DNA of 64,000 nt. Source: a virus. Under the pieces are notes generated by a model. It worked only from the letters and a program-made list of their open reading frames with translations, ran no database searches and was not told the DNA's origin. The position numbers and the translations under genes are program-made. Positions within the stretch are counted from its first letter, which is position 1; the number at the start of each line of letters is the position of its first letter. Positions 1-64,000 of the stretch are shown here, piece after piece. Location of the stretch: IMG/VR virus record IMGVR_UViG_3300020122_000238, positions 124,001-188,000 of that record; one strand, written 5' to 3'.

Positions 1-2
1 CC

Positions 3-785
3 TACAGCAAAGCGTACTACCAGGATCACAAGGGCGTGATCAACGACCGTATGGTGGCCATCAACCGTCGCCGCCGTCACGATCGCTACGAGGAGATCCA
101 GAAGCTCAAGGCCATGCCATGCACCGATTGTGAGCGGAGCTATGACGCCTACGTGATGGACTTCGACCACCGAGATCCGACACAGAAGACGATGGATGTG
201 TCCCTCATGGTCAAGCGGATGTTTGCTTGGAAGACTGTTCTTGCCGAGATCGTCAAATGCGACATCGTTTGCGCGTGTTGCCATCGGAAGCGGACGTACC
301 ACGGAGACAACAACTACCGCACACATCGCCATCTATTTAACATGGCGATCCTCAACGAGCTGAAGGCCACAACTCCATGCCTCGACTGTGGGGGCACTTT
401 TCTCGCTTGCCAAATGGACTTCGACCACCTCGGCGCAAAGGTCTCCAATGTCGCCCGCCTGGTTCCTGGTCCACAGGAACCGCTTCTCGCTGAGATCCGG
501 AAGTGCCACCTCGTCTGCGCCAATTGTCACCGCATTCGAGGCTTTACAGGCGTTCGTAAGGATGCCCCCGAGCACCCCGAGATGTTGATTGCTACTTTTC
601 TGGAGATCGCTGCCCGCACCCCCTACCCCCAGGATGGACGACGAGCTGACTTCCCTTGGGCTCCTCTTGTAGGGACTATGCCTGACAAGGAGATTGCCAA
701 AAATTCAGGAGTCTCGCAAGCCATGGTTGCATGGGTTCGTAGAAAGCGAAGGGTTCAACCCTTCAAGAGAGTGGCACCATGGTGA
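3..785 (+). CDS. HNH endonuclease-like protein, 5' end outside window
   Basis: The frame is open to the left edge, so the true start lies before the window (the first internal start is GTG at 36). Two tandem zinc/HNH-like modules are visible. Each has a CxxC pair, then MDFDH, then a CxxCH segment (VCACCHRKR and VCANCHRIR). The last 40 residues (DKEIAKNSGVSQAMVAWVRR) look like a helix-turn-helix, as in many phage homing endonucleases. The double module is unusual. The stop overlaps the start of the next gene. The HNH-like fold is clear; homing activity is inferred. Confidence 0.75.
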   Translation, partial: YSKAYYQDHKGVINDRMVAINRRRRHDRYEEIQKLKAMPCTDCERSYDAYVMDFDHRDPTQKTMDVSLMVKRMFAWKTVLAEIVKCDIVCACCHRKRTYHGDNNYRTHRHLFNMAILNELKATTPCLDCGGTFLACQMDFDHLGAKVSNVARLVPGPQEPLLAEIRKCHLVCANCHRIRGFTGVRKDAPEHPEMLIATFLEIAARTPYPQDGRRADFPWAPLVGTMPDKEIAKNSGVSQAMVAWVRRKRRVQPFKRVAPW

Positions 786-3364
786 AGTACTTCGGAGCCG
801 CGGTGAGCGGCTATCTGGATCCGTCAGGACGCAACTTCGAGTCGACCGTGAGCCAGGCCGGGAAGCCGGTTCTCGACAAGGAGCTGAACCTCGCAGAGGA
901 CATCGCAGAGGGCTTTTCGCAAGGGCTCGCTCAGCGCATGCCTTCGGGCTGGCTTGCGGATGACTTTTTGGGGACGAGTAGCGCCTCCTCGGGCATCTTC
1001 ACGGCGAGCGTGGTCGCCAACCAGCTCGCGATGCCCAACAACCTCGTTGCACAGGTCAACGGCTGGACGTTCCTCATCGCCCATACCAACGCGAACGGGT
1101 CCAACAAGCTAGATATGGGAGCGGCTCCCGCTGGAGCTGGGGCCAACCGAACGGATCTCGTTGTCCTGGAAGTCTGGAGGGCTCTCATCTCGGCCTCCCC
1201 CAACGCAACGAACAAGAGCCCCGCGGGTCGCATCTGGAAAAACGGCAACGTCAAGGTCACCTCTGGCAACGACTTGGCGTTGAACTACGCCGACGACATT
1301 TTGGACGTCAACGTGGGGTTGGAGACCACCAAGAGGGTTCAGCTACAATACCGGCTGAGGGTCCTTCATGGGGTCGACCTTTTCGCAACCCCCTACGGGC
1401 TCGATGACCCGACTGTGGTCGCGAATTCAATCCCGACCAACGCGGCCACTCCGGATGGAGTGGCCACACTTTTCGCCTACGACAACCAATCACCGAGTGG
1501 CGACCCTGGTCTTTGGCTCGCCGGGGATGGGGACCCCACGAACACCTTGGGAACTGTGGATGGGTACATGTACGCCATCCCTCTCCTTGCGGTGTTCCGG
1601 CGGAACACCACGGCGTTTGCACGCAACACGAACCACAACGGAGGGGTCGCGAGCCCGGGGCCGAGTGATCGTCCGGATGGGCTTTTCCACGACATCTTTG
1701 CTGCAAAGGATGTCGCTGATCTCCGGCATGCTGTGAGTCCTTCAGGCTGGGACTACCGCGAACTCCTGGAGAAGAGCTTCAATGCGCTCCTCGATAACTC
1801 GATTCAGACGGATTGGACGTCGACCGTGATTGGTGGTGGATCCAATGGGCACACGGTCCTCTGGGCTGACTCGATTGGTATCTCGAACGCCAACGGCGGA
1901 GATGGGACAACGACTGGGTCGACACCTGGAGCAGCTTTCATTGGGGAGTTCGATGCTGCTCGGAGGTCGTTCTCGGATCGTGTGATCTACGAGATCATCA
2001 CGGTTGCTGTGCCGGCTCCTGGTGGGGGGTGGGTTGATGGCTCAGTGGTCACGATCGACCCTACTGCCTTGGCAATCTACCCGTACCCCGCCTTCAACTG
2101 GGCGTCTTACAACCCTGCCTCCGTGTCCTTCGTGGACTACCTGGGTGCCCAATGGATTGGGGATGGCAGCGGGAAGGTGACTCGGGATGCCATCAACGGG
2201 GTTTATTTCGTGACAGGGCTCGGTGAGGTTCCTGTGAACACCATTACGATCACGATGGGGATCCTCTTCGGGTTCGGTTTGACGAACGAGACGCTGTACG
2301 TGGATCTCTTGGTGGCCTACCCGGCTGGGATTGGTCTCTCGAAGACGCCGACCACATCGTTTGGGGCGGCTTCCTTTGAGGTGAACAACCCTCTGGCTCT
2401 ACCGGCCCCCTCCCCCATTTCGTTTTCGGCTCTGGCGTCAACGAATGCCATCGATGCCCCCCATCGCGAGGTGCGGCTCCAGTACAACACGTCAACGATC
2501 ACGCTGACGATGGACGCGGACACGACTCAAATCGCTACGCGCTACCGACTTCCGGAACGGGCAGAGAGCATCGTTTCTGTGCTCAAGAATGGGTCCCCGA
2601 TCTCGGGGACGACATCGCTGCACTTCAGCGGGCGCTACTTCGATTTCACAACCGAGTCAACGACCCCTGGGGATGTGCTCGACATCTCCTACGTGGCTAT
2701 TCGACCGCTCCCTCAGAACGGGGAGCAGTTGACGGTCTACTACGAAGCGCGGGCCCCTCAAACGGCTCGGTCCGAGCTGCTCGGGATGACCCTGACTTTG
2801 ACCCCGAGGCTTGTCGGTGAGTCCCTCTTCGCTTTCTCCACGGGGAGCGGGTCTCAGGATGAGGGTTATCCTTTCCCCTTCGCCTACGTCCAGGTGGGAG
2901 GCATCTACCCGACGGACGGCGGTTCCTTCAATGGGGACCATGAGCTGACGGGCTCGAAGCAACTCTCGGTGATGAACTTCAACGCCTCGACGGGCTTCCT
3001 CAAGTTGCCGCTGTACGTGCCTTTCGTCCCGAGCCCGGAAGCCATGACCTTCGACCGTGATCTTGTGGACACTGATATCGAGGGGCGTAGTTTCTTCAAG
3101 TCCGTGCCTGGAGGGTATACCCCCAACGCCTACGCGCAGAGCTTGTCTGATGCAAAAACGCACCGAGATGTTCTCCCGGTGCTCGCGGAGCTTTCCTCGG
3201 ATTCACCGTTGGGCTTCCGTGGTCAACTCGTTCTCGTGATGCTCGTCCGGAATGCTCCGCTCGACGATGGGAATTGGGTGGCTTTTGACTCCAATCTCTC
3301 TCTGAATACGACGACAGCAGGTGTAGTCCGCATCAAGGGCAACCCGCTCTCTCGGAGGTTCTGA
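779..3364 (+). CDS. Large virion structural protein, paralogue of 6139-10449
   Basis: 861 residues, rich in Thr, Ser, Gly and Asn with many beta-type stretches, typical of tail, baseplate or fibre proteins. Its first ~330 residues align by eye with the 1436-residue protein at 6139: both share a DPxG start, QxGKPxxDxxLNL, an xVxLEVW/FMEVW segment, KRVQLQYR/QRVQLQYR and RPDGLF..DLRH. I do not recognise a named family. It starts an operon of long structural genes whose stops and starts overlap (TGATG at its end). Exact position in the virion is unknown. Confidence 0.7.
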   Translation: MVKYFGAAVSGYLDPSGRNFESTVSQAGKPVLDKELNLAEDIAEGFSQGLAQRMPSGWLADDFLGTSSASSGIFTASVVANQLAMPNNLVAQVNGWTFLIAHTNANGSNKLDMGAAPAGAGANRTDLVVLEVWRALISASPNATNKSPAGRIWKNGNVKVTSGNDLALNYADDILDVNVGLETTKRVQLQYRLRVLHGVDLFATPYGLDDPTVVANSIPTNAATPDGVATLFAYDNQSPSGDPGLWLAGDGDPTNTLGTVDGYMYAIPLLAVFRRNTTAFARNTNHNGGVASPGPSDRPDGLFHDIFAAKDVADLRHAVSPSGWDYRELLEKSFNALLDNSIQTDWTSTVIGGGSNGHTVLWADSIGISNANGGDGTTTGSTPGAAFIGEFDAARRSFSDRVIYEIITVAVPAPGGGWVDGSVVTIDPTALAIYPYPAFNWASYNPASVSFVDYLGAQWIGDGSGKVTRDAINGVYFVTGLGEVPVNTITITMGILFGFGLTNETLYVDLLVAYPAGIGLSKTPTTSFGAASFEVNNPLALPAPSPISFSALASTNAIDAPHREVRLQYNTSTITLTMDADTTQIATRYRLPERAESIVSVLKNGSPISGTTSLHFSGRYFDFTTESTTPGDVLDISYVAIRPLPQNGEQLTVYYEARAPQTARSELLGMTLTLTPRLVGESLFAFSTGSGSQDEGYPFPFAYVQVGGIYPTDGGSFNGDHELTGSKQLSVMNFNASTGFLKLPLYVPFVPSPEAMTFDRDLVDTDIEGRSFFKSVPGGYTPNAYAQSLSDAKTHRDVLPVLAELSSDSPLGFRGQLVLVMLVRNAPLDDGNWVAFDSNLSLNTTTAGVVRIKGNPLSRRF

Positions 3365-5502
3365 TGCCCAGCTCGAAGAATCCGATCACCGTCGTCGTCC
3401 CCGGCCCCGGTAAGCTCCCGGCGAACGTGGCCAATGCTTCGGCGTTGCTCTTTCCGGCTGGCGGGGCGTCAGGGGTGAGCATCTCCAGCCACATCACGGA
3501 TCCGACCGACGCGCACATGTCGTCCGCGATCGGAGTGGCGGCAACCGACCCGGTGACTTCCGAACCTCTTCTGGAGAGTGCTGGCGGGATCATTCGCGGA
3601 GAGAGCGTCTTTGACTTCATCCGGCAGTTTAAAGACCTCGCTCCGATTCCCCCCAACACCCTGGGGTCGGACGACCCTACGACCCCAAACTCGGGGGCCC
3701 CTTACTGGGGGGATCCTATTTCTCTCACGGGTGTCAACGGGGCATGGTCTCAAGACTCGACACATGGTCGAGTGACTCGTTCCTTGATGCCTGCCTTCGG
3801 GGTGACGAACACCATCACGGGGTTTCTCTATCCCGCAGATCGTGGAGTGCTCGCGATCTACAAGACGACGGCCACGAACTTCTTTGACAGTGCCAACACG
3901 ACACTGGTCGGGGCTCTCTGGTTGGGGGGGTCTACGTCCCCTGCGTACAGCGTGCCCTACGCAGGCTTTGATGAGGCTCTTCGTGCCGTGGGGCAAGCGG
4001 ACTACAGCCCCAGCCAGTCGGGTATCGACACGATCACGCTGCAATATCGCGGCCCGCAGAGCACGAACAGCATGGGGGGTAACTATTCACCATACCCCCA
4101 AAACTTCTCTGCGTACCAGATCGCTGAGTACAGATACTCCTTCAACATTGCTTCGGGGGACAATGGAAGCTACCTCCTGATTCATTGGAAGGAGTCCTAC
4201 GCGACTACCCTTGCGTCCATTCAGCCGGCTGGGTTGACGTCGTTGACGTTCGTCGAGGCCAACTGTTATTCGGCGACTCCGTCGTCCTCCTTCTTCGAGA
4301 ACGTCATTCGGACGAGTATCTACGCTGATGCGACGGCAACTCTCCCGACAAGTGTGTCTCTCACCACGGCACCCGCGGGTACAGTGACAACTGCGCTGAC
4401 TTCCGGCGTGCCTTACTACAACAGCTCGAACCTCGCATTCACGATCACAGGGATCGCCAACAATTTGTTCGCGAACTCCTACTACACGAATACCAATGTA
4501 ACCTTGGCGGTGCCCCAAGGTTATACCTCGACCACTACGCCGATTGCGATCGACTGGTCAGATTTTGGGGGTCCCGTTCATGCGTTCGACCTTTTTGCGT
4601 CGCCCTCCTACATCTTCAATAACGCGACTTCTTCGTCCTTTTCCAATGGGAATCCCCCGATGCCTGGCACGGTCGTGAAGTTCAACGGCGTTGCACTTCA
4701 GGTCCTTGGGTCGAGTCCACAATGGCCACACGCCGTGATCCGCCTTCAATACCAGGCAGCATTTCGGTCTCCCTTGGTGGTGCAAAGCACGGAGAAGTAC
4801 ATGTACAACTCCCTGTCCTTGCCCGCGTCAACGAACACGCTTGAGCTTTTCAGCGACGAAGTCTATCGCCATGTGGGTTCATTCACGGCGGCATCGTCCA
4901 CCACCCCCATCATCCCGGTGGGCGGGAACAAGTACACCTCTGCCACTGTGATCACGTCCAACAACGGTGAACTCCAGTGCAGTCTTGGGTACTTGACGTA
5001 CCCTAGCGTCAACTACACGTCAGGGTACTTCCCGGCGACGGGTCCGGATTACGCGGCTGTCTTCTCTGGTGATTCTTCTACCCATATCCGCCGGTACATC
5101 CGTGCCTTCGATACGGGATTTCCGACCAGCACCGGCAAGCTCAGGCTACGGGGGTTGAACCCAGCCGACTTTGCTTCTGGGGGTGTCGCGTATACCGGAG
5201 CTGAGGTCGCCGACCACCCCGGAGGTGCCATCGTTCAGGTTAAGGTTCCTGGGGTCACGGGATGGCTGGACGTGGGGCGAGCCAAGGGAGATCCCGACCT
5301 CACCACGGTGGACTTCCATGGGTGCCGTACCCGGCTCACCATCTCCCCTACGATTGTGGAGAATGTGTATGTGGAGTATGACACGACCCTCCCCACCGTG
5401 AACAATGGGAGCGGGCGCTACCTGATCTTCGTTCGAGTGAGCTACATCAAGAGCACGGGAAACGTGCGAGTTCTGTCTGAACTCGAATGGACAGCGGAAT
5501 GA
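3364..5502 (+). CDS. Virion structural protein, likely fibre or appendage
   Basis: 712 residues with low charge and very high Ser/Thr/Tyr/Asn, typical of beta-rich phage appendage proteins. Near the N terminus, SSHITDPTDAHMSSAIGV resembles the 'DPTxAHxASAI' segment common in tail fibre proteins. The start overlaps the preceding stop by one base. No catalytic motif was seen. The structural role comes from composition and context. Confidence 0.65.
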   Translation: MPSSKNPITVVVPGPGKLPANVANASALLFPAGGASGVSISSHITDPTDAHMSSAIGVAATDPVTSEPLLESAGGIIRGESVFDFIRQFKDLAPIPPNTLGSDDPTTPNSGAPYWGDPISLTGVNGAWSQDSTHGRVTRSLMPAFGVTNTITGFLYPADRGVLAIYKTTATNFFDSANTTLVGALWLGGSTSPAYSVPYAGFDEALRAVGQADYSPSQSGIDTITLQYRGPQSTNSMGGNYSPYPQNFSAYQIAEYRYSFNIASGDNGSYLLIHWKESYATTLASIQPAGLTSLTFVEANCYSATPSSSFFENVIRTSIYADATATLPTSVSLTTAPAGTVTTALTSGVPYYNSSNLAFTITGIANNLFANSYYTNTNVTLAVPQGYTSTTTPIAIDWSDFGGPVHAFDLFASPSYIFNNATSSSFSNGNPPMPGTVVKFNGVALQVLGSSPQWPHAVIRLQYQAAFRSPLVVQSTEKYMYNSLSLPASTNTLELFSDEVYRHVGSFTAASSTTPIIPVGGNKYTSATVITSNNGELQCSLGYLTYPSVNYTSGYFPATGPDYAAVFSGDSSTHIRRYIRAFDTGFPTSTGKLRLRGLNPADFASGGVAYTGAEVADHPGGAIVQVKVPGVTGWLDVGRAKGDPDLTTVDFHGCRTRLTISPTIVENVYVEYDTTLPTVNNGSGRYLIFVRVSYIKSTGNVRVLSELEWTAE

Positions 5503-6116
5503 GCACCCACTACTTCATCGACTACTTCGGGTCCACTTCGTACGCTCGGGTTCAGGATGTCCGTACCACGATCTCTGGGCAGAGTGTGGCAACGGGCTCG
5601 ATGGTGATCCGAGTCCCGGACTCGATTCCTATCGCCTACTCTGGGTACGCCTATGATGTGCTGAGCCAGAAGCACACGGGACAACTGGCTCAATACCCGG
5701 GGTACACCAACATCGTGTACGACGATCTCCTCGATACCTCCGGGATCGATCTTGGGAGTTCGAGGTGGCTCTATACTGGGAAACGAGGAGCTGTGTCTCT
5801 CCGTGACAGCTCCTCGTTCTTCCGAACCCTGCCTGTGGTTCTGAACAGCACGCCGACCCAAGCGATCTTCGCTTGGGAGGCGTTTGGGTACGACCTTCTC
5901 GACTTCGCTTCGGAGAACTTGGTCTTGACCTATAGTGAGGCGAATCCTGGGCTCTTCTCGGCTCTGGTGAGCTTCGATGGGGGGGCCACGTATATCAGTG
6001 TGAATGACGGCACCCCCTTCCAGATTCCAGTGGGCCAACAGGGGTCTACCTTCGTGATCCAAATCTCGGGCTATAGCTCCAGGCTCAACCTGGGGGCTTG
6101 GTCGCTAGTGTATTGA
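5499..6116 (+). CDS. Small virion structural protein
   Basis: 205 residues with the same Ser/Thr/Tyr-rich, beta-type composition as its neighbours. The start chosen is the ATG at 5499, which overlaps the previous stop (ATGA). An in-frame ATG lies 12 nt earlier at 5487. No recognised family; assigned to the structural operon by context only. Confidence 0.6.
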   Translation: MSTHYFIDYFGSTSYARVQDVRTTISGQSVATGSMVIRVPDSIPIAYSGYAYDVLSQKHTGQLAQYPGYTNIVYDDLLDTSGIDLGSSRWLYTGKRGAVSLRDSSSFFRTLPVVLNSTPTQAIFAWEAFGYDLLDFASENLVLTYSEANPGLFSALVSFDGGATYISVNDGTPFQIPVGQQGSTFVIQISGYSSRLNLGAWSLVY

Positions 6117-6138
6117 TTCGATCCCCCAATAGATCCAC

Positions 6139-9100
6139 ATGACAAATCTCGGCAGCGGCGTTTCTCGGGTTCTGGACCCCACTGGAACTTCCTACACAGA
6201 GGTGATCTGGCAACAGGGAAAGCCCCCGATGGATGCCGATCTGAACCTCCTCCAGGAGCTTTCGCAGAACTTCTGTCGGCAGATCGTCATGCGTGGCACG
6301 CCGAGTGGGTGGCTCAGCAATGAGACCAACGCGACGGAAGACTACGTGACCAACTCGATCTGGTCGAACTGGTTCCAGTTCGGTCGGCAGAGGACGGGGG
6401 AGAAAGCGGCCATCGAGTGGGCAGCCGTCAACGGTTGGCTTGTGCCGGTCATGGGTACGAAGACGGGGACGCCGCCGGGCAATCCGGACGATGTCAACAC
6501 CTGGAATGTCATCGCCCTGGATCCGCCTCCCTCGAACTCGGGGGACTTCCGGATCGACTACGTCTTCATGGAGGTGTGGCAGGCTCGGATCCCGACCAAC
6601 CCATCGACGCTCAACAAGCCCGCTGCAAACTCGGTCTACCGCTACGGCAACGTGGAAGGTGGGTTCACTTTCCTCACGGACGACCTCATCGACCCGGCTC
6701 TCGGGTTCGAGACCACGCAGCGTGTCCAGCTCCAGTACCGGATCCGGGTGGTCAAGGGGCTCGTGGGGCTCACGAGCTACCCGTCGGGATTCGATCCTGT
6801 GGTCGTGAAGGCGCAGGGCGGAGCGACGACGCCTTCGAGCTATGTCTTCACGAACATGCGGAAGGACCTCGGGGATGCAGGTTTGTGGCGAGCTGGCGAT
6901 GGGGTGCCCTCCAATGCCTTCGGGACGACTGACGGCTATGTGTACGCGATCCCCATCGCGTCGATCTTCCGTCGCAACTCGGTCGCCTGGAACGGGGACC
7001 CGGCACAGAACCTCAATGGAGCCTTCAACCGCAACACGACGGCGGTTGATCGGACGGGGATCAGGACCTTCTCGACGACGGCCACGCTGGCGTTGGACCT
7101 CTCGGCTTCGGCCGTCTCGATCCAGCTCGTGTCCTCCTCGAACATCCCCCTGCCTCTCGCTCCGACGCTCCCTGTTCTCATTCAGATTGGGGACGAGATT
7201 CTCACCTACTCTTCTGTCTCGGGATCTCCTCCGATTCTGGGGGGCCTGACTCGGGGTGTGAACGGTTCGCGAGCGGAGACCCACAAGGCTGGGACCGTCG
7301 TCACCATTCTATCGGGACGCCCCGATGGGCTTTTCTCCGATCAGATCGCCGCGACGGACATCCTGGACCTCCGGCATATTGTGAACCCTAACGGGTTCAA
7401 CTACGACGTCCTTCTCAGAATGAACCTGGACAAGATGCTCCGGGGTCAGATGAGGGCGAACTGGAAGCGTTCTGGAGCTGGGCCGCAAGGTCCTTTCGTC
7501 TTCTACCAGGACAAGATCGTCAACGGGTCATCTGCACTTGGGGTCACCAAGCTTGATGGGCCGGACAACATTCGAACGGTTTTCTCGGATGCTGCTGTCA
7601 CACAAGCCGTCGAGCTTGTGGTGAAGGCGAACTCCGTTTCTTTGCCGGCAGCAGTGAACGTTGCATGGTCCTTGACCATGAACGCGAACCACGTCACGCG
7701 TTCGGTTACGAATACCTTCAGCCCACTCGATGTCATCTCGATCCCGGTAGCCCAGCTCAAGGCGGGGCTACCGGGAGGAGATTCTGATCAGATCCGATGG
7801 CTCACTGATTTCGAGGGGAATGCGGTTGTTCTTCGGATTGATGGGGAGTTGAATCCGATCCACGCGAGTCATTTCACGGTGACTCCGGCATCCCCGACTC
7901 CGACGGATGACTTGGTCATCACGCTTGCGTCAAGCTTCCCCTCGACGACCAAACAGATATACATTACGGCGCACGTTCAATACGGCCCGGGACGAGGACT
8001 GGCTCGCCGGCCGGATGCTTTGCACTCGCTGGCTTTCATCAATCCGAGCACGGAGCTGCTCCTTCAGACAGCCGCAGTCCCTCTGGCCAACCAGACGCTC
8101 CGGACTTCATGGCTTGCACTTTGGAGCAAGTTCCGTGGAGCGACCTACCAGGGTCTTCTCCCTGTCACGGCGGAAGCCTATGCCGACCTCGGAAGCAAGA
8201 CGGTGGCGATCACCCCCTTCCGTCGCATTGATTGGCCGGATGAGTTCCGGACGATGGATGGTACAGGAGCGAACCCGAACGCCACAACGTTCGTTACCAG
8301 CGTCAATGGTGCTAGCTCTGGCACCACGACATTGACCGACACTCTGGTCAATTTCACATCGTTGGGTGTTGTCGTGGGCGATGTGGTCACCATTCCCAGT
8401 GGTGTTCGCACAGGGAAGTACTTGGTGACTCAAGTGTCTCCTGGAGGAGACACCACGAAGATCGTGCTCGATCGTGCAACTGCTTCTGGGTTCACTTTCG
8501 ATTTCACGATCTCGCATGCTCAAGGAGTAATGCCTCTCCTCAAGTCTGACGGAGTCACTGCGAAGTGGACGACGACGGATCCTCTCCAGCTCTTCTCGGG
8601 TACGACTGAATCGACGGCTGCAACGAAGAATATCTACGTCACGATGCCCCGACACATGGTGCCTGGATGGGGAGCGTTTTACGTCCCTGTTCTTTGGCAA
8701 GACAACGGGGTCTTCGCTGAGGGAATTGACTTCATGTTGATCAGTCGGAAAGGGGGCTCTCCTTTCGCCGACAGCGACAAGAACTACTGCCCCTACTCGA
8801 ACGGACCGTTGACGTACGCTGCCTTCTCGACGTTGAACTTCAACCCTCCGGCAATGACGGCAACCTACAACGCGGCGTTCTCTTTTGGTGGGAAGACATT
8901 TGCGGGTATGCGGTTCTACACGGATACCCGAGGTCTCGGCCGAGAAGGGCTGGAGCTGCCTCCTTTCTACGGGATCTCCAGGTTGTTTGCGGTCTACGAA
9001 GCGGACGACTACAAGCTCAACGGGTCGGCGTACGACGCTACCACGAGGAATCTCACGGGCAGCGGGGCAACGAACCTCCTTCGGCAGAACTTCGCAGGTC

Positions 9101-10449
9101 CGACCTGCTGGGTTGAGCTGGATGCCGATGGCGACTCGACGTTCATTCTCAACGCTGCGGTGATTGACCTCGCACGTTCGCCGAACACGATCGCCACCTT
9201 CGCTTCTGGCAACTACGTCATCGAGTCGAACATCTTCGGCTTTGATCGAGGCTCCTTCGACATCACGAAGGACTTCCGTTTGGTCCTGACGCGGCCGACG
9301 AGCGCGGGTCTCATGCGGAGCCAGGCAGCGGATACGGTGACACGAGCCAACAACTTGGGAGTCGTCGTCGCGGGACCTGTTGGGGTTCTCCCGGGACCTG
9401 TCACGGTCTCGGACCAGATTGTGGCCAACTACTCCCGGACGGTCTACCAGGGCGATGCTTGGGGGTCGCAGACCAGCTACACGGACATCGGGTACGCCCC
9501 GGGGCCCATTCAGTCGGGATCTGCCTTTCAGGTGGCTTCCACTTCTCTCGATGCAGCGAACCTGACGCGGCCGAATCAGAAGGTCTTTGAGGTGCTCGCG
9601 TCGATCGGCTTCACGACGACACTGGGTACGGGTCGGCTCTCGGGGGACTCCGTTTCACAGGTCATCGATCTGCGTAACGTCAGCTACGAGGACACGACAG
9701 ACTTCCCTCCCGTCACGTCCATTGCGGCTCGCCCTCCCATCTTCCCGGCGGCATTCAGCAGTGAACCCAACACGGTGAACATCGGGACGGAGTATCACGG
9801 CTGCACGGAGCGGCTGCCCCTTGGGGCTCTGTGCCGAGACAAGGACTTCCGAGGAGGCACCATCAACTCCACGACTGACATGCCCTTCGTCTATCTCCAG
9901 GACTGTGGGATGGGCTTCCTGGCAAGTCAGGGCAACGCCAAGAAGCTGGAGCAGACGGAGGTCAACGTCTCGTCCGCCTCTGTCATCACGGGAGCACCCG
10001 GAGACATGGGGGTACATGTCGATGGGGAGCAGGGGAACTACTCTCTCCTCACGAACTTCAGGACCTACCGGGGTGGAAGTCTCTACTGTGCTTCGGGGTC
10101 ACACCCTGGGGGAGAGATGGCTGTCGTGCATCCCACGGTCAGCGCCCCGTCAGGGCGGACGAACGTGATCACGGCACGGGCCTTCCTCGTGCGGAACACG
10201 GTGACTCTGGTGGGCTCGACGGAAGTCTCTGCCGGAGACGAGCTGATGATGGTGGTCGTCACGACGGCCATCCTCATCTCCGATACAAACGGTCACCCGG
10301 GGCTTGTCGTCATCGGGACGAACGGGACTGGGGAAGGGTACTCGGCGGCAGACATCTACCGCATCGAGGGACACCCTCTCGTCTCGAACAACAGCCGGTT
10401 CACCATCGACCCGTCGACCATCCCGCTCACGATTTCGCTGAAGGGTTGA
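6139..10449 (+). CDS. Giant virion structural protein (baseplate or fibre-like)
   Basis: 1436 residues, the longest gene here. The N-terminal third is paralogous to the 861-residue product at 779. Between the shared blocks lies a separate insert (about residues 300-400) with an EILTYSSVSG...LTRGVNGS pattern, as seen in phage tail-associated proteins. A second insert near residue 715 (VNGASSGTTTLTDTLVNF) also looks like a discrete beta domain. No enzymatic motif was found. Modular growth by domain insertion is my inference. Confidence 0.65.
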   Translation: MTNLGSGVSRVLDPTGTSYTEVIWQQGKPPMDADLNLLQELSQNFCRQIVMRGTPSGWLSNETNATEDYVTNSIWSNWFQFGRQRTGEKAAIEWAAVNGWLVPVMGTKTGTPPGNPDDVNTWNVIALDPPPSNSGDFRIDYVFMEVWQARIPTNPSTLNKPAANSVYRYGNVEGGFTFLTDDLIDPALGFETTQRVQLQYRIRVVKGLVGLTSYPSGFDPVVVKAQGGATTPSSYVFTNMRKDLGDAGLWRAGDGVPSNAFGTTDGYVYAIPIASIFRRNSVAWNGDPAQNLNGAFNRNTTAVDRTGIRTFSTTATLALDLSASAVSIQLVSSSNIPLPLAPTLPVLIQIGDEILTYSSVSGSPPILGGLTRGVNGSRAETHKAGTVVTILSGRPDGLFSDQIAATDILDLRHIVNPNGFNYDVLLRMNLDKMLRGQMRANWKRSGAGPQGPFVFYQDKIVNGSSALGVTKLDGPDNIRTVFSDAAVTQAVELVVKANSVSLPAAVNVAWSLTMNANHVTRSVTNTFSPLDVISIPVAQLKAGLPGGDSDQIRWLTDFEGNAVVLRIDGELNPIHASHFTVTPASPTPTDDLVITLASSFPSTTKQIYITAHVQYGPGRGLARRPDALHSLAFINPSTELLLQTAAVPLANQTLRTSWLALWSKFRGATYQGLLPVTAEAYADLGSKTVAITPFRRIDWPDEFRTMDGTGANPNATTFVTSVNGASSGTTTLTDTLVNFTSLGVVVGDVVTIPSGVRTGKYLVTQVSPGGDTTKIVLDRATASGFTFDFTISHAQGVMPLLKSDGVTAKWTTTDPLQLFSGTTESTAATKNIYVTMPRHMVPGWGAFYVPVLWQDNGVFAEGIDFMLISRKGGSPFADSDKNYCPYSNGPLTYAAFSTLNFNPPAMTATYNAAFSFGGKTFAGMRFYTDTRGLGREGLELPPFYGISRLFAVYEADDYKLNGSAYDATTRNLTGSGATNLLRQNFAGPTCWVELDADGDSTFILNAAVIDLARSPNTIATFASGNYVIESNIFGFDRGSFDITKDFRLVLTRPTSAGLMRSQAADTVTRANNLGVVVAGPVGVLPGPVTVSDQIVANYSRTVYQGDAWGSQTSYTDIGYAPGPIQSGSAFQVASTSLDAANLTRPNQKVFEVLASIGFTTTLGTGRLSGDSVSQVIDLRNVSYEDTTDFPPVTSIAARPPIFPAAFSSEPNTVNIGTEYHGCTERLPLGALCRDKDFRGGTINSTTDMPFVYLQDCGMGFLASQGNAKKLEQTEVNVSSASVITGAPGDMGVHVDGEQGNYSLLTNFRTYRGGSLYCASGSHPGGEMAVVHPTVSAPSGRTNVITARAFLVRNTVTLVGSTEVSAGDELMMVVVTTAILISDTNGHPGLVVIGTNGTGEGYSAADIYRIEGHPLVSNNSRFTIDPSTIPLTISLKG

Positions 10450-10450
10450 T

Positions 10451-10681
10451 ATGGGGATCCAGCACCTTTCGTATCACGACATCCCGCCCGAGAAGCGACG
10501 GAAGGGGGCGGAAGAAGCTCGGAGGAGGGTTCAGGCTCTCCTCTCGACGCCGCTTCTTTCCGCGGACCAGGTGAAGGCTCTCCAGGAGCAGATTCGTCGC
10601 ATCGATCAGTGGGAACGAGGGGATCTTGATCCCCTTATGCCTCTCGATAATCGAGGCGATTCCCATGAGCACACAGGTTGA
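10451..10681 (+). CDS. Small helical protein, unknown
   Basis: 76 residues, strongly charged and helical (EEARRRVQALL...VKALQEQIRRID). It starts 1 nt after the stop of the giant structural gene and overlaps the next gene by 17 nt, so it is part of the same operon. Function unknown. Confidence 0.6.
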   Translation: MGIQHLSYHDIPPEKRRKGAEEARRRVQALLSTPLLSADQVKALQEQIRRIDQWERGDLDPLMPLDNRGDSHEHTG

Positions 10682-11129
10682 CCACCTTCTCGACGTCTAC
10701 TTCTGGCCCACTCTCTTCCTCTGTCTCGGCATCTATCTCACGACCTACTTCGTGAGGACGTCGATTGAGGGGGTCTTCCCGAAGGTGAAGACCAAACTCC
10801 TCTGGACGGAGGTGTGTCTTCCCCTTGGGCCTATCGGAATGGGGCTCCTCTTCGCGCTCATCGGGAAGTCCTTCCCGTGGCCGTCGACTGTGGAGACCTA
10901 CGGGGTCTGGGTCCGGCTCACCTACAGCGGCCTCTGTGGGATCGGGTCGGCATGGGTCTACGGACGCTTCCGGTCGACCCTCAAGGCTCTCGCCATCAAG
11001 AAGCTCCTGGCGGAGTTGGCCAAGGACCCGGAGCCGACCCTCACACCGGCCGATCCCTCTGAGGAGAAGTTCCTCGATGCGAAGCTCGCGACCACCACCC
11101 TGAGCAGCAAGACGGACAGCCTCAACTGA
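10665..11129 (+). CDS. Small membrane protein, possibly lysis-related
   Basis: 154 residues with three likely membrane segments (about residues 12-30, 51-70 and 85-102) and a charged C-terminal tail. The ATG at 10665 is preferred because GAGG lies just upstream. An in-frame ATG at 10626 would overlap the previous gene much more. It sits directly before a lipoprotein gene, so a holin or spanin-like role is possible, but no family match is evident. Confidence 0.6.
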   Translation: MSTQVDHLLDVYFWPTLFLCLGIYLTTYFVRTSIEGVFPKVKTKLLWTEVCLPLGPIGMGLLFALIGKSFPWPSTVETYGVWVRLTYSGLCGIGSAWVYGRFRSTLKALAIKKLLAELAKDPEPTLTPADPSEEKFLDAKLATTTLSSKTDSLN

Positions 11130-11134
11130 GACCC

Positions 11135-11503
11135 ATGAAAAAGTATCTCTATCTCGTTCTCCCTCTGGCCCTCATGAGCTGTCAGATGTCAGCGAAGGAT
11201 GCAGCCACCTTGGCTGCAAACGAAACCCGAGACATCGCCGCGACCGAGCACAAGATCATCCTCGACTACTGCGTTCCTCGCTACAAGGCCGCGTCGACTC
11301 CGACGGAAATCAAGGAGGTCGACAAGCTGTGTTTGCCGGCTGAGGCCGCCTATGTGTCCACCAAGGCGGCTTGGGGCCAGGTGCTCACCCTTCTCAACGC
11401 TGCGAAGAGTGGGACGGTGTCGATCCAGGAACTCAACGATGCAGCGCGAGGGTTGGGTGAGACCCTCGCGAAGCTTCAGCATATCTCGGGGGAAATGCAA
11501 TGA
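11135..11503 (+). CDS. Putative phage lipoprotein
   Basis: 122 residues. MKKYLYLVLPLALMSC is a lipoprotein signal peptide, with the lipid-modified Cys expected at position 16. The mature part is helical, with two further Cys residues. It follows a multi-pass membrane protein, so an outer-membrane spanin or virion-associated role is possible. The lipobox is seen; the role is inferred. Confidence 0.65.
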   Translation: MKKYLYLVLPLALMSCQMSAKDAATLAANETRDIAATEHKIILDYCVPRYKAASTPTEIKEVDKLCLPAEAAYVSTKAAWGQVLTLLNAAKSGTVSIQELNDAARGLGETLAKLQHISGEMQ

Positions 11504-11679
11504 GCGTTCAGGAAGTTCTCGTTCTTCTTCAGTTTCTCGATGACCTCTTCGAGCTGGGGGGCAAGATGGTCGCTGTGGCTCAAGGGAAGCATCCCGAGCT
11601 TGTGACGACTCCTCTCCCGGATCTCGCGGAGATGGACAAGGCACGAGAAGCCGCCATCAAGCGTACATCGGACACCTGA
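11500..11679 (+). CDS. Small protein, unknown
   Basis: 59 residues (starts MSVQEVLVLLQFLDDLFELG). It overlaps the lipoprotein stop (ATGA) and its own TGA overlaps the next ATG (TGATG), the usual coupling style here. Mostly helical; no recognised family. Confidence 0.6.
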   Translation: MSVQEVLVLLQFLDDLFELGGKMVAVAQGKHPELVTTPLPDLAEMDKAREAAIKRTSDT

Positions 11680-12644
11680 TGAGCAACGAGGGCTCACACC
11701 AAGCGGACTTGAATCCGCCTCTCGGGAAGCCTGGAGGGCCCTCATCAGTCGTGCAGCGCATCCTTCAGCGGGTGCAAAACCCCCATCTTCAGCACGACCT
11801 CGTGGACGAAGTTCAGCAGGGAGAGGACCTCTCGAATGCTGAGGCCTCGAAGGTCTACCACCTGGACATCGAGCCCGGGATTGGTCTGATCAAGAGGATC
11901 CAGATCACAGCTCATGCCCAGTACCGGATGGATCTCCGGGGGGTAACTGTCGAGGCTGTTCAGGATGTTCTCAAGCACTTCGTGACACAGCTCAACAACT
12001 GGAAAGTGTTGAAGAGCCCTGCCTACGAGCGGATGCTCTCGACGCTCGGCTCAGGGGACAAGATCGAATGGGCGAACCCGAAAACGGGGCTCAGGATCGT
12101 GTTCTCCACGATTGGGCCGGGGACGGTGAATCTCATCACCACCTTCAACAAGTGGCACAACAGCTCGACGCCTGATCCTTCTATCGGGGCACCCACAAGA
12201 GGCGATATGTACTCTGATCTCGTTCATCGGGTTGCGGATCGATTCCAGGATGACGCTGTGATCACGGCGGCCGATGACGGAGGGGTGTGGCTCCCGGACA
12301 TGCTCGGCTCGAAGGAGAACCTCGTGAAAGAGATCCTCCTCGCCGCGAAAAAGATGGCAACCGCCGACACCTTCAAGAAGGGGACATCAAGAGCATCTGC
12401 GGCGGGGTCTTGTATTTCCTCATGGAGGAAAAGGCTGGGAAGGCCGTCGCGGACAAGCTCTGGAATCTCCTCGATGCCTCCGCTGGGCTTGATGTTGGGG
12501 CTGCGGTCAACAAGCTCGTCTGGCGAATCACGCCTCACCTGGACCATGGGGACAAGGGGAAAGTCCAGGCGGCAGCCGTTGGGATCTCGCTTCTCCAGCG
12601 CTCCAAGCAGCCGACCAAGGCTCAGCGAGCCAACGCCATTTTGA
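11679..12644 (+). CDS. DUF4258/BrnT-like domain protein with RVADRF motif, frameshifted
   Basis: The first ~165 residues contain ITAHAQYRMDLRGV followed by VEAVQDVL, a pattern like the DUF4258/BrnT-type fold. In frame at 12207 comes MYSDLVHRVADRF, which matches the RVxARY N-terminal motif of other proteins here, so two proteins may be fused or a stop may have been lost. After FKKG (about 12380) the reading becomes Ser/Arg-rich and non-coding in style, while good coding continues in the -1 frame to 13078. Adding one G to the G run at 12380-12383 restores a single frame. Residues after that point in this ORF are probably not real. Confidence 0.6.
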   Translation: MSNEGSHQADLNPPLGKPGGPSSVVQRILQRVQNPHLQHDLVDEVQQGEDLSNAEASKVYHLDIEPGIGLIKRIQITAHAQYRMDLRGVTVEAVQDVLKHFVTQLNNWKVLKSPAYERMLSTLGSGDKIEWANPKTGLRIVFSTIGPGTVNLITTFNKWHNSSTPDPSIGAPTRGDMYSDLVHRVADRFQDDAVITAADDGGVWLPDMLGSKENLVKEILLAAKKMATADTFKKGTSRASAAGSCISSWRKRLGRPSRTSSGISSMPPLGLMLGLRSTSSSGESRLTWTMGTRGKSRRQPLGSRFSSAPSSRPRLSEPTPF

Positions 12645-13078
12645 GGGACGCTATCAAGTCCTCGATCGACATGGCCGGGCCTCCTGAAGAGAAGGGGAAG
12701 ACCCCGACGGCGAAGGACACCTTCCTCCAGATGGTGAAGGACCAGATCCCCTTCGCGCAGACCCTCTACGGCGAGATCAAAGATCCCGGGATTGCCGCGC
12801 TGGTTGTCTCGTATGCTCTCGACAACGCGAACTTCGGAGAGGCAGCCTACTTCGCCGAGTCGACCCTCAAGTCGATCGCCACCAAAAACCCTCCCGACGA
12901 TGTCGTTCAAGACTTTGGGGGGCAGGTCTCGGACGAGATCAATTTCTCTGTCTACGAGACGGCCGCTTTTGGTGTGGCTCTGATGCAAGAAGCCGGTCAA
13001 GCGTCCGCAGCGCGAACCCTTTTCACCGGCTTCCTTCGCATCATCGGACCCGCCATCGGCCCTAGAAGCTTGTTCTAA
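12383..13078 (+). CDS. C-terminal continuation of the 11679 gene in the -1 frame
   Basis: Coding style resumes with DIKSICGGVLYFLMEEKAGK and runs about 230 residues to the TAA at 13076. The sequence is helical (several AxxxAxx segments) with no recognised family. There is no suitable start at the beginning of this frame (first ATG 12422), so I read it as the same gene as 11679 after a lost base. Confidence 0.6.
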   Translation, partial: DIKSICGGVLYFLMEEKAGKAVADKLWNLLDASAGLDVGAAVNKLVWRITPHLDHGDKGKVQAAAVGISLLQRSKQPTKAQRANAILRDAIKSSIDMAGPPEEKGKTPTAKDTFLQMVKDQIPFAQTLYGEIKDPGIAALVVSYALDNANFGEAAYFAESTLKSIATKNPPDDVVQDFGGQVSDEINFSVYETAAFGVALMQEAGQASAARTLFTGFLRIIGPAIGPRSLF

Positions 13079-13168
13079 AGAGCCCGGCACTCCTCGACGT
13101 ACTGGAGAAGTTGGGGGCTTGTATTCGGAACAGTCTCCCACACATCTGGGGCATCTGACGATGCTCAT
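13075..13168 (-). CDS. Possible tiny minus-strand gene, frame disturbed
   Basis: A complete copy of the GGTTGAnC-16-TGTA-8-ATG signal ends exactly at the ATG at 13168. Read as is, the ORF runs far into the antisense of the preceding gene. If the CCCC near 13150 were CCC, it would encode about 30 residues ending LLQYVEECRAL and stop at 13075, just inside the convergent gene's stop. The promoter-like signal is clear; the product is tentative. Confidence 0.35.
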
Positions 13169-13198
13169 GGGGGTCCTACAGAGCGGACCCCCATGAGC
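13163..13198. repeat. 14-bp inverted repeat between convergent genes
   Basis: Perfect arms GCTCATGGGGGTCC and GGACCCCCATGAGC with an 8-nt loop. It lies between the plus-strand gene ending at 13078 and the minus-strand gene ending at 13204, so it could stop transcription both ways. It also overlaps a GGTTGAGC/TGTA promoter-like element, whose spacer is one arm. There is no T tract. Confidence 0.6.
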
Positions 13199-13204
13199 TC
13201 AACC
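13169..13204 (-). promoter_or_regulatory. GGTTGAGC-16-TGTA promoter-like element
   Basis: GGTTGAGC at 13204-13197, 16 nt, TGTA at 13180-13177, 8 nt, ATG at 13168. One base differs from the GGTTGATC box of the other six. It overlaps the stop codon of the gene at 13204. Confidence 0.55.
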
Positions 13205-13710
13205 TAGAAGAGCGAAAGCTGCTCGGCGATCTTCTCGACGGGCTTCGTCTCCCAGACGATCTTCCCGTCGATCTTCCGGCCGATCTTGGCCCCGTTCTTC
13301 CTCCAGTAGTCAACGAACCTCTCGATCCCGACCTTATCGAGGCCAGTCCAGGAAGGCCGCACCATCTTCATGGCAGCCAGCCCTGCATACATGCCTTCGA
13401 GGCCCATGGCCATGGGCCCAAAGATGTCAGGGCAGGCATAGACCGAGTCCTTCGGGATCCGCGTGTCGAGCATGGGGGCAGCGAAGACGGCCCGCACGAT
13501 GTTGTCGTTGTCGAGGTTGTCGATGATGTAGACGTCGTCGACAACGTTCCCCAGCTCCCTCTCGAAGTCGTCGTGGGGGATGGAGACCGTGCTCTGGCCG
13601 TACCCCTCTTGAGGGCCGGGATAGCCCGTCAAGCCGCTCAGACCTCGCGTGAGGACAAGGTAGCGATCGTCGCGGGGGGCTTTGGGCGGCGTCTTCTTCT
13701 TGGTAGCCAT
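13204..13710 (-). CDS. Hypothetical protein
   Basis: 168 residues, starting MATKKKTPPKAPRDDRYL. The middle is acidic (VVDDVYIIDNLDNDN) and the end is basic. No recognised family. The overlapping plus-strand reading at 13573-14079 was rejected. The start is fixed by a promoter-like element ending 8 nt upstream. Confidence 0.7.
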   Translation of the reverse strand: MATKKKTPPKAPRDDRYLVLTRGLSGLTGYPGPQEGYGQSTVSIPHDDFERELGNVVDDVYIIDNLDNDNIVRAVFAAPMLDTRIPKDSVYACPDIFGPMAMGLEGMYAGLAAMKMVRPSWTGLDKVGIERFVDYWRKNGAKIGRKIDGKIVWETKPVEKIAEQLSLF

Positions 13711-13746
13711 GGGGGTCCTACAAGACGAAAGGAGGCGGGATCAACC
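13711..13746 (-). promoter_or_regulatory. GGTTGATC-16-TGTA promoter-like element
   Basis: GGTTGATC (13746-13739), 16 nt, TGTA (13722-13719), 8 nt (GGACCCCC), ATG. One of seven copies with identical 16-nt spacing, all on the minus strand (others at 13169, 14134, 53153, 53913, 54318 and 60482). The spacers differ, so only the two boxes are conserved. With so little room before ATG, the transcript would be leaderless or nearly so. Confidence 0.75.
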
Positions 13747-13749
13747 CCT

Positions 13750-14133
13750 TCAGTGAATGACGGCAGAAACCTCGTGCTCGACCTGGAAGCGAGCACGGAC
13801 CTTCGCGATCGTGACCCGGAGGCCAGCGTCCGCAATCGGGATCAGCTCGTCCCCCACCTGGCGGAAGCGGGTAGGGACACAGGTCACTTTCCAGCCGGGG
13901 CCCACCACGGATTCGAGCCCGAGGCCTTCGAGGACCGAGAGGACGAAGCTTCGAGCATGGATCTCGGCCGCACAGGGGGTTGCCCCACGACGTTCCTTGC
14001 GCTCTCGGGCCAGCTTGACCAGAGGAGCGCACAGCTCTTCCAGGACAGCCTGAGAGACCTTTTTGGTCGGAGACCATAGCGGAACCGCTTCCGGCCACTC
14101 CGCGTCGATGACCTCGGTGTCGATGCTTTTCAT
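13750..14133 (-). CDS. Hypothetical protein
   Basis: 127 residues starting MKSIDTEVIDAEWPEAVPLW. No recognised family. The ATG at 14133 is chosen over a longer ORF from 14241 because the promoter-like boxes end 9 nt before it. It lies 39 nt upstream of the 13710 gene on the same strand. Confidence 0.65.
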   Translation of the reverse strand: MKSIDTEVIDAEWPEAVPLWSPTKKVSQAVLEELCAPLVKLARERKERRGATPCAAEIHARSFVLSVLEGLGLESVVGPGWKVTCVPTRFRQVGDELIPIADAGLRVTIAKVRARFQVEHEVSAVIH

Positions 14134-14170
14134 ATTTTGCTCTACAGCAGTGGGGCCCCCCCGATCAACC
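14134..14170 (-). promoter_or_regulatory. GGTTGATC-16-TGTA promoter-like element
   Basis: GGTTGATC at 14170-14163, 16 nt, TGTA at 14146-14143, 9 nt, ATG at 14133. Further upstream on the same strand is a CGGTGTAG (14191-14184) that forms an inverted repeat with the plus-strand TGGTGTAG. Confidence 0.65.
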
Positions 14171-14183
14171 GCTCTCTGAATTT

Positions 14184-14215
14184 CTACACCGCTCTCTGGT
14201 GTAGACAGGACTTCA
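14184..14215 (+). promoter_or_regulatory. Back-to-back GGTGTAG pair; TGGTGTA then 12 nt and ATG
   Basis: CTACACC (14184-14190), 7 nt, GGTGTAG (14198-14204) form an inverted repeat placing one GGTGTA box on each strand in the divergent region. The plus-strand box lies 12 nt before the SNF2 gene's ATG. Confidence 0.6.
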
Positions 14216-15973
14216 ATGACCGCCCTATCCCCGCAAGACACGACGGCTTACGAAACGCTGAAGAAGGTTCGAGCGTCTACAACTGTTGCGTTGAAGCCCA
14301 CCCCCATGCTCAAGGCGAGCATCGTCGGCCTTGACGGACAAGCTCAGGATTTTCGCCTACGGTATTACCAGGTTCAGGGGGTCTTCCACCTTCTGACTAT
14401 GACCAGGATGATTTTGGGGGATGGGACGGGGCTCGGAAAAACGATCCAGGTGATCGCCGCTCTTTGCTATCTGCGTCCCCGGGAGCCCAACAACCGGGTC
14501 ATCATCGTCACCCCCAAGAGCGTTCTACGTCAGTGGGGAGAAGAGATCGAACGCTTCACGACGGGGGTCAAGTGCTACGTCGTGAGTGGGTCTCTTGAAG
14601 AACGCAAAGCGGTCTACGAGAAGTGGGCCAAAGCGCCTGTGGGGGATGACGCCCCCCTCTCCGTGCTCATCGTCAACTACGCGATCATCGTTCGAGACTG
14701 GGATCAGGGTAGCCAGTCTATTCCCGGGAAGACTCCCAAGGAGAAGCCGACCGTGCTGCCCGGCTACCTGGACGGGATCACTCGGGGAATGGACCTGGTC
14801 GTCATCTACGATGAGGCGACGGCATTCAAGAACCATTCAACCAAGACGTGGCAGACGTGCCGCTATCTCTCGGATCGAGCGAAGAGGTGCTACGGGCTCA
14901 CGGCGACGCTTCTCAAGAACAACTTGATGGAGGGCTTCTCGATCTTCAAGGTGATCGTCCCTCGCCTCTTTGCGACGAAGACTGCCTTCCTGGCAGCCTT
15001 CTGCATCGTCGAGCAAAAGAGGGTGGCGGGGAACCGGAAGATCCCCATGGTCGTGGGGTACAAGAACCTGGAAGCGTTCCGGGAGAGGATTGACCCCTAC
15101 TTCCTCGGGCGTCCGAAGCACGCGGTGTCTGCGGAGCTACCTGTGCTCACCACGAAGCAGATCATCGTGGAACTGTCGGCCGCCGAGGACCAGAAGTACC
15201 AGGAAGCCCTCTCGGGGGTCCTCGAAATGGGGGACGGGTCCACCAAGGACTACGAGGAGCACAAGGCCTTCGTCTCGCTCTGCTACTGCCAACAGGTCGT
15301 CGACTCGCTCACCTTGCTCAAGTACAAGGCGGGGGACGAGCTGCTCCCCGGCGGGTATGAGCGGCTCGATGCGGAGATCGCCAGCCACACGATCGCGAAG
15401 CTCGGGAGCAAGGAGCAGGCGTTCCAGGACCTCATTCTGGACGAGCTGGATGGTGAGAAGGTCATCGTCTACACCCGCTTCGAGTCTCTTGTGGGGCGCC
15501 TACAGGCCATCCTCAAGGAGAAGGGGATCAGGAGCGGGCGCATCACGGGGAAGGACTCGGATTCGGCTCGCCGAGCCCATCAGAAAGAATTCCAGAACCT
15601 CGATTCAGACATGAAGGTCATCTTCATCACGGACGCCGGAAGCGAGGCCATCAACCTCCAGGCGGCCAGCGCCCTCGTCTTCTACGATGCCCCCTGGAGC
15701 TGGGGCAACTACGTGCAGACCCTTGGGAGGCCGATTCGCATCGGGAGCCCTCACCCCAACGTGTGTGCTTACCACATCGTGGCTGTTCGTCCCAAGGCGG
15801 CGGGGAAGAACAAAAAGACGATCGACCATCACATCCTGACCCTCCTCACGAGTAAGAAGAACCTCGTCGACAAGGTTCTCGGAGAGGCCGCCGTTGGGGC
15901 TCTCGACTTCAAGAAGGATGGCGTTGGGGCTGGGACGAAGGAGCTGCTCAAGCAAATGCGTTCCGGCGAATGA
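14216..15973 (+). CDS. SNF2-family superfamily 2 DNA helicase/translocase
   Basis: 585 residues with the standard motif order: Walker A GDGTGLGKTIQ (about residue 70), Walker B-type DEATAFKN (about 199), GLTATLLKN (motif III) and QTLGRPIRIGS (motif VI, about 500). The length fits a compact phage SNF2 helicase without accessory domains. It is likely to remodel or unwind DNA during replication, repair or recombination. It is the first gene of the replication block and is preceded by a GGTGTA box. Confidence 0.85.
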   Translation: MTALSPQDTTAYETLKKVRASTTVALKPTPMLKASIVGLDGQAQDFRLRYYQVQGVFHLLTMTRMILGDGTGLGKTIQVIAALCYLRPREPNNRVIIVTPKSVLRQWGEEIERFTTGVKCYVVSGSLEERKAVYEKWAKAPVGDDAPLSVLIVNYAIIVRDWDQGSQSIPGKTPKEKPTVLPGYLDGITRGMDLVVIYDEATAFKNHSTKTWQTCRYLSDRAKRCYGLTATLLKNNLMEGFSIFKVIVPRLFATKTAFLAAFCIVEQKRVAGNRKIPMVVGYKNLEAFRERIDPYFLGRPKHAVSAELPVLTTKQIIVELSAAEDQKYQEALSGVLEMGDGSTKDYEEHKAFVSLCYCQQVVDSLTLLKYKAGDELLPGGYERLDAEIASHTIAKLGSKEQAFQDLILDELDGEKVIVYTRFESLVGRLQAILKEKGIRSGRITGKDSDSARRAHQKEFQNLDSDMKVIFITDAGSEAINLQAASALVFYDAPWSWGNYVQTLGRPIRIGSPHPNVCAYHIVAVRPKAAGKNKKTIDHHILTLLTSKKNLVDKVLGEAAVGALDFKKDGVGAGTKELLKQMRSGE

Positions 15974-15991
15974 CGGTGTAGGGGTAGGAAC
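15974..15991 (+). promoter_or_regulatory. CGGTGTA, 11 nt, ATG
   Basis: The box overlaps the stop region of the helicase gene. The spacer GGGGTAGGAAC also contains a weak Shine-Dalgarno-like run. Confidence 0.6.
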
Positions 15992-16627
15992 ATGGTTCCC
16001 TCCAACATCGCGGACAACTTTCGTGCCGACCCTCAACTTTTTATCATGACCCGTTGGACTCAGATAAATCGGTCCAACCAAACATCAATGCACCCTTTAG
16101 TTGAAATCGATGTGGTTGAAATAGTCCACACCAAGGATGGGTCTTCACTATGTGTTGGTGTGGGCAGTAGCGGGCCTCTTCGATCATTTTGGGTGTTGAA
16201 TACGGAGCTTCTATCCGATACCTCCGCATTCAACTACATCGGAACAGCCTCAGAACTCGCGTTCATACAACTTCACACCTGGTTGTACCGTCTCGAATTG
16301 CTGTGGCCTACCCAAAGGAGAATCGGGCAGATCCGAAGCATTGAGGGTAATCTCGTCCGACTGGCCGATACGATCCCCCCCACGGATGCCTCCTATTTCT
16401 ATGAGGCCTATGATGCTATTCTAAGGACCTTCAGAGTAGCCTCGTCGGAAGAAGTCATTGAGGCTTCTCGGCCACCCTCAGAAACTGAGCAGATACAATT
16501 GACCGTGATTGAGGAGGGGATTGGCCCTCTTCCACCTAATCCTATCCCGAATGTTATCGAAGAACTCCCCAGGACCTATGGTCGCCTGACGTCGTGGGAC
16601 ATCCTGGACTTCGAGTCGGACATCTAG
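15992..16627 (+). CDS. Hypothetical protein, atypical base composition
   Basis: 211 residues, no recognised family. Codon use is richer in A/T at position 3 than in the helicase before it and the helicase genes after it, which suggests a more recently acquired gene. The GGTGTA box 11 nt before ATG supports the start. Confidence 0.6.
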   Translation: MVPSNIADNFRADPQLFIMTRWTQINRSNQTSMHPLVEIDVVEIVHTKDGSSLCVGVGSSGPLRSFWVLNTELLSDTSAFNYIGTASELAFIQLHTWLYRLELLWPTQRRIGQIRSIEGNLVRLADTIPPTDASYFYEAYDAILRTFRVASSEEVIEASRPPSETEQIQLTVIEEGIGPLPPNPIPNVIEELPRTYGRLTSWDILDFESDI

Positions 16628-16646
16628 CGGTGTAGGGACGAAGCGA
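16628..16646 (+). promoter_or_regulatory. CGGTGTA, 12 nt, ATG
   Basis: The box overlaps the TAG of the preceding gene. It heads the operon 16647-23415 (loader-like, helicase, small genes, primase module, polymerase). Confidence 0.6.
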
Positions 16647-17540
16647 ATGCCTGACGAGAAAAAGGTCTGCTCCAAATGTGGGGGTACGGGGCGAATCGAG
16701 GTGGACGACCTTACGGTCCGCCAGTGCATCTGCGCGTTTGCCCGAGCAATGAAGGAACACCTCGGGGCAGAGATCGCTCTAGCCCCGTCCATCACGTCGA
16801 GCCCGCTGTTCGAGATGGGCGGCGTGGACAAGGACCCCAAGACCGATCTAACGAGCAAGAACCTCTTCCTCAAAGGGGCCTGGGAAGACCTTCTCCCTCA
16901 TCTGAAATGTGCTCTTGTCGGGAAAGGTCTTTTTTTCTCCTTCAAGGTCTTGACCGACGAGCGGCTCAAGATCGTTTACGTTGGGGATGAGAGCTACAAG
17001 GCTCGCTCCAAGAGCAAGCGAGATGAGTCTCCTACCTTCAACTCGCTGACGGACATCTTGGGCCCGGATGTCGACCTTGTGATCCTACGTATCGGTAAAT
17101 TGGGGTACCCCAATAAAGCCATGCCCGGGATTCTCAAGGAAGCTCTCATGCTTCGTGAAGCTGCCTCGAAAGCTACTTGGATCAACGAGACGCCAGATAG
17201 CTTTTTCGGTCCCGGTCACTTCTCCTACGATGAGAACGTGGCTGAGTACATCGAAAAGAGATTCGCGATCATGGACCTGACGAACAAGAATCGTACGAAG
17301 GAAGCTCCCCAGGGGTGCTACATTCCTTCCGAGCCTGTCGACGTGGATATGAACTCTCCGCCGCAAGCACAGATCGTCACGGAAAAGGCATGGGAATCAG
17401 CTCCGAAGCCTCGGTTCGAGAGCCGTCCTTCGAGTGCCAACTCGGATGGGGCGTTGGGGGATGGCGGCGGAGGGTACAAGCCGAAGTACAAGCCGAAGAA
17501 GTACGGTGACAACGGTGGAGGAGGGGGTCCGCTCGGATGA
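16647..17540 (+). CDS. Zinc-finger protein, possible degenerate helicase loader
   Basis: 297 residues. The N terminus has CSKCGGTGR...CICAF, a zinc-binding cluster. The middle (VDLVILRIGKLGYPNKAMPG then KATWINETPD) resembles the Walker B/sensor region of DnaC/IstB helicase loaders, but I see no P-loop. The C-terminal ~45 residues are a Gly/Lys/Pro-rich tail (KPKYKPKKYGDNGGGG). It ends in an ATGA overlap with the DnaB-like helicase gene, which supports a partner role. Loader function is inferred. Confidence 0.5.
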   Translation: MPDEKKVCSKCGGTGRIEVDDLTVRQCICAFARAMKEHLGAEIALAPSITSSPLFEMGGVDKDPKTDLTSKNLFLKGAWEDLLPHLKCALVGKGLFFSFKVLTDERLKIVYVGDESYKARSKSKRDESPTFNSLTDILGPDVDLVILRIGKLGYPNKAMPGILKEALMLREAASKATWINETPDSFFGPGHFSYDENVAEYIEKRFAIMDLTNKNRTKEAPQGCYIPSEPVDVDMNSPPQAQIVTEKAWESAPKPRFESRPSSANSDGALGDGGGGYKPKYKPKKYGDNGGGGGPLG

Positions 17541-19000
17541 AGCGCCTACTTCGATCCATCATCGACTTCGATGGGCAGACACCTCAAGAGCACCTGACGC
17601 AGAATCTCCAGCGGCTCATTGCTGCTCAAATTGCCTGGAATCGTCCCGACGACGAGAAAATCTTCGAGTACGTCAAGTCGTACTTTCAACAGCGGTTGGA
17701 GATCCCCGCTTCCCAGACGATCAAGGACTATTTCGTCCGCATGGACGACGTCGAGATCCAGGAGCGCATTCCGGATATCGAGGCTTCGCCGACATACGTC
17801 CGAACCAACTTCGCGGCCTTGCTCCAAACGATCCTGGAGCAACAGAACACGAACAAGACGATCGCTCTCCTCAAAGAGACGCACGAGATCGTCACCCGCG
17901 GTTTGGAGATCGTCGAGGGACGCGAGAAGATTCGGAAGCAAGGAGTTCGAGATGCCCTCGTGCATTTCACCTCGAAGTCTCACGACCTGATCATCCCGGA
18001 GTACAACGCGAGGACCTCGGGCGACATCCGGAAGGATGGTCAAGCCATCCTCGATCAGTACCAGGATGCCAAGGTCAACAAGGAGAAGACCTGGGGGAAG
18101 TTTTGCGGGCTCAACGAGATCGATAAGAATACCCACGGAATCAAGCGTGGGGAGCTGTGGGTTCACGCGGCCTTCCCCGGCGAGCTGAAGACCACGTTCT
18201 CGCTCAATTGGTGTTACAACCTCGTCACCCGATATCGGACGAACATCGTCTACTGGTCGCTGGAAATGCCCTACGAGCAGATCCGCCTCCAGTTTTACGT
18301 GCTCCACTCGGCCAACATGAAGTGGCGAGCCATGGGGTACATGCCTCTCGATTACCGGAAGGTCCGGGATGGGGAGCTAACCCCCGCGGAGGAACTCTTC
18401 TACGAGAAGGTTGTTGACGACTTCGCCAACAACCCGGACTACTGCCACTGCGAGATCATCTCCCCTGACCGGGAGGTGACCATGGATGACATTCGCCTGG
18501 AGTGCGAGCTTCTCCACAAGCAGATGGAAGTGGGGCTGATCGTCATCGACCACGGACAAGAGGTCGAGGCTCGCAAGACCAAGAGGTCGAAGGATTACGG
18601 CGTCGAGCTGAACTCTGTCGTTCGGGATGCGAAGCGATTAGCTTTGCACTTCAACCACGGGGAGCGTATCGCCGTCCTCATGCTCTTCCAGATCAACCGG
18701 CAAGGCAAGGACGAGGCGTCCAAGAACGAGGGCAAGTACAAAATGAGCGCCGTGGCCTACGCCAACCAGGTCGAGAAGTCGTCGGACGTGCTGACGACAA
18801 CCTACCTGGATGAGAACCACCGGGCTAACGGCACCACCCTGTTCTGCAACCTCAAGAACCGGGACAACCCGATCTTCGAGCCCTTCTTGGCGTCGGTCCA
18901 CTTCAGCTCGAAGCGGATCTACAACATGGACATGTACCAGGGCAAGGGGATGAGCGTCGAGGAGCACAAGCAGGTGCTCGACGAGATGTTCAACGTGTAA
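17537..19000 (+). CDS. DnaB-like replicative DNA helicase with unusual Walker A
   Basis: 487 residues. A helical N-terminal domain is followed by a RecA-type core: HAAFPGELKTTFSLNW in the Walker A position, LIVIDHGQEVE as Walker B and MLFQINR as the H4-type motif. Usual DnaB Walker A ends SMGKT; here the residue before Lys is Leu and the first Gly is Ala. The catalytic Lys-Thr is kept, so activity is plausible. Probably a hexameric fork helicase acting with the zinc-finger primase at 19473. The start overlaps the previous stop. Confidence 0.8.
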   Translation: MKRLLRSIIDFDGQTPQEHLTQNLQRLIAAQIAWNRPDDEKIFEYVKSYFQQRLEIPASQTIKDYFVRMDDVEIQERIPDIEASPTYVRTNFAALLQTILEQQNTNKTIALLKETHEIVTRGLEIVEGREKIRKQGVRDALVHFTSKSHDLIIPEYNARTSGDIRKDGQAILDQYQDAKVNKEKTWGKFCGLNEIDKNTHGIKRGELWVHAAFPGELKTTFSLNWCYNLVTRYRTNIVYWSLEMPYEQIRLQFYVLHSANMKWRAMGYMPLDYRKVRDGELTPAEELFYEKVVDDFANNPDYCHCEIISPDREVTMDDIRLECELLHKQMEVGLIVIDHGQEVEARKTKRSKDYGVELNSVVRDAKRLALHFNHGERIAVLMLFQINRQGKDEASKNEGKYKMSAVAYANQVEKSSDVLTTTYLDENHRANGTTLFCNLKNRDNPIFEPFLASVHFSSKRIYNMDMYQGKGMSVEEHKQVLDEMFNV

Positions 19001-19001
19001 G

Positions 19002-19238
19002 ATGCCCGTACTCGAAAATGAAGAACAGCTTCGGATTCATGCCTTTCTGTCTGTAAGCGCAGTGCAGAGCATCTTCCCAGGGCTGACAGACAAGGAGTAC
19101 GAGGAGTTGGCATTCGTCTTTTTGGAGCTTGAGGCAGAAGACTTGGAGCCCATGACTCTACCTGGGTATGCTCTGTCCTGTACGATCCCTATCCCGAGCC
19201 TCAAGACAGCGTGGGATTACCTGGAGGAGGACCTGTGA
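19002..19238 (+). CDS. Small protein, member of tandem pair with 19235
   Basis: 78 residues. Shares with the next gene the layout xxxQxIFPG - FLxLE - LxxM - PGYxL - T/SxWDxL, indicating a local duplication. No recognised family. Located between helicase and primase genes. Confidence 0.6.
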   Translation: MPVLENEEQLRIHAFLSVSAVQSIFPGLTDKEYEELAFVFLELEAEDLEPMTLPGYALSCTIPIPSLKTAWDYLEEDL

Positions 19239-19492
19239 GCCTTACTGAAGAAGCAGCTCAAATCTGCATTAAAGCCGAGCTGGCTTTTCGTGCCATGCAA
19301 AATATATTCCCAGGTGTGTATGGCTCAAATGCAACCCTGTTGATATGTTCATTTCTCCTTCTTGAAGACACACATTTAAAAGAGATGTGTGTCCCTGGGT
19401 ACCCGTTGTTCACTGAGTTGTGGTGTGTGTCTACAACTAGCTGGGACCATCTTGATGGGAATCTTTTGAAGGATGACAACGATGGCATTTGA
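19235..19492 (+). CDS. Small protein, paralogue of 19002
   Basis: 85 residues from a GTG that overlaps the previous TGA (GTGA). Paralogous to the upstream gene but with much more A/T in the third codon position, so the two copies have had different histories. Function unknown. Confidence 0.6.
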   Translation: MSLTEEAAQICIKAELAFRAMQNIFPGVYGSNATLLICSFLLLEDTHLKEMCVPGYPLFTELWCVSTTSWDHLDGNLLKDDNDGI

Positions 19493-20108
19493 ACCCCAAG
19501 ACCACGAGCGGAAAGAAGTCTTTCGCCGTTGGATCCAGGCTCGCATCGAGGCGATTCACCGCCAGGTGACGGCCTATGACGTGCTCCGCCGGAACGGGGT
19601 GAGCCTTCGGAATGGGGGTGCTCGCGAGGAACAGTTCGCCTGTCCCTTCCACGGGCGAGACAACAAGCCCTCAGTCCGGTATCACCCGGAGTCGAATCGC
19701 GGCCCGTCTCACGCATGGTGCTTCGTGTGCCAGGAACGCTGGGACTGCATCGCCCTCTACAAGAGGTTCGAAGGGTTTGAGGGCAAGTTCACCCAGCTCC
19801 TCGCGATGATCGAGCGGGACAACGGGCTCACCGCGCCTGAAGGCCCCCCGCCAGAGCAGCATGGGGAAGAAGAAGAGGCTCTGGCTCAAGATGCAGAGGT
19901 ACATGGCCTTCTCGGAATCTGTGAACGCCGGCTTCTCGCCGCCAAGGGGCTCTTTGACATGAAGGCCTACCTGGTCCTCGGGACGATCCTCGATCGACTC
20001 TATGGATCTCTTGACGATCGCCGAGTGCTCCCGCTCAAAGCCAAGGAGACCATCCGGCTTGTGCTTGACAAGATCGGACAGAGGGAGCGGGCTTGTCCCG
20101 ACGTCTGA
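19473..20108 (+). CDS. DnaG-type CHC2 zinc-finger protein (primase module)
   Basis: 211 residues. CPFHGRDNKPSVRYHPE...HAWCFVCQERWDCI matches the CHC2 zinc-binding domain of bacterial and phage primases (Cys, His, Cys, Cys). No TOPRIM catalytic core follows: after about residue 120 the protein is helical and acidic. It is therefore a primase zinc domain alone, or a regulator that works with a catalytic part encoded elsewhere. It lies between helicase and polymerase genes. Confidence 0.75.
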   Translation: MTTMAFEPQDHERKEVFRRWIQARIEAIHRQVTAYDVLRRNGVSLRNGGAREEQFACPFHGRDNKPSVRYHPESNRGPSHAWCFVCQERWDCIALYKRFEGFEGKFTQLLAMIERDNGLTAPEGPPPEQHGEEEEALAQDAEVHGLLGICERRLLAAKGLFDMKAYLVLGTILDRLYGSLDDRRVLPLKAKETIRLVLDKIGQRERACPDV

Positions 20109-20518
20109 AGCTCCGGACCAACGAGCTGGGCTTCTTGGAGCTGTTTCTCATCTACATCTACGGCGAGGCCTGGGAAGATGAATGGCTCCAGCTTCAAGGC
20201 CAGCCGATCACGGCCAACATCCCACAAATCTCGAAGGCGACGATGGACCATGCCCTTCGAGGTTGGACCCGCCCCTTCATCGACCAGCTAGGCCCAGCGC
20301 CAGCTCTACTTCTACGCAAGCTCCCTGAGACACATTCTCAGTGTGTCCAGCGGAAGCGGTGTAGCCTCTACATCCCCCATTACTGCGTCCCCTCGGCCAA
20401 GAAGATGCCTTGGTGTTTTCAGCCCGAGGGGACGGATGATTTTACGGGGCCTCTCGCGGCGGAAGTCATCCGGCTCTGGCGTGAAGGTGTGTACATCGTG
20501 TTGGTTCAGGAGGCGTGA
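20093..20518 (+). CDS. Hypothetical protein in replication operon
   Basis: 141 residues from a TTG that overlaps the previous gene's end. The last bases overlap the polymerase start (TGATG). Six Cys residues lie in the C-terminal half. No recognised family. Confidence 0.55.
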   Translation: MSRRLKLRTNELGFLELFLIYIYGEAWEDEWLQLQGQPITANIPQISKATMDHALRGWTRPFIDQLGPAPALLLRKLPETHSQCVQRKRCSLYIPHYCVPSAKKMPWCFQPEGTDDFTGPLAAEVIRLWREGVYIVLVQEA

Positions 20519-23415
20519 TGGCTGACGAGTTCGATGACGACGATTTTGATTTCTTGAACTCCCCAGCTCCTCTCGGACGCAAGGAGCTGGCCCTCACCGC
20601 GATGGCAAAACAGGCGATGAATCGCCCCGTCGAGTCTTTCGAGGATGAGGGTGGGCTCGACGACTTCATGTCGAACACCGGGATGGTCCGGGAACGCGAT
20701 GTCCCGGACCCGACGAAGCCTTGGATGCGTTTCCACGAGTTCGTGCTCGTGAAGACTATCGAGGAGGTTCGAGCAATCGTCGATGCGGCCATCGCTGCCA
20801 AGAACTGCTCGCTCGACCTGGAAACCCAGGGCCTCGACAACCGCATCTTCTACGATGCGGAGGGCAAACCTCAGACGGTTCACAAGATCGTGGGGTTCTG
20901 TATCTCGTACAACTCCAAGACGGGCTACTACATCCCTGTCCGCCACAGGACCGGCGAGGGGATGCCGGATCTGAACGTCAAGCCGAGCGAGGTCGAGGCG
21001 GAAATCCGTCGCCTATGTCTCGCCTCGCAGCCGACCCCCAAGGGCTCTCCGAAGGACCTCCTTTCCTTCAAGGAGTTCGAGGAGGGGCCTCAGCTCGTCA
21101 TCAACTTCTGGAACGCCAAGTTCGATCAGGAGTTCCTCTTCCCCATTACGGGGATCGACTGGTGGCACCCTGACTCCTTCGAGGATGGTTGCCTGGCTGC
21201 CTTTACGGTCTACTCCGATGATTGGCTCGGTCTCAAGGAGAATGCGAAGGAGAAGCTCCGCGTCTCTGAAGAGGTTACGGGATCGGATGGGAGGCGCTTG
21301 AAGGTCGAATACGCCTACGAGATGATCGAGCTGAAGGAGCTGTTTCTCAAGGGCCGTCCGATCCAGTTCGATGCTCTCTCGCCGGATGAGCCGGGCGTGA
21401 TCAAATACGCCTGTTCAGACGCCATCTGCACGAATCTCCTCTGCCTACGAGACGACCTCGTGAAGCTGTGCCGGGACAAGTACGGCTTCACCTACCGTCT
21501 GGAGAAGCAAGTTTCCCAAGTGGCTCGGGTCATGGAACGCAATCGTGCGATGGTGAACCGAAACAAGGTCAAGCTCCTCTTGGACAAGCACACCAAGAAG
21601 CGCGACGAGCTTCTCGTGCTCATCGATGCTCTCGCCAAGAGCAAGGGCTTCCACGGTTTTGATCCCGCGAGCACCAAGCAGCTCGGGGAGTTCCTCTTCG
21701 GGGAGAAGGGTCTGGATATCTCCCCGAAGCCCGAGAAGAACGAGAAGTCACAGCAGTACAAGACCGACGGAGAGACGCTCGAAAACCTCACGAAGGACAT
21801 GGGCCCCAATGCCCCCATGATCCTCCAGTGGATGGTCAAGCTCCGCGAAGAGGAGAAGCTCCTCGGGACCTATCTTCACAACCTCTACGAGAACTACGAC
21901 AAGCACGCGATGCCTCTGTCGGAGATGCGTTTCGACTGGAAGCAGACGGGAGCTGCCACGGGGCGCTTCTCAGCTCCCGGCCGGAAGGATCACATCGACC
22001 ACGGCTTCAGCGGAGTCCCTATTCACGGGATTCCCTCGACGTCCGATCTCCGGACGTGCTTCGAGGCCCGTCCGGGCTACGCGATGTGCAAGTGCGATTA
22101 CGCAGGGCAAGAGCTGCGGATCGTTACGAACCTCTCGAACGAAAGCGTCTGGATCAAGGAGTTCAAGGAAGGGTCGGGCGACCTTCACAGCATCACCGCC
22201 AGGGCCTTCTTCAACAAGGCGGACATTACCAAGGACGAGCGGAAGATGGGCAAGATTGCCAACTTCGCTCTCGTCTACGGTGGTGGCCCGGCTGCCATCA
22301 TGCGGGCAACGGGCTGTGACAAGGTCGAGGGGCAACGCCGGAAGGCGGCCTTCGATAAGGCTGTCCCGACCTTCGCGAAGTGGGTCAAGCAGCAACATAC
22401 GAAAGTCAAGAGGGACAAGGGTGTCTGGACGGCCTTCGGTCGTTGGATCGCCATCCCCGATGCCAACGTGATGGAAGGGGAGATGCTCAACGGTCGGATC
22501 TTGTCGTCGCAAGACGCGAACATGATCCGAGCTGCCTGTGAGCGACACGCGACGAACTACCCGATTCAGGGGAGCGGCGCGGACATTATGAAGATCGCTA
22601 TGGTTCTTCTTCACAAGGAATTCCACCGCCGGGGCTGGCTCCGAAATGGGGGTGACGATTCGGTTCGGATGCTCCTCACGGTTCACGACGAGCTTGTCTT
22701 CGAGATTCGCTACGATCGTGTGGCGGAAGCCATCCCCCTCATCGTCGAGCAGATGGAGATGCCGACGAAGATGGCAAGGCCTCCCTACTCGCCTGTGTGG
22801 CAGGTCCCTCTTGTTGTCGAGCCCTTGATCGGCTTCAACTGGGGCGCGGGCTACGGGATCGTTCCCTTCAAGGAGGGGTATGTCCTCAAGGAGTTCGAAG
22901 TGCTCCTCGGCGGATTCGTCTACTCTCTCACCCGCGTGGTCGAGAAGGAAGGCGAGATTCTGGAGGAGGAAGTCATCGTCAAGACGGAGGAGAAGAGTGG
23001 CAAGAAGGTCTTCACCATCCGGTTGAAGATCGACCCCCCGTGGCTCAAGGGTGGATCCAGCTCACCTCCGCCGCCTCCTTCAACTCCGCCGTCCTCGGAT
23101 AGCCGTGAGAGGATTGCGCCCCCCTCTTCACCGATGGCCCCCCTGTCTCAACAGACGTTGAAGCAGGATGGGCCGCCGCCCGAGGTGGTCACGATTCGAC
23201 TGCGAGAACTGTCCCCGTCCACGCTTCGGCAAGTCCGTGGAGTGTGCGCGCAGTACATCGATCCCGACAATGGATCGCTTCTCCGGCTGATTGACCCGAT
23301 GTCGGGTAAGACGATCATTGACCCCAAGCTCGGAGTCAAGATCAACCCCGAGATGGTTGCGGGGGCTCTCAAGGAGATGCATCTTTCCGACGGACAGTAT
23401 CTTCCCAGTTCGTAA
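20518..23415 (+). CDS. Family A DNA polymerase with 3'-5' exonuclease and C-terminal extension
   Basis: 965 residues. Exonuclease motifs: SLDLETQ (about 98), NAKFD (about 200), YACSDAICTN (about 299). Polymerase motifs: CDYAGQELR (motif A, about 526), KIANFALVYG (motif B, about 581), TVHDELVF (motif C, about 722). After the core there are about 190 extra residues including a Pro/Ser-rich linker and a small C-terminal domain. It is the main replicative polymerase candidate and ends the replication operon. The ATG at 20518 overlaps the preceding stop; a GTG lies one codon earlier. Confidence 0.92.
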   Translation: MADEFDDDDFDFLNSPAPLGRKELALTAMAKQAMNRPVESFEDEGGLDDFMSNTGMVRERDVPDPTKPWMRFHEFVLVKTIEEVRAIVDAAIAAKNCSLDLETQGLDNRIFYDAEGKPQTVHKIVGFCISYNSKTGYYIPVRHRTGEGMPDLNVKPSEVEAEIRRLCLASQPTPKGSPKDLLSFKEFEEGPQLVINFWNAKFDQEFLFPITGIDWWHPDSFEDGCLAAFTVYSDDWLGLKENAKEKLRVSEEVTGSDGRRLKVEYAYEMIELKELFLKGRPIQFDALSPDEPGVIKYACSDAICTNLLCLRDDLVKLCRDKYGFTYRLEKQVSQVARVMERNRAMVNRNKVKLLLDKHTKKRDELLVLIDALAKSKGFHGFDPASTKQLGEFLFGEKGLDISPKPEKNEKSQQYKTDGETLENLTKDMGPNAPMILQWMVKLREEEKLLGTYLHNLYENYDKHAMPLSEMRFDWKQTGAATGRFSAPGRKDHIDHGFSGVPIHGIPSTSDLRTCFEARPGYAMCKCDYAGQELRIVTNLSNESVWIKEFKEGSGDLHSITARAFFNKADITKDERKMGKIANFALVYGGGPAAIMRATGCDKVEGQRRKAAFDKAVPTFAKWVKQQHTKVKRDKGVWTAFGRWIAIPDANVMEGEMLNGRILSSQDANMIRAACERHATNYPIQGSGADIMKIAMVLLHKEFHRRGWLRNGGDDSVRMLLTVHDELVFEIRYDRVAEAIPLIVEQMEMPTKMARPPYSPVWQVPLVVEPLIGFNWGAGYGIVPFKEGYVLKEFEVLLGGFVYSLTRVVEKEGEILEEEVIVKTEEKSGKKVFTIRLKIDPPWLKGGSSSPPPPPSTPPSSDSRERIAPPSSPMAPLSQQTLKQDGPPPEVVTIRLRELSPSTLRQVRGVCAQYIDPDNGSLLRLIDPMSGKTIIDPKLGVKINPEMVAGALKEMHLSDGQYLPSS

Positions 23416-23455
23416 TCCTGGCATATCCTGAAACGTTCGGGTATTATCCTCCCTC
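23416..23455 (+). promoter_or_regulatory. Possible promoter region
   Basis: The short gap has GGGTATTATCC about 8 nt before the ATG at 23456, resembling a -10 element. No clear -35. No GGTGTA box. Confidence 0.3.
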
Positions 23456-24001
23456 ATGGCTTCGGAACGTCGAGATCTGTACGGAGAATGCAACGTGGAC
23501 GGGGCGACGCTCGACCAGTTCACGGCCGAGTGCTGTTCCCGTTGCATGACTTCGGAGTGTTCTCGGAGCCTCTTGGGTGGGGGTAAGTTCGAGCGTCGTA
23601 TACAGAGCTGGGAGGATCGGTTGTTCACCAACCCTCCGCAGTTGGACCCCAAAGACCCGCGCTACATGAAGATCCAGGGTCAACGCTTCCTGACCCTGGA
23701 TGTCGGGCGCACCCCCGAGATTCGATCCTCGGGGTGGATCGACCCCCTGGCACCAGCTGAAACACAGGAGGCGGCACCCATTTCCCCGCCTTCTCTCATT
23801 TCGGTTCCGGCTGCCCCCAGCTCGAAGTTGGTCCTCCCGCGGCGGCTATCCGGGGCAAATGCTCCGGATCAATCGGGAAAAATGGTGGGGGCCCCGGCGG
23901 CTCCTTCAAGAGATCCGTGGGCCGCTTCTTCTCTTCCTCCCACAACGGATCCAACTATTTCGCCGGGAGGCACAGTCAAGCTCCGCGGTTCTGGTGTATA
24001 G
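23456..24001 (+). CDS. Cys-rich N terminus, Pro-rich tail protein, unknown
   Basis: 181 residues. The first 35 carry five Cys residues (one as ECCSRC), suggesting a metal site. The second half is Pro/Ser/Ala-rich and probably disordered. No recognised family. Confidence 0.55.
   Translation: MASERRDLYGECNVDGATLDQFTAECCSRCMTSECSRSLLGGGKFERRIQSWEDRLFTNPPQLDPKDPRYMKIQGQRFLTLDVGRTPEIRSSGWIDPLAPAETQEAAPISPPSLISVPAAPSSKLVLPRRLSGANAPDQSGKMVGAPAAPSRDPWAASSLPPTTDPTISPGGTVKLRGSGV
23992..23998 (+). promoter_or_regulatory. TGGTGTA box, 48 nt from next ATG
   Basis: The box overlaps the end of the 23456 gene, and the next start (24047) is 48 nt away instead of about 10. It may be chance or a version with a longer leader. 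Confidence 0.25.
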
Positions 24002-24046
24002 ATCGGCTGTCCCCCACACCATCGAAGCTACCGGAGAGACACAGAC

Positions 24047-24229
24047 ATGAAGTTCAAGGCCACCATCAAGTCCGACGGCAAGGTCGTCACCGAGGTTCTC
24101 GCCCGCGAGAACCACCTTTGCAGCGAAATCTACAAGGTGACCAACGCCATCGGCAAGCAGCTCAGCGACGACGAGATCGGCCCCGAGTGCGATCCGCAGA
24201 CCGAGGTCAACAGCGACACCTCGCTGTAG
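24047..24229 (+). CDS. DUF2997-like small protein
   Basis: 60 residues. The pattern KATIKSDGKVVTEV...LCSEIYKVTNAIG matches DUF2997-type proteins, which accompany DUF1257 (Ycf35) and Ycf46-like AAA genes. All three occur here within 2.3 kb. The function of the module is unknown. Confidence 0.6.
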   Translation: MKFKATIKSDGKVVTEVLARENHLCSEIYKVTNAIGKQLSDDEIGPECDPQTEVNSDTSL

Positions 24230-24268
24230 GTCTCTCCAGTAGTACCCTTTCGAGAGGAATCCCAGAGC

Positions 24269-24592
24269 ATGTCACACCGCGTCACGACCCAGACCAGCAT
24301 GAAGAATGCCGCCAACGTGAAGGAAGCCTGCAAGCAGCAGGACGTCTCCTTCCAGGAGCACGGCACCACCATCCGCTTCACGAGCGGGCCCCTCAACACG
24401 GCCTCGCTCGACCTCACCACGGGGACGATCACGGGCGACACGGATCGCCACAGCGCCTCGACGCTGGGGGCCCTCAAGCAGGCCTACGGCGAGGTGTCCT
24501 ACCGTTTCGAGTGCATGAAGCAGGGCATCACCGTCGAGTCTCGCACCGTCGAGAAGAACGGTGATATCACTCTGATGTGCGCGAGCGCCTGA
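24269..24592 (+). CDS. DUF1257 (Ycf35)-like protein
   Basis: 107 residues. It starts MSH, has a short acidic/beta middle and ends EKNGDITLMCASA, as in the DUF1257 family. A GAGAGGAA Shine-Dalgarno sequence lies upstream. It sits between a DUF2997-like gene and the Ycf46-like ATPase. Confidence 0.6.
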   Translation: MSHRVTTQTSMKNAANVKEACKQQDVSFQEHGTTIRFTSGPLNTASLDLTTGTITGDTDRHSASTLGALKQAYGEVSYRFECMKQGITVESRTVEKNGDITLMCASA

Positions 24593-24630
24593 TCCGGTTC
24601 CCTTCGGCGGCCGGGCGAGTCCCCGGTAAC

Positions 24631-24679
24631 TGAAATGCGAGTGCCCTTTCTCCAATGGAGAAAGGGCACTCGCATTTCA
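24631..24679. repeat. 24-bp perfect inverted repeat (hairpin)
   Basis: Arms at 24631-24654 and 24656-24679 are exact reverse complements around a single A. The stem includes GAGTGCCCTTTCTCC. It lies in the gap between the DUF1257-like and AAA genes, so termination or RNA processing is likely. No T run follows. Confidence 0.8.
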
Positions 24680-24718
24680 GGGGTAGAAGTTCAATCAAGA
24701 TGGGGGTCAAGGCCCCAA

Positions 24719-24735
24719 CGGTGTAAAGAGTCCTT
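24719..24735 (+). promoter_or_regulatory. CGGTGTA, 10 nt, ATG (reference example of the class)
   Basis: The box lies in true intergenic sequence, 40 nt after the hairpin at 24631. The 10-nt spacer AAAGAGTCCT(T) has no Shine-Dalgarno sequence. Across the window [C/T]GGTGTA lies 9-12 nt before ATG at 17 unit starts, 12 of them at exactly 10 nt. Upstream sequence is not conserved, so this is either a single-box promoter giving leaderless transcripts or a translation signal. Confidence 0.7.
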
Positions 24736-26310
24736 ATGTCATCCCACGAAGATCTCGTCTTCCACCTTCGAAGCCTGAGCCGCGTGATCTACTACGTCAC
24801 CGACGAGGAAGATCGGTTTCTCGTGAAGCTGCGGGACACCCTCAAGAAGCACGCTGATCGGTGCTGGGTGTTCAGCGCAACCTTCGGGCTCGTTACGCTC
24901 AAGAACCTGATCTCGGACTGGACCTCGAAGCAGCACGCGATCAATCGTGAGCAGCTCTCGATCCACGACGCCTTGGAGAGCATCTACAAGGACGACCCCA
25001 AGGACGAGCGCAATTTCTACGTTTTCACGGACCCGGAGCGCTGGCTCGCCGATGCCCACGTCAATCGGCGCCTCCTGAACATCGTCCACCAGGTCCACCA
25101 GGACATCAGAACCCTCAAGATCCTGATCTTCGTCGGGACCCGCAAGGCGATGCCGGAATCGCTTGCCCCCTACATGGAGGTCATCCAGGACACCGGGCTG
25201 ACGCCGGAAGAGATCATGTCGACGGTCGAGGCAGCCTGCAAGCACCTCCCCGGAGTCGAGCCCCCGCCCAACTGCGCGCAGCTCTTCGCTGGGATGAACA
25301 GCTACCAGATCGACATGGCCGTGGCGAAGTCTATCGTGGCCACCAAGAAGGACGAGACGTCTCCGAAGCGGATCGACCCGGCGCACATCACGAAATACCG
25401 TCGGAACCAGCTCAAGAAGACGGACCTGCTCCAGCTCCTCGACGTCGAGGGGGTGACCTTCGATCAGCTCGGCGGCAACCACCGCTTCAAGGAGTGGGCC
25501 ATTGAGACGAAGGATAGCTGGAGTGAGGAAGGGCGGGCCTTCGGTCTCAAGCCCCCGAAGGGTGTCCTCCTCGTGGGTGTCTGGGGCTGCGGTAAGTCGC
25601 TGGCGTCGAAGGCGATGGCTCAGGCGTGGGGTATGCCGGTCGTCCAGCTCGAAATGGGCAAGCTCCGTTCGGCCAACGTTGGCCAGTCCGAAGCCAACGT
25701 CTATAAGGCCATTCGGCACATCGAGTCGATCGCTCCCTGTGTGGTGTGGATCGATGAGGCCGAGAAGAGCCTCGGCGGCGGGGCGTCCTCGGCGGCCTCC
25801 GATGCAGGAACGACGAGCCGCACGATCGGTATCCTCTCGACATGGCTCCAGGAGACCACGTCTCCGATCTGCCTCGCCCTCACGGCGAACAGCCTGAAAA
25901 CGCTTCCGATCGAGTTCGTCAACCGGATGGACGAGCGGTTCTTCTTCGACATCCCGAGCGAGGAAGAGCGGATCGAGATCCTTCGTATTCATCTCCGCAA
26001 GGCGGGGCAGAACCCGAGTGATTTCCAGCTCGCCGCTCTGTCCGATGCCTGCAAGGGCATGGTCGGTCGCGAGATCGAGCAGACGGTCGGAGCAGGTATG
26101 CGGAAGAGCTTCAAGGTACGCAGCAAGAAGCTCGATGAGACCATCCTCCTGGACATCGCGGGGAAGAAGCCCCGGATCCTGAAGACGATGGTCGACGAGA
26201 TCCGCGAGCTGGTCGAGTGGGTCGGCTTCGACACGGACGCTAACGAAGGGATCAAGGCTCGCCTGGCTTCGGCCCCGAGCAAGGGAAGCAGCTTCAAGCT
26301 CGTCGAGTGA
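24736..26310 (+). CDS. Ycf46-like AAA+ ATPase
   Basis: 524 residues. A helical N-terminal domain of ~230 residues is followed by an AAA+ core: GVWGCGKS (Walker A, about 283), VVWIDEAEKSLGG (Walker B, about 338), ALTANS (sensor 1) and NRMDERFFFDIP (Arg-finger region). The N-terminal arrangement and the DEAEKSLGG segment are typical of Ycf46-type ATPases of bacteria and plastids. Neighbouring DUF2997- and DUF1257-like genes support this. Substrate unknown. Confidence 0.75.
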   Translation: MSSHEDLVFHLRSLSRVIYYVTDEEDRFLVKLRDTLKKHADRCWVFSATFGLVTLKNLISDWTSKQHAINREQLSIHDALESIYKDDPKDERNFYVFTDPERWLADAHVNRRLLNIVHQVHQDIRTLKILIFVGTRKAMPESLAPYMEVIQDTGLTPEEIMSTVEAACKHLPGVEPPPNCAQLFAGMNSYQIDMAVAKSIVATKKDETSPKRIDPAHITKYRRNQLKKTDLLQLLDVEGVTFDQLGGNHRFKEWAIETKDSWSEEGRAFGLKPPKGVLLVGVWGCGKSLASKAMAQAWGMPVVQLEMGKLRSANVGQSEANVYKAIRHIESIAPCVVWIDEAEKSLGGGASSAASDAGTTSRTIGILSTWLQETTSPICLALTANSLKTLPIEFVNRMDERFFFDIPSEEERIEILRIHLRKAGQNPSDFQLAALSDACKGMVGREIEQTVGAGMRKSFKVRSKKLDETILLDIAGKKPRILKTMVDEIRELVEWVGFDTDANEGIKARLASAPSKGSSFKLVE

Positions 26311-27503
26311 CATGCATGCACAGCTCTTCTTTGGTCCCGCTGATCCCCGAGGTCCGGACGCTCGCTCGTCCGGCTCCGGGGGATCTTCTCGCCGCCCGGC
26401 AAGAAATCCAACGCAACCCTGCCCTTCAACAGCTCTTCCGAGCAGCACGAGACGAGAAGCAAGAGCCTCAGCGGTTTGCTGAAGACCTCGCTGAGGTGCT
26501 CTTCAATCACATTGAGGGCACCAACGCAGAGATTCAGACGGCTGCGGCCTACCTCGCCGATGAGTACCTCCAGCTCGGCGATGGGATGCTCATCATCTCG
26601 TCAACGACGGGCCGGGCCATCTACAAGGTCACGGAGGAAGACATCTGGCAGCCTCCTGAAGTGCCTCGTGAGAGCGGGGGGATGGCTACCCCGCTCCGTC
26701 GGCTCCGCCCTGCTCTTGAAGGCTTCCTGGTCCAGTGGGTCTTCGATGAAGCTCGGGAGACGAACATCCTGCGAGACACCTATCAACGTCTTGCGGCCAA
26801 AGGGACCCACGTCGAGAACGACTCTCGCTTCCTCCCCATCACGAGGCGAGGGCGGAAGACGATCGTCGAGGAGATCCGGGAGCAGCTCCCATCCCTGCTC
26901 CCCGGACGTGTTCGAGGGAACATGGGGGCGTTCCTGGCTTGCTTCGAGCTGAGGGACACAGACCCCGTAGAATCCAAGCTCACGCCCCTGGTTCGGAGCA
27001 TCGGGGTTGCGTCAGGGCGATCCAACATCGCCGATCCGACGACCATCAACCTCAACTTCCATCAGACGACGGCCATCACAGCTCGGATCGCCGCTCAGTG
27101 GACCTCGGAGATCGCGCGGACAATTTCGGTGGCTGCACATGCAGCCACCGAAATGCACGAGATTTCCTATTTGGCGTCCGATCTCCGAAGTCTTTTGAGG
27201 GGTCTTGGGGGAGAAAGCCTGTGGGTGGCAAATCCTCAAGAATGGGCTTGTATTCGAGAGCGGGCTCGCCCCATGGATCGGCCCCTGATTGTCCACCCCA
27301 TTGAGGGTGGAAATCTGACTAAGATCGAGAAACAGGCGGGGGTCATCGTTATTCACCCGGACTCTTTCACGATCGAAGCCCGCGAAGTCCACGATCGCTG
27401 GGACGTGGTCGCCACCTTCGAGTACACGCTCTGGATCGATTGGCGCCACGTCGAGGGCATGGTGATGACAGACCTTCCCGTCGAGGTACAGATCGTCCGA
27501 TGA
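26307..27503 (+). CDS. Hypothetical protein
   Basis: 398 residues, no recognised family. The GTG at 26307 overlaps the ATPase stop (GTGA); an in-frame ATG is at 26316. Mixed alpha/beta with a hydrophobic C-terminal part. A perfect 15-bp inverted repeat (27123-27154) lies inside it. Probably co-transcribed with the ATPase. Confidence 0.65.
   Translation: MTCMHSSSLVPLIPEVRTLARPAPGDLLAARQEIQRNPALQQLFRAARDEKQEPQRFAEDLAEVLFNHIEGTNAEIQTAAAYLADEYLQLGDGMLIISSTTGRAIYKVTEEDIWQPPEVPRESGGMATPLRRLRPALEGFLVQWVFDEARETNILRDTYQRLAAKGTHVENDSRFLPITRRGRKTIVEEIREQLPSLLPGRVRGNMGAFLACFELRDTDPVESKLTPLVRSIGVASGRSNIADPTTINLNFHQTTAITARIAAQWTSEIARTISVAAHAATEMHEISYLASDLRSLLRGLGGESLWVANPQEWACIRERARPMDRPLIVHPIEGGNLTKIEKQAGVIVIHPDSFTIEAREVHDRWDVVATFEYTLWIDWRHVEGMVMTDLPVEVQIVR
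27123..27154. repeat. 15-bp perfect inverted repeat inside a gene
   Basis: Arms ATTTCGGTGGCTGCA and its exact reverse complement flank a 2-nt centre (CA). It encodes part of SVAAHAATE. The very small loop suggests a palindrome born from template switching, or a protein site. Confidence 0.65.
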
Positions 27504-27724
27504 AGACCGGCGGCTTTTACTCGTTCGTCGTCTGGGCTGTTGAAGAGGTGCCGCTTCCGGAGCACCTCTTGCTCCTCGAACCGGGCATGAACGCCTTCAA
27601 CGCTCAACTGGAAGACCTGGATGGGTTCATCGCCTGTCTCAGGGAAGCCAAGGTCGAGGTCCGCCAGGTCAACAACCTCACGGATCCTTCGTTCGTCCCT
27701 CTCACCAATCTCCTGACGGAATAG
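27500..27724 (+). CDS. Small protein, unknown
   Basis: 74 residues, ATG overlapping the previous TGA (ATGA). Starts MKTGGFYSFVVWAVEEVPLP. No recognised family. Confidence 0.6.
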   Translation: MKTGGFYSFVVWAVEEVPLPEHLLLLEPGMNAFNAQLEDLDGFIACLREAKVEVRQVNNLTDPSFVPLTNLLTE

Positions 27725-27726
27725 GT

Positions 27727-28080
27727 ATGATCACAGATCCCGAAGAAGCTCTCACGCACATTCAACGGGTGGCGGCAGAAGGTCGCCTCGAATGGGCCCC
27801 CACAGATCAGGTTACCTCTCTTGATGCGGAGATCCAAGAGATATTCTCTGAGGTCTACGGTGCTCTCATGGGGAGACTGGTAAAGAAAGGGGGCATCATG
27901 GCGACCGATCGCTCCTACATTGGGGATGTCCTCGACTTTGAGGGCGACGAGTACACAGCCAAATCGGAAGCTGCCCTCAAGACGGCTTCCGATAAGCTCG
28001 GTATCCCTCTGAGTGCGGACAACCTCTTTGTGACGGCTGCCCTGCTTCTTCGGGCAAAACGAGCCACGTCCCACAGCTAA
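27727..28080 (+). CDS. Small protein, unknown
   Basis: 117 residues, largely helical, beginning 2 nt after the previous stop. No recognised family. Confidence 0.6.
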   Translation: MITDPEEALTHIQRVAAEGRLEWAPTDQVTSLDAEIQEIFSEVYGALMGRLVKKGGIMATDRSYIGDVLDFEGDEYTAKSEAALKTASDKLGIPLSADNLFVTAALLLRAKRATSHS

Positions 28081-28083
28081 ATT

Positions 28084-28100
28084 CGGTGTAGACGTTTCGG
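28084..28100 (+). promoter_or_regulatory. CGGTGTA, 10 nt, ATG
   Basis: Starts the deoxynucleotidase-ThyA unit. Spacer GACGTTTCGG lacks a Shine-Dalgarno sequence. Confidence 0.65.
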
Positions 28101-28688
28101 ATGAAGAAACGTCTCCGCATTTTGATGGACATTGATGGTGTTGTGGCCGATTTCATGGCCACTGCCCTCGACATCGTGGAAAAGCTCTCGGGGGATCGAT
28201 ACCACCCCACCGATTTCCACGCGTGGGACATCTTCGAGACCATCCCCCGAGAGCACGAGCTGGACTTCCTCGACGCATTCAAGGTCAAGGGGACCTGCCT
28301 TGGGATTCCCCTCATCCCGGGCTCCAAGGAAGGCGTCGATGGGCTGCGGGCTCGCGGCGATCTCTACGTCGTGACCTCCCCGATGGGGTGCGTCGAGACT
28401 TGGTCCCATGAGCGGGATGCCTGGCTGAAGCAGCACTTCGAGATCCCTACCTCGAAAATCATACACACATCGGCCAAGTACGTCTGTGCGGGGGACTGGC
28501 TCATCGACGACAAGCCGGCGAACATAACCCCCTGGCTGGAGCACAACCCGAACGGGAAAGCGATGCTCTGGCACCACAACTACAACGCCAAGGAAGACCT
28601 CGGGCCTCGCGTGCATCGAGTCCACAACTGGGTTGATGTCTTTGCCATCCTGGACGCGGAGACGACCACTGGACGATTCGATGACTGA
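28101..28688 (+). CDS. HAD-family 5'(3')-deoxyribonucleotidase
   Basis: 195 residues. DIDGVVADF (nucleophile Asp10, acid Asp12), VTSPMG (motif II) and DWLIDDKPANI (motif IV) fit the 5'(3')-deoxyribonucleotidase branch of the HAD superfamily. It removes phosphate from deoxynucleoside monophosphates, so it could shape the dNMP pool next to thymidylate synthase two genes on. Confidence 0.8.
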   Translation: MKKRLRILMDIDGVVADFMATALDIVEKLSGDRYHPTDFHAWDIFETIPREHELDFLDAFKVKGTCLGIPLIPGSKEGVDGLRARGDLYVVTSPMGCVETWSHERDAWLKQHFEIPTSKIIHTSAKYVCAGDWLIDDKPANITPWLEHNPNGKAMLWHHNYNAKEDLGPRVHRVHNWVDVFAILDAETTTGRFDD

Positions 28689-28899
28689 GCTGCGAGATCG
28701 ATCTGGCGAGGTGTGTATTGATTCGAAGCTTGTGAGCTTCCTCTACGATCTCATGCGAGATCATCTTCCGCCGGGGGTTGTGGAGACCCTCGTTCAAAAT
28801 GCGTCGAATCCAGACGTGACCTACACAAATGGTTGGTTGGCATCTTATGCCGAAGACCTCGCCAAGAGACTCGGCGACACCCCCAAAAGGATCAAATGA
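28681..28899 (+). CDS. Small protein, unknown
   Basis: 72 residues, overlapping the deoxynucleotidase end by 8 nt and the ThyA start by 4 nt. Helical; no recognised family. Confidence 0.6.
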   Translation: MTELRDRSGEVCIDSKLVSFLYDLMRDHLPPGVVETLVQNASNPDVTYTNGWLASYAEDLAKRLGDTPKRIK

Positions 28900-30014
28900 A
28901 GCAATATCAAGACGCAGTCCGACACGTCCTCGCCAACGGAACTCGCAAGGAGAATCGGACTGGGGTCGATACCCTATCGACTTTCGGATACTACTACGAA
29001 GTGGACCTCGCCGAGGGTTTCCCGCTCCTCACCACCAAGAACGTGAGCTGGAAGAACATCGTCGTTGAGCTTTTGTGGTTCCTCTCGGGTCAAACCGATA
29101 TCGCGATCCTCAAGCGCCACGGTTGCAAGTTCTGGGATGCTTGGGCGGACCCTGATACGGGCAAGGTCCCGAGCGCCTATGGCAACTTCTGGCGCAAGTT
29201 TCCGGTTCATCGTCAAGATGATCCGAAATCCCCCGCAGTCCAATCCAGGGGATCAGCCATTTCGCCTGACTTCAACGACCAGATCGCCTGGGTGCTCGCT
29301 GAGATGCGCAGGAACCCCATGAGTCGGCGGATGGTCGTCTCGGCTTGGGCTCCCGGAAACGCACAGACGAGCAAGCTCCCGCCCTGCCACTGCCTCTACG
29401 TGTTCAACGTGCAGAACGCGGACCCGACGCCGAGGTACGTGCATTACGGACACAATAGGGGAGAGGACCCTGTGTGCGGCAACTACAATGACGGCCGACG
29501 GGTTCTGCCGCACGGGGAAGGGATGAAGTATCGGGAGGCATGGTGCCCCGACTGCCAGGTCCTTCTCAACGGAGCGCGAGGGGGCGATGTCTTCAAGAAC
29601 CCTCCTGTGGGGGACGACCCGCGTCGCCTCTGCCTTCATTTGACGCAGAGATCGCTGGATGTAATGCTTGGCGCACCGTACAACCTCGCCTCGTACGCGC
29701 TGCTCATCGAGCTGTTCAGCCGGTTCACGGGAATCAAGCCTGGGATTTTCGGGCATTCCGTGGTCGACATGCACATCTACTGTGCCAAGCCCGATGGGTC
29801 TATGGCCGAATACGACCACACCCCTGGTGCTCGCGAGCAACTTACGAGAGAGCCCCGTCTTCTTCCTCGCCTCATCATCGATGACAGTATCAAGGACCTC
29901 AGCGATATCGAACGCCTGATGGATCCATCGGTCACTACAGAAGAAATCATGGGTCTCTTCCGCTTGGAAGGGTACAATCCACACCCGGCCATCAACTTCA
30001 AAGTTGCAGTCTGA
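28896..30014 (+). CDS. thyA: Thymidylate synthase (ThyA) with an internal insert
   Basis: 372 residues against about 264 for E. coli ThyA. Makes dTMP from dUMP. PPCHCLYVFNV carries the catalytic Cys (about 164), LTQRSLDVMLGAPYN is the signature block, SVVDMHIY the substrate region and the end is HPAINFKVAV. Between the Cys motif and LTQRS there are about 70 extra residues with Cys pairs (VCGNYND, WCPDCQ), possibly a zinc knuckle. The ATG overlaps the previous TGA. A homing endonuclease gene follows at once. Confidence 0.92.
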   Translation: MKQYQDAVRHVLANGTRKENRTGVDTLSTFGYYYEVDLAEGFPLLTTKNVSWKNIVVELLWFLSGQTDIAILKRHGCKFWDAWADPDTGKVPSAYGNFWRKFPVHRQDDPKSPAVQSRGSAISPDFNDQIAWVLAEMRRNPMSRRMVVSAWAPGNAQTSKLPPCHCLYVFNVQNADPTPRYVHYGHNRGEDPVCGNYNDGRRVLPHGEGMKYREAWCPDCQVLLNGARGGDVFKNPPVGDDPRRLCLHLTQRSLDVMLGAPYNLASYALLIELFSRFTGIKPGIFGHSVVDMHIYCAKPDGSMAEYDHTPGAREQLTREPRLLPRLIIDDSIKDLSDIERLMDPSVTTEEIMGLFRLEGYNPHPAINFKVAV

Positions 30015-30032
30015 TGTTCACTGTGCTACGTC

Positions 30033-30911
30033 TTGGACGTGGTGACTGAAGAGTTCCTCCGAAAGAAGTACCTTGGCGATCTGCTCTCCCTTCGGCAGAT
30101 CGCTTCTCTTTGTGGTGTGGCTGTCGGCACGATCCGCTACCACATGAAGCGCTTTGGGATTCCTCGCCGAACGAAATCCGAGGCCCTCTCTGGGGACAAG
30201 AACCCCATGCATGGGAAGACGAAGTCAGATGCGACCCGGCGGAAAACCTCAGAGACCCTTCAAGTCACAAATAAGGATCCTGATGTAAAGGCCCGCCGAA
30301 GCGCCTCAACTTCGGGGATCCGAAATCCCATGTATGGGAAAACACACACAGAAGAGGTAAAGGAAGCCGCACACACAAGGCTGAATTCTATACGACACAC
30401 CCCAGACTTTGTGTCAGCTCAAAAAGCTGCAATGCAACGACTGGAAGTCCGCCAAGCTCTCTCGGAGAGCGCCTCCCAAAGAGTGGGGGAGAAGAACCCC
30501 TTCTTTGGGCATGAGCATAGCTCCGAGACCAAGCAGAAAATAGCTCAAGCCAACCGAGGTCGTTTTCTAGGGGAGAAGGGTTCCAACTGGAAGGGCGGGA
30601 AGACTCGACTCTCAGCTCTGATTCGGAACTCCGAACCGGCAATCCGATGGCGAAAGGATGTCTTCAAGAGGGACGCCTATACTTGCCAGAGGTGTGGTCA
30701 AATTGGGGGTCAACTACAGGCGGATCACATTCAACCTCTTGCGGGGCTCCTCGACGAGCACTGCATCAAGACCCTCGAAGATGCGTTCAACTGTCCCACC
30801 CTCTGGGATTTGACCAACGGTCGGACGCTCTGCATTTCGTGTCACAAAAAGACGCCTTCCTACGCGGGCAACTATCAGAAGAATTATCCTGCGTTCAAGG
30901 TCGCGGTGTAG
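30033..30911 (+). CDS. HNH homing endonuclease with NUMOD3 repeats
   Basis: 292 residues. N-terminal helix-turn-helix (LRQIASLCGVAVGTIRYHMK), three NUMOD3-type repeats (KNPMHGK, RNPMYGK, KNPFFGH), then an HNH domain (CQRCG...LQADHIQPL...CISCHKKT). Start uncertain: TTG 30033 or GTG 30039. Its last residues, YPAFKVAV, copy the C terminus of ThyA just upstream (INFKVAV). Likely a mobile gene inserted at the thyA 3' end. Confidence 0.85.
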   Translation: MDVVTEEFLRKKYLGDLLSLRQIASLCGVAVGTIRYHMKRFGIPRRTKSEALSGDKNPMHGKTKSDATRRKTSETLQVTNKDPDVKARRSASTSGIRNPMYGKTHTEEVKEAAHTRLNSIRHTPDFVSAQKAAMQRLEVRQALSESASQRVGEKNPFFGHEHSSETKQKIAQANRGRFLGEKGSNWKGGKTRLSALIRNSEPAIRWRKDVFKRDAYTCQRCGQIGGQLQADHIQPLAGLLDEHCIKTLEDAFNCPTLWDLTNGRTLCISCHKKTPSYAGNYQKNYPAFKVAV

Positions 30912-30920
30912 GCTTTCACA
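30904..30920 (+). promoter_or_regulatory. CGGTGTA, 10 nt, ATG
   Basis: The box is embedded in the last codons and stop of the HNH gene (GCGGTGTAG). It may have belonged to the original thyA 3' end before the HNH gene arrived. Confidence 0.65.
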
Positions 30921-31430
30921 ATGCGGGCTCTCGACTGCTTCCTTCTTGAGGTTATACCCACCGGGGCCCTTGCGTTTTTTGACTTGGACCTCGGGGTGTA
31001 CTATCGACTGGGGGAGTCGCCGGCTCATGGGTATCCCAACATCGTGGAAGGGGAGGTCCAGCGACGGATTCAACGTATATTGTGCGAGCCCGTCGCTGTC
31101 TTCGATAGGATACTTGAGGATCGCGCTATGGAAATGCTGTGGAGAGCAGCATTGTCAAATGGGTGGATCCCTGAAGACACCCTCACAACCTGGTTTGCAT
31201 CGCATGACCTCGATTACCAGGGGTGTCGTATAGTCCACAACGGCTGTGAATTGGCTGTTGTTACTCCTGATACTCTCGGGGGGATTATCAGAGCTGATGA
31301 CGTGCAAGACTCACCCTCTGCCAGAAACCTTCTCCTGTTCAACCTCAAGGGGGTTGTGAGGATTGGAGACACGGAAGCAGTTCAAAACGCACGTCCCACC
31401 TTGTGGGACAAACTTGGAGACGACCTATGA
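30921..31430 (+). CDS. Hypothetical protein
   Basis: 169 residues, no recognised family. Less G/C at codon position 3 than neighbours. First gene of a unit with 31427 and 31603. Confidence 0.6.
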   Translation: MRALDCFLLEVIPTGALAFFDLDLGVYYRLGESPAHGYPNIVEGEVQRRIQRILCEPVAVFDRILEDRAMEMLWRAALSNGWIPEDTLTTWFASHDLDYQGCRIVHNGCELAVVTPDTLGGIIRADDVQDSPSARNLLLFNLKGVVRIGDTEAVQNARPTLWDKLGDDL

Positions 31431-31606
31431 AAATCGGTGATGTGGTACAGCTCAAGTCCGGCGGTCCCGATATGACCGTGTTAGAAAAAACTCGCGAAGA
31501 AGATCTCTGGTGGCTGTGCGCCTGGTTCCATGGAGCCAACGTGGTTCAAGAGAGCTTCCCCGAAGCAGCTCTCGACCACATGAAGACGAAGTGCGACTTC
31601 GAGTGA
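31427..31606 (+). CDS. DUF2158 (YodC-like) small protein
   Basis: 59 residues. MKIGDVVQLKSGGPDMTV followed by CAWFHG and SFPEAAL is the full DUF2158 pattern. Function of the family is not established. ATG overlaps the previous TGA; the start 24 nt upstream was rejected. Confidence 0.8.
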   Translation: MKIGDVVQLKSGGPDMTVLEKTREEDLWWLCAWFHGANVVQESFPEAALDHMKTKCDFE

Positions 31607-31845
31607 GCCCTGAAGAACTCGCGGCGCACAAGAAGCGCTTCCTCGACACGATGGAGAAGGCCTGGCACGATATTGAGGTTGCTTACAAGCAGCCGCACTT
31701 CCCCGCTTGCAAGGCAACGGAAATGAACGTCTTCATCGAGATGAAGTTCGACACGAACGACTACGTGATCGCCTGCAACCCCATCATCCCCATGCAGGGC
31801 GATTTCAACTCTTGGGCGCCCACCAAGACCATCAAGACCGGGTAG
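31603..31845 (+). CDS. Small protein, unknown
   Basis: 80 residues from a GTG overlapping the previous TGA (GTGA). Begins MSPEELAAHKKRFLDTMEKA. No recognised family. Confidence 0.6.
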   Translation: MSPEELAAHKKRFLDTMEKAWHDIEVAYKQPHFPACKATEMNVFIEMKFDTNDYVIACNPIIPMQGDFNSWAPTKTIKTG

Positions 31846-31851
31846 CGCTTT

Positions 31852-31868
31852 CGGTGTACTATGCCCAG
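31852..31868 (+). promoter_or_regulatory. CGGTGTA, 10 nt, ATG
   Basis: An in-frame ATG at 31861 lies inside the spacer, but the 10-nt rule picks 31869, which also fits the CYTH family start. Confidence 0.65.
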
Positions 31869-32372
31869 ATGGGCACCGAATTCGAGCGCAAGTTCCTCCT
31901 CACCACCACCGAGTACTTCCACCCCGAGGCCTATCGGAGTGGCGGGACGAACATCGTCCAGGGCTACCTCTCGGAGAAGCCCTGCGTGCGGGTTCGGACC
32001 ACGCTGAACACCCCCAACGAATTCCACGGTTTCCTCACCGTCAAGGGTCCGGGTCTACTCGAACGCCCCGAGTTCGAGTACGAAATCCCCTATGAAGAGG
32101 GAGTTTCGATGCTCGCCATGTGCCCGGACACACTGAAGAAGGTCAGATTCACGGTGTACACCGCGGGGCATCTTTGGGAGGTCGACCGTTTCGGTGGCCA
32201 CCTCGAAGGGCTCTGGCTTGCGGAAGTCGAGTTGAAGAACTCGACTGAGTACATCGAGCACCCCGCCTGGCTCGGGAAAGAGGTCACGTTCGACGCTCGC
32301 TACCAGAACGTGAACCTCATCAAATGGGGGGTCCCCCAAGAAGACCCCGGTGTAATCTTGGGGAATGCCTGA
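31869..32372 (+). CDS. CYTH-domain phosphohydrolase/cyclase-like protein
   Basis: 167 residues. GTEFERKFLL gives the ExExK signature at the N terminus; later VRVRTT, LTVKGPG, FEYEIP and AEVELKN supply the alternating charged residues of the CYTH tunnel. The family acts on triphosphates (thiamine triphosphatase, CyaB, tripolyphosphatase) using divalent metal. The substrate here is unknown; nucleotide or tripolyphosphate hydrolysis is a guess. The first gene of its unit. Confidence 0.8.
   Translation: MGTEFERKFLLTTTEYFHPEAYRSGGTNIVQGYLSEKPCVRVRTTLNTPNEFHGFLTVKGPGLLERPEFEYEIPYEEGVSMLAMCPDTLKKVRFTVYTAGHLWEVDRFGGHLEGLWLAEVELKNSTEYIEHPAWLGKEVTFDARYQNVNLIKWGVPQEDPGVILGNA
32348..32364 (+). promoter_or_regulatory. 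CGGTGTA, 10 nt, ATG
   Basis: Lies inside the end of the CYTH coding region (codons for PGVI). Confidence 0.6.
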
Positions 32373-32832
32373 GAAAGAAACCTCCGCAGTCCAGGGCTTG
32401 ATCCGCTTCTACAAGCAGGTCCTCAACGACCCAGCCCGCGTGGGAGCGATCCTCACTTCTTCCGGGGATCACTACAACGTACGAATCGTCGTGTTCTCGG
32501 GTTATGGGCACAACGCCGTGTTGTTCCAGATTTGCAGTGCGGACAGCACCGAGTCGTATGAGACTGCGGCCCAACAGCTCTTGCACAGCTACCGGGACAT
32601 CGCTATCGCCTTCCAGGACCTCTCCTTCTACAGCAACGGGCAGAAGATCCCAAAGGTGCGGTGCCTGTGCGTCAACTGTTCATCCGGGCATCGGAAAAAC
32701 CTGTGCTATGCCCGGGTGGCTGACATTCAGAGTTTTGGGGGGACGCTCCTGTGCTCAAGCTGCATGAGAAACCACCCTTCAAGTGTGGCGGCTGTGCTCA
32801 ATCAGGATGACGATGAAGAGGATATCGGGTAG
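32365..32832 (+). CDS. Hypothetical Cys-rich protein
   Basis: 155 residues. The C-terminal half has CLCVNCSSGHRKNLCYA and LLCSSCMRNH, likely a zinc-binding module. No recognised family. Confidence 0.6.
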   Translation: MPEKETSAVQGLIRFYKQVLNDPARVGAILTSSGDHYNVRIVVFSGYGHNAVLFQICSADSTESYETAAQQLLHSYRDIAIAFQDLSFYSNGQKIPKVRCLCVNCSSGHRKNLCYARVADIQSFGGTLLCSSCMRNHPSSVAAVLNQDDDEEDIG

Positions 32833-32836
32833 GTCC

Positions 32837-32853
32837 TGGTGTACTAGACCCCC
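32837..32853 (+). promoter_or_regulatory. TGGTGTA, 10 nt, ATG
   Basis: Spacer CTAGACCCCC, with no Shine-Dalgarno. Nearly the same block (TGGTGTACTAGATCCCC) precedes clpX at 39359. Confidence 0.7.
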
Positions 32854-33237
32854 ATGAAGAACTTCCCGTCTGACCTTCACCATGACATCCCCGAAGAGCG
32901 GGCGACCATGATCCTCAAAATGAAGATGGCATCACAAAACTACTACAGTAGCGCCATCAGGACGGGCGTCCACGCCTTCATCGAGTTCAACGGGCTGATG
33001 AACGAGTTCATACAGGTCTGCGAGAAAGCCCAGAACGCCGGCCAAGACTTTACGATGGCCAACACCCATTCGGGGCAGGCGCTTCCGTTCCACGAATACA
33101 ACGCGAAGTACCTCGCCGAGAAGCTCAACTGCATCTACGGTCCCGCGCTTCTCGGCGACGATGCCAACCGTCGTGCCTTCGTCGAGGAACTCTTCGAGGG
33201 TGAGTACGAGCTGGTCAAGAAGAAGCCCCAGCGATGA
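32854..33237 (+). CDS. Hypothetical protein
   Basis: 127 residues, helical. No recognised family. First gene of the unit that leads to NADAR and DHFR. Confidence 0.6.
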   Translation: MKNFPSDLHHDIPEERATMILKMKMASQNYYSSAIRTGVHAFIEFNGLMNEFIQVCEKAQNAGQDFTMANTHSGQALPFHEYNAKYLAEKLNCIYGPALLGDDANRRAFVEELFEGEYELVKKKPQR

Positions 33238-33542
33238 GCTACAAGGAAGAGAAGGCGGCGAAGAAAGCTCTGCGTCAAGCTCCAGGGCCTGACGCACATC
33301 AGGCGATCCCTGCCAAGAAGGACAAGAAGCGTTGGTGCGGCGGTCATGAGGGTCGCGAGCACACGCCGGTCTGCATGAAGGACCTCGCTTGGGATGGGTG
33401 GGCCGCAAGGTTCAAGAAACCGAATACGCACCGGCTCCTCTCCTGTACGACGTGCGGGAAGGTTCTTGAGCGATACTACGGTACGGGGTCTCTGTGGGCA
33501 GGACACACTCCGAAGCCCAAGCCCGACTGGGTGACCTTCTGA
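33234..33542 (+). CDS. Small basic zinc-type protein
   Basis: 102 residues. Lys-rich start, then WCGGH...PVCMKDL and CTTCGK, a possible zinc site. Overlaps both neighbours (ATGA, TGATG). Unknown. Confidence 0.6.
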   Translation: MSYKEEKAAKKALRQAPGPDAHQAIPAKKDKKRWCGGHEGREHTPVCMKDLAWDGWAARFKKPNTHRLLSCTTCGKVLERYYGTGSLWAGHTPKPKPDWVTF

Positions 33543-34105
33543 TGCCCTCCTTCGACCCCACTAAGTGCATCACGTTCAGGAAGACCAGGGAAGCTTGGGG
33601 CGGCTACTCCAACATGGCCGCCGGGTTCCCTCTGCGTCTCTTTGACCTGGAGATCGCAACGAGCGAATCGCTCTACCAAGCGTGCCGCTTCCCGGATGAC
33701 CCCGCGTTGCAGGGTGTCATTCTGGCAATCCGGAATCCCATGCACGCCAAGATGGCGACCAAGCCTCATCGTCATCTGACCCGGGGGGACTGGGAGGTGG
33801 GGGATGCCAGGGTCAAGGCCATGGAATGGGCCTTGAGGATCAAGCTGATGCAGCACCCGGTGACGTTCGGGGATCTGTTGATGCTGTCGGGAACTCTCGA
33901 CATCGTTGAGGATTCTCCGAAGGACAGATTTTGGGGTGCTGTGCGAGATTACGCGGGGATGCTCAATGGTGCGAATATGTTGGGCTGCCTCCTGATGAAG
34001 CTCCGAGAGGAAGTCCGCGAGAACGGGCCTATCGTTCGAGTAGCACCCCCGGAACTCCCCAACTTCAAAATTGCGGGCGTAATTGTCCCTGTCCTCACGA
34101 TCTAG
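33542..34105 (+). CDS. NADAR-family (YbiA-like) protein
   Basis: 187 residues. WGGYSNMAAGFP, SESLYQACRFPDDP, IRNPMHAKM, KAMEWALRIKLMQHP and the ending WGAVRDYAGMLNGANMLG form the complete NADAR pattern. Family members act on ADP-ribose-linked or riboflavin-pathway N-glycosides; some reverse ADP-ribosylation of DNA or guanine. In a phage this could undo host ADP-ribosylation-based defence; that role is inferred. The TGATG start is preferred to one 48 nt upstream. Confidence 0.85.
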   Translation: MPSFDPTKCITFRKTREAWGGYSNMAAGFPLRLFDLEIATSESLYQACRFPDDPALQGVILAIRNPMHAKMATKPHRHLTRGDWEVGDARVKAMEWALRIKLMQHPVTFGDLLMLSGTLDIVEDSPKDRFWGAVRDYAGMLNGANMLGCLLMKLREEVRENGPIVRVAPPELPNFKIAGVIVPVLTI

Positions 34106-34108
34106 CTC

Positions 34109-34606
34109 ATGGCCAACAACGCTTTCGTGACGGTCTCTGGGGGCAGGTTCAGCTCTGGGAAAATTGATCTTTTCCTTACCCAGCTTGTACAGACGAAGTG
34201 GGGTGACCGTATCGCTGTCTCACGAGACAGCGATACGTGGTGGCGTATCGAGCAACAGGGAGTTATGAGCCTTACTGTCGAGATGAGGAACCCTCGCAGA
34301 ATAAGTCTGCGTCCTGGAACATGGCCGCTGACACAGTGGGCTCTGTGTTATGTTCAGGAGTCCCTGGCGACCTATCTGAATGGGGTTTGCTCCGATGAAG
34401 GCTTCGACGGCACTTGGAAGGGGGTCCCCGAGAGGTTGGACACTTTTCAGAAGTGGTTCGCTCTTGCAACTCGCCAAACTTCTAACAGACATCCTGAAGA
34501 GATTCCGGAATTTCTGGACGATGACGCTGAGTTCCAGAAGACGCTCGATCGTATTGTGGGACGTCTTTCGAGCGTCTGGAAAATCCCGAAAGCGTTGCTC
34601 GGGTGA
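34109..34606 (+). CDS. Hypothetical protein
   Basis: 165 residues, no recognised family. A 14-bp perfect inverted repeat lies inside (34208-34237). Confidence 0.6.
   Translation: MANNAFVTVSGGRFSSGKIDLFLTQLVQTKWGDRIAVSRDSDTWWRIEQQGVMSLTVEMRNPRRISLRPGTWPLTQWALCYVQESLATYLNGVCSDEGFDGTWKGVPERLDTFQKWFALATRQTSNRHPEEIPEFLDDDAEFQKTLDRIVGRLSSVWKIPKALLG
34208..34237. repeat. 14-bp perfect inverted repeat inside a gene
   Basis: Arms CGTATCGCTGTCTC and GAGACAGCGATACG around a 2-nt centre (AC). Same style as the repeat at 27123. Confidence 0.65.
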
Positions 34607-34631
34607 AAACATATAGCGGTCGACCCGAGCA

Positions 34632-34831
34632 GTGTCTCATGGATCGTTTCCGTCGCTACCGGAGACGAAGATTTCGAGCTGGTCGTCTCCTGGAAGAGCG
34701 AGCTGGGAAACGTCGAGCGCGAGCCTCTGGGCATGCCGAAGTCCTGGGGTTCCTCGCATGAGCACGTACGATGCGAGATTTCTCGCATGGGCTCACTCGA
34801 TGCCCGTACCCGCAAACACAGTCCTGGCTGA
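34632..34831 (+). pseudogene. Small gene broken by a likely one-base loss
   Basis: A GTG at 34632 opens MSHG, after which typical coding continues only in the neighbouring frame (IVSVATGDEDFELVVSW) up to TGA at 34829. One extra G at 34641-34642 would join them into about 66 residues. It ends just before an AAGGAG Shine-Dalgarno for the DHFR gene. No recognised family. Confidence 0.4.
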
Positions 34832-34844
34832 AGGAGATGATCAG

Positions 34845-35369
34845 GTGGAAGATAGCTCGATCGCTGTGGGTTTGATTGCAGCCATGGACCCCAGCGGAGT
34901 CATTGGCATCGACGGGAAGATGCCCTGGAAGTACCCGGCAGACTTCCGACGGTTCAAGCAGGTCACGATGGGTGGGGTTCTCGTCATGGGGAGCAAGACT
35001 TTTCGGTCTCTCCCGGGGCTGCTTCCTGGGAGGACTCACTTCGTCGTGAGCCGGGGGGACATGAAGGCGGACAAAGTCCAACCCGAGCTTGTCTGTGAGA
35101 GCCTGGACTTGGCCATCGAGACGGCAGAGAACATCGCAGATACCCACGCGATCTGGATCGCCGGGGGAGCACAAATCTACCGACTGGCTCTGGAAGGTCG
35201 CCGGGTGGACTTCATCGACCTCACGATCGTTCCTCCTGTGGACATCCCGCCGGGCGCTTCAGTGGTTCGATTCCCCACTGATCTTCTTTCGGACTGGGAG
35301 ATGGTGAGAGAGAGTCCTCTCACCGAGGACCCCCGCCTCATGGTTCAACGCTACGAACATCACCCGTAG
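34845..35369 (+). CDS. folA: Dihydrofolate reductase
   Basis: 174 residues from GTG 34845. VGLIAAMDPSGVIGIDGKMPW is the classic DHFR opening, followed by DFRRFKQVTMGGVLVMGSKTF and IWIAGGAQIYRLAL (NADPH and folate regions). It regenerates tetrahydrofolate used up by ThyA. The same frame is open back to ATG 34758 and 34632, but AAGGAG lies 8 nt before the GTG and the resulting length is normal for DHFR. Confidence 0.88.
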   Translation: MEDSSIAVGLIAAMDPSGVIGIDGKMPWKYPADFRRFKQVTMGGVLVMGSKTFRSLPGLLPGRTHFVVSRGDMKADKVQPELVCESLDLAIETAENIADTHAIWIAGGAQIYRLALEGRRVDFIDLTIVPPVDIPPGASVVRFPTDLLSDWEMVRESPLTEDPRLMVQRYEHHP

Positions 35370-35407
35370 CGTCCCTAGTATACTCTCCTGTTGAGACTCT
35401 TTCCCTA

Positions 35408-35797
35408 ATGGATGATATCGATCTCTCGACGTACTTCGCAGTCCAGTCCACGCGTTATGAGACGTCGCATGACGTGGCAAAAGCGGTGATGTTGGCCTCC
35501 AAGACAGCTCAGGTGCTCTTCAGGAGGTTGGAAAGTCTCGACACGATGAGTGTCGGGACCTCCACATTTATCCGATTCAGGGCTGATCTCGGGACGCCCC
35601 GGGCAATCTTCGATGCGCTCTTGGCGGGCGGCCGGGGGATCATCGAGTGCCAGGGGAAGGCCTACGTGGTGAAGCTCCCTGGGGGTCGTTCAGGGCCCAT
35701 GAACACGCTGACGATGCACGCTGAACCCAAGCCGGGGAATCAGCGCATGTACCGCGGGACCAAGATCAAAGAATGGGCTGATCAGTTTCCCCGCTGA
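35408..35797 (+). CDS. Hypothetical protein
   Basis: 129 residues, no recognised family. The gap before it holds CTAGTATACTCTCC, a possible -10 region. Its last 32 nt overlap the end of the convergent GIY-YIG gene. Confidence 0.6.
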   Translation: MDDIDLSTYFAVQSTRYETSHDVAKAVMLASKTAQVLFRRLESLDTMSVGTSTFIRFRADLGTPRAIFDALLAGGRGIIECQGKAYVVKLPGGRSGPMNTLTMHAEPKPGNQRMYRGTKIKEWADQFPR

Positions 35798-36503
35798 CGG
35801 CCCGTTTACGAGCCCACCCAGCTTTCAAGGCTGTAATCCTTCTAGCTCTGGCTTCGGGGTCTGCCCAAACTCCTTTCAGGGAGTTTCTCATCTTGTCTTT
35901 TACTTCAGGAGCTGAAAGAGCTTCTTTCATTCTCTTGATGCGTCGAGCCTTGATGTCAGAGTCTTCCCAGCTTTTCTTTTGCGCTTCCTTCTGTTTTGCC
36001 TTCGTCTCGGGGAGATTTTGGGCCACCTTGGATGCTGTACGTTGTCTTTCTTGTGTTTGGGGATCATCGCGTGCTGTTTTCAAGGCAGCACAACGTTGCT
36101 CTCTTTTCTGGGGATCTGCCCATGCCTTCTTTTGAGCTTCGCCAATCCTGGCTTTAGCAATAGAAGTGTGGGACATACCGATGATACCCCCACCTCCATC
36201 AGTATGATTTGTGAGTCGATCTCCCATGCCTCTATAGTGGGCTACCCATCGCACCTCTGCGTCATTCCATCCGTTGTCTGTTCCAGTCTCTACTACAGTA
36301 AAAACAGGCTCAACACCTGACGACAGAAGAAACCTCTTCCAGTACCCACAGTGCGTCTTATCGCATCCTGACTTCGCTACCTGCAAGTGTCGGCGCCATC
36401 GGTCACATGGTTTTTGATGTGTTTTACCGACATAGCGAACCTCATGGGGCTCTCTGGGATCATGTAGGGTGTAAATGACCCACGACCTAGATTTGAAGGG
36501 CAT
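35766..36503 (-). CDS. GIY-YIG homing endonuclease
   Basis: 245 residues. VIYTLHDPREPHEVRYVGKT is the GIY-YIG core, with an Arg-rich helix (DRWRRHLQVAK) and E (NDAEVRWVAHY) as expected. The C-terminal half has repeated KAWADP/KSWEDS/GVWADP segments, like NUMOD-type DNA-binding repeats. AT-richer than neighbours and on the opposite strand: a likely recent mobile gene. TATAAA lies about 9 nt before ATG, suggesting its own promoter. Confidence 0.85.
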   Translation of the reverse strand: MPFKSRSWVIYTLHDPREPHEVRYVGKTHQKPCDRWRRHLQVAKSGCDKTHCGYWKRFLLSSGVEPVFTVVETGTDNGWNDAEVRWVAHYRGMGDRLTNHTDGGGGIIGMSHTSIAKARIGEAQKKAWADPQKREQRCAALKTARDDPQTQERQRTASKVAQNLPETKAKQKEAQKKSWEDSDIKARRIKRMKEALSAPEVKDKMRNSLKGVWADPEARARRITALKAGWARKRAVSGETDQPIL

Positions 36504-36523
36504 GCTCTTTTATAGCAAAAAGA
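36502..36523. repeat. Short inverted repeat at GIY-YIG start
   Basis: GCTCTTTT and AAAAGAGC flank a short loop with TATAGC/GCTATA. It covers the endonuclease start region and could be a terminator for one strand or a promoter for the other. Confidence 0.4.
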
Positions 36524-36541
36524 GCTGGGAGGACCAGTTCT

Positions 36542-36558
36542 CGGTGTAAAGCGTCCAC
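36542..36558 (+). promoter_or_regulatory. CGGTGTA, 10 nt, ATG
   Basis: Spacer AAAGCGTCCA(C), no Shine-Dalgarno. Drives the RNA ligase-like gene divergently from the GIY-YIG gene. Confidence 0.7.
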
Positions 36559-37104
36559 ATGGAACCCTTTGAGCCATTTCAAAAAATCACCCGATTGAAC
36601 CGCGAATGCATCGCCACAGAGAAGCTCGACGGAGCCAACGTCGGGATCACCATCGCCGACGACTTCAGGAGCTACTTGGTCAACTCCCGCACGAAGTACA
36701 TCAACTACAAGGACGACTACAAGGGCTTCGCCCGCTGGGTCGAGGAGAACCGGGAAGAGGTCCTCAAGCTCGGCCCCGGGCGTCACAACGGCGAGTGGTG
36801 GGGGTCGGGGCTCGGTCGGGGCTATGGGCTCAAGGAGAAGCGGTTCTCCCTCTTCAACACCGCCATCTGGAGTGATGATGCGGTTCGGCCGAAGTGCTGC
36901 CATGTCGTCCCGGTTCTTGGGCGAGGCAAGGACATCCGGGTCGTCACGGAGAACGCTCTGACCCTTCTTCGCGAGAAGGGTAGCCAGGCTGCTCCGGGTT
37001 TTCTTGATCCGGAGGGCATTGTGGTGTTCCACACTGCTTCGGGGCATCTCTACAAAGTGACCCTCAAGAACGACGAGTCCCCCAAGGGGGCTCAGGCTGA
37101 GTGA
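36559..37104 (+). CDS. Minimal RNA ligase-like nucleotidyltransferase
   Basis: 181 residues. EKLDGANVGI is the KxDG motif (Lys22 as adenylation site), HNGEWWGSGLGRGYG fits motif III, PEGIVVFH motif IV and LYKVTLKND motif V. This matches the RNA ligase (Rnl2/PF09414-type) catalytic domain with no added C-terminal domain. It may repair host- or phage-cleaved RNA. Short length raises the chance that a partner domain is elsewhere. Confidence 0.75.
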   Translation: MEPFEPFQKITRLNRECIATEKLDGANVGITIADDFRSYLVNSRTKYINYKDDYKGFARWVEENREEVLKLGPGRHNGEWWGSGLGRGYGLKEKRFSLFNTAIWSDDAVRPKCCHVVPVLGRGKDIRVVTENALTLLREKGSQAAPGFLDPEGIVVFHTASGHLYKVTLKNDESPKGAQAE

Positions 37105-37107
37105 GCC

Positions 37108-37272
37108 ATGGGTGCCGAACCTGATTGGGCCAAAGATCCTGACGCCGTGATCGCCAAGCTGAATGCGCCCGAGAGCCCTTACTCCAATGGGTGCTCGTGT
37201 GCAATCGGTCTCGCGATCATGTGCGTCGTAATCTTGGGGGGCATTGGTGGTCTGATCTCCCTGTCCCACTGA
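37108..37272 (+). CDS. Small single-pass membrane protein
   Basis: 54 residues, one membrane segment (about residues 29-51, CAIGLAIMCVVILGGIGG). Starts 3 nt after the ligase stop. Unknown role. Confidence 0.5.
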   Translation: MGAEPDWAKDPDAVIAKLNAPESPYSNGCSCAIGLAIMCVVILGGIGGLISLSH

Positions 37273-37285
37273 GGGATCCTTCTAT

Positions 37286-37305
37286 CGTCTCCTATGCGTA
37301 GGAGA
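37286..37305. repeat. 8-bp inverted repeat before nitrilase gene
   Basis: GTCTCCTA-TGCG-TAGGAGAC, ending 8 nt before the ATG. Possible terminator of the previous unit or a site controlling the nitrilase. Confidence 0.4.
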
Positions 37306-37313
37306 CGCGCACA

Positions 37314-38093
37314 ATGCCCCTCAAAGTCGCCGCTGTTCAATTCGCTCCTATGTATGGGGACAAGCTCGGAAATCTCCGCAGAGTCGCCAGGCTCGTTCTC
37401 CATGCGGCGGAGAACGGGGCCCGGCTTATCGTTCTCCCGGAGCTGGTCACCACGGGGTACAGCTTCATGGGCGAGGAGGATGCTATCCCTGTGGCTGAGG
37501 AAATCTCCCTCAACAGCCTGACGATGAAGGCGATGCACGCGCTCGCGTCCTCCTACAACGTCCACCTCGTCTGGGGAATGGTCGAGCGCGAGGTGGGCAC
37601 CAACAAGCTCTACAACAGCCAGGTCTACATCGACCCCACGGGCTACTTCGAGTCCTATCGCAAGGTCAACCTGTGGGGGAACGATATCCTTTGGGCGCAC
37701 GAGGGGAAGGGGAATCCACCCATCATCCGAGCGAAGTTCGAGGCAGGAATTGGGGAGCCTTCCACCACGATGCGGGTGGGGCTGCTCATCTGCCGAGACG
37801 TCCGAAACAAGAAGGACGATAAGTGGACCGACTTCTACGAGTCGGGGGATGCTGATGTCGTGTGCTTCTCAGCCAACTGGGGTAACGGGGGCTTCCCGTC
37901 AACGACGTGGTGGGACTTCGCGAGGGACAACAACACCTGGCTCATCGTCGCGAACCGCTACGGCAAAGAGGTTCCGAACGACTTCGGGGAGGGCGGCATC
38001 TGCGTCATTGAGCCTTCGGGGAAGGTCCACTGCGACGGCCTCAAGGGGCACTGGCTTCAGGACTGCATTGTCTATGCGGAGATCCCGGCATGA
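37314..38093 (+). CDS. Carbon-nitrogen hydrolase (nitrilase superfamily)
   Basis: 259 residues. The Glu-Lys-Cys triad is visible: LPELVTTGYSF (Glu), YRKVNLW (Lys), LLICRDV (Cys, about 162). Enzymes of this superfamily release ammonia from amides; the glutaminase domain of NAD synthetase is one branch. The closest function cannot be fixed here, but the presence of other NAD/ADP-ribose genes makes an NAD-related amidase attractive. Its end overlaps the ADP-ribosyltransferase-like gene. Confidence 0.85.
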   Translation: MPLKVAAVQFAPMYGDKLGNLRRVARLVLHAAENGARLIVLPELVTTGYSFMGEEDAIPVAEEISLNSLTMKAMHALASSYNVHLVWGMVEREVGTNKLYNSQVYIDPTGYFESYRKVNLWGNDILWAHEGKGNPPIIRAKFEAGIGEPSTTMRVGLLICRDVRNKKDDKWTDFYESGDADVVCFSANWGNGGFPSTTWWDFARDNNTWLIVANRYGKEVPNDFGEGGICVIEPSGKVHCDGLKGHWLQDCIVYAEIPA

Positions 38094-39202
38094 TTGCAGC
38101 TAGGGTTGTAGCTCGCTACCTTCGAGCAGACGAAGGCGAGGCGGACTCAGCGAAGGGGGGCGTTCCCGCTCGTTGGAAGGAGTGGTTGGACGCACTCCAC
38201 GATGGGGGGAAGTCGAGGATTACAAATCCCAACCCAGAAACGAAGAGCCGTCATCCGGAGGTATCGTACAGCACTGCCCTCAAGACTCCCCACTTCTTCA
38301 CGCATGCGCTGAAGGAGTACAAGGAGTGGGCGAAGAAGAACCCCGAGAAAGACGGAGGCACCCCAAAAAAGGAGAAAGCCCCTGAAAAAGAGACGGAGTC
38401 TTCTGGGCTCACCTTGAAGGGGCCCTTCAGCATCAAGCCCGGCACCATTGACGAAATGCTTGAGAAGCATAAGGCCCATTTTGATACCATTGTGGGGGGT
38501 TTGAAAAAGAAAGTCGATACCTACCTATCTTCAAGTGAGGTGTCTGAGGACCCTATCATGAAGAAGCACTTCCTTTCTCTTTCGCCCAATGAGAAAATGG
38601 TTCATGTGGGGGGCCATGAGATCGGGAAGTATTTCGAGGACAACGTTCTTTCAAAGGATGACGTTGAAATCCACGATATCTACTTCAATGCTTGGCGGAT
38701 CTCCGCTGGGAATAATGAATCAAATCATCTACATGGGATGATGGCAGCCTCGGGGGTGAAAGGATATAAAACCCCCGAGGAAGAGAAGGATGATGGGCGT
38801 ACAGACAAAAACCGTAAGTTCGGAGCGGGGGACGAAGAGCTTCATGGGTATGCACAGAAGATGTATGCTTTTCAACAAGCCTTTTTCAAACATATCGGCC
38901 TGAAGGAAGTGACTCTTTTCCGTGGGGTGCGTGGGCAAGGGTTGGACAAAGAGCCTCCCCATGAAGATGATTCCGTATCTTTCAAAGCTCGCGAGCTATC
39001 CTCGTATACAACGGACCCCCGTGTATCGGATGGGTATGGGCGGGCTCTCAAATTCAAAGTACCTGTTGAAAGAGTATTTGGGTCATCTCTTGTCCGACCC
39101 AAGATAGGATCGGACACCTCTCCAGGGTCATTTGGAGAAGCCGAAATGATCCTCATGGGAGCTTCTGACCTTCAAGGTACTATCATTAACAAGGCTGAGT
39201 AA
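38090..39202 (+). CDS. ADP-ribosyltransferase-like protein with RVVARYL N-terminal motif
   Basis: 370 residues. MIAARVVARYL carries the recurring RVxARY motif. A Lys/Glu-rich linker follows. The C-terminal ~180 residues show the R-S-E order of arginine-type ADP-ribosyltransferases: LFRGVRGQ (Arg, about 278), ELSSYTTDP (Ser-Thr, about 303), SFGEAEMIL (Glu-x-Glu, about 348). Phage T4 Alt is an ADP-ribosyltransferase carried in the capsid, so delivery with DNA is a reasonable inference. Less G/C-biased codons than neighbours. Confidence 0.7.
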   Translation: MIAARVVARYLRADEGEADSAKGGVPARWKEWLDALHDGGKSRITNPNPETKSRHPEVSYSTALKTPHFFTHALKEYKEWAKKNPEKDGGTPKKEKAPEKETESSGLTLKGPFSIKPGTIDEMLEKHKAHFDTIVGGLKKKVDTYLSSSEVSEDPIMKKHFLSLSPNEKMVHVGGHEIGKYFEDNVLSKDDVEIHDIYFNAWRISAGNNESNHLHGMMAASGVKGYKTPEEEKDDGRTDKNRKFGAGDEELHGYAQKMYAFQQAFFKHIGLKEVTLFRGVRGQGLDKEPPHEDDSVSFKARELSSYTTDPRVSDGYGRALKFKVPVERVFGSSLVRPKIGSDTSPGSFGEAEMILMGASDLQGTIINKAE

Positions 39203-39204
39203 AT

Positions 39205-39369
39205 ATGGCGGATATAGAGATCCATCTGTCTGGGGAAAACGAAGACTGGCTTTGTAAGAAAGATGACGAAGAACCCAAAAAGCCAAAAGAGGCGACGCTC
39301 GTTGAACGTGTGGCTCGGCGAGCGTCGCGATCAAAACGTCCCCCAAAAGAATCCGGAATGGTGTACTAG
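39205..39369 (+). CDS. Small acidic-basic protein with C-terminal RVARR motif
   Basis: 54 residues. The C-terminal TLVERVARRASRSKR resembles the RVxARY motif seen at the ends of other proteins. Starts 3 nt after the ART-like gene. The last codons carry the GGTGTA box of clpX. Confidence 0.55.
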   Translation: MADIEIHLSGENEDWLCKKDDEEPKKPKEATLVERVARRASRSKRPPKESGMVY

Positions 39370-39375
39370 ATCCCC
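39359..39375 (+). promoter_or_regulatory. TGGTGTA, 10 nt, ATG
   Basis: Spacer CTAGATCCCC; directs clpX. Confidence 0.7.
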
Positions 39376-40623
39376 ATGGCCCAAAACATCGCTAAGTGCT
39401 CGTTCTGTGGAAAGCCCCGCAATGAGGTGAAAGCCCTCGCGGGGAGTGACGGGGGCGCCCTCATCTGTGACAAGTGTGTGGGGCAGATCGGTCGAGCCTT
39501 CGGCGAAGCGGAGCTGAAGAAGAACGCCGACAAGAAGGAAGTCCTTCGCAAGCCCATGGAAATCCGGGCTTTCCTGGATCAATACGTCATCGGGCAGGAA
39601 CGGGCGAAGGTGGACATGGCGGTGGCTGTCTACAACCACTACAAGCGGCGGGATGCCATCCGCCAACACCTGGATCTCGGAGTCGAGATCCAGAAGAGCA
39701 ACATGATGGTCATCGGCCCGAGCGGGTGCGGCAAGACCGAGATCGCTCGAACCCTCGCCAGGATGCTGGGGGTGCCGATGTTCAACGCGGACGCCACCAA
39801 GCTGACACAGGCGGGCTACGTCGGAGATGACGTCGAGAGCTTGATCCAGGGGCTCATCGCGGATGCCAACGGGGACATCGAGCGTGCTCAATGGGGGATC
39901 ATCTTCATCGATGAGTTCGACAAGCTGGCTCGGAAGTCGGGGCGGGGGTCGACCGGCTATCGCGACGTCACGGGGGAAGGCGTTCAGCAGAGCCTCCTCA
40001 AACTCCTCGAAGGGAACAAGATCAACGTGCCCCGCGGGCAGATGAAGAGCACGTCGGGTGGCGAATCGGATCCGTTCGACACCACCAACGTGCTCTTCAT
40101 CTGCGCGGGATCCTTCGCTGGCATTGAGGACATCATCTCGCAACGGGTGAACCACAAGTCGAGCCTTGGATTCGGCGCGGAGGACAAGAAGAAGCTCTCC
40201 AAGACGGAGACCTACCTGGAGGTGAAGGAAGACGACATCCTCAGCTTTGGGATCATCCCCGAGCTGATGGGCCGCGTGCCGGTGCTCACGACGGTGATCG
40301 AGCTGACGGAGGATGAGATGTTGCAGATCCTCACGGAGCCCCGTAACGCCATCATCAAGCAGGTCAAGGCCCTCTTTCACATGGACCGCATCAATCTCCA
40401 GTTCGATGATGCCGCCCTCCGGCACATCGCCAAGGAGGCCAAGAAGCGCCCGACTGGAGCCCGCGGGCTTCGTTCCGTCGTCGAGAGCATCTTGGCTCCG
40501 TACGCCTACAGCTCGCCGAGCGACCCCACGATTGTCTCGATCCGGATCACGGAGGAAGCGACCATGGGGAAGGAGCAGGCCGTCATCCTCCGCAGGTATG
40601 TCCCGGCAGAAGCGGTGGGGTAA
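39376..40623 (+). CDS. clpX: ClpX-like AAA+ unfoldase
   Basis: 415 residues, full-length against bacterial ClpX. Zinc finger CSFCGK...CDKC at the N terminus, GPSGCGKTE (Walker A), GYVGDD (pore loop), IIFIDEFDKLA (Walker B), LIPELMGR-type IIPELMGRVP and TGARGLR (sensor 2). LGFGAED stands where bacterial ClpX has the IGF loop that docks ClpP, so it could redirect host ClpP. A complete ClpX is unusual in a phage. Confidence 0.92.
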   Translation: MAQNIAKCSFCGKPRNEVKALAGSDGGALICDKCVGQIGRAFGEAELKKNADKKEVLRKPMEIRAFLDQYVIGQERAKVDMAVAVYNHYKRRDAIRQHLDLGVEIQKSNMMVIGPSGCGKTEIARTLARMLGVPMFNADATKLTQAGYVGDDVESLIQGLIADANGDIERAQWGIIFIDEFDKLARKSGRGSTGYRDVTGEGVQQSLLKLLEGNKINVPRGQMKSTSGGESDPFDTTNVLFICAGSFAGIEDIISQRVNHKSSLGFGAEDKKKLSKTETYLEVKEDDILSFGIIPELMGRVPVLTTVIELTEDEMLQILTEPRNAIIKQVKALFHMDRINLQFDDAALRHIAKEAKKRPTGARGLRSVVESILAPYAYSSPSDPTIVSIRITEEATMGKEQAVILRRYVPAEAVG

Positions 40624-40627
40624 GACA

Positions 40628-40903
40628 ATGATGTCCGACGCAGAATACATCCGAGAGTATCTCCGGGTCTGTCGAGTTGTCCTTGACAAGAGCCCCAACG
40701 TCGGTTGGGTGATCCACATGCCAGGCATCGGAGATGCCTCTGAAATCGATCGGGACGACCGTTTCGAGGAGTCGTGTCGGCTTCGGCGGGAAGTCTGTCT
40801 CTCTAAGTGGAGAGGCCTGTCGGACGAGGATCTCGTGAAGGAGTTCGGTACGGTTCTCTCGAACCGCGACACCATCAATCGCATGATTCCGCAGCCGCAC
40901 TGA
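40628..40903 (+). CDS. Small protein, unknown
   Basis: 91 residues, start at 40628 or the adjacent ATG 40631. Charged, helical. Follows clpX by 4 nt, so an adaptor is possible but unproven. Confidence 0.6.
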   Translation: MMSDAEYIREYLRVCRVVLDKSPNVGWVIHMPGIGDASEIDRDDRFEESCRLRREVCLSKWRGLSDEDLVKEFGTVLSNRDTINRMIPQPH

Positions 40904-40913
40904 AGGCAGATAC

Positions 40914-41185
40914 ATGATGGGTATTCCGCGAAAAGGTAGCCGACGGATGAGGTAGCTGGGAGGGCCTTTCGCTACCTCATCAAAGAGGAACGCGATAATG
41001 AAGAGGTTGAGTGGGGGCGCCGGCTGACTCTCACACTTCAAGAAGTCGCCCTTCATACAGGTCGCCCTTTGCAGGTTAAGATCCCACATTGGGTCGGGTG
41101 CGTTACCCCTTCGATGATCGCCGAGATCATCACGAAGAAGCTCAGTGCAGGTTGGGATCCAAGTTCTCGAAAAGCTACTCCATGA
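40914..41185 (+). pseudogene. Hypothetical gene with a likely one-base loss
   Basis: From about 40940 the frame reads DEVAGRAFRYLIKEERD... to VGCVTPSMIAEIITKKLSAG and stops with an ATGA overlap to the next gene, clearly coding, but there is no start codon. ATG 40914 opens MMGIPRKGSRR in the neighbouring frame. One added G at 40945-40946 would join them. No recognised family. Confidence 0.5.
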
Positions 41186-41901
41186 AAGTTGGCCTCATCT
41201 CAGACCTTCACTTCGAGTTTCAACGAGACTCGGGGCGGTCGCTCGTGAACCACATCCTCCCTGATGGCTGCGATGTGCTCGTTGTGGCGGGAGACCTCAC
41301 GGTGGGAGCTGAGCTGGTCCCGGCTCTGAAGATGCTGTGTGAGCAGTACCGAGAGGTGGTCTACGTCCCGGGGAACCACGAGTACTACCGGATGACCCGG
41401 GGCGAGCTTCGCAAGAGGCTACACACCTTCGCCGGCCGCCACAAGAATTTCCACTGGCTGGACAACAGCTCTGTGGTTCTTGGGGGACATCGCTTCCTTG
41501 GGGGTACGATGTGGTTTCGACATGACCCCGTCGCCCTGAAGGATGAAATGTGGGACTTCCGGCTCATCCCCGAGCTGGAGTCCTGGGTGTACCAGGATAA
41601 TGCAGCCACACTCACATTCTTCCAGAAGGAGGTGCAGGAGGGAGACATTGTCGTCACGCACCATCTCCCTTCTCCGCGGTCGACTCCCGAGCAGTACAAG
41701 GAATTCAAGATCAATCCGTTCTTCGTCTGCAACATGGAGGAGCTGATCCTCGCGAAGAAGCCTGCGATTTGGATGCACGGCCATACCCACGGGTCCTTCG
41801 ACTATCGGCTTGGGGATACGCGGGTGCTCTGCAACCCATTCGGGTACGCTCGGAAAGAAGAGAACCCCAAGTTCAATTTCGAGTTGACCGTGACCGTTTG
41901 A
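41182..41901 (+). CDS. Calcineurin-like metallophosphoesterase
   Basis: 239 residues. SDLHFEF, AGDLTVG, PGNHEYY, VTHHLPS and HGHTHGSFDY supply all metal ligands of the family. Single-domain phage phosphoesterase; substrate unknown. Coupled to the broken gene before it by ATGA. Confidence 0.85.
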   Translation: MKVGLISDLHFEFQRDSGRSLVNHILPDGCDVLVVAGDLTVGAELVPALKMLCEQYREVVYVPGNHEYYRMTRGELRKRLHTFAGRHKNFHWLDNSSVVLGGHRFLGGTMWFRHDPVALKDEMWDFRLIPELESWVYQDNAATLTFFQKEVQEGDIVVTHHLPSPRSTPEQYKEFKINPFFVCNMEELILAKKPAIWMHGHTHGSFDYRLGDTRVLCNPFGYARKEENPKFNFELTVTV

Positions 41902-41927
41902 GAGTTCTTTGATATGACGGATGGATC

Positions 41928-42434
41928 ATGGATCGTCTTGCACTTGAGGTTTTCCGTCGGTTCCAAGAGTCTCACTTGAAGCCTACTTGTTTGTTCCGTA
42001 TCGGGAAGCCTTCCAGTGCCAAACCCTACGCTCAGGTCAACATCACGGCGTCTGTGGCCTTGAGCCAAAAAACCCCGTTGGGGGTTGACCCCTCACGGGG
42101 TGGCAACGGGTTGACCCGCCCTCAGTTCAACCCCGAGATCCCAGAAAAGGTGGCTGCGCTAGCCGCAACGGTTCGGGATTCCCTGGGCAAGTTCTTCGAG
42201 GAAAATGGGGTTGAAGGGGCGGTCACCTACTGCGAATCTGCGGCCTCGTTGAGCCGATTCGTGGGGCAACTGCACGCTGGGAACTACACGGACCCTCTCA
42301 ATTTCCTGGGGGCCCATTTCAGGGTTCCCTACGGAGCCGGGCAGAAGAAACGAGTGGTTCACCTCTCTCGGGACATCGCTCGACTGGCCAGTGCGTTCGA
42401 GAGCAGCATGGATGTCGAAGTGAAACTGGAGTGA
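41928..42434 (+). CDS. Protein with variant N-terminal motif (LEVFRRF)
   Basis: 168 residues. MDRLALEVFRRFQES is a weak variant of the RVxARY motif. Remainder helical, no recognised family. First of three consecutive genes with such starts. Confidence 0.55.
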   Translation: MDRLALEVFRRFQESHLKPTCLFRIGKPSSAKPYAQVNITASVALSQKTPLGVDPSRGGNGLTRPQFNPEIPEKVAALAATVRDSLGKFFEENGVEGAVTYCESAASLSRFVGQLHAGNYTDPLNFLGAHFRVPYGAGQKKRVVHLSRDIARLASAFESSMDVEVKLE

Positions 42435-42468
42435 TCTTCTTGTTTTTCTCTTGTGCCCCTCCCTCAGT

Positions 42469-43260
42469 GTGAGTGACCTCGTCCATCGTGTTGCGAACCG
42501 CTATGCAGCGGTGGTCCTCCCTTTCAAACCCAAGTTTGGGGTCCCGACGGCCACCATTGGGGGTCGGAAGTACGTGCTCAGCACGTACCGTGGAGAGGGG
42601 ATGGACGTCTCGGAGAAAGTCAATGAGGGCGGCCCTGGAACGGGGCACGCTCGCTACATTCATCTCCCGAGCAACACCCCTTGGCGATACATATGGGTGT
42701 TCGATGCTGAGAAAAAGATCGTGGCCATGTGGCAAGTCTCTGAAGGGGACCTGAAGATCCACGGCCCTTCTGGGCACTTCGCTTCGATGATCGTGCATCT
42801 CGAAAAGAAGGGGCAGCTCAACCGGGTCACTCACGAAGAATACCGCGACCTCGAAAAGAAGATGGAGCTTGTCTACGACAAGACCGTGTCTGACCTCAAG
42901 ACTTTTTTCGAGCAGAACGACAGCGACTTCCAAAAGAAGGTCAATGCGGGCGTTCAGGAATACTATGCCAAGTACGTCAAGCCCAAGGTGGACAAGGCCA
43001 TCTCTGATGTGTTGAATGGTGCCACTCCTCTGGGGTTCAAGCCCTACGTGAGCCCGCACCGATCCACACAGAGCCAGGCTATCGGCTTCAACGTGGGGAT
43101 GGTTCTCAAGAGGGAGCTGGACCTATCGAAGGTTGAAGAGGCTCTGGTCCGCATGGGGATCAATGTGCATTCCCCCCACGAGGACAACCAGGCGACCTAC
43201 TGGGCCATCGGCGATATCAAGGATACAGTTCTTGACCGGCTTTCCACCGAGTATACCTGA
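42469..43260 (+). CDS. Protein with N-terminal RVANRY motif
   Basis: 263 residues from GTG 42469. MSDLVHRVANRY is almost the same as MYSDLVHRVADRF at 12207. The body begins with a compact alpha/beta region (GGRKYVLSTYRGEGMDVSEK) and then helices. No recognised family. An upstream TTG (42451) was rejected because it would place the motif later. Confidence 0.6.
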   Translation: MSDLVHRVANRYAAVVLPFKPKFGVPTATIGGRKYVLSTYRGEGMDVSEKVNEGGPGTGHARYIHLPSNTPWRYIWVFDAEKKIVAMWQVSEGDLKIHGPSGHFASMIVHLEKKGQLNRVTHEEYRDLEKKMELVYDKTVSDLKTFFEQNDSDFQKKVNAGVQEYYAKYVKPKVDKAISDVLNGATPLGFKPYVSPHRSTQSQAIGFNVGMVLKRELDLSKVEEALVRMGINVHSPHEDNQATYWAIGDIKDTVLDRLSTEYT

Positions 43261-43303
43261 TGCCCCGCCGATAAATCTCCTATCTTTCCGCCAAGGTGCC
43301 CCC

Positions 43304-44101
43304 ATGACTACACGTCGCACACTTCTCCGCGTTGTCGCTCGTTTCCAAATGCAGCTTGCCATGGAGCATTCATCGCCAGAAGAGCTGAAAGAGTACCTGC
43401 ACGAGCACCCCCAAGCCGACCCTGCGAACCACACCGTCACGAAGAAGGAAGAGCACGGGGGTGGTGATGAGCACGATGCCCCCAAGAAGTCCTGGAAAGA
43501 ACGCCTGCAAGGACTCGGGGCAAAGGCGAAGAAGTTCTACGAAGACGCGCCCGCGGGAGTCAAGCAGTTCTTCACCGACGATGCCTATCGTCGAACGGCG
43601 CTCATGGGAGCCCACAAAAAGCTGATGGATGCTCCGCACAACGTCGTTCAGCACGCCATTCAGACGGTCAAAAACGAGGTGAAGGAGTACAAGGATGCGG
43701 CAGCCGGGGTGAAGGCTGTCCTCAAGGGAGGCAAGATGACCCCCGAGCAGAAGCATGCCTTCAAGACGGTTGTCAAGCACATGGCTGTTACCGCAGCAGC
43801 AACGGCTCTAACAGTGAGTGGGGGGCCTCTTGTTGCTGCGGGTGCTTTTGGAAAGACGCTCGCAAAGAATCTCGCGATGCGAGCAGCACATGATGCTCTT
43901 GGCCATTATGATGGTCTCCACGAATACATGGAGATTGGCCACGGGATCCACAAACATCTCCATCACCTTCTCGCCGCGGATGAGGACGCCAAGGTGGACG
44001 AGGCGATCGCGAAGTTCGTCATGGCCAAGGTCGCCAAACAGATCCAGGACCTCGACATGGACGCGATCGAAGCGGCCCTCAAGGAAATGGACTCGGAGTA
44101 A
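43304..44101 (+). CDS. Protein with N-terminal RVVARF motif and hydrophobic helices
   Basis: 265 residues. MTTRRTLLRVVARFQMQLAM, then a spacer SPEELKEYLHEHPQADPANH, a basic helical domain (KKSWKERLQGLGAKAKKFYE) and a hydrophobic Ala/Gly-rich region (about residues 150-190) that could enter membranes. AAGGTG precedes the ATG. A pore or inner-virion role is possible; not recognised. Confidence 0.6.
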   Translation: MTTRRTLLRVVARFQMQLAMEHSSPEELKEYLHEHPQADPANHTVTKKEEHGGGDEHDAPKKSWKERLQGLGAKAKKFYEDAPAGVKQFFTDDAYRRTALMGAHKKLMDAPHNVVQHAIQTVKNEVKEYKDAAAGVKAVLKGGKMTPEQKHAFKTVVKHMAVTAAATALTVSGGPLVAAGAFGKTLAKNLAMRAAHDALGHYDGLHEYMEIGHGIHKHLHHLLAADEDAKVDEAIAKFVMAKVAKQIQDLDMDAIEAALKEMDSE

Positions 44102-44111
44102 TGCCTCCAGT

Positions 44112-44128
44112 TGGTGTACTTGGGGGAT
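44112..44128 (+). promoter_or_regulatory. TGGTGTA, 10 nt, ATG
   Basis: Picks ATG 44129 over a TTG 18 nt upstream that lies within the box. Confidence 0.65.
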
Positions 44129-44644
44129 ATGCCCTCCTACAAAAATAAGCCCTCCCCCAAGAACCCCCTCCTCCTGGGAGGGTTCTTTCTCATCCTCCTC
44201 ATCGGTTTCGGGATCACCGCGGGGTGCAAGGATATCCGGTTCGATCAGAACTGCGAGGGGCATCTCAAGCGAGCAGCAGACGCCAACACGATCGAGCTGG
44301 CATCCACGGAGCTGGGGACGGCCATTCAGTACCTCAAGAGGTCGGGGCTCACGTCCGGCAACACGTCGATCCTCTTCGACACCCCCAACAACGACATCGG
44401 CTTTTGGTTCTCGAACCTCAGCGCTTCCCAGGCGGAGCTGGCCAAGGTGACGCCCGAGACCGCCATGCTGGAGAGGAGCATGTTGCTCCTCAAGCTCCGG
44501 GAGACGTTGCTCGATGGGCAAGTGGTGACCGTCCCGTCGGGCATCACGCTTTTACCGAATGTCCAGCTCTACTTCTGGTGGGGCGTCATCTCGGCGATCG
44601 GGTTCGTCACGGGCCTGGGTGTGGCGATGTCCCGCGCCTATTGA
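44129..44644 (+). CDS. Membrane protein with two membrane segments
   Basis: 171 residues. N-terminal segment LLLGGFFLILLIGFGITAGC, possibly a lipoprotein signal, and a C-terminal segment YFWWGVISAIGFVTGLGVAM. No recognised family. Confidence 0.6.
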   Translation: MPSYKNKPSPKNPLLLGGFFLILLIGFGITAGCKDIRFDQNCEGHLKRAADANTIELASTELGTAIQYLKRSGLTSGNTSILFDTPNNDIGFWFSNLSASQAELAKVTPETAMLERSMLLLKLRETLLDGQVVTVPSGITLLPNVQLYFWWGVISAIGFVTGLGVAMSRAY

Positions 44645-44645
44645 C

Positions 44646-44661
44646 GCGTGTAGAGACGACG
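44646..44661 (+). promoter_or_regulatory. GCGTGTA, 9 nt, ATG
   Basis: Weaker match (GCGTGTA) with 9-nt spacer GAGACGACG. Confidence 0.45.
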
Positions 44662-45510
44662 ATGAGAAATCCCCCCCTTCGAAGCGGTCGCGAAGAAAAT
44701 CTCCCTTACAGCCTGAGCCGGTGGACGGACGTCCCGGCCGCCAAGTGGGAGTGGTTCAAGACCTCCCTCCGGGAAGGCTTCATGGATGGCTTCGACCCGC
44801 GGACCGCCATCCCGGCGAAGTGGTCTCTCCAACCCGAAGAGACCCTCGGGCTCGTTTTCTGGACGAAGGACCCCTGGAATCTGGTCATGGATCAGCGTCT
44901 CCTCCAGGACTTCAAGGTCAAGATCCACGTCACCGTCACGGGCTGGGAGGAAGTGGAGAAGGGAGCCCCGACGCTGATCCAGGGAGCGCACGGCTTGATG
45001 ACCGCTTCGGACGCGTTCGGCCCTGAGAACGTCACCTGGCGTTTCTCGCCCGTCCCGATGGTCCCCAACGTCGTTGAGCGGTTCGGTCGGATCCTCGTCC
45101 ACGCGGCGGATGCTGGACTCAAGAGCGTCTTCCTGTCCTTCCTCCAGACGAACGACATGATGGCCGAAACCCGGACCGACGTCGATCGCCTCAACACCCT
45201 CGTGCAGATTGCCGAGCTGGGTGAGAAGTACGGCGTCACGGTCCTCCTCTGCAATGAGGACCGTCTCCTCATCGGGTATCCGGATGCACATGCGAACCTC
45301 GCCTCTGGTATCTGTGCTCCGCCGGAAGACTTCTTCCTCAAAGGTCGTGAGATGGCCCCCTCGGAGGGCTGTGGCTGCGTTCTGATGGTCGACCCGTTCA
45401 CCATCAACGAGACCTGTACGATGGGATGCAAGTATTGCTACGCGGCAGACGCGAGCCTCGCGCACAAGAAGCGCAACACGACCAAGGTGTCTCTGCCTCT
45501 CGTGCGATGA
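44662..45510 (+). CDS. DUF1848 family protein
   Basis: 282 residues. SLSRWTDVPAAKWEWF, VFWTKDPWNLV, VTVTGWEEVEKG and the C-terminal CTMGCKYCYAA cluster match DUF1848, thought to bind an iron-sulfur cluster near radical-SAM enzymes. Substrate unknown. Odd in a phage. The longer ORF from 44224 is not supported. Confidence 0.75.
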   Translation: MRNPPLRSGREENLPYSLSRWTDVPAAKWEWFKTSLREGFMDGFDPRTAIPAKWSLQPEETLGLVFWTKDPWNLVMDQRLLQDFKVKIHVTVTGWEEVEKGAPTLIQGAHGLMTASDAFGPENVTWRFSPVPMVPNVVERFGRILVHAADAGLKSVFLSFLQTNDMMAETRTDVDRLNTLVQIAELGEKYGVTVLLCNEDRLLIGYPDAHANLASGICAPPEDFFLKGREMAPSEGCGCVLMVDPFTINETCTMGCKYCYAADASLAHKKRNTTKVSLPLVR

Positions 45511-45596
45511 CCCCGGCCAAGAAAAAGGGGAAACCCCTCCCTAAAGTCAAACCTCGTACCACCTTGGGGAAGGATGCACTTGACGATGAAGCCTGA
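45507..45596 (+). CDS. Tiny basic protein
   Basis: 29 residues (MTPAKKKGKPLPKVKPRTTL...), ATG overlapping the previous TGA. Lys/Pro-rich; may bind nucleic acid. Confidence 0.4.
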   Translation: MTPAKKKGKPLPKVKPRTTLGKDALDDEA

Positions 45597-45855
45597 AATT
45601 TCTGTCGTCCCTCTCGACGAAGACTCTCCCGACTTGACGGACGAAGATACCCGTCAAGCACAACCGACAGACTCCGCCGGGGATGTCACCCAATCGCTGA
45701 AAAACTTGTCGTGCTGCTCTTGTGGGGCTCGACCCGAGCCCACCTCGTATGCTTTACGACGAAGAGGCCCTCACTTTTACTGGAAGGTGAGCTTGCGCTG
45801 CCTTGAGGGGCACGAGCGGATCATGGTTTTCCAGACGGATTGGATCGGACGATGA
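45586..45855 (+). CDS. Small zinc-ribbon-like protein
   Basis: 89 residues. CCSCGARPEP...LRCLEGH suggests a metal site. In-frame ATG 12 nt upstream. Unknown. Confidence 0.55.
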   Translation: MKPEISVVPLDEDSPDLTDEDTRQAQPTDSAGDVTQSLKNLSCCSCGARPEPTSYALRRRGPHFYWKVSLRCLEGHERIMVFQTDWIGR

Positions 45856-46202
45856 GCGACAACGGTTGTTGCGACGAGGAGCCCCGATGCACCAACTGCG
45901 ATCGGGACACGAAGAACAACGTGTGGCTGGAGCGAGGCACGCCGGGGGCGATCGGCATCTGCCTCCTCGACACGATGACCCGATCGCAGGTCATCTACTG
46001 CCTGGAGCACGATGAGAGATCCCGAGCGGACCTCCTACGGATCACATCCAATCCGGATCTCCTGGAGCTGGCTGCTACGGTCACCAGGCTCCCGACTGTG
46101 GAGCTGATGGACGCAATGCAGAGCGACTTCAATCGAGAGGGCCCCTCTACGAACGTGCTCTACTCGACGTTCAAGGGGATCTCTCCCTGGGTGGGCTCGT
46201 GA
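45852..46202 (+). CDS. Hypothetical Cys-rich protein
   Basis: 116 residues, ATGA overlap. N-terminal CCDEEPRCTNCDRD then a helical domain. No recognised family. Confidence 0.6.
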   Translation: MSDNGCCDEEPRCTNCDRDTKNNVWLERGTPGAIGICLLDTMTRSQVIYCLEHDERSRADLLRITSNPDLLELAATVTRLPTVELMDAMQSDFNREGPSTNVLYSTFKGISPWVGS

Positions 46203-46735
46203 ATGAAGACCCGTCTACTGGAGACCCCGTCGCAGTCCTTGGCTCCGAAGAACGCAATCGAGTGGCACCGGCTGATGACGGAGGTCCTCACCTCCGCTCA
46301 GACGATCGAATCCAGGCATCTTCCCGGGCTACGTCTGGCCGTGTCGAAGGGGCAGACCGAGCAAGCTCTCCGCCGGTTGGGGATCATCTGCCAGGCGGAC
46401 ATCGAGCGGGAGTTCCCCAAGAAGTAGACCCTGCTGAAGAGGCCCTCCAGAGCTTCTCGACCGGAGATCCCACCCAGGTCTTCGCCGCCGTTGAGAAGCT
46501 CGCTGAGGCCTATCACGAGATTCTTGCGGAAGGGGCTCGGCTACGGTTCCGTCTGAATTTCGGGACGGTGATCTGCGAGCGTTGCGAAGGGCTCAAGGCT
46601 GGGCCTGGGGTGATTGCAACGTGCTTCCAGATCAAGAAGTGCAATTTTGCAAACGTCCGTGAAGAGGACGTCTCCAAAAAGCATCTCAGAGTCCTGAAAT
46701 CTCGAATTGGGACCGACCCCAAAATATATCCTTGA
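46203..46735 (+). CDS. Hypothetical protein, frameshifted near 46417
   Basis: As read, ATG 46203 ends at 46427 (74 residues). Coding then continues in the -1 frame (EVDPAEEALQSFSTGDPTQV) with no start codon, to a stop at 46735, with CxxC (ICERCEG) and CNF residues. Adding one C to the CCCC run at about 46416-46419 gives one protein of about 177 residues. Confidence 0.55.
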
Positions 46736-46839
46736 CAGAACCTTCTAGTTAGGGTCCTATCACAGGGAACCATCTTACCGTCTTCGACATACCCCAAGGG
46801 GACCGAGAGACGGCATGTGCATCTGGAGATCATCCCAAT
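46733..46839 (+). promoter_or_regulatory. Sigma70-like promoter and structured leader
   Basis: A perfect TTGACA lies at 46732-46737, with TCCTAT 17 nt on. The ~80-nt leader contains CCGTCT...AGACGG and CCCC/GGGG complements, a likely stem. The gap before 46840 is otherwise empty. It contrasts with the leaderless-style boxes elsewhere. Confidence 0.5.
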
Positions 46840-47637
46840 ATGAACAAGATCACGTACGAGAGCACCCTATCCGAGCTTCAGTCGGACGTCACCGCGAAGC
46901 AGGCCGAAGCGATGAAGGCCGCGGACAAGGTGACGAAGTTCGTCGAAATCTTCGGGGAGGGGGCGGAAGCCGCCTCCTTCACCATCGGCCCCCCGAAGGG
47001 CAAGCCCGGCCGCAAGCCGAAGGACAAGACCGCAGATCCCAAGGACTCGCCAGAACCTGCGGCCCCGAAAGGCAAGCCGGGTCGCAAGCCGAAGCCCAAG
47101 GACGAGTCCGCCGCAGACCCGAAGCCGAAGGGCAAGCCGGGACCGAAGCCCAAGGTGGCGGGCCTGAGCCGAGCCGCGGAAGGCCGTCGCCAGGTGGCCA
47201 ATGGGGAGCGCCCCAAGCTGCATGACGCCATGGCCGTGACGGCTGGAGATCGCATCGTGAACGCCGACACCCTCTTCGAGGAGATGCAGGTCCTCGGCTG
47301 GCTCCCCAATTCGAGTGATCCGCGGGGGTACATCTCGTACACCTTCAGCTCGGCTAAGGAGGTCTTCGAGAAGGTCCCGGCGAAGGGACGCGGATTCTAC
47401 CGCGTCGTGTCCTCGTACGAGGCTCCCGCTGCCCTCGTCGCGCAAAAGAACGCCAAGGGAAGCACGCCCAAGGCTTCCTCGGACGAGGACACGAAGGCGG
47501 AATCGGAAGTGACCGCAGCTCCCGTCGAAGACGAGGCCCCCGTCGCTGCCCCCAAGGCGGCCGTGGTGAAGCGCAAGAGCACGGACGACGTCCTCAAGGA
47601 TGCCGGTCTCGATCTCGGCGGTCCTTTCGGCGGCTGA
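46840..47637 (+). CDS. AT-hook/HARE-HTH-like DNA-binding protein
   Basis: 265 residues. Repeats KGKPGRKPK, KGKPGRKPK and KGKPGPKPK (residues ~48-105) resemble AT-hooks. The central part (TLFEEMQVLGWLPNSSDPR then GRGFYRVV) resembles the HARE-HTH winged helix, and the tail is acidic. Likely an abundant nucleoid-type protein, as its strong promoter suggests. Confidence 0.65.
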   Translation: MNKITYESTLSELQSDVTAKQAEAMKAADKVTKFVEIFGEGAEAASFTIGPPKGKPGRKPKDKTADPKDSPEPAAPKGKPGRKPKPKDESAADPKPKGKPGPKPKVAGLSRAAEGRRQVANGERPKLHDAMAVTAGDRIVNADTLFEEMQVLGWLPNSSDPRGYISYTFSSAKEVFEKVPAKGRGFYRVVSSYEAPAALVAQKNAKGSTPKASSDEDTKAESEVTAAPVEDEAPVAAPKAAVVKRKSTDDVLKDAGLDLGGPFGG

Positions 47638-47665
47638 ACGATCCCTCTCTGCTTGGAAGCGGATT

Positions 47666-47682
47666 CGGTGTCAGTATAAACG
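47666..47682 (+). promoter_or_regulatory. CGGTGTC, 10 nt, ATG
   Basis: Last base differs (C). Spacer AGTATAAACG. Heads the unit 47683-50377. Confidence 0.55.
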
Positions 47683-48033
47683 ATGCCCTCCGCTATCCTC
47701 GCCCAACACCTCGCCCAACGCCTGCTTCGCAGCCTGGCTCGCAGGACTGTCTACCTCCCGAAAAGTCGCTACCATCGCATGCTCGGTCTGGAAGACGACA
47801 TCGAGAAGTCCGCTCACGCTGAATGGGTCGAGCATCTCAAGACCTGGGATCTTTACAAGCCATCCCACAAAGCCATCCTGACGCACATCGTAGAGATTTC
47901 CTTCCGGAATGCGCTCTACGACGTGCGTCGGTCGTTCGAAGATGACGCATCAACGGCGTACCCCATCCTCAAGAAGTTCGAGGAGCAGTTCACGCCCCAA
48001 GACCTTCTGACCCCGGCAGTGGTGGAGGCATGA
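47683..48033 (+). CDS. Hypothetical protein
   Basis: 116 residues. N-terminal AQHLAQRLLRSLARR is amphipathic but lacks the exact RVxARY pattern. No recognised family. Confidence 0.6.
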   Translation: MPSAILAQHLAQRLLRSLARRTVYLPKSRYHRMLGLEDDIEKSAHAEWVEHLKTWDLYKPSHKAILTHIVEISFRNALYDVRRSFEDDASTAYPILKKFEEQFTPQDLLTPAVVEA

Positions 48034-48548
48034 AGCTCGGAGACCTCCTTCTGCACGACGGGCAGCACTGGATTGTCCGTAAGTATGACCCGAAGCGAAC
48101 GCACATGTCGGAGTTGCTTGCAGCCTCCGGACAGGTGAAGGAGATCCGCTTCGATGCCGACCTCAAGGGGGAGGCAACGGTTCTCTCCAACCCTCAGACG
48201 GAGTGGCCGTTCGTGGTCATGGCGTCCAGGCCCAGCTTGGGCCGGTTGCAGCACATTGCTCGCATCATCGGGCCTCTGGCAACTCCGACGGAAGAACCCT
48301 TGAGGTTGTACGTTGACTGGGTGGCGAGTGACCCAGCTCGTATGGGTGGCCCCGTGTTCTTCTCGCCCATGTTGGGGTTGCAACCTGGGAACCTCCTCGT
48401 GGCTGTCCACGACAAAGGCCGCTCTCGGATCGACATCACCGCTCAATTCAAGACGGTCAAGCAACGGATCGCCCATGTCGCCGTCAAGCCGAAACCCGAG
48501 AAGAACGTCTACACCCATCTTCTCGATGACTCCGAGTTCGACGAATGA
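48030..48548 (+). CDS. Hypothetical protein
   Basis: 172 residues, ATGA overlap. Beta-rich; no recognised family. Confidence 0.6.
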   Translation: MKLGDLLLHDGQHWIVRKYDPKRTHMSELLAASGQVKEIRFDADLKGEATVLSNPQTEWPFVVMASRPSLGRLQHIARIIGPLATPTEEPLRLYVDWVASDPARMGGPVFFSPMLGLQPGNLLVAVHDKGRSRIDITAQFKTVKQRIAHVAVKPKPEKNVYTHLLDDSEFDE

Positions 48549-49177
48549 CTCGACGGTCGCTCCCTCTACTCTTCGAGAGAGATACCCATGAGGTCCAAGC
48601 TCAACGCTTCGAGCGGGCTGGGGCCTTCGAGGCTTCGGTTCGGGATGCGGCAGAGGATCTCGGACGGGCGATCTCGTGTTCCGTGAAATGCTCAGCCTGC
48701 TGTTCCCACCCCGTGGGGATCTCCATTCTGGAGGGGATCAGTCTCTTCCGTTGGCTGGCAGAACGAGGTCTATGGACCGCGAGCCTTCAGGAAAAACTCC
48801 AGACGCATTCAACGCAGGTCTGGGGCCTGGCTCATGAAATCTGGTTTCTGAGCAACACCCCTTGCCCACTTCTCTCTGAGGGCAAGTGCTCTGCACACGA
48901 GGGCCGCCCCTTCGTCTGTAGGACAACCTGGTCGACGGGGGACCCCTACGATTGTCACCCGCACCGATTCGGGCCTCGAACAGGGATTGTCCCGAGAGCT
49001 GATGCCATTCGAGACTTCCACCAGATGGAAGCTTCCAAGCTCCGCCAACACGGGTTGAAACATATCCCTCTACCTATCTCCAAAGCGCTACTACTCGCTG
49101 AGCGTGTCTGTTCGGGTAAACTTGCGATAGAAGACGTACAGCACACGCTCTTGAAAGAGTATGGGGACGTCGGATGA
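48545..49177 (+). CDS. YkgJ-like Cys-cluster protein
   Basis: 210 residues. CSVKCSACCSHPV and CPLLSEGKCSAHEGRPFVC match the YkgJ-type cluster, which binds zinc or iron-sulfur. Function in phage unknown. ATGA overlap with both neighbours. Confidence 0.75.
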   Translation: MTRRSLPLLFERDTHEVQAQRFERAGAFEASVRDAAEDLGRAISCSVKCSACCSHPVGISILEGISLFRWLAERGLWTASLQEKLQTHSTQVWGLAHEIWFLSNTPCPLLSEGKCSAHEGRPFVCRTTWSTGDPYDCHPHRFGPRTGIVPRADAIRDFHQMEASKLRQHGLKHIPLPISKALLLAERVCSGKLAIEDVQHTLLKEYGDVG

Positions 49178-49461
49178 AATGCTGTGTTTGCTCGAAGAAG
49201 ATCGAATCGTCGGCCTGTGTCACGCTTCGACTATCGGACTCCGAGAAGGAGTCTGTACGCCAGATGGGGCAAGAGCCTCAAAATGAGTACGAGTATTGTC
49301 GACCCTGCTTTCGACTACTCTCGAACCCGGAGCAAGGCGCACAGCTCATCCGGGGGACATTCCAGCTTTCTTTGCGCTCCGCGGGCATCCCTGATGCAGA
49401 GTCAAAGTCTCGGAAGTATTACGATTTTCTGATCCGTGGCGCCAATCACCCCACCCACTGA
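49174..49461 (+). CDS. Small zinc-type protein
   Basis: 95 residues. CCVCSKK...YCRPCF suggests a zinc finger. Unknown. Confidence 0.6.
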   Translation: MKCCVCSKKIESSACVTLRLSDSEKESVRQMGQEPQNEYEYCRPCFRLLSNPEQGAQLIRGTFQLSLRSAGIPDAESKSRKYYDFLIRGANHPTH

Positions 49462-49469
49462 GGATATGT

Positions 49470-49985
49470 ATGAGCGACAACAAAGAGCCTCTGGGACCGA
49501 ACGAGGAGTTTGCCCGTGTCCTTCAGGCACAGATGCCGGCGGTCACGACCCAAGCGCAGTTCAATGCCCTCATGGCGTCGTTTGACGCGCTTCGTTTCCT
49601 CTTCAACGGAATCTGCGCGTCAAACGCGGTTCAGGAGACGGAGGGCCGAAAGGCCCTGGACATGTCTCTTGAGCTGGGTCGCAAGGTGACCGAGGTGTCC
49701 GAACAGCTCAAAGACATCCCGGAGGCTGCTACCTCCAAGGCCGCGGAGGAGCACAAGAAGCCCCCGGCGCAGTACTACGAGTACGACGTCCAACGTGCTT
49801 TGCTCTCGGAGCTGAAACACACAGCAAATTACAATGAACTCAACAAGTGGTACGTTCTCACCAAAGAACGTCGAGAATTGGTGAGAACGTCAAGTCTCCG
49901 GAACGCTTTGTTCGATGCGATCCGGAATCACAGATCAGCACTCCAAGTGCTGAGGTCCGAAAGTTCAGGAGAAAAGACCCAGTGA
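49470..49985 (+). CDS. Hypothetical protein
   Basis: 171 residues, helical. GAGGAT precedes the ATG. No recognised family. Confidence 0.6.
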   Translation: MSDNKEPLGPNEEFARVLQAQMPAVTTQAQFNALMASFDALRFLFNGICASNAVQETEGRKALDMSLELGRKVTEVSEQLKDIPEAATSKAAEEHKKPPAQYYEYDVQRALLSELKHTANYNELNKWYVLTKERRELVRTSSLRNALFDAIRNHRSALQVLRSESSGEKTQ

Positions 49986-50377
49986 AAGTTTTGGTCTGCG
50001 GGAGTCGGGATTACGCCAACCGAGTTGGGATGCGGAAGGTCTTCGACAAGCTCGCCGAGAAAAAGATCCCCATCCTCATCGTCCACGGGGACTGCCCGAC
50101 GGGGGCTGATGCCATGGCGACCGAGCTGGCCAAGGAGTACGGCTTCGAGGTGCGGACCTACCCCGCCGACTGGGATGCGGCAAAAGCAGCGGGGAACCCC
50201 AAGTCTGCGGGCCCGATCCGGAACGCAAAGATGATCCGCGACGAGCACCCCCACAAGGACGGGACGTCCTTGGACCTCGGGATCGCCTTCACCCCCAACC
50301 TGGAGCGCAGCCGGGGAACGAAGGACTGCCACACCCGAGCGAGGGCGGCGGGGATCAAGATGCTCCTCTTCCCGTAG
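49982..50377 (+). CDS. DUF2493/SLOG-family protein
   Basis: 131 residues from GTG overlapping the previous TGA. MKVLVCGSRDYANR, VHGDCPTGADAMA and YPADWDAAKAAG...IRNAKMI define the DUF2493 (YspA-type) SLOG fold, which binds nucleotide-like ligands such as NAD or ADP-ribose derivatives. It may sense or process such a ligand. Confidence 0.85.
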   Translation: MKVLVCGSRDYANRVGMRKVFDKLAEKKIPILIVHGDCPTGADAMATELAKEYGFEVRTYPADWDAAKAAGNPKSAGPIRNAKMIRDEHPHKDGTSLDLGIAFTPNLERSRGTKDCHTRARAAGIKMLLFP

Positions 50378-50381
50378 GTTT

Positions 50382-50398
50382 CGGTGTAAGATCGGAGG
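50382..50398 (+). promoter_or_regulatory. CGGTGTA, 10 nt, ATG
   Basis: Spacer AGATCGGAGG also has a GGAGG Shine-Dalgarno right at the ATG, unusually close. Confidence 0.65.
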
Positions 50399-50749
50399 AT
50401 GCACACCATCCGTTTCGAGAGGTATTACAATGTCAAGGCCCAAAAACGCCCTCAACAACTCCGCCCCTCAACACGACGGTGGAATAGAGAGACACTTCTT
50501 GCTGTACTTCGTCAGGACATCCTGAATATTCAGACGAATCCCACACCAGAGACTCGCCGTCTTCACATCGAGAAGATGGCTGAGAAGTACAGAGCCAAGA
50601 GAAACATCGTGGCATGGTGTTTCTCCAGGTTGAAAACGGAGGGATTGATTGGCAAACCTGTCAATGGGATTCCTTCAGAATCTCCTTTCTCTCGCAAGAG
50701 GTCTGAAGTGGCCTGGACAGCAACCGCTTTCTACGTGACTGGGACATGA
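50399..50749 (+). CDS. Winged-helix-like protein, tandem pair with 50746
   Basis: 116 residues. Shares RRWN/KxExLL, then VAWCFSRLKxEGxxGxPVNxxP with the next gene. The last block is wing-like and may bind DNA. No recognised family. Confidence 0.6.
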   Translation: MHTIRFERYYNVKAQKRPQQLRPSTRRWNRETLLAVLRQDILNIQTNPTPETRRLHIEKMAEKYRAKRNIVAWCFSRLKTEGLIGKPVNGIPSESPFSRKRSEVAWTATAFYVTGT

Positions 50750-51084
50750 TCTTCTACCGAAGCGGGGACATAACCCGAACCCAAATCCGACCTTCGATGA
50801 GGCGTTGGAAGAAAGAAAAGCTTCTCGATGCGATCCGAGAGGCCATCAAAGATAAGTTCTCTACTTCGAATCCCAACAACTACTCTCGCCATGTCTTCAT
50901 TGAAGAATTCGTCAACATGTTTCTAGCCAAGCAGGCTCTTGTGGCTTGGTGCTTCTCGCGACTGAAGATTGAAGGCATCCTCGGGGCGCCTGTGAATCGG
51001 ATGCCTCACGACTGTTTTCGAGGCATCTGGAACCCCACATCGAGGTGGCAAGCAACCCGTTTCCCCGTTCTACTGGAAACATGA
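50746..51084 (+). CDS. Winged-helix-like protein, paralogue of 50399
   Basis: 112 residues, ATGA overlap. Second copy of the duplicated gene; about half of the aligned residues in the C-terminal block are identical by eye. Confidence 0.6.
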   Translation: MIFYRSGDITRTQIRPSMRRWKKEKLLDAIREAIKDKFSTSNPNNYSRHVFIEEFVNMFLAKQALVAWCFSRLKIEGILGAPVNRMPHDCFRGIWNPTSRWQATRFPVLLET

Positions 51085-51617
51085 TCCACTACCTAAAAGG
51101 CGACGCCACGCGACCTCAAGGCACGGGGATGCGGTACATCGTCCACGTCTGTAACGACGTTGGGGGTTGGGGCCGTGGTTTTGTCTTGGCGCTATCCAAG
51201 CGTTGGTCAGAACCTGAGCAAGCCTATCGAGAATGGCATCGAAATGGGAGCCCCCATCGAAGCGGGAAATTCGCTCTTGGGGAGGTTCAGAGTGTGAGTG
51301 TCCAGGGGCCTCCCTACCCTGAGAACACAGGGCTTTGGGTGATGAACATGATCGCTCAGACGGGCTATGGCTTCAAGAAGACGCAGCACAAGGGAGCAGA
51401 TGATAGCGGGCCCCCCATTCGCTACGACGCGCTGAGGGAGTGCCTCCGAAAGGTTGCAAAGGCTGCCAGGATCACCCGAGCCTCAATACACATGCCGAGG
51501 ATCGGGTGTTCTTTGGCTGGTGGATCCTGGATGGAAGTCTCCAAGATCATCGAAGAGACCATGCCCGACCTCGATGTATATGTGTATGACCTTCCTGGGG
51601 GGTCCTATCGAGCATGA
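51081..51617 (+). CDS. Macro-domain protein (ADP-ribose processing)
   Basis: 178 residues. MIHYLKGDATRP, HVCNDVGGWGRGF (catalytic Asn-Asp and glycine loop) and PRIGCSLAGGSW are the macro-domain ligand loops, nearest to the Poa1/ADP-ribose-1''-phosphatase type. It probably hydrolyses or binds ADP-ribose products. ATGA overlap with the previous gene. Confidence 0.85.
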   Translation: MIHYLKGDATRPQGTGMRYIVHVCNDVGGWGRGFVLALSKRWSEPEQAYREWHRNGSPHRSGKFALGEVQSVSVQGPPYPENTGLWVMNMIAQTGYGFKKTQHKGADDSGPPIRYDALRECLRKVAKAARITRASIHMPRIGCSLAGGSWMEVSKIIEETMPDLDVYVYDLPGGSYRA

Positions 51618-51901
51618 TCCTTCGATCCTGGGAGCCAGCGACACCAGATGCTCGTTACTTTTGCCGTCGGGATCACGAGACAGGGCGGGCAATCGTCTAC
51701 GTGATCCCCAAGAAAGTAGACGATATGGAAAGACCCAATGGCGTCTGTAAGAAAAGTGATGGGGATGGGGGTGGCGCTGGGAGGTAAATCGATGCCCTGA
51801 CTCTCATGTTGGGGGGGGGGGGTTTGAGCTGCACTTCGAAAAGGCAAAAGAGGCGGCTGATATTCTCGCTCTTCAGCTCGGACACACGTTCTTGGTGTAG
51901 C
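51614..51901 (+). CDS. Hypothetical protein broken near 51761
   Basis: ATG 51614 opens MILRSWEPATPDARYFCRRD and reads to TAA at 51784. Coding then appears in the -1 frame (WEVNRCPDSHV, then GFELHFEKAKEAADILALQ) to the TAG at 51899. Adding one G in the GGGG at 51761-51764 or the GGGGG at 51767-51771 joins them. A run of 12 G (51811-51822) encodes four Gly. No recognised family. Confidence 0.45.
51811..51822. repeat. Run of 12 G
   Basis: The only homopolymer of this length in the window. It lies inside the interrupted gene, so the length may be miscalled or variable. Confidence 0.8.
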
Positions 51902-51909
51902 CACGAGGG
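51893..51909 (+). promoter_or_regulatory. TGGTGTA, 10 nt, ATG
   Basis: Overlaps the end of the preceding gene; spacer GCCACGAGGG. Confidence 0.65.
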
Positions 51910-52908
51910 ATGATATCTCTTGAAAGACTCGAAGAAGTCACCACCCTCATCGTCCACGACAACTGCCCGGATGGTCTCGCCTCAGCGATGATCCTGCATG
52001 ACGCTCTGCCCAAGGCCGAGATCGTCTACATGCGGCACATGTCCCCAGAGCTGGCCGCCCTGGAGCCCAAGCCGGGGATGCTCTTCTGCGACTTCTCTCC
52101 CCATGCCGACCAGGCCCAGAAGTTCGTGGACGCGGGCGCCATCGTGCTCGACCACCACAAGTCCTCCCAGGCTGTCATCGAGTCCTTCGGAGAGAACGGC
52201 GTCTTTGGGGATGAAGCGCAAGACCCGGGCGTCTCCGGAGCTGTGCTTGCCTTTTGCGAGGTGTGGCTCCCCATGTGGGATTCGATGTGCCTGAAGACGC
52301 TTGGGATGACGTACCCCCCTGTGGATGGGTTTCCCCGTGCAATCAGGGAGTTCGCAACTCTCGCTGGCATTCGAGACACCTGGCAGAGACAGAGCCCCCG
52401 TTGGCTCGAAGCCTGTGCTCAGGCCGAAGCGCTTCTGTTCTGGCCGCGAGAGAAGTGGTTCGAAGCGGAGCTGGGGGAGATCCTCTCACGACCCATGCTG
52501 GACATTGGGCCCGTCCTGGTCCAGAAGCAGCAAGACAAGGTCAAGAGCATCGTGGAGAGGGCCTACCGCTTCACGACGCCGGTCGGAACGCGCGTGGTGG
52601 TCTTCCAGGGGCTCACGACGACGAGCGATGCAGCGGAGCTGATTGACAAGGATGCGGACCTCGTCATTGGATTCTCGTGTCAGTTCGACGGGGAGAACCA
52701 CAAGCTAGCGTTCTCGACGCGGAGCCACACGACGTTCGACTGTGCGAAGTTCGCGAAGGTCTTCGGGGGTGGCGGACACACGAAAGCCGCGGGGTTCAAT
52801 CGGACGATGGTCCCGACTGACCCGCAGCCTTACGAAATGGTGCGTCGGACTCTTGCGTTGTTCGAAGGCCCCATGGAGCCTGATAACACGAGCCTCATCG
52901 ACGGGTAG
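51910..52908 (+). CDS. DHH-DHHA1 phosphoesterase (NrnA-like)
   Basis: 332 residues. HDNCPDGLASAM, FCDFS, LDHHKS (DHH) and C-terminal GGGGHTKAAGF (DHHA1). Family members degrade short oligoribonucleotides, cyclic dinucleotide products or phosphoadenosine. In a phage it could recycle nano-RNA or break signalling nucleotides. It converges with the minus-strand gene at 52910 with a 1-nt gap. Confidence 0.85.
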   Translation: MISLERLEEVTTLIVHDNCPDGLASAMILHDALPKAEIVYMRHMSPELAALEPKPGMLFCDFSPHADQAQKFVDAGAIVLDHHKSSQAVIESFGENGVFGDEAQDPGVSGAVLAFCEVWLPMWDSMCLKTLGMTYPPVDGFPRAIREFATLAGIRDTWQRQSPRWLEACAQAEALLFWPREKWFEAELGEILSRPMLDIGPVLVQKQQDKVKSIVERAYRFTTPVGTRVVVFQGLTTTSDAAELIDKDADLVIGFSCQFDGENHKLAFSTRSHTTFDCAKFAKVFGGGGHTKAAGFNRTMVPTDPQPYEMVRRTLALFEGPMEPDNTSLIDG

Positions 52909-52909
52909 C

Positions 52910-53152
52910 TCAGAACTGGGGGAGGAGCTTGGCGGGGGCGATCTGCCAGCCGGGGATGACATCTCCCATGCTGAGGGGGCTGAGAGTCAGGGAGTTACGC
53001 CCCAGAACCTCAGCCAACCAGCCCACATGGTAGCAAGTACTTCCGATACTGACGGCGAGGGCATCGAACAAGCGGTCGCCGTCAACTGTGTACTCCCGCC
53101 CGTTGAACTCGAACTCGTACTTATCCGTCATCGTGTCGAGCTTGGCCTTCAT
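52910..53152 (-). CDS. Small hypothetical protein
   Basis: 80 residues. Starts MKAKLDTMTDKYEFEFNGRE. No recognised family. Start fixed by the boxes just upstream. The opposing plus-strand ORF was rejected. Confidence 0.65.
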   Translation of the reverse strand: MKAKLDTMTDKYEFEFNGREYTVDGDRLFDALAVSIGSTCYHVGWLAEVLGRNSLTLSPLSMGDVIPGWQIAPAKLLPQF

Positions 53153-53188
53153 GGGGGTCCTACGAGGCCAAGCTCGACACGATCAACC
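53153..53188 (-). promoter_or_regulatory. GGTTGATC-16-CGTA promoter-like element
   Basis: GGTTGATC at 53188-53181, 16 nt, CGTA at 53164-53161 (first base C), then GGACCCCC and ATG. Confidence 0.65.
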
Positions 53189-53247
53189 GGGTATCAGGTC
53201 GGGGGATGAACATTCGGGACTCCTCTGTGGGGTGTGGCAAAGCCCGG

Positions 53248-53622
53248 TTACGTAGCCAGTACACGAGCAGGGGCGAGGCGATCAATTTCGGAAGGTAAAA
53301 TCCTCCGAAGGGTGCATTCGAAGTCCTCCAGGGAGATTTTGAGCGGCATGTCGAAATAGTGGTGATTCCACTTCCCTGAGAAGGGGTTGAGCCCAGATGT
53401 CCCGACGACAGCCTTTGCCGCGTCGGGGTCGTTGAACTGGCAGGCGACCCAGTTGCCATAGGTGGCAATGCTGAGATACCCAGCTCGGGTCGTGATCTCG
53501 TAGTAGTTGGGGAGCCACTCCTTGCCTTGAGAGATCCCACCCAGACGAGTGACGATCTCTACCACCCCGGTATCGAAGGCAGCCTCTTGAACCGCTTTTT
53601 GCTTTTTGGTCAACTTCTTCAT
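53248..53622 (-). CDS. Hypothetical protein, tandem pair with 53619
   Basis: 124 residues. Shares AFDTGxxEIVxRLGG, xxFxDPxAA, GxWNHxY and LRxxLP with the gene before it on this strand. ATGA overlap between them. No recognised family. Confidence 0.65.
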   Translation of the reverse strand: MKKLTKKQKAVQEAAFDTGVVEIVTRLGGISQGKEWLPNYYEITTRAGYLSIATYGNWVACQFNDPDAAKAVVGTSGLNPFSGKWNHHYFDMPLKISLEDFECTLRRILPSEIDRLAPARVLAT

Positions 53623-53912
53623 GGCAGGACCTTTCGGAGAGTCTCCTCGAATTCCTTCAACGCCGTGCGGATGGACTTTCCGAGGTATTCGTGATTCCAC
53701 TCGCCCGTCTGAGGGTCGACAGGGTCGACAGTGAGCTGGCTGGCCGCCCTGGGGTCGTCGAACCGACAGTCGACATAGTCCCACTTCGGAAGAACGCGAA
53801 GGGGTCCCGCCAGGGTCTTGATGTAGAGGGCCTCTCGGACGCCTTGCCAGCCTCCGAGACGTAGAACGATCTCGATGATGCCCGTATCGAAGGCGTTTTT
53901 TCGGGTGCTCAT
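53619..53912 (-). CDS. Hypothetical protein, paralogue of 53248
   Basis: 97 residues, the shorter member of the pair. Starts MSTRKNAFDTGIIEIVLRLG. First gene of a two-gene unit. Confidence 0.65.
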   Translation of the reverse strand: MSTRKNAFDTGIIEIVLRLGGWQGVREALYIKTLAGPLRVLPKWDYVDCRFDDPRAASQLTVDPVDPQTGEWNHEYLGKSIRTALKEFEETLRKVLP

Positions 53913-53948
53913 GGAGGTCCTACAGGAGGACGGGGCATACGATCAACC
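53913..53948 (-). promoter_or_regulatory. GGTTGATC-16-TGTA promoter-like element
   Basis: GGTTGATC at 53948-53941, 16 nt, TGTA at 53924-53921, GGACCTCC, ATG. Confidence 0.7.
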
Positions 53949-54317
53949 CTTCGGCTTCTTCAGGATCAGGGCGAGCTGTGCCGCGAAAGAGACCTGTTCC
54001 CTGGTCGGGCCCGGCTCACCCTTCGCGATCTTCTTCAGCTCCTTCTGGACAGCCTTGACAGCTCGCTTTGCGGGGGCTTCCTTCGACCAGCCGACCAGGC
54101 GATCCTCAACGGATTGCCCTGCGAAATCCTTCGGGTTGGCCAGGAAACAGGCCTGGAAGAGCCTGCAATGAAGGCTTTCATCCATGAAAGCTGCCCGAAG
54201 AGGCTCACTCTCGCCGTCTTCCGAGATGAGGTAGACACGGAAAGCCTTGGGGTCATCCCACTCCGCGAACACACCGTTGATTTTGCTAGCGTCTTCTTTG
54301 ATCTTGGAGGTAGACAT
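53943..54317 (-). CDS. Hypothetical protein
   Basis: 124 residues starting MSTSKIKEDASKINGVFAEW. Helical, Lys-rich C terminus. Its stop lies inside the upstream box of the next unit. No recognised family. Confidence 0.65.
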   Translation of the reverse strand: MSTSKIKEDASKINGVFAEWDDPKAFRVYLISEDGESEPLRAAFMDESLHCRLFQACFLANPKDFAGQSVEDRLVGWSKEAPAKRAVKAVQKELKKIAKGEPGPTREQVSFAAQLALILKKPKG

Positions 54318-54353
54318 GCTTCTCTTACACACCGGAAACCTTGAGGATCAACC
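54318..54353 (-). promoter_or_regulatory. GGTTGATC-16-TGTA promoter-like element
   Basis: GGTTGATC at 54353-54346, 16 nt, TGTA at 54329-54326, AGAGAAGC, ATG. Here the spacer ends in CCGGTG, so a partial GGTGTG box also overlaps. Confidence 0.7.
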
Positions 54354-54387
54354 GGAAAGTATTGATAGCGGCCCTCTCCGTAGAGAC

Positions 54388-54660
54388 ATGGCTTCTCGTG
54401 AAATGACCGCTAGGGGGTTCTTCGATGTGGGGGACCGGATTCTGTACGGCAAGTACAAGAACAAGAAGGGCCGGATCGTCTCCGTGGGGCTCGACGTCAA
54501 GGGAAACCCCATCATCGAGATTGAGCCCGTCCCCAAGGGCCGGAAGAAGAACCAGATCATCGGGCTCTACAAGATATGGCATGACCCTCCGCCGGCACTT
54601 GCTCAGAAGGTGCTCGCTCGTTACACCCAGTCCGCCATGCTCGACGACGGGGAAGACTGA
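54388..54660 (+). CDS. Small protein with C-terminal VLARY motif
   Basis: 90 residues. Central beta region (GDRILYGKYKNKKGRIVSVG) and a C-terminal PPALAQKVLARYTQS matching the recurring motif. The longer ORF from 54247 runs antisense to the 54317 gene and was rejected. Confidence 0.6.
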   Translation: MASREMTARGFFDVGDRILYGKYKNKKGRIVSVGLDVKGNPIIEIEPVPKGRKKNQIIGLYKIWHDPPPALAQKVLARYTQSAMLDDGED

Positions 54661-54663
54661 ACC

Positions 54664-56544
54664 ATGTCTCTGACCTCTCGGGTTCTTGCCCGTTACCTCG
54701 AAGCAAAGAAGGCTCCTGATCCGGAGTTTTTCCTCTCCGCCAAGTTCTTCCGAGAGCAGAAGGCGGACTTGACGAAACGGCTCAAGGCACCGTTGAAGTC
54801 AGGCTCTCGTGGTCTGGACTCAATGGAATACGTTATTGGGGATACACTCACCCCCTTCTTCAAGAAGTTCGAGCAGGACTTTGCTGCCGTCATCACCTAT
54901 CAAAAAGCTTTGGACTTCGTACACCAAGCTGTTGAAGGCACCATCGCAAAGCTTGCGAAAATCGGGGATTACGCTCGTTTTGTGGGAACCATCGTCCCCT
55001 TGCCGCCCAAAGGAGATGTAGAGGCCGAGCTTCGCTGGCTGGCGCATAATGAGGCTTTGGGCGTTTTTGAGGAGAAGGTCAGTAACCTACAGGACTTTCT
55101 CAAGTATGAGTGGGATGTTGACAAGCATCTTCGAGAAGTGCTCGTCAACAGAACGTCCGTGGGCATTACCACTCCAGAATTGAAGAAAGCTTTCGAAGCC
55201 TCTTGGGATGATTCCTATGGGGACGTCAATAGCTTGCTAAGGTGGGAATACCTCACCCAAATGCACTTCTACGACACGGCAAAGAAGACTCTCAAGAGGA
55301 AGCCTCCGGCAGACCCCATCACGTTTTACACCCAATGGGTTGGAGCTGTGTATGAGGCTCTATTCAGGTTCAATTCCGATTACGTAGACCCTGCCAAACC
55401 CCTGTACCGAGAGATCGACCTCTACGGGATGAAGGTTGTCATCAATGACAACACTGTCACCCCGGAGGATACGGGGAACTACATTCAGTTCATCGATGAG
55501 ACATACGCTCGGCTTCGAGCCAAGAAGCTTGAATCTGCCTGGTATGGGCACATTCTCATTGAATGTAAGGAGTGCGGGGGCATCAACTCCAACGGAGCGG
55601 ACTATGGTGTGGGGGGCAACTATACAGTCAAGGAAGATACTGTTCGTATCTTTGACCGTCCCGGCAGGTATATCGTAGACCTTTTGGCGCACGAGCTGGG
55701 GCATCGCTACTGGTATCAAAAACTGACGTCTGAGCAACGCACACACTTCGCAGATCTGGTCAGGGTACACAAGCGCTCCCGTCCAGACCCCAAGAAGATG
55801 ACCCCCCCGTACATCATCAGCCCTGAAAGGGAGAAGAAAGTAAAGGGTATGATTCTTGACTATGGCGTCAAGATTGTACACGTCCTTGCTGAGTTCCGGG
55901 ACTCCAAAGAGGGGTATACCTCGGACATGGCCAAGTTTCGACCGCAACTCTCAAGTCTTGCGGAAGACTTCAAAGACGAGACCAACTACACTCTTGACTA
56001 CGCCGGTACAGAAAGGGATATCACCCCCGCAGTATCCGACCTATTCAAAGAAGTTCAGAAGGACGCCCAAAAGGTGGTCGAGACCTTGAGCTATGCCTCC
56101 AGGCTGGACAATTACTTGTACACGTCTCCTGACGAAAACGCCGAGAACCAAGCGTTCTCGGAACTCAAAGAGAACGTGTATAAAGAGGTGGTCAAGTTTC
56201 TCGATGACCACATGAACTCCGCGTATAGCTTCATCAAGCTAGCTATCATGGCGCACAACGCGAAAGAAACCAGAGAGCACGACCCGGCGGTCAAGACCAA
56301 AGAGTGGCAAGCTGAGTTCGACAACGACCCCAGGCCTGTGTCCCCCTTCTCAGAATACGGGAGCAACAACATCAGCGAGGCATGGGCGGAGGTGTTCATG
56401 GCCTACGTCACGAACAAGGACCTTGACAGGGATCAGCTCGAATCGTTCAAGACCATCCTGAAGCGATCCTCCCTCGTGACAGCCGAGCAAGTGCTTGCTC
56501 GCTTCCGGCTTCTTGTGGAAGATTGCTCTTGTACGTCGACCTGA
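54664..56544 (+). CDS. Zinc metalloprotease-like protein with RVLARYL motif
   Basis: 626 residues. MSLTSRVLARYLEAK opens the protein, and EQVLARFRLL repeats the motif near residue 607. The middle has LLAHELGHRYW (HExxH-type, about residue 342) and SEAWAEVFMAYV (possible third ligand Glu, about 572), as in gluzincins. A CKECGG cluster occurs near residue 300. A protease delivered in the virion or processing virion proteins is possible. Codons are less G/C-biased than in the replication genes. Confidence 0.7.
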   Translation: MSLTSRVLARYLEAKKAPDPEFFLSAKFFREQKADLTKRLKAPLKSGSRGLDSMEYVIGDTLTPFFKKFEQDFAAVITYQKALDFVHQAVEGTIAKLAKIGDYARFVGTIVPLPPKGDVEAELRWLAHNEALGVFEEKVSNLQDFLKYEWDVDKHLREVLVNRTSVGITTPELKKAFEASWDDSYGDVNSLLRWEYLTQMHFYDTAKKTLKRKPPADPITFYTQWVGAVYEALFRFNSDYVDPAKPLYREIDLYGMKVVINDNTVTPEDTGNYIQFIDETYARLRAKKLESAWYGHILIECKECGGINSNGADYGVGGNYTVKEDTVRIFDRPGRYIVDLLAHELGHRYWYQKLTSEQRTHFADLVRVHKRSRPDPKKMTPPYIISPEREKKVKGMILDYGVKIVHVLAEFRDSKEGYTSDMAKFRPQLSSLAEDFKDETNYTLDYAGTERDITPAVSDLFKEVQKDAQKVVETLSYASRLDNYLYTSPDENAENQAFSELKENVYKEVVKFLDDHMNSAYSFIKLAIMAHNAKETREHDPAVKTKEWQAEFDNDPRPVSPFSEYGSNNISEAWAEVFMAYVTNKDLDRDQLESFKTILKRSSLVTAEQVLARFRLLVEDCSCTST

Positions 56545-56554
56545 TGTAGCACCC

Positions 56555-57316
56555 ATGCCTAGCCTGCCCTTCCGAGTAGCTGCCCAACATGTCGTCTCCC
56601 GTCGGGGGGCCGCTCTACGATCCGTCGTGGCAAGGGGAAGCTCTGGGGGGATGCCACTTCCTCCGGAGATGGCGGACCACCCTGCTCTGACCGCGGGGCT
56701 GACGAAGATTTATCCCAACCCCAAAGAGGTCGGTGGCTACCTCGGGGTCATCGACGGCGGATCTTGGATCGCCTTCGTGGGTGTGGATGGGAAGACTGAG
56801 CTATGGACCTCCCGCGAACCCAAGGGCGGCACCATCGGGAATCCCTATGTGTTCCAACGGGACGACATCTCTTCGGCGTCGACCGTGACCATCCCGAACC
56901 CTGTGTTCCAGTTCTACTCCCCCATCGAACTCAAGATTATGGGGGTCACGCAACGGGTCGCTGCTCGCTACAAGAAGTCCTCCGATGACTCTCTGTCTGA
57001 GGTTGTCGAGAGATACATGATGGCAACCTCACAATATCTTGGAAAACGTCTCGGTGGGTCCAAGTCCGGCGTCATGAAGTCCCAGTTCCCCAAGTGGAAA
57101 ATCGGGGTCTCCCTGAGCAACCCGTTAGTTTTTGACCACGTCATCGACGTGGTCCTCGATGGGTGTACATTGGTGTTTTCAGCATACCAATACACCCCTG
57201 GTTCGACGGGACTGCAACTCATCAAAAAAGCCACAGCTTCCGTGAACTCGTCTCCCAGTGACTTCGTTGAAGTCTTGGCGAGGGCGTACGAAAATCAAGC
57301 TTCGGACCTGTACTGA
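56555..57316 (+). CDS. Two-part protein with RVAAQ start and internal RVAARY
   Basis: 253 residues. MPSLPFRVAAQHVVSRR at the start, and VTQRVAARYKKSSDD at about residue 134, where a second domain (VVERYMMATSQYLGKRLGG) begins. It looks like two motif-bearing proteins fused head to tail. No recognised family. Confidence 0.6.
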   Translation: MPSLPFRVAAQHVVSRRGAALRSVVARGSSGGMPLPPEMADHPALTAGLTKIYPNPKEVGGYLGVIDGGSWIAFVGVDGKTELWTSREPKGGTIGNPYVFQRDDISSASTVTIPNPVFQFYSPIELKIMGVTQRVAARYKKSSDDSLSEVVERYMMATSQYLGKRLGGSKSGVMKSQFPKWKIGVSLSNPLVFDHVIDVVLDGCTLVFSAYQYTPGSTGLQLIKKATASVNSSPSDFVEVLARAYENQASDLY

Positions 57317-57324
57317 AGGCAACC

Positions 57325-57621
57325 ATGAACGATCTCACGCTTAGGGTTGCGGCCCGCTATGCTCTTGCTTCGGGGGTGGTCCTTGTCAAAAGCAAGGTGA
57401 AGGGGAATTACAGAACAGTAGATGGTGCCTACTGGTTTCGCCCCATGGAGACGCATAACAACAACACTCGTCCTGAACGCTATGATGTCATTCGGATGAG
57501 TGACCGGGTTACAGTTGCTGAGGGTATGACCCTCGCTACCGCTAAAAGGCGATTTGAGGCTTATCTCAAGGATGTTGAGACTGGGTCGCCGCTTCAAAAA
57601 CTTCCTTATGATCGTGGTTGA
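57325..57621 (+). CDS. Small protein with N-terminal RVAARY motif
   Basis: 98 residues. MNDLTLRVAARYALASG then a small alpha/beta domain (GAYWFRPMETHNNN...MTLATAKRRFEAYLKD). GAAGG precedes the ATG. Unknown. Confidence 0.65.
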   Translation: MNDLTLRVAARYALASGVVLVKSKVKGNYRTVDGAYWFRPMETHNNNTRPERYDVIRMSDRVTVAEGMTLATAKRRFEAYLKDVETGSPLQKLPYDRG

Positions 57622-57655
57622 AATACAAGAATATCGGTAACTTCCCTCTAGAAAA

Positions 57656-59032
57656 ATGAAAGCAATGAGCACGTCTCAATCTCTTCGCGTTTTGGCGAAG
57701 TATAAAGCCAAAAAGAAGGTCAAGAATCAAGACGGCGAGGACATGACCGTCTACGAGTATTCCGACAAGCAAATCGCCAACCGGAACCGGGAGAAGGCGA
57801 AGCGAATCGAGAAGCTCCGAGGCAAGATCGACGACGTCCGCTCGAAGGCCAAGAAGGACCTGAAGTCGAGCGACCCCGAGAAGATGCTCACGGCACTCGC
57901 CGTGATGCTGATGGACCACACGTATGAAAGGGTTGGGAACGACGAGAGCGCGGACGACGGGCACTTTGGGGTCACGGGCTGGCAGAAGGACCACATCACC
58001 TTCAGCAAGGGCGGGGCGACCATCAAGTACGTCGGCAAGTCCGGCGTCAAGCACGTCAAGAAGGTGACCGACTCGACCATCACCAAGGCGCTCAAGGATG
58101 CCTGTGAGGCGGCTGAGAACGAGACGTCTTGCATCTTCGAGTGGGACGGGGGCAAGGTCTCAGCCGAGAAGGTGAACGCCTACCTGAAGGAGTTCGACAT
58201 CTCGGCGAAGGATATCCGTGGGCTACATGCAAATGTCGAAATGCAGGAACAGCTCAAGGCTGCCAGGAAGAAGGGCGGCAAGCTTCCCGAGGACCCCAAG
58301 AAGCGGGATAAGCAGCTCAAAGAGGAGTTCAAAGAAGCACTCGAAGTCACGGCGGAAGCCGTAGGCCACGAGCCTGCCACGCTGAAGAGCCAATATTTGG
58401 TCCCTGGAATGGAGGAAGATTTCTTGAAGGACGGCGTGATCAACGAGAAGCTCCACACGAAGACGGCAGATCTCAAGCAGGGGTGCGCCGGCTGTAGTTG
58501 CCACGCTAAACCCGAGGAGCACGACCAGTCGGAACGGGTGATTGCTCGTTTCTTGAGCCAGGACAAGAAAGCGGTGGGGTATTACGATACCGATCGTGAT
58601 GAGACTTGGGTGGATCCTACAAAGGACCTCGACAAGTGGCTTGATAGGCTTCTACGCTTGACTCAAGAGGCCAAACGAGATGCCCCAGGAGAGCATCGAC
58701 GTGGAGAAGGCCCTGGGAAGGCCTATCTAGAGCTTTCCAGCTTTATGGGAGACCGGGAGCACACGAAGTGGTACAAGTTCTTCTATGCTTCCACTGTTCA
58801 GAAGGATGTCTCGTCCGCTATAGTCCCCAACGACTATAGCGATCCCAAGATGGCGCAAGACTACAGTCAATGGCTCGACAAGTTGGAGGACGCTATCAAG
58901 GACGCGGACGCGGAAATCCGTAGGGATGACCGTCCTGGAGACAAGATGTTCGAGCTGAAATGGATCATGAAGAACTACAGTAAAGAGAAGTGGTATGCCT
59001 ATTACTTCATGCAGTCCATGACATTCCGGTGA
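57656..59032 (+). CDS. Type IB DNA topoisomerase with extra C-terminal domain
   Basis: 458 residues. The viral-type topoisomerase IB core has YERVGNDES (Arg, about 89), a Lys in KYVGKSGVKHV, AKDIRGLHANVEMQE (Arg/His region) and SQYLVP (Tyr nucleophile, about 246). MSTSQSLRVLAKYKAKKK carries the motif, and SERVIARFLSQDKK (about 294) repeats it before a ~150-residue helical domain unknown to me. It relaxes supercoils. The start may be Met4. Confidence 0.85.
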   Translation: MKAMSTSQSLRVLAKYKAKKKVKNQDGEDMTVYEYSDKQIANRNREKAKRIEKLRGKIDDVRSKAKKDLKSSDPEKMLTALAVMLMDHTYERVGNDESADDGHFGVTGWQKDHITFSKGGATIKYVGKSGVKHVKKVTDSTITKALKDACEAAENETSCIFEWDGGKVSAEKVNAYLKEFDISAKDIRGLHANVEMQEQLKAARKKGGKLPEDPKKRDKQLKEEFKEALEVTAEAVGHEPATLKSQYLVPGMEEDFLKDGVINEKLHTKTADLKQGCAGCSCHAKPEEHDQSERVIARFLSQDKKAVGYYDTDRDETWVDPTKDLDKWLDRLLRLTQEAKRDAPGEHRRGEGPGKAYLELSSFMGDREHTKWYKFFYASTVQKDVSSAIVPNDYSDPKMAQDYSQWLDKLEDAIKDADAEIRRDDRPGDKMFELKWIMKNYSKEKWYAYYFMQSMTFR

Positions 59033-59164
59033 TTGCTCACCAGGTTCTTGATCGCCGACAAAGTCATGGTCGCCTACGGTCCCGGCCGAGTGCCGGAGCA
59101 AGTCCGACACTGGCTCCACATCGCCATCCCTGGGAAAGTCAAGTTCGCTAGAACTCTTCCATAA
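59033..59164 (+). CDS. Possible small protein after topoisomerase
   Basis: 43 residues from TTG directly after the TGA and in the same frame (LLTRFLIADKVMVAYGPGRV...). Typical codons. Overlaps the end of the convergent Dam gene. Start uncertain (ATG 59066). Confidence 0.35.
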   Translation: MLTRFLIADKVMVAYGPGRVPEQVRHWLHIAIPGKVKFARTLP

Positions 59165-60080
59165 GGGCGTTCATGTAGGTAAAGGGGTCCTCTTGGTGCT
59201 CCGAGATGAAGGGGGTGAGCCCCTCCCTACGCCCCACCACCACAAGCTCTCCAACAGCCTCCCGCTTCGCTCCGTCCGAGTTGATAGAGCGCCCCATCTT
59301 GACCTCGTGGATCTCCCATCCAGCGTACAGCTCCCTCACGAGGGGCGTATCCGAGTTTGAGAGAACGACAGCCACACCACGCTCTGCCAGCTCGGCGAAG
59401 CTCTTGGCGAGGGCTCTCTGTGCTTCCTCGTCGAATCCTTCTGAGGTGTACCCCGTGAAGCTCGCGGTCTCAGAGACCGGCACGTAGGGGGGATCGAAGT
59501 AGACGAGGTCTCCCGGCTGAGCCTTGGAGATACTGTCCTGCCAGGAGTTGTGACGAACAAATAGTTCGTCTTGTCTTGAATCGATCTCCCGGAGTACCTG
59601 AGCACAAGCCGAGATATTGGCCGCATCACAAATCTGGGCCATCTCGTCCTTTCCCCAAGAAGAGTTGAATTGCCCCTTCTTGTTGGTACGGTACAGGCCG
59701 TTGAAGCAGGTCTTGTTCAGGAAGATCATCCTGACAGCGCGGGTGACCGGCTCCAGAAGAGCCGGATCCATCTGTCGCCAGGTCGTGAACGTTTCCTTGG
59801 GGGCGATGCGGTACGCTTCCGCAACCATGAGGAGGTCTCGAATCACCTCCTCACCGAAGCCGCCGATCATCAGGTACGCGTTGACCAGCTCGGCATTCAG
59901 GTCGGACAAGACGGCCTTCTCGAACCTCTTTTCTTGAGCGAGCGCCCAGAAACTAGCGCCACCCCCAAGGAAGGGTTCGTAGTAGGTCCCAATCTTCTTG
60001 GGGTAGATTTTGAGGAGGAAGGGAAGAAGGGTGGTCTTGCCACCAACCCATTTGAGAAAGGGGCGCGCGGGGGAGGACAT
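59148..60080 (-). CDS. dam: Dam-type DNA adenine methyltransferase
   Basis: 310 residues. ARPFLKWVGGK (motif X), YYEPFLGGGASFW (motif I), KTCFNGLYRTNKKGQFN and VYFDPPYVPVS (motif IV DPPY) match Dam-type N6-adenine methylases, usually GATC-specific. May protect phage DNA or alter gene control. ATG 60080 fits the family start; the ORF is open back to 60119. Confidence 0.9.
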   Translation of the reverse strand: MSSPARPFLKWVGGKTTLLPFLLKIYPKKIGTYYEPFLGGGASFWALAQEKRFEKAVLSDLNAELVNAYLMIGGFGEEVIRDLLMVAEAYRIAPKETFTTWRQMDPALLEPVTRAVRMIFLNKTCFNGLYRTNKKGQFNSSWGKDEMAQICDAANISACAQVLREIDSRQDELFVRHNSWQDSISKAQPGDLVYFDPPYVPVSETASFTGYTSEGFDEEAQRALAKSFAELAERGVAVVLSNSDTPLVRELYAGWEIHEVKMGRSINSDGAKREAVGELVVVGRREGLTPFISEHQEDPFTYMNALMEEF

Positions 60081-60099
60081 ACCCCTCCTGGCTACACCG
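60081..60099 (-). promoter_or_regulatory. CGGTGTA, 12 nt, ATG (minus strand)
   Basis: The only copy of this box serving a minus-strand gene with short spacing; spacer GCCAGGAGGGGT also has a Shine-Dalgarno. Confidence 0.55.
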
Positions 60100-60100
60100 C

Positions 60101-60394
60101 CTATCGTTCGTAGAAGCACGAAGCGCTGGGTACGCGCTTCGTGAGCTTGAGCCAGTAGTTCCCATCCTGCTGGTCACCCCCACCCTTCTCGACGTGCCAC
60201 CCACCTTCGGTCTCGTACTTCGTCTTCAGCTCGGCGAGGATACGAGTCGTGAACTGCGGTCCGAAACTGACGAGGATAGTGGACCCCGGCTGCCACTCCT
60301 TTTCGATCACATCATCGATGTGATCTTCCCCCTGCTTGATGATTTGGGTGTCCAGGACGCGGGTTCTCTCTTCGATTTCGCTTGCTTTGATCAT
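60101..60394 (-). CDS. Small hypothetical protein
   Basis: 97 residues starting MIKASEIEERTRVLDTQIIK. No recognised family. The same frame extends upstream through one TAG to ATG 60481, which has a full promoter-like element. Confidence 0.65.
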   Translation of the reverse strand: MIKASEIEERTRVLDTQIIKQGEDHIDDVIEKEWQPGSTILVSFGPQFTTRILAELKTKYETEGGWHVEKGGGDQQDGNYWLKLTKRVPSASCFYER

Positions 60395-60427
60395 GGTCAG
60401 TTCCCCACGCCATTCGAGTGCAGGCTA

Positions 60428-60481
60428 CGAGCTTCCTCGTGACACAGGGATCGCTGGCGTGACTCTCGACCCCCATTTCAT
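60428..60481 (-). other. Short leader ORF ended by in-frame TAG
   Basis: ATG 60481 opens MKWGSRVTPAIPVSRGSS and stops at TAG, then the frame runs on (PALEWRGELT) into the 60394 gene. A leader peptide, a nonsense mutation or a sequence error are all possible. Confidence 0.35.
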
Positions 60482-60517
60482 GGATCTCCTACAGGGCGCC
60501 CGGCTTGGGGATCAACC
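60482..60517 (-). promoter_or_regulatory. GGTTGATC-16-TGTA promoter-like element
   Basis: GGTTGATC at 60517-60510, 16 nt, TGTA at 60493-60490, GGAGATCC, ATG 60481. Confidence 0.7.
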
Positions 60518-60522
60518 TTGAA

Positions 60523-61191
60523 TTACAGGTCGACCTCCCAGGAGAAGAGCGGCTCATCCACGGACCGCTCCCGGAGAATCCGAGCCACGGGTTCGTAGCT
60601 CCGCCTGTGGATCGGGCAAGGTCCGCGCGCCTGAAGAGCCCGTGTGTGTTGGTGGTTCGCATCCCCGCCATAACCCTTATTTTTGCTAAAGCCGTACTCA
60701 GGGTAGAGTTTGTCCGATTCGACCATAAGGCGGTCATGGGTGACTTTGGCGATGATACTCGCGGCTGACACAGCAGGGATAAAGCTATCCGCTTTGGGGA
60801 TGCTTCGGGCTCCTTCGATCTTGAGGTTACCATCCACGAAAGCTGCTGAAGGTTTGCCTCCGAACATCATCTGGACTTGAAGTGTTCCGGAATGTACACA
60901 GTCCGTGTGCATCGCACAGAGACAGACATAAACTCCTTTCTGATCGATTTCAGCAGGATGCGCTACGCACATCTGCCAAAAGATTGAAGAGTCCTCTTGA
61001 AGACCCTTAAATGCTCTCTCACGGGCTTTCTCGGTCAAATTCTTCGAATCACCTATAGGAACGCTCGGGACCCAATTCGCTGGGGCAGCGACCATCGCGA
61101 CCACAAGGGGTCCCGCCCACGCTCCATACCCAGCTTCATCGCAGCCAATGATGCAGAGGTTGCTCGAAGGATCGTAGGGTAGTTGAAACAT
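60523..61191 (-). CDS. rnhB: Ribonuclease HII
   Basis: 222 residues. IGCDEAGYGAWAGPLVVAMV contains the catalytic Asp-Glu, PIGDSKNLTEKARE and SIIAKVTHDRLM are the other RNase HII blocks, with Asp in FVDGNLKI. It removes RNA from RNA-DNA hybrids (primers, single ribonucleotides). ATG 61191 gives the usual family start; the ORF extends to 61347 without support. Last gene of a four-gene minus-strand unit. Confidence 0.9.
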   Translation of the reverse strand: MFQLPYDPSSNLCIIGCDEAGYGAWAGPLVVAMVAAPANWVPSVPIGDSKNLTEKARERAFKGLQEDSSIFWQMCVAHPAEIDQKGVYVCLCAMHTDCVHSGTLQVQMMFGGKPSAAFVDGNLKIEGARSIPKADSFIPAVSAASIIAKVTHDRLMVESDKLYPEYGFSKNKGYGGDANHQHTRALQARGPCPIHRRSYEPVARILRERSVDEPLFSWEVDL

Positions 61192-61207
61192 ATACAAACC
61201 CACACCT

Positions 61208-61660
61208 CTATTCATCGGCATCGAGCTGTTCCCAGAAGGTCTTGGGGAGTGCCGGGGGAGGATCTTGCCATCTAATAAGGGTATTGCCGTTTTCTTCAAG
61301 AGAGTCCCAGATAGGTTCCGGACCATCGAGTGGGATAGACCATTCATGCTTCCAGCCGTGAGCGTGGAGAACGTTCGCTTTTACATCAATGATGTACTCC
61401 CACTCCAGATCAAATTGGGATCCTGGAGTTAAAAGTTTCGCGTTGGTGTAATTTTCAGCGGCCCGAGTTCCATAGAACACCTCCCACCTTTTTGAGGTAA
61501 GTATGTCTAAAAGACATTGATTTAGATTACTTCCTCTCCGAGCAATCTGGAGCTTATGCCAGAGGTTCCGCCCCAAGGCTGTTGGGTACGAATCGCAATG
61601 GTTGTAGACGCCAGCCCAGGCGCCAGGCACCCCAACAGCAACACATCCTCGGGTACTCAT
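61208..61660 (-). CDS. Phage protein with YNHxDSYP motif, unknown function
   Basis: 150 residues. VYNHCDSYPTALGRNL is a segment seen in a widespread family of uncharacterised phage and bacterial proteins. Starts at 61660 (TGATG overlap). Confidence 0.65.
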   Translation of the reverse strand: MSTRGCVAVGVPGAWAGVYNHCDSYPTALGRNLWHKLQIARRGSNLNQCLLDILTSKRWEVFYGTRAAENYTNAKLLTPGSQFDLEWEYIIDVKANVLHAHGWKHEWSIPLDGPEPIWDSLEENGNTLIRWQDPPPALPKTFWEQLDADE

Positions 61661-62070
61661 CAGGCCCACCCCGGAACATCCATCTTCTTCGCGCTCCAAT
61701 CATGGAAGTCGAAGCAGGGTTTGATGGGGGCGAGGCCGATAGCCACGTGAGCAACCACGTTGTGAAACACCCACCATTTATCGGGCTTCGAGGGGATTTC
61801 CTTGAGGCGCATCTCGGTAAACATCGGAACCAGGTCGCGCATTGCTCGGTTCTTGTTGAGCCAGTTCGAGGTGACCGTGTGCAGCTCGACCGTCCTCATG
61901 TTCGGGAGGACCCCCAGAAGAGGGTGAGCGACGCAGTTGTGCGCCAGCCACAAGAGGTGGTGTCGGAGTCGCGGGTTCGGTGTACCGTCTTGAACGAACT
62001 TCTCGACCCTCTCGTGATAGCGAGACTCGCAGGTCGACGGCGCCTCATCCTCAAAATCCTCGAAATTCAT
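61660..62070 (-). CDS. Hypothetical protein
   Basis: 136 residues. Contains LLWLAHNCVAHPLLG and VVAHVAIGLAPIK, His-rich repeats that could bind metal. Overlaps the previous gene's end (ATGA). Not recognised. Confidence 0.65.
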   Translation of the reverse strand: MNFEDFEDEAPSTCESRYHERVEKFVQDGTPNPRLRHHLLWLAHNCVAHPLLGVLPNMRTVELHTVTSNWLNKNRAMRDLVPMFTEMRLKEIPSKPDKWWVFHNVVAHVAIGLAPIKPCFDFHDWSAKKMDVPGWA

Positions 62071-62435
62071 GGCTTATCCTCCGGAATCACAGACAACACG
62101 AGGGAGAGGGCGCCCAAGGCTTCGTTGGCTCTCTCTGCTTGCTTGACGGAATCCGCGAGGAGCTTCTCCTGGTGTTCCACCACCTTCTTCCGGAAGGCGG
62201 GGAGAAGCGCTTGTGCCGCCTCATCGAGGGTCTTGCCCGTCCCCATGATGAAAAGGTTCGGCACGCTCTTGTCTCCGAAGGATTGGGATTGGGTGTCGAT
62301 CATGTCGATGTGGACATTGCCCACATTCCCAGCGGGGACTTCCGTCAGGATCTTCACCCTGAACGTGAACAGGGATTGCGGCCGAAGAACCAACGCTTGA
62401 GCAGCAAGAAGCCTGAAAATCTCTTCTAAAACCAT
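62067..62435 (-). CDS. Hypothetical protein
   Basis: 122 residues, first gene of the RNase HII unit. Its ATG shares the palindrome CCATGG with the divergent HNH gene, so the two starts overlap. No recognised family. Confidence 0.6.
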   Translation of the reverse strand: MVLEEIFRLLAAQALVLRPQSLFTFRVKILTEVPAGNVGNVHIDMIDTQSQSFGDKSVPNLFIMGTGKTLDEAAQALLPAFRKKVVEHQEKLLADSVKQAERANEALGALSLVLSVIPEDKP

Positions 62436-62823
62436 GGCTGACCCTTACACCAATCGTCGCTGGGAACGCGCTCAGAGACGTAGAAAACTACGCGAAAAGG
62501 CTGTCTCGTATCTTGGGGGTCGCTGTATGAATCCCAAATGTGGGTACGACCGCTGTATCACGGCGTTCGACTTCCATCACGTGGATGCCCGAGAGAAGGA
62601 CTTCACCATCTCGGACCGGATGACCTCCTGGAAGGTGATCCGGTCCGAGCTAGATAGGTGCGTGCTTCTCTGCGCAAATTGCCATCGGGAAGTCCACGAT
62701 GGACTTCTACCCGGCTTTCTTGCCGACGATGCTGACAGAGGATTCGATCTTGACGGGCCCGATTTTGATGATCCAACCCTCGGGGAGGACGATGTTCCGG
62801 ATCTGCTTGAGGATAGCGCCTAA
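62434..62823 (+). CDS. HNH endonuclease
   Basis: 129 residues. CMNPKCGYD, FDFHHVD and LLCANCHREVH form the HNH domain, similar in order to each module of the gene at the left edge. The acidic tail after about residue 90 is antisense to a minus-strand gene (62707-62883). Probably a mobile gene placed between two minus-strand genes. Confidence 0.75.
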   Translation: MADPYTNRRWERAQRRRKLREKAVSYLGGRCMNPKCGYDRCITAFDFHHVDAREKDFTISDRMTSWKVIRSELDRCVLLCANCHREVHDGLLPGFLADDADRGFDLDGPDFDDPTLGEDDVPDLLEDSA

Positions 62824-62883
62824 CTCGGTCGCGGGAGCATCCGGCGGGGCGACAATCTGAATCGTGGCGGTGAGCTTGGTCAT
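62707..62883 (-). CDS. Small protein antisense to HNH tail
   Basis: 58 residues (starts MTKLTATIQIVAPPDAPATE) with typical codons. Lies just after the hairpin downstream of the 62927 gene. Its C-terminal part overlaps the HNH gene on the other strand and may be cut short by that insertion. Confidence 0.5.
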   Translation of the reverse strand: MTKLTATIQIVAPPDAPATELGAILKQIRNIVLPEGWIIKIGPVKIESSVSIVGKKAG

Positions 62884-62896
62884 GCCGGTAGGATAG

Positions 62897-62922
62897 AAGG
62901 TTGGCCCCCCCAGGCCAACTTT
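62897..62922 (-). terminator. Hairpin after the 62927 gene
   Basis: AAGGTTGGCC/GGCCAACTTT arms (one G-T pair) around CCCCCCA, 5 nt past the stop of the minus-strand gene. T-rich run is weak. Confidence 0.5.
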
Positions 62923-62926
62923 GCGG

Positions 62927-63565
62927 CTACGGCTTGTCGGAGGTCGGCGGGTAGAAGAAGGGCTCCACGGGCTTCGGAGTGGTTGCCGGTTCCGGAGTGG
63001 GCTCTTCTTTCTCCAGGATCGGGCGATCCTTCACGAGAAGGTCGAGTGCGGCCTCGGTCAGGGCTTCCTGGAAACCCTTCTCGTTCGAGGTCGGGTTGAA
63101 CATGCCGTCGAGGAGGTTCCGGATGCGTTGGGCCTCCTCGTCGATCAGGGTCATGACGCGGGCCGTTGCCGCGTAGAAGTTGTCCTCGGGGATGATTCGC
63201 ATGTATGAACATCCGCCCGGGATCTCGTCCACCGCATTCGGGGTGACCCCCGTCGTGTTGAGGCCCTGCTTGCCTTCGCCGTAGGAACGGCCCGCTCGCG
63301 GCATGCCCTTGTATTCGCTACCAGCGCTGGCGATCGTACCCGTGAAAACGATGGCCCCCAGCTCAGCGATCCAGAAGACCTTGAGCCCCAGAGCGAGAGG
63401 GGTCGACTCCAGGTAGCTGAACAGGGTCCCCATGCTGCGGGACTTCCTGGTCTCGGTGACAAGACCGAGCGGGAGAGCCACTTCTTGGAGGACCCTCGCC
63501 GTGAGCGTGATGGTCTCCGGAATCGTGTTGTTCTGACGGGAGATATTGAATATTTCTCGAAGCAT
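62927..63565 (-). CDS. Hypothetical protein
   Basis: 212 residues. Mixed alpha/beta with a Pro/Glu-rich end (EEPTPEPATTPKPVEP). The N-terminal ITLTARVLQEV is near but not equal to the RVxARY motif. Possible virion or membrane role; not recognised. Confidence 0.6.
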   Translation of the reverse strand: MLREIFNISRQNNTIPETITLTARVLQEVALPLGLVTETRKSRSMGTLFSYLESTPLALGLKVFWIAELGAIVFTGTIASAGSEYKGMPRAGRSYGEGKQGLNTTGVTPNAVDEIPGGCSYMRIIPEDNFYAATARVMTLIDEEAQRIRNLLDGMFNPTSNEKGFQEALTEAALDLLVKDRPILEKEEPTPEPATTPKPVEPFFYPPTSDKP

Positions 63566-63583
63566 GGGGATGGTCTTTCGGGG

Positions 63584-63997
63584 CTACAGGACGAACTTTT
63601 TGCGAAATGTTCTATCGAACAGCGCGGACTCTTCCGCGGGGGAGCCGTACAGCAATGACATGTTCGAGATGCCAATGGCAGTCGTGGGGTTGATAGCGAG
63701 CTGCCCCACAACATCGGAGAAGCGGCCTTGAATGAAGGTGCATCCGTCGCGAAAGAAGCGAGGGGTTTCTTTCATGATGTCGATCCCCACGTAGTTGATA
63801 CGAGGGTCAAAGAGGACATGCTGCAAGGCCAGGCAACACCCCACGTCGTAGACCGTAAGTCGCTGCTTTTCCCAGCCCATTCTAGCTCCCATCTCTCTGA
63901 TATCGGCTTTCCTCACGAGAAGCTGTGCGAAATTCTCGTAATCCTCAATGAAGCCGAGGAAGCTCATGTCGATTCCGACTGAATCGTCTTCACACAC
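63584..63997 (-). CDS. SAM-methyltransferase-like protein, possibly partial
   Basis: 137 residues from GTG 63997, but the frame is open to the window edge. VYDVGCCLALQHVLF followed by YVGIDIMKE resembles motifs I and II of class I methyltransferases, although the glycine-rich loop is degenerate. An internal ATG gives MSFLGFIEDYENF. Weak assignment. Confidence 0.45.
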   Translation of the reverse strand: MCEDDSVGIDMSFLGFIEDYENFAQLLVRKADIREMGARMGWEKQRLTVYDVGCCLALQHVLFDPRINYVGIDIMKETPRFFRDGCTFIQGRFSDVVGQLAINPTTAIGISNMSLLYGSPAEESALFDRTFRKKFVL

Positions 63998-64000
63998 GAG

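Follow-up and report, generated by a model that had tools for sequence, protein, structure and literature searches.

The late promoters of bacteriophage T4, read by the phage sigma factor gp55, have one -10-like element (TATAAATA) and no -35, and their leaders do not hold a fixed distance to the AUG. A motif tied to gene starts, the Start-associated sequence, reportedly occurs in cluster K mycobacteriophages, which are smaller phages and in which the sequence and the spacing are other than those described here. Single-element and two-element (16 bp) phage sigma promoters are proven in phages phiEco32 and 7-11, as described in PMC8948821: the phiEco32 gp36 promoter is one element, tAATGTAtA, with a start 6-8 bp downstream, which is explained there by a sigma factor without region 4, and the 7-11 gp47 promoter has two elements, GTAAtg-(16)-aCTA, with a sigma factor that has region 4; both phage sigma factors work with the host core. 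In Deinococcus-Thermus a -10 motif, TANNNT, read by RpoD, adjoins the ORF and gives leaderless mRNAs, subject to spacing needs, an arrangement reported for about a third of Deinococcus radiodurans genes (PMC12340547). The late promoters of the jumbo phages phiKZ and AR9 are short motifs read by phage multisubunit polymerases, with AR9 leaders given as 26-491 nt (PMC7598289, PMC5312081).

We analysed positions 124,001 to 188,000 of record IMGVR_UViG_3300020122_000238, a stretch of 64,000 nucleotides (the window), and counted sites in six related jumbo-phage records, namely the window's own 275,300 bp record (G000), which is without tRNA genes, and G001, G005, G006, G008 and G010. Two kinds of candidate promoter are distinguished (Table 1): class 2 is the one-element box YGGTGTA, and class 1 is a two-element site with an N16 spacer. 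To judge from the published accounts, phiEco32 for the one-element form, 7-11 for the two-element form and the leaderless promoters of Deinococcus-Thermus are the closest parallels. The class-2 box shares TGTA with the phiEco32 element and is likewise one conserved element with no conserved -35, and class 1 in the window's phage has the 16 bp spacing of 7-11; compared with those two phages as described, however, the sequences differ, both classes occur in one genome, the boxes stand at a near-fixed distance from the start codons of dozens of genes, and the sigma factors are putative. As in Deinococcus-Thermus, an element lies just upstream of the ORF under a spacing constraint, the distance to the start codon being short and nearly constant, a Shine-Dalgarno sequence being absent and AUG being preferred, but the box is a different one, and no conserved T follows its TA, so that TANNNT is not matched.

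Table 1. Candidate promoter sites in the window, with their distance to the start codon
Site	Positions	Strand	Context
Class 2, TGGTGTA	14197..14203	+	12 nt before ATG 14216, SNF2-type helicase gene (Pfam)
Class 2, CGGTGTA	15974..15980	+	11 nt before ATG 15992
Class 2, CGGTGTA	16628..16634	+	12 nt before ATG 16647; next gene DnaB-like helicase (Pfam)
Class 2, TGGTGTA, far type	23992..23998	+	48 nt before ATG 24047
Class 2, CGGTGTA	24719..24725	+	10 nt before ATG 24736, AAA-ATPase gene
Class 2, CGGTGTA	28084..28090	+	10 nt before ATG 28101
Class 2, CGGTGTA	30904..30910	+	10 nt before ATG 30921; within tail of upstream ORF
Class 2, CGGTGTA	31852..31858	+	10 nt before ATG 31869; further ATG at 2 nt
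Class 2, CGGTGTA	32348..32354	+	10 nt before ATG 32365
Class 2, TGGTGTA	32837..32843	+	10 nt before ATG 32854
Class 2, CGGTGTA	36542..36548	+	10 nt before ATG 36559
Class 2, TGGTGTA	39359..39365	+	10 nt before ATG 39376
Class 2, TGGTGTA	44112..44118	+	10 nt before ATG 44129
One mismatch, CGGTGTC, doubtful	47666..47672	+	10 nt before ATG 47683
Class 2, CGGTGTA	50382..50388	+	10 nt before ATG 50399
Class 2, TGGTGTA	51893..51899	+	10 nt before ATG 51910, DHH phosphoesterase gene
Class 2, CGGTGTA	60093..60099	-	12 nt before ATG 60080
Class 2, TGGTGTA	62446..62452	-	10 nt before ATG 62435
Class 2, CGGTGTA, far type	14185..14191	-	tandem, upstream of class-1 site; gene ATG 14133
Class 1, TTGATC-N16-TGTA	14143..14168	-	9 nt before ATG 14133
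Class 1, TTGATC-N16-TGTA	13719..13744	-	8 nt before ATG 13710
Class 1 variant, TTGATC-N16-CGTA	53161..53186	-	8 nt before ATG 53152
Class 1, TTGATC-N16-TGTA	53921..53946	-	8 nt before ATG 53912
Class 1, TTGATC-N16-TGTA	54326..54351	-	8 nt before ATG 54317
Class 1, TTGATC-N16-TGTA	60490..60515	-	8 nt before ATG 60481; start absent from gene calls

YGGTGTA about 10 nt before ATG is a genuine signal, both genome-wide and family-wide. The window holds 25 copies on its two strands (mean 5.09 and maximum 10 in 100 dinucleotide shuffles), 16 of which are followed by an ATG at 9-12 nt, and the spacing peak persists over the whole of the window's record, where YGGTGTA-N10-ATG occurs 43 times and the reversed pattern not at all. 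Among the 771 boxes of the six records 413 have an ATG at 7-14 nt; counted independently of any gene caller, ATG falls 102, 193, 46, 24 and 27 times at offsets 9, 10, 11, 12 and 13 respectively and 2-18 times at each remaining offset from 0 to 40, a peak not found for six control words. Boxes lie 8-13 nt before called starts in 266 cases, against 0-2 for eight permuted words. Because of the close relationship of G000 to G001, the counts over the records are not all independent. In the two phages that are most alike, GGTGTA is identical at 186 of 186 aligned bases, in flanks of 85-87% identity. An ATG at 7-14 nt is lacking for 358 of the 771 boxes, many of which lie within genes, and this number is similar to the total of 304 for RGGTGTA; it might point to an artefact of composition or codon use, but the shuffles, reversed patterns, permuted words and conservation footprint all contradict this explanation, which we reject as having next to no chance of being right.

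The original prediction listed 17 sites in the window, of which 15 carry YGGTGTA. Its 12 sites at 10 nt comprise 11 with the motif and one, at 47666, with a mismatch (CGGTGTC); the remaining sites at 14197, 15974, 16628 and 60099 (minus strand) have spacings of 12, 11, 12 and 12 nt, and that at 44646 reads GCGTGTA and does not fit. The minus-strand box at 62452 and the far box at 23992 were absent from the list; the leader that follows the latter contains a Shine-Dalgarno-like CGGAG, and this box is kept in a relative. A perfect inverted repeat lies immediately upstream of the box at 24719. The view that marked genes invariably lead an overlapping run goes too far: of 265 marked genes, 10 overlap or adjoin the codirectional gene before them, and ATG 32365 of the window falls within ORF 31869-32372. 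In G000 the stretch from about 10 to 70 kb has no proximal class-2 box at any called start, and class 1 at two of them.

The sequence upstream of the box is indeed not conserved, no position from -30 to -8 exceeding 0.25 bit, and thus there is no conserved -35; the conserved letters are YGGTGTA only. Many spacers do lack a Shine-Dalgarno sequence: its core is found at 40/265 box-proximal starts, compared with 48/106 far-box and 621/1620 unmarked starts (Fisher 3e-9 and 9e-15 for the comparisons among these sets), and ATG is the start codon at 247/265 class-2, 146/147 class-1 and 1381/1603 unmarked genes. By themselves the near-fixed spacing and the Shine-Dalgarno depletion would also fit a transcribed element that takes over ribosome recruitment from the Shine-Dalgarno sequence, the second reading offered originally, and the identity of the box in phages of 53-68% GC agrees with it as well. 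Such an element should occur only in mRNA near a translated start, but 73 intergenic boxes lie 15-90 nt ahead of a gene, against 3-11 for permuted words, and a Shine-Dalgarno sequence of their own is present in 27 of 47 clean far boxes (8 of the 10 lying within 30 nt). All nine of the far boxes that could be aligned (of 13) are intact, where 5.0 would be expected; two of the nine have an uncalled ATG at 10 nt. Six of the 142 tRNA/tmRNA genes, including one tmRNA gene, also have a box no more than 30 nt away, at 10-28 nt before the gene, whereas of eight control words one gave three such cases and seven gave none. Furthermore, class 1 or class 2 marks 151 of 328 genes that are first after a strand switch, as opposed to 26 of 425 that overlap or abut the previous gene, and a sister class has a -35-like element and a rigid spacer, with TTGAT in exact class-1 register at four class-2 boxes of G001 and at none of G000. 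The ribosome-recruiting signal is therefore disfavoured, and we regard it as improbable; the far boxes with Shine-Dalgarno sequences, the tRNA and tmRNA boxes, the strand-switch enrichment and the sister two-box promoter lead us to infer that YGGTGTA is a promoter.

This sister class was missed in the original prediction, as were the sigma-like genes outside the window. In the window's phage it reads GGTTGATC-N16-TGTAG, and where GTTGATC is followed by TGTAG within 40 nt, the gap is N16 for 27 of 35 pairs in G000 and for 69 of 74 in G001; the reversed words gave none. In four other relatives the letters are individual to each and the geometry is shared, with a single dominant gap between the elements in each of G005, G006, G008 and G010. 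The spacer is rigid, as in sigma-dependent bacterial-type promoters (about 16-18 bp). At 34 of 52 class-1 sites without a nearby ATG or GTG a pyrimidine-purine step falls on the predicted +1 (next best offset, 15), which is consistent with a start having a pyrimidine at -1 and a purine at +1, about 7 nt past the -10 hexamer. Class 1 would thus place +1 on the A of the AUG, and at the level of sequence leaderless transcription is well supported for this class.

For YGGTGTA we consider it probable that the box is a single-element phage promoter, used by a phage sigma factor with host core polymerase to make mRNAs that are leaderless or nearly so. It would act as an extended -10-like element with no -35, to which a divergent phage-encoded sigma factor would direct what is presumably the host core RNA polymerase; transcription would begin beside the start codon, leaving no leader or one of a few nucleotides, and the 70S ribosome would probably initiate at the AUG of the 5' end, with no Shine-Dalgarno sequence involved. 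Where either class lies farther upstream, the transcript would have a leader of the usual kind, in many cases carrying a Shine-Dalgarno sequence. Of the one-box promoter with leaderless mRNAs that was first proposed, the promoter part fits the evidence, and class-2 transcripts probably begin at the AUG or a few nucleotides before it, a view that rests on analogy with class 1 and on the spacing since no start offset is prominent among the 47 clean far boxes. The class-2 spacing to ATG itself ranges from 9 to 13 nt.

Of the six records read whole, four (G001, G005, G006 and G008) encode two adjacent and very divergent sigma-like proteins, sigA and sigB, and the pair was not found among the called proteins of G000 or G010. 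The sigma-70 family region 2 is recognizable in sigA and sigB of the relatives, although only G008 sigA (2.4e-6) and G005 sigB (4e-7) pass the curated Pfam Sigma70_r2 cut-off, four of the other six copies falling below it and two being unmatched; a Pfam region-2 search found nothing in G000, G001 and LR745208 (E 1) or in G010 (E 5). The best VIA-align rows for both proteins are sigma entries, with Z values in the tool's middling range, and for protein models of middling confidence the Foldseek E-values are not significant. Region 4 in the pair is represented by weak matches only; a separate protein resembling region 4, in which a search for region 2 gave nothing, occurs in five of the six records. 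Both sigma-like proteins are just 30-35% identical between phages, yet the box is invariant, and which of them would read which box is a guess.

The wide conservation of the region-4-like protein, and the resemblance of class-1 promoters of some relatives to known bacterial types (that of LR745208 is like the sigma-28 consensus), would suit a box read by a host alternative sigma factor, or by a phage activator with a host sigma factor. We think this unlikely, given the phage-encoded sigma-like pair of four records and the identity of the box even though the GC content of the phages differs, so that their hosts probably differ too. Rather less likely still is a promoter for a phage-encoded RNA polymerase, T7-like or phiKZ-like; short promoter motifs are known for the polymerases of phiKZ and AR9, likewise jumbo phages, but Pfam matches to the beta-prime N-terminal domain or to a T7-type polymerase (the latter search having no positive control) were not found in G000, G001 and LR745208, records which may be fragments, and a DxDGD-type catalytic motif is absent from the ORFs of more than 200 aa of G000 and G001.

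More broadly, we put forward, tentatively and at a little below even confidence, that these phages run a genome-wide leaderless programme of two promoter classes with +1 on the AUG or a few nucleotides from it, one an invariant single box and the other a two-part site rewritten in each lineage, and that two phage sigma factors, encoded in tandem and diverging fast, serve this pair, with the marked genes bypassing Shine-Dalgarno pairing. If this is true, promoter and start codon would be fused across much of the genome of a phage lineage, there would be large-scale leaderless translation in phages that often rely on Shine-Dalgarno sequences for their unmarked genes, and promoter maps of uncultured jumbo phages would be readable from sequence alone. 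A two-part promoter with five forms and constant geometry, beside an unchanged one-part promoter, would form a natural series directly suited to studying the co-evolution of sigma factors and their sites; lineages would be keeping one of their private promoter languages constant as the other changes. The cultured phage Tunturi_5, which has a similar layout in other letters, makes this reading testable.

There are 25 copies of the heptamer YGGTGTA in the window where 5.09 would be expected, and 16 of these boxes are followed by an ATG after 9-12 nt. Fifteen of the 17 sites listed in the original prediction carry the motif; two do not, and one clear box had been left out of the list (see the table). 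The spacing to the start codon proposed there holds well beyond the window. Throughout the 275,300-bp IMG/VR record of which the window forms bases 124001-188000 (G000), YGGTGTA-N10-ATG is present 43 times and the reversed pattern not at all, the corresponding counts being 49 and 1 in the close relative G001 (350,469 bp; DNA polymerase 94% identical) and 24 and 1 in G002, apparently a shorter record of an almost identical phage. In the six related records that were read whole (G000, G001, G005, G006, G008 and G010), the 771 boxes, taken irrespective of gene calls, are followed by 102, 193, 46, 24 and 27 ATGs at offsets of 9, 10, 11, 12 and 13 nt respectively, and by 2-18 at any other offset between 0 and 40; 413 of them have an ATG at 7-14 nt. 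Six control words, including RGGTGTA and YGGTGT[CGT], give no comparable peak, and few variants stand at 9-11 nt from an ATG (228 exact boxes with Y, 9 with R, and at most 5 for each single substitution).

A scan with the AAA-ATPase of the window as query gave 13 loci at 51-94% identity; G005, G006, G008 and G010 are further large records (53-68% GC). G000, G001 and G002 are not independent of one another, and neither are G006 and G007. Summed over ten further records, GGTGTA-N10-ATG occurs 138 times versus 15 for the control. It is clear in G004 (5 versus 0), G005 (29 versus 2), G006 (31 versus 3), G008 (21 versus 0) and G010 (25 versus 2), and weak in G003 (2 versus 0), G007 (6 versus 1, the sites being the same as those of G006), G009 (4 versus 1), G011 (10 versus 4) and G012 (5 versus 2). 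Gene starts were taken from a simple in-house caller that is blind to the boxes, and some of them are wrong.

The window belongs to a jumbo phage: it encodes a DnaB-like helicase, an SNF2-like helicase and a topoisomerase IB, with matches to phage families, and the remainder of G000, which is probably cut short, encodes RecA, a 5'-3' exonuclease, a protein that weakly matches terminases and a capsid-like protein. The last is 92-100% identical over six phages and 82% in the distant relative LR745208, as compared with mostly about 30-70% for other core proteins, and is either unusually constrained or recently exchanged. There are no tRNA genes in G000; G001, G005, G006 and G008 have large sets of 11 to 54 tRNA/tmRNA genes, and three of these sets include a tmRNA. 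Stop-reading anticodons are found in tRNA-SeC(tca) of G001 and G005, tRNA-Stop(tta) of G005 and tRNA-Pyl(cta) of G006, and these are possible suppressor tRNAs.

Features of the window and of the whole record G000 (positions count from the start of the sequence named)
Feature	Sequence	Position	Strand	Remarks
Listed site reading CGGTGTC	window	47666		without the motif
Listed site reading GCGTGTA	window	44646		without the motif
Clear box left out of the list	window	62452	minus	
Perfect 24-bp inverted repeat, 3-nt loop	window	24630-24680		between upstream gene and box 24719; terminator-like or a processing site
AAA-ATPase	window	24736-26310		query for relatives
ORF with N-terminal HTH	window	30033-30911		weak Sigma70_r4_2 match; HNH-like C-terminus on reading; perhaps a homing-endonuclease-like protein; partial match in G006 only (called proteins, six records), similar frame in G001
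Topoisomerase I gene	window	57656-59032		eukaryotic-type (type IB)
Exonuclease gene	G000	21084-23060		just upstream of region-4 gene; C-terminal 5'-3' exonuclease, N-terminal part weakly NusG/antiterminator-like
Region-4 protein gene	G000	23072-23782		236 aa; Pfam sigma region 4, 2.5e-13; PHROG sigma factor, 6.8e-10
Terminase-like gene	G000	29680-33072		weak terminase ATPase match; split by intein with LAGLIDADG domain; G001 match shorter
Capsid-like protein gene	G000	45652-46533		

The box is strongly conserved between G000 and G001. GGTGTA is unchanged in all 31 aligned boxes (186 of 186 bases), with 85% identity over the 22 bases upstream and 87% over the eight downstream. All 46 alignable boxes that have a start at 6-13 nt (31 called starts and 15 uncalled ATGs) are intact, and so are all nine alignable far boxes, which lie 15-90 nt upstream of a gene (5.0 expected; in two of these cases an uncalled ATG follows at 10 nt). 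Boxes within genes are intact at near the expected frequency, both in the sense (six of nine, 4.2 expected) and in the antisense orientation (eight of 12, 6.8 expected), as is antisense RGGTGTA (nine of 22, 10.6 expected).

A second class of site (class 1, YGGTGTA being class 2) has two boxes. TTGATC, GTTGAT and CTGTAG are among the six-letter words enriched before starts, and the site in G000 and G001 reads GGTTGATC-N16-TGTAG. Among pairs lying within 40 nt of each other, the spacing is 16 in 27 of 35 (G000) and in 69 of 74 (G001), and the reversed-word control gives none; both elements are conserved between these genomes and the sequence of the 16-bp spacer is not. From TGTA to the ATG there are 8 nt in 54 of 80 cases and 11 nt in a further 12. 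The ten further records lack TTGATC-N16-TGTA almost entirely (two matches versus two for the control), and G005 (GTTGATC..CGGCATAC), G006 (GGTTGATTC..GGGTTGTAGT), G008 (TTTTGATTCC..GCGTAGTA) and G010 (CTTAAC..CCGTTCTA) each have a two-box site of their own, with one dominant gap, before starts. Measured at the most frequent spacing, the distance from the first base of the -35-like pattern to the A of the ATG is 33-35 nt in every record. Because each relative has its own class 1 letters at a common geometry, the two-box class drifts between phages while the one-box class stays constant.

Across the six records, 135 of 246 class 1 sites have an ATG at the modal place, a figure that is descriptive only since the place was taken from the mode itself. 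At the 52 sites that lack a nearby ATG or GTG, a pyrimidine-purine step falls exactly at the predicted +1 in 34; the next best of 17 other offsets gives 15 of 52 (binomial probability against that rival 5e-8). Where the ATG lies three nt further on (13 genes), the predicted +1 is an A in 92%. ATG is used by 146 of 147 class 1 genes versus 1381 of 1603 unmarked genes, and C precedes it in 90% of the 106 class 1 ATG genes with modal spacing versus 40% of the 1381 unmarked ATG genes. The distances agree with those of a sigma-type -10 hexamer followed by a 6-nt discriminator, the predicted +1 is the A of the ATG at the modal spacing, and class 1 mRNAs are therefore probably leaderless. A Shine-Dalgarno (SD) sequence is present at five of 69 class 1 starts in G005, G006, G008 and G010 together; the counts for G000 (eight of 23) and G001 (30 of 55) are hard to read because the purine-rich TAGGA at the box can enter the SD window.

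For class 2 the original prediction had offered either a promoter or a ribosome-recruiting signal. We infer that it too is most likely a promoter because of the far boxes, the boxes before tRNA and tmRNA genes, the marking of strand switches and the register of TTGAT in G001. There are 73 intergenic far boxes, versus 3-11 for eight permuted words, and an SD follows 27 of the 47 clean ones (eight of 10 within 30 nt). By start, an SD is found at 40 of 265 box-proximal, 48 of 106 far-box (some of them miscalled) and 621 of 1620 unmarked genes. The box ends at most 30 nt upstream of six of 142 tRNA/tmRNA genes, including a G006 tmRNA (15 nt) and a G001 tRNA-Ile (10 nt); among eight control words, one occurs three times within this distance and the other seven never. 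Up to 150 nt, the box precedes 12 of the 142, and four control words together 4. Where a gene comes first after a strand switch, it is marked by one or other class in 151 of 328 cases; the figures are 370 of 1414 for codirectional genes behind a gap and 26 of 425 for genes that overlap or touch the one before. Four YGGTGTA boxes in G001, one of which precedes a tRNA gene, have TTGAT in the exact class 1 register; G000 has none.

No offset stands out as a fixed class 2 start in either the proximal boxes or the 47 clean far boxes. By analogy with phiEco32, where transcription starts 6-8 bp downstream of the element (PMC8948821), the 9-11 nt spacing would imply leaders of about 1-5 nt. In that source, phiEco32 has a sigma factor without region 4 and a one-element promoter, and phage 7-11 a sigma factor with region 4 and a two-element, 16-bp promoter. 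Other reports describe a -10 element adjoining the ORF, giving leaderless mRNA, in Deinococcus-Thermus (PMC12340547), jumbo phages of group 2 with minimal, one-HTH sigma factors (PMC7824862), and possible S1 proteins in huge phages whose genes seldom show an identifiable SD (PMC7162821). Searches of the open-licence literature by subject showed no description of the YGGTGTA box, and the passages cited here contain none.

The cultured Tunturiibacter phage Tunturi_5 (host T. psychrotolerans X4BP1; capsid 47.7% identical; gp3 annotated as a sigma factor) has a similar one-box and two-box layout in other letters, GGTATTA and TCATCTTT..TTGTAGGTT, although the numbers are small: in the 150 kb read, ten ATGs stand 4-7 nt after the 25 copies of GGTATTA, versus a single one after the 21 control-word sites, and the two-box site TCATCT..TAGGTT occurs nine times. 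The same box was rejected for LR745208 (YGGTGTA-N10-ATG twice versus once for the control), where 11 of the 71 GTGTAA words are followed by a called start at 8-13 nt. Its two-box site, TAAAAAGT..[GA]CCGATAGGG, has longer leaders that on reading appear to bear an SD, and resembles the sigma-28 consensus. In the 300 kb read of this 485 kb genome, TAAA-N15-[GA]CCGATA occurs at 34 sites, most of them followed at up to about 25 nt by an ATG, with GAGG/AAGG-like words in the interval.

As to what reads the boxes, a phage RNA polymerase is unlikely, none being found by Pfam in G000, G001 and LR745208 (the T7-type search being run without a positive control) or by catalytic motif in G000 and G001. The region-4 protein of G000 has relatives in G001, G005, G006, G008 and LR745208, and the contig of G010 apparently starts beyond the corresponding stretch. 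An adjacent, divergent pair of region-2-like genes (sigA and sigB) adjoins tRNA genes in G001, G005, G006 and G008, and was not found among the called proteins of G000 or G010. The pair is 30-35% identical to the G001 copies, versus mostly about 40-65% for core proteins. Pfam region 2 gives no match in G000, G001 or LR745208 at E 1, so the G001 copies are known through their relatives; only G008 sigA and G005 sigB pass the Pfam cut-off. Against solved structures, the best match of the sigA profile is the ECF factor SigH (E 0.0072), and the sigB profile has no match. AlphaFold models (mean pLDDT 72.7 for sigA and 64.3 for sigB) gave no significant Foldseek match (lowest E 0.37 and 0.80); six of the first seven sigA rows, and none of the first 12 for sigB, are sigma or sigma-complex entries. 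When this list was re-ranked with VIA-align, sigma or RNA-polymerase entries filled the top 18 rows for sigA (Z 4.6-6.4) and the top ten for sigB (Z 5.2-7.7), Z under 8 being middling by the tool's own note; we read the sigB matches named RPSH and RPSB as sigma-H and sigma-B. The re-aligned sigA matches include the gp79-dependent complex 9m7y, presumably from phiEco32, of which gp79 is a factor (PMC8948821).

No convincing third motif for unmarked genes emerged when k-mers and their positions were scanned, nor were late promoters found. In G000, the stretch at about 10-70 kb carries recombination, terminase-like and capsid-like genes. Called starts in this stretch have no proximal class 2 box and two class 1 sites, and two N10-ATG class 2 sites lie at uncalled starts. 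Since the boxes are dense outside it, the genes that they mark are suggested to be early or middle. The whole mechanism is one that we infer from sequence: the region-2 proteins, or one of them together with the region-4 protein, would direct the host polymerase to the boxes, and which of them would read which box is a guess.

Follow-up and report, generated by a model that had tools for sequence, protein, structure and literature searches.

C-terminal replacement by endonuclease mORFs has been described in fungal mitochondria, in the atp6, atp9, cox2 and nad3 genes of Glomus sp. and in the atp6 gene of Allomyces macrogynus (PMC3630166). In the passages of that paper concerned with mORFs, the arrangement consists of a host-gene core, an inserted foreign C-terminal end, an endonuclease ORF and the displaced native C-terminal end, and the two ends of Glomus atp6 share 63.5% nucleotide and 91% amino-acid identity. 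The same succession of elements is proposed here for an HNH gene located behind the thymidylate synthase gene of a virus.

For phages, the nearest described systems share other features with this locus. The mob genes of T4-like phages are HNH genes located among nucleotide-metabolism genes, and co-conversion of flanking sequence is reported for free-standing endonucleases; in the pertinent passages of that review, however, the mob genes are described as intergenic, and a duplicated host-gene end is not mentioned (PMC2988022). In the case of Aeromonas phage Aeh1, the HNH gene mobE lies within the coding gene nrdA, as in one of the loci described below (L073), but the two nrdA pieces work together and the passages on this gene make no mention of a replacement end (PMC7344957). 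Homing endonuclease genes at phage exchange boundaries are likewise situated near essential genes and at the edges of sequence exchange (PMC10448857), whereas the relevant passages of that study do not describe duplicated host-gene ends and the word 'thymidylate' is absent from its text. Among the literature matches listed, which covered few subscription papers, none described a homing gene of a phage that carries the displaced end of its host gene.

The window (the whole 64-kb stretch of DNA that was analysed) belongs to a virus record of 275,300 bases, and all of the features concerned lie on its plus strand. The thyA gene (28896..30014; Pfam PF00303, E 1.7e-80) is complete from ATG to TGA and can be aligned to its last residue with seven relatives. 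Its 3' end in current use (29985..30014), which would be the inserted replacement end, has the same codons in L001, the nearest phage. A box-like GTGCTA-N10-GTG (30023..30041), by eye a weak and degenerate version of the GGTGTA type discussed below, precedes the start of a NUMOD3-HNH gene (30039..30911), whose GTG start codon is common to L001. The portion of the HNH gene conserved between phages extends to the motif N[YF]QKNY (30039..30887), and is followed by a ThyA-like tail, PAFKVAV and a stop codon (30888..30911), the proposed displaced native end of thyA. A GGTGTA box (30905..30910) overlaps this tail, and the ATG of gene 30921 (30921..31430; 169 amino acids, no Pfam or PHROG family) follows 10 bases further on; a homologue of this gene, 76% identical, was found among close relatives only in L001 and in L006, which is apparently the same phage.

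The thyA gene ends CCG GCC ATC AAC TTC AAA GTT GCA GTC TGA, encoding PAINFKVAV, and the HNH gene ends AAT TAT CCT GCG TTC AAG GTC GCG GTG TAG, encoding NYPAFKVAV, with the two codons for IN in the thyA end having no counterpart in the HNH tail. The first-pass annotation had called the codons of the two ends synonymous and had placed the GGTGTA box on the HNH tail; both observations were borne out. When P, A, F, K, V, A, V and the stop are paired between the two ends, seven codon pairs are synonymous and one is identical, and the box covers the last HNH codons. The locus differs from the mORFs in several respects. The latter are mitochondrial, with a LAGLIDADG ORF in atp6 and longer ends, and were compared with an element-free close relative and studied by RT-PCR (PMC3630166, mORF passages); the window has an HNH gene and an end of seven residues, and no empty allele was found for it. 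Moreover, the putative native end in the window forms the C-terminus of the endonuclease frame, an arrangement that the mORF passages of PMC3630166 do not state.

The window's HNH protein matches the Pfam NUMOD3 model at 71.7 bits (cut-off 20.4) and the HNH model at 19 bits, which is below the cut-off of 21.4, whereas the HNH domain of the relative in L003 scores 24.3 bits, above it. By its domains the gene is a free-standing endonuclease gene of the HNH/NUMOD3 homing type, and it is probably a selfish, DNA-cutting one. Homing HNH genes are often located in introns. A self-splicing intron in thyA could carry the HNH gene, with PAFKVAV as the last exon, and a thyA gene annotated as two pieces around a NUMOD3-related gene in Bacillus phage Bobb (L257, 1343-3393), where the split is probably due to an intron, lends this idea some support. 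Against it, the upstream thyA is complete to its conserved last residue, in frame with the end that adjoins the endonuclease gene, and a search for a group I intron RNA core found no Rfam family at gathering score in the window or in seven related loci. On the complete thyA and the null result in these eight sources, the HNH gene is taken to lie in neither an intron nor, presumably, an intein, and the intron reading was rejected as extremely improbable.

The association of the HNH gene with thyA is not confined to the window. Identity to the window's HNH protein is 93% in L001, 59-60% in L003 and 49% in L066, and the gene adjoins the 3' end of thyA in all four full-length family members among the matches listed, even though the L066 thyA matches that of the window in two pieces that are merely 33% and 25% identical. 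Nine of the 17 thyA-bearing records were searched whole; the HNH gene was found in four, two of which are apparently one phage, and was absent from five. Presence or absence next to a conserved gene is evident from L003, with the HNH gene after thyA, and L007, without it, where the same gene follows in both, a gene that we take from its appearance to be HU-like. In L066, a very different phage, the HNH gene sits between thyA and a gene that, judged by eye, is presumably a dihydrofolate reductase gene. The L066 HNH frame contains one in-frame TAA inside the HNH domain (near 3652), and the five other frame ends inspected are TAG or TGA, never TAA; the gene may be broken, or the codon may be recoded.

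Whether the likeness of the two ends in the window could have arisen by chance depends in part on the box. GGTGTA occurs 9-12 bases ahead of an ATG at 69 sites in the 275-kb record (52 on the forward and 17 on the reverse strand), as compared to four for a reversed control (two and two), and it probably acts as a promoter specific to the phage, giving mRNAs with no leader or almost none. The box, with an ATG some 10 bases on, precedes many genes, for instance at 28085, 30905, 32838 and 39360. Since the last V and the stop codon of the HNH gene are set by the box, part of the ThyA match is forced, and the HNH frame may simply have run to the first stop, furnished by the box together with the V, in which case PAFKVA would be a coincidence. 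In the corresponding frame, a stop codon is created by 50 of the 69 boxes, and in 39 of these cases 15 open codons precede it. The HNH end of L003 (KLV) also sits on a GGTGTAG box. The bases ahead of the box are another matter, with no strongly conserved position over the 69 sites, the highest being a C immediately before the box (0.49), and a promoter consensus was ruled out on this ground as the source of TTCAAGGTC. A pattern search with TTYAARGTNGCGGTGTAR for thyA ends that embed the box returned 37 stretches in viral_contigs, none of which could be read as a thyA end.

The strength of the match itself depends on the statistic, the chance rate lying between 6 per million and 1.3 per thousand. 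A profile built from 13 ThyA ends, that of the window included, gives the HNH tail a score of 20.6, a value reached by 13 of 41,896 C-termini (every stop preceded by at least seven open codons, in all frames, at loci of at least 1 kb, excluding L144-L180, which had been selected by an FKVAV pattern), namely 12 thyA ends and the window's HNH gene. Random tails reach this score in none of 1,000,000 cases, in 6 with the V fixed and in 33 with AV fixed, and these frequencies argue against coincidence, together with a ThyA-like end at the syntenic position in L001 and with analogues at other genes, both described below. End-anchored BLOSUM scoring is more favourable to chance, as the score of 27 between the HNH tail and the window's thyA end is matched by 67 of 50,000 shuffles, and is the joint best among 858 plus-strand ORF pairs of the window, tied with one pair of unverified ORFs; the best of 1002 minus-strand pairs scores 24. 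Chance aided by the box is considered quite improbable.

At the DNA level, the likeness of the window's thyA and HNH ends is not significant (342 of 5000 shuffles do as well), and the DNA of the HNH end is closer to the thyA end of L004 (3 of 5000 shuffles) than to the window's own. Flank-to-flank DNA comparison in the window, L001 and L003 gave no significant likeness, and TAARCTCCCA, common to both L003 flanks, is within chance (1306 of 5000 shuffles). Taken as a candidate second, diverged end of the host gene, PAFKVAV with its stop is significant by profile and moderate by shuffles, but not significant by DNA comparison.

The right-hand junction of the HNH gene is variable. Homology among the HNH proteins stops at N[YF]QKNY, beyond which the window has PAFKVAV, L001 has RST and L003 has KLV. 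The first-pass annotation had suggested that the tail may be the original thyA end, displaced by the incoming gene, and had held that related HNH genes away from thyA with the same FKVAV ending would speak against this. No such genes were seen, and a VAV ending is absent from 100 further HNH/NUMOD frames. The explanation is partly supported, in that the conserved portion of the HNH protein stops short of the tail and every full-length family member among the matches listed adjoins the 3' end of a thyA gene. It is weakened in that the relatives' HNH genes end in RST, KLV and KVTQ, so that ending like ThyA is no general trait of the HNH family (end-anchored scores of 4, 4 and 5 for L001, L003 and L066, none ThyA-like), and in that the final V and stop of the window's tail are supplied by the box.

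In L001, whose thyA is approximately 90% identical to that of the window, the order is thyA, the HNH gene ending NYQKNYRST, a 113-amino-acid gene (7015-7356) ending NLNLKFAV, and the homologue of gene 30921; within viral_contigs the 113-amino-acid gene was found only in L001 and L006. The end LNLKFAV, syntenic with the window's tail, is ThyA-like by shuffles (20 of 50,000), and by profile the top two places among 153 ends with the box in frame go to it and to the tail in the window, although by the same profile 2,565 (V fixed) or 26,736 (AV fixed) per million random tails do equally well. As the L001 end is homologous to the window's tail, it lends no independent support. The tail could instead be the 3' end of this other gene, an L001-like ancestor having lost the body of its 113-amino-acid gene so that the HNH frame came to read into the last codons of that gene, with LKFAV changing to FKVAV and the likeness to ThyA being convergence aided by the box. 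In keeping with such an origin, the window and L001 have the same DNA directly ahead of the box, [TC]TCAAnnTCGCGGTGTAGG, and the L001 HNH gene, after RST, terminates in an AGGAG that doubles as the probable ribosome-binding site of the 113-amino-acid gene, which suggests that junctions are fluid here. The PA that precedes FKVAV in the window is, however, missing in L001, the ancestral end would have had to be ThyA-like by chance, and in L003 and L066 the next gene directly follows the HNH gene, so that the 113-amino-acid gene looks like a later arrival. Derivation from this gene is considered unlikely.

A relative with thyA directly before gene 30921, as the first-pass annotation had proposed to look for, was not found; the search for 30921 covered close relatives in one collection, from which the records closest to the window may be missing, and returned homologues only in L001 and L006.

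The same arrangement was also looked for at genes other than thyA. In a comparison of 101 distinct HNH/NUMOD frames, each with up to four upstream ORFs and anchored at the ends, five frames scored at least 25, these being L249 (133), L073 (78), L082 (29), L120 (29) and the window (27). For mismatched pairs, 33 of 6060 (0.5%) reached this threshold, the top two with 42 and 44, and some of these perhaps involve truly related genes. Shuffles did as well, per 50,000, in no case for L249, L073 and L120, in 67 for the window, 280 for L082 and 1573 for L239, whose tail is not significantly like its upstream gene; without end anchoring, only L249 and L073 stand out. Among 12 frames from prokaryote genomes, one being that of L249, no further frame scores above 24. 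Inspection by eye of 10 annotated phage regions found no tail like the end of the upstream gene. An HNH tail that copies the end of the upstream gene is thus rare, yet clear in at least two loci.

The first of these, L249 (295-1351), is a bacterial MAG contig whose neighbouring genes are prophage-like. The start of the HNH gene lies within the upstream gene but in a different frame, its tail is a 41-residue copy, 59% identical, of the C-terminus of that gene, and its stop codon overlaps the next start (ATGA). In L073 (1037-4061), an HNH gene interrupts a glycosyltransferase gene; the end is duplicated, and there is an ATGA overlap at both junctions. Here the HNH gene ends ...EEKVFITSNGL (WHRDNVSKLPEEKVFITSNGL), the upstream glycosyltransferase part ends ...REKIFVTSNGI (WHRENIDHVLREKIFVTSNGI), and the remainder of the glycosyltransferase follows the HNH gene, with a second HNH frame at 4272-4847. 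An HNH-free relative, L260, 25% identical, has a single unbroken gene with ...DEKVFITANGI (YHRQDLPEIPDEKVFITANGI); by eye, 11 of its 21 residues there match the displaced end and nine match the inserted end, which is too close to decide between them. For the two remaining loci, the HNH end FEVARSVN in L120 (1-1177) compares with YEVSRSTN in an upstream tail-fibre-like gene cut by the contig end, and in L082 (1776-3351) the HNH end resembles that of an upstream Mu F-like head gene, a statistically weak case (280 of 50,000) in which the likeness continues beyond the stop. Outside thyA, the arrangement is clear in L073 and L249, and the fungal mitochondrial element in the passages of PMC3630166 is built in the way that the first-pass annotation had suggested for the window. 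These two unrelated, phage-like loci suggest that such genes can enter carrying a spare tail for the host gene.

Evidence for an exchange event within thyA comes from the divergence between the window and L001. Identity at fourfold sites is 0.17 for thyA codons 1-60 (n=23), 0.58 for codons 61-102 (n=19) and 0.75-0.92 for codons 126-371; the HNH gene follows at 0.81-0.93 and gene 30921 at 0.61-0.80, with two other genes at 0.73 and 0.64. The divergence thus has a sharp edge inside thyA, and the right-hand edge is not sharp. The edge fits what would be left by co-transfer (co-conversion) of the HNH gene with the downstream part of thyA; cleavage at thyA, like the direction and timing of the event, is inferred.

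Descent of the window's tail from thyA is judged the best explanation, and a moderately probable one, the good tail match and the analogues being weighed against the short match, the tie to the box, the weak L001 end and the empty site that was not found. In this displaced-end scheme, the HNH gene would be a free-standing homing-type endonuclease gene at home on the 3' end of thyA, and would have entered by recombination within thyA, bringing with it the downstream part of the donor thyA. ThyA would be left whole, with a new 3' end from the donor, whereas the last thyA codons of the recipient would be displaced beyond the insert, where they would continue the HNH reading frame and provide its last residues (PAFKVAV) and its stop codon, with the box of gene 30921 staying in place.

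More generally, it seems fairly likely that C-terminal replacement is the way in which some HNH homing genes of phages and prophage-like loci spread. Such elements would enter a gene at its last codons, provide it with a new 3' end, and adopt the displaced end as their own C-terminus and stop. Such a mechanism would allow both the host gene and the start signal of the next gene to survive, as seen in the ATGA overlaps on both sides in L073 and on the far side in L249, and in the promoter box of the window. If so, conserved coding sequence would be open to homing genes that have no splicing element, and the host gene would stay unbroken, in contrast to the placement of free-standing homing genes between genes in the T4 review (PMC2988022, passages on these genes), and protein C-termini would be swapped between phages. 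The displaced end would be a readable scar that marks the point of entry, and one that can be searched for automatically, because the tail of the homing gene comes to resemble its upstream neighbour's.

Another NUMOD3-type gene, which from its appearance we take to be of the GIY-YIG type, is located approximately 40 bases behind the thyA of another phage (L096, 2671-3546; also L097 and L098), so different types of homing gene may share a preference for the 3' end of thyA.

What the first reader, a model, noticed from the sequence alone, without database searches (positions are those of the whole stretch)
38090..39202. ADP-ribosyltransferase-like protein bearing the common motif
R-S-E residues (LFRGVRG, SSYTTDP, GEAEM) fit arginine-type transferases. 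T4 carries its Alt transferase in the capsid with a targeting peptide. The RVVARYL start may do the same here, making this a candidate injected host-modifying enzyme.
Basis: partly seen in the sequence, partly recalled or inferred. Interest (0 to 1): 0.75.

Follow-up and report, generated by a model that had tools for sequence, protein, structure and literature searches.

The report
Tagged DraT-like ADP-ribosyltransferase in huge phage
A huge bacterial virus carries an enzyme of the ADP-ribosyltransferase kind, whose front end bears a short address-like tag that recurs on dozens of otherwise unrelated proteins in this virus group, which suggests a shared sorting signal for proteins the virus may carry into its host.

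Summary
Window 38090-39202 (+) is an intact 370-aa ORF in a 275-kb virus record whose capsid protein is related to that of Bacillus phage G. Residues 270-370 form an R-S-E ADP-ribosyltransferase core: R278, S304 and E352 are invariant in 8 homologues, an orthologue passes Pfam DRAT (PF07357, 1.1e-10), and a fair AlphaFold model retrieves only ARTs among its top 11 PDB hits. It is DraT-like in sequence, not Alt. The 'common motif' is real too: L-A-x-R-V-A-x-R-Y/F-L-x-A is strongly enriched in this clade (33 strict hits against 1.4 in shuffles, 22 in the first 40 residues) and nearly absent from phage G and Tunturi_5. The tag sits on topoisomerase IB, metalloprotease-like, DnaJ, ART, membrane-like and head-cluster proteins; a second N-terminal module is shared by ART and non-ART proteins. 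The ART occupies an exchangeable slot between CN-hydrolase and clpX that in sister phages holds tagged HExxH proteins. Best explanation: an effector with a clade-specific sorting tag, probably packaged in the virion and injected (inferred). Rivals: ClpX-directed tag, protease site, intracellular enzyme. The host target is unknown.

The parts
38090..39202 (+). tagged ADP-ribosyltransferase gene (370 aa)
38093..38128 (+). N-terminal tag, IAARVVARYLRA (residues 2-13)
   Evidence: recurs on many proteins of the clade
38153..38350 (+). WKEWLD..NPNP..STALK module (residues 22-87), also joined to a different C-terminal domain in L099 and L128
38444..38896 (+). helical region (residues 119-269)
   Evidence: AlphaFold model
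38897..39199 (+). ART core (residues 270-370): R278 at 38921-38923, S304 at 38999-39001, E350 at 39137-39139, E352 at 39143-39145
39205..39369 (+). 54-aa ORF MADIEIHLSGENEDWL.. carrying a tag-like RVARRAS; a similar small ORF follows the ART in both orthologous loci
37314..38093 (+). CN-hydrolase gene, overlaps the ART start (ATGA); conserved left border of the slot
39376..40623 (+). clpX gene, conserved right border of the slot
42451..43260 (+). ORF with N-terminal tag (DLVHRVANRYAA)
43304..44101 (+). tag (LLRVVARFQ) plus YLHEHPQAD module plus Ala/Gly-rich membrane-like domain
54247..54660 (+). ORF with C-terminal tag (QKVLARYTQS)
54664..56544 (+). HELGH metalloprotease-like protein, tag at N-terminus (SRVLARYLEA) and tag-like QVLARFRLL near the C-terminus
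57325..57621 (+). 98-aa ORF with N-terminal tag (LTLRVAARYALAS)
57656..59032 (+). topoisomerase IB (PF01028, 8e-27) with N-terminal and internal tag

Best explanation
The gene encodes a mono-ADP-ribosyltransferase with an R-S-ExE active site and a DraT-like catalytic domain (residues 270-370). Ahead of it lie a helical region, a flexible linker and two delivery-type elements: a 12-residue Arg/Tyr tag and a WKEWLD module, which phages of this group re-use on different proteins. The tag marks a set of exchangeable effector-like proteins, including topoisomerase IB, HExxH metalloprotease-like proteins, J-domain proteins, a membrane-like protein and this ART. Most likely it sorts them into the virion, so that they enter the host with the DNA, where the ART would ADP-ribosylate arginine on one or more host proteins early in infection. 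Shown by computation: ART domain and active-site residues, recurrence of the tag, module shuffling, the genomic slot. Inferred: catalysis, arginine specificity, packaging, injection, host target.
For: R278/S304/E352 invariant in 8 homologues. DRAT match of an orthologue above the Pfam cut-off. AlphaFold pLDDT 73.8, pTM 0.64; top 11 PDB fold hits are all R-S-E ARTs. Tag enrichment and N-terminal bias; 51 coding-strand against 2 opposite-strand tags around the capsid gene, including long head-cluster proteins. Same tag plus module on a different C-terminal domain. The slot between CN-hydrolase and clpX holds the ART here and HExxH proteins in sister phages. A homologous ART domain lies inside a MuF-type head protein with HExxH motifs (L103). 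Published survey: about 44% of phage ARTs lie in contexts that suggest head packaging (PMC9503650).
Against: No virion proteomics for any tagged phage. The tag also occurs internally and at C-termini and can be missing in orthologues. The window protein itself passes no family cut-off, and the PDB fold hits have E-values of 0.05 or more. The ART is found in only 3 of the roughly 35 related records searched, many of them fragments.
Confidence: 0.58

Rival explanations
1. The tag is a recognition element for the phage-encoded ClpX or an adaptor, which unfolds, remodels or degrades tagged proteins; packaging is not its purpose.
For: Tagged genes flank clpX in most of the 12 phages examined.
Against: Many tagged proteins lie far from clpX, in the head cluster. 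Phage G has clpX but essentially no tag. ClpX and packaging models may also be combined (PMC7824862 suggests phage ClpX may act as a translocase or in virion assembly).
Confidence: 0.17
2. The motif is a cleavage site of the phage head maturation protease ([YF]-[LI]-x-A), so that it marks processing, with or without packaging.
For: Conserved L at +6 and A at +8 after R-[YF]; a head-maturation-protease-like gene is present in the head cluster; tags lie in linkers as well as at termini. The likeness to herpesvirus protease sites is from my own knowledge.
Against: The strongest conservation, R-V-A-x-R, lies upstream of such a site and is not explained by it; A at +8 is present in fewer than half of the instances.
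Confidence: 0.13
3. An intracellular enzyme made during infection, like T4 ModA/ModB, or an ART-fold enzyme that only hydrolyses NAD; the tag has another role.
For: The gene lies outside the main structural cluster in this phage, next to metabolic genes (thymidylate synthase, DHFR, CN-hydrolase). No biochemical data exist. ART-fold NAD(P) glycohydrolases are known (PMC13285283, listed).
Against: In G006 the orthologue lies among tail/structural genes. The complete R-S-ExE set is under constraint across 41-47% identical orthologues.
Confidence: 0.12

Closest known systems
DraT, dinitrogenase reductase ADP-ribosyltransferase (Pfam PF07357)
   Same: Catalytic half with the R-S-E signature; one orthologue scores 41.6 bits against a cut-off of 25.
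   Different: The window protein itself does not pass; only model positions about 150-253 of 256 match; different N-terminal parts; no adjacent DraG.
T4 Alt (virion-packaged ADP-ribosyltransferase)
   Same: R-S-E class; proposed delivery from the head with a targeting peptide.
   Different: No sequence match to an Alt family; the tag is unrelated in appearance, is used on many proteins and occurs inside proteins; packaging not shown.
MuF-fused and polyvalent phage ARTs (PMC5512222, PMC9503650)
   Same: A homologous ART domain is found in such a protein (L103); effector classes overlap (metallopeptidase, ART).
   Different: Here the ART is a separate protein with a short tag, not a fusion to a head domain.
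Bacillus phage SP-15 SP15_258 (AMM45065.1, uncharacterised)
   Same: Best viral fold match (1.8e-6); tblastn hit with the L103 ART domain.
   Different: Different N-terminal part; function not known.
VIP2 / C3-type ARTs in the PDB
   Same: Fold and R-S-ExE signature.
   Different: 8-15% identity and E-values of 0.05-0.5: kinship at fold level only, with no implication of a similar target.

Membership tests
R-S-E clade ADP-ribosyltransferase | Arg on the first core strand, Ser (S-T-S type) on the next, Glu/Gln-x-Glu on a later strand | tested here: met
   R278, S304, E352 invariant in 8 homologues; strands 273-280, 303-307, 352-356
R-S-E clade ADP-ribosyltransferase | ART fold | tested here: met
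   first 11 PDB hits are ARTs, but E >= 0.05
R-S-E clade ADP-ribosyltransferase | transfers ADP-ribose from NAD | not testable with these tools
   needs a labelling assay
DraT (PF07357) | passes the Pfam gathering score | tested here: inconclusive
   orthologue L098 yes (41.6 bits), L095 no (20.4), window protein no match
DraT (PF07357) | paired with a DraG-type glycohydrolase | tested here: not met
   G000 has one about 90 kb away; presence does not follow the ART: absent from G006, present in phages without the ART
DraT (PF07357) | modifies dinitrogenase reductase | not testable with these tools
   target unknown
T4 Alt | sequence membership of the Alt family | tested here: not met
   no Pfam, PHROGs or phage-record match for the window protein
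T4 Alt | packaged in the head and injected | not testable with these tools
   needs virion proteomics
T4 Alt | T4-type capsid targeting sequence | not tested
   no alignment with the T4 sequence was made
MuF polymorphic toxin | N-terminal MuF head domain | tested here: not met
   no domain match in the window protein

The most novel reading that the evidence does not exclude
A whole clade of huge phages uses one short peptide (L-A-x-R-V-A-x-R-Y/F-L-x-A) as a general sorting signal that loads an exchangeable set of effectors (ART, topoisomerase IB, proteases, J-domain and membrane-like proteins) into the virion, perhaps with the help of the adjacent phage ClpX; reading the tag would give the injected proteome from sequence alone.
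Probability: 0.4. Interest if true: 0.85.

Novelty: new variant of a known kind. Interest (0 to 1): 0.63.

Why it matters
Which proteins huge phages inject is largely unknown, because most are uncultured. A sequence tag that marks the cargo would turn this into a readable property of genomes. It would also add a DraT-like branch to the phage ARTs. No paper in the held open-access library prints the tag variants searched, which does not exclude reports elsewhere.

Tried and rejected
Single-sequence searches in Pfam, PHROGs, PDB, phage records and viral contigs found nothing. Single-sequence AlphaFold failed (pLDDT 46) until homologues were added. The first genome-contig scan gave no relatives; the second gave one bacterial ART-like protein (L104). 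G007's match (L096, 14 bits) does not lie in a convincing ART. The idea of a DraT-DraG pair was rejected because glycohydrolase and ART do not occur together consistently. Chance as the cause of the motif was rejected by shuffles, strand comparison and control phages. The weak ATLF match of L118, a metalloprotease-like protein (E 0.009, below cut-off), was taken as a generic zinc-peptidase resemblance.

Full report
What is there. The ORF at 38090-39202 (+) is intact, 370 aa, and starts at an ATGA overlap with the stop of a CN-hydrolase gene. The window is bases 124001-188000 of a 275,300-bp virus record. Its major capsid protein is 90-100% identical to that of the 80 best metagenomic viral contigs and 39-48% identical to those of Bacillus phage G and Tunturiibacter phage Tunturi_5, so this belongs to a clade of mostly uncultured huge phages.

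Is it an ADP-ribosyltransferase? The protein alone matches nothing in Pfam, PHROGs, PDB or phage records. Searching related records found a full-length orthologue in G006 (47% identity) and then one in a 512-kb contig (41%). The latter passes the Pfam DRAT cut-off (1.1e-10, model positions 151-253); the former matches weakly (3.3e-4). More distant homologues came from L102, L103, L104, L232 and L243. AlphaFold with this alignment gave pLDDT 73.8 and pTM 0.64, with the three residues on or at strands 273-280, 303-307 and 352-356. Foldseek against the PDB ranks 11 ART chains before anything else, although no E-value is below 0.001. Against viral models the best hit is a Bacillus phage SP-15 protein (1.8e-6), followed by other phage proteins, one of them with a head-morphogenesis domain. 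I regard the ART assignment as secure at the level of fold and active site; activity and target are not shown.

Is the common motif real? With genes called by my own codon-usage script, a strict motif occurs 33 times in five phages of the clade (shuffled mean 1.4, maximum 5 in 200), and 22 of these lie in the first 40 residues (p = 8.5e-11). A looser pattern gives 10-16 hits per phage against 1.3-3.2 in shuffles. Controls: phage G, Tunturi_5 and LR745208 have 1, 0 and 2 strict hits. Around the capsid gene in about 65 contigs (1.0 Mb) there are 51 hits on the coding strand and 2 on the other. A non-redundant set of 71 instances shows conservation outside the pattern: L/I at -3, A at -2, L at +6, A at +8. 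Caveats: the pattern was chosen after inspection, some contigs are near-duplicates, and residue shuffles keep composition only.

What carries the tag? Topoisomerase IB in G000, G002, G006 and G033; several HExxH metalloprotease-like proteins; J-domain proteins; an Ala/Gly-rich membrane-like protein; small unknown proteins; long head-cluster proteins 5-9 kb upstream of the capsid gene; and the ART. Tags also occur internally and at C-termini, and orthologues can lack the tag. The ART's second module (WKEWLD..NPNP..STALK) is joined, behind the same tag, to a different domain in L099 and L128, as expected of exchangeable delivery modules. A second module (YLHEHPxAD) behaves likewise.

Genomic slot. 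In this clade a CN-hydrolase gene and clpX form a landmark with tagged genes around it. The gap between the two holds the ART here, HExxH metalloprotease-like proteins in G005, G008, G009 and G013, small ORFs (most of them tagged) in G006, G007 and G033, and no tagged gene in G004 and G010. A small ORF with a start like EIHL..ENEDW follows the ART in all three phages that have it.

How it most likely works. By analogy with published contexts of phage ARTs (about 44% in contexts that suggest head packaging, PMC9503650) and with the homologous ART domain in a MuF-type protein of L103, I propose that the tag directs these proteins to the virion and that the ART modifies host proteins after injection. 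The alternatives, a ClpX-directed tag, a head-protease site or an intracellular enzyme, are not excluded. A published survey suggests that phage ClpX may act as a translocase or in virion assembly (PMC7824862), so the packaging and ClpX models may be one.

Membership. R-S-E ART: fold and residues tested and met, activity not testable. DraT: only the catalytic half matches and only one orthologue passes the cut-off, so 'DraT-like catalytic domain', not 'a DraT'. The phage's ADP-ribosylglycohydrolase does not track the ART, so no DraT/DraG pair is claimed. T4 Alt: a works-like analogy only. MuF toxin: the defining domain is absent.

Verdict. The finding is genuine. The ART alone is a new member of a known kind; the clade-wide tag with shuffled modules is the more interesting part and can be tested by virion proteomics.

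Noticed in passing
G000 outside the window (L011:2026, 2539, 13165; L012:3237, 4684, 6905) and window 19002: A second shared short motif, a C-terminal tail AWexLLxDD, on 7 of 272 proteins of this phage (0.02 expected in shuffles) and on none of the four tag-bearing relatives checked.
   Followed up: partly
L102:1-8703 and L243 (other phages): Phages with a related ART domain carry another recurrent peptide, SAAGRYAAxxRWxG, on several adjacent proteins (GNAT-like, ART, metalloprotease-like, others): a possible analogous tag system.
   Followed up: no
L010:9056-10552, L012:9296-10459, L012:15143-16123, window 51045-51617: The phage also encodes a nicotinamide/nicotinate phosphoribosyltransferase, a nucleotidyltransferase that may be NMNAT-like, an ADP-ribosylglycohydrolase and a weak macro-domain match: an NAD/ADP-ribose gene set.
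   Followed up: partly
window 43304-44101; L107:2368-3249; L021; L053: A YLHEHPxAD..H module next to the tag in several phages, in two of them 1-2.5 kb downstream of the capsid gene.
   Followed up: partly
G032:277116-279440: The clpX match of this phage is in two pieces about 1 kb apart inside one 795-aa open frame, so something is inserted in clpX, perhaps an intein.
   Followed up: no
window 28833-30014 and 30033-30911: The thymidylate synthase-like ORF and the following HNH-type ORF end in similar residues (AINFKVAV / PAFKVAV), which suggests a homing endonuclease at the synthase's 3' end.
   Followed up: no
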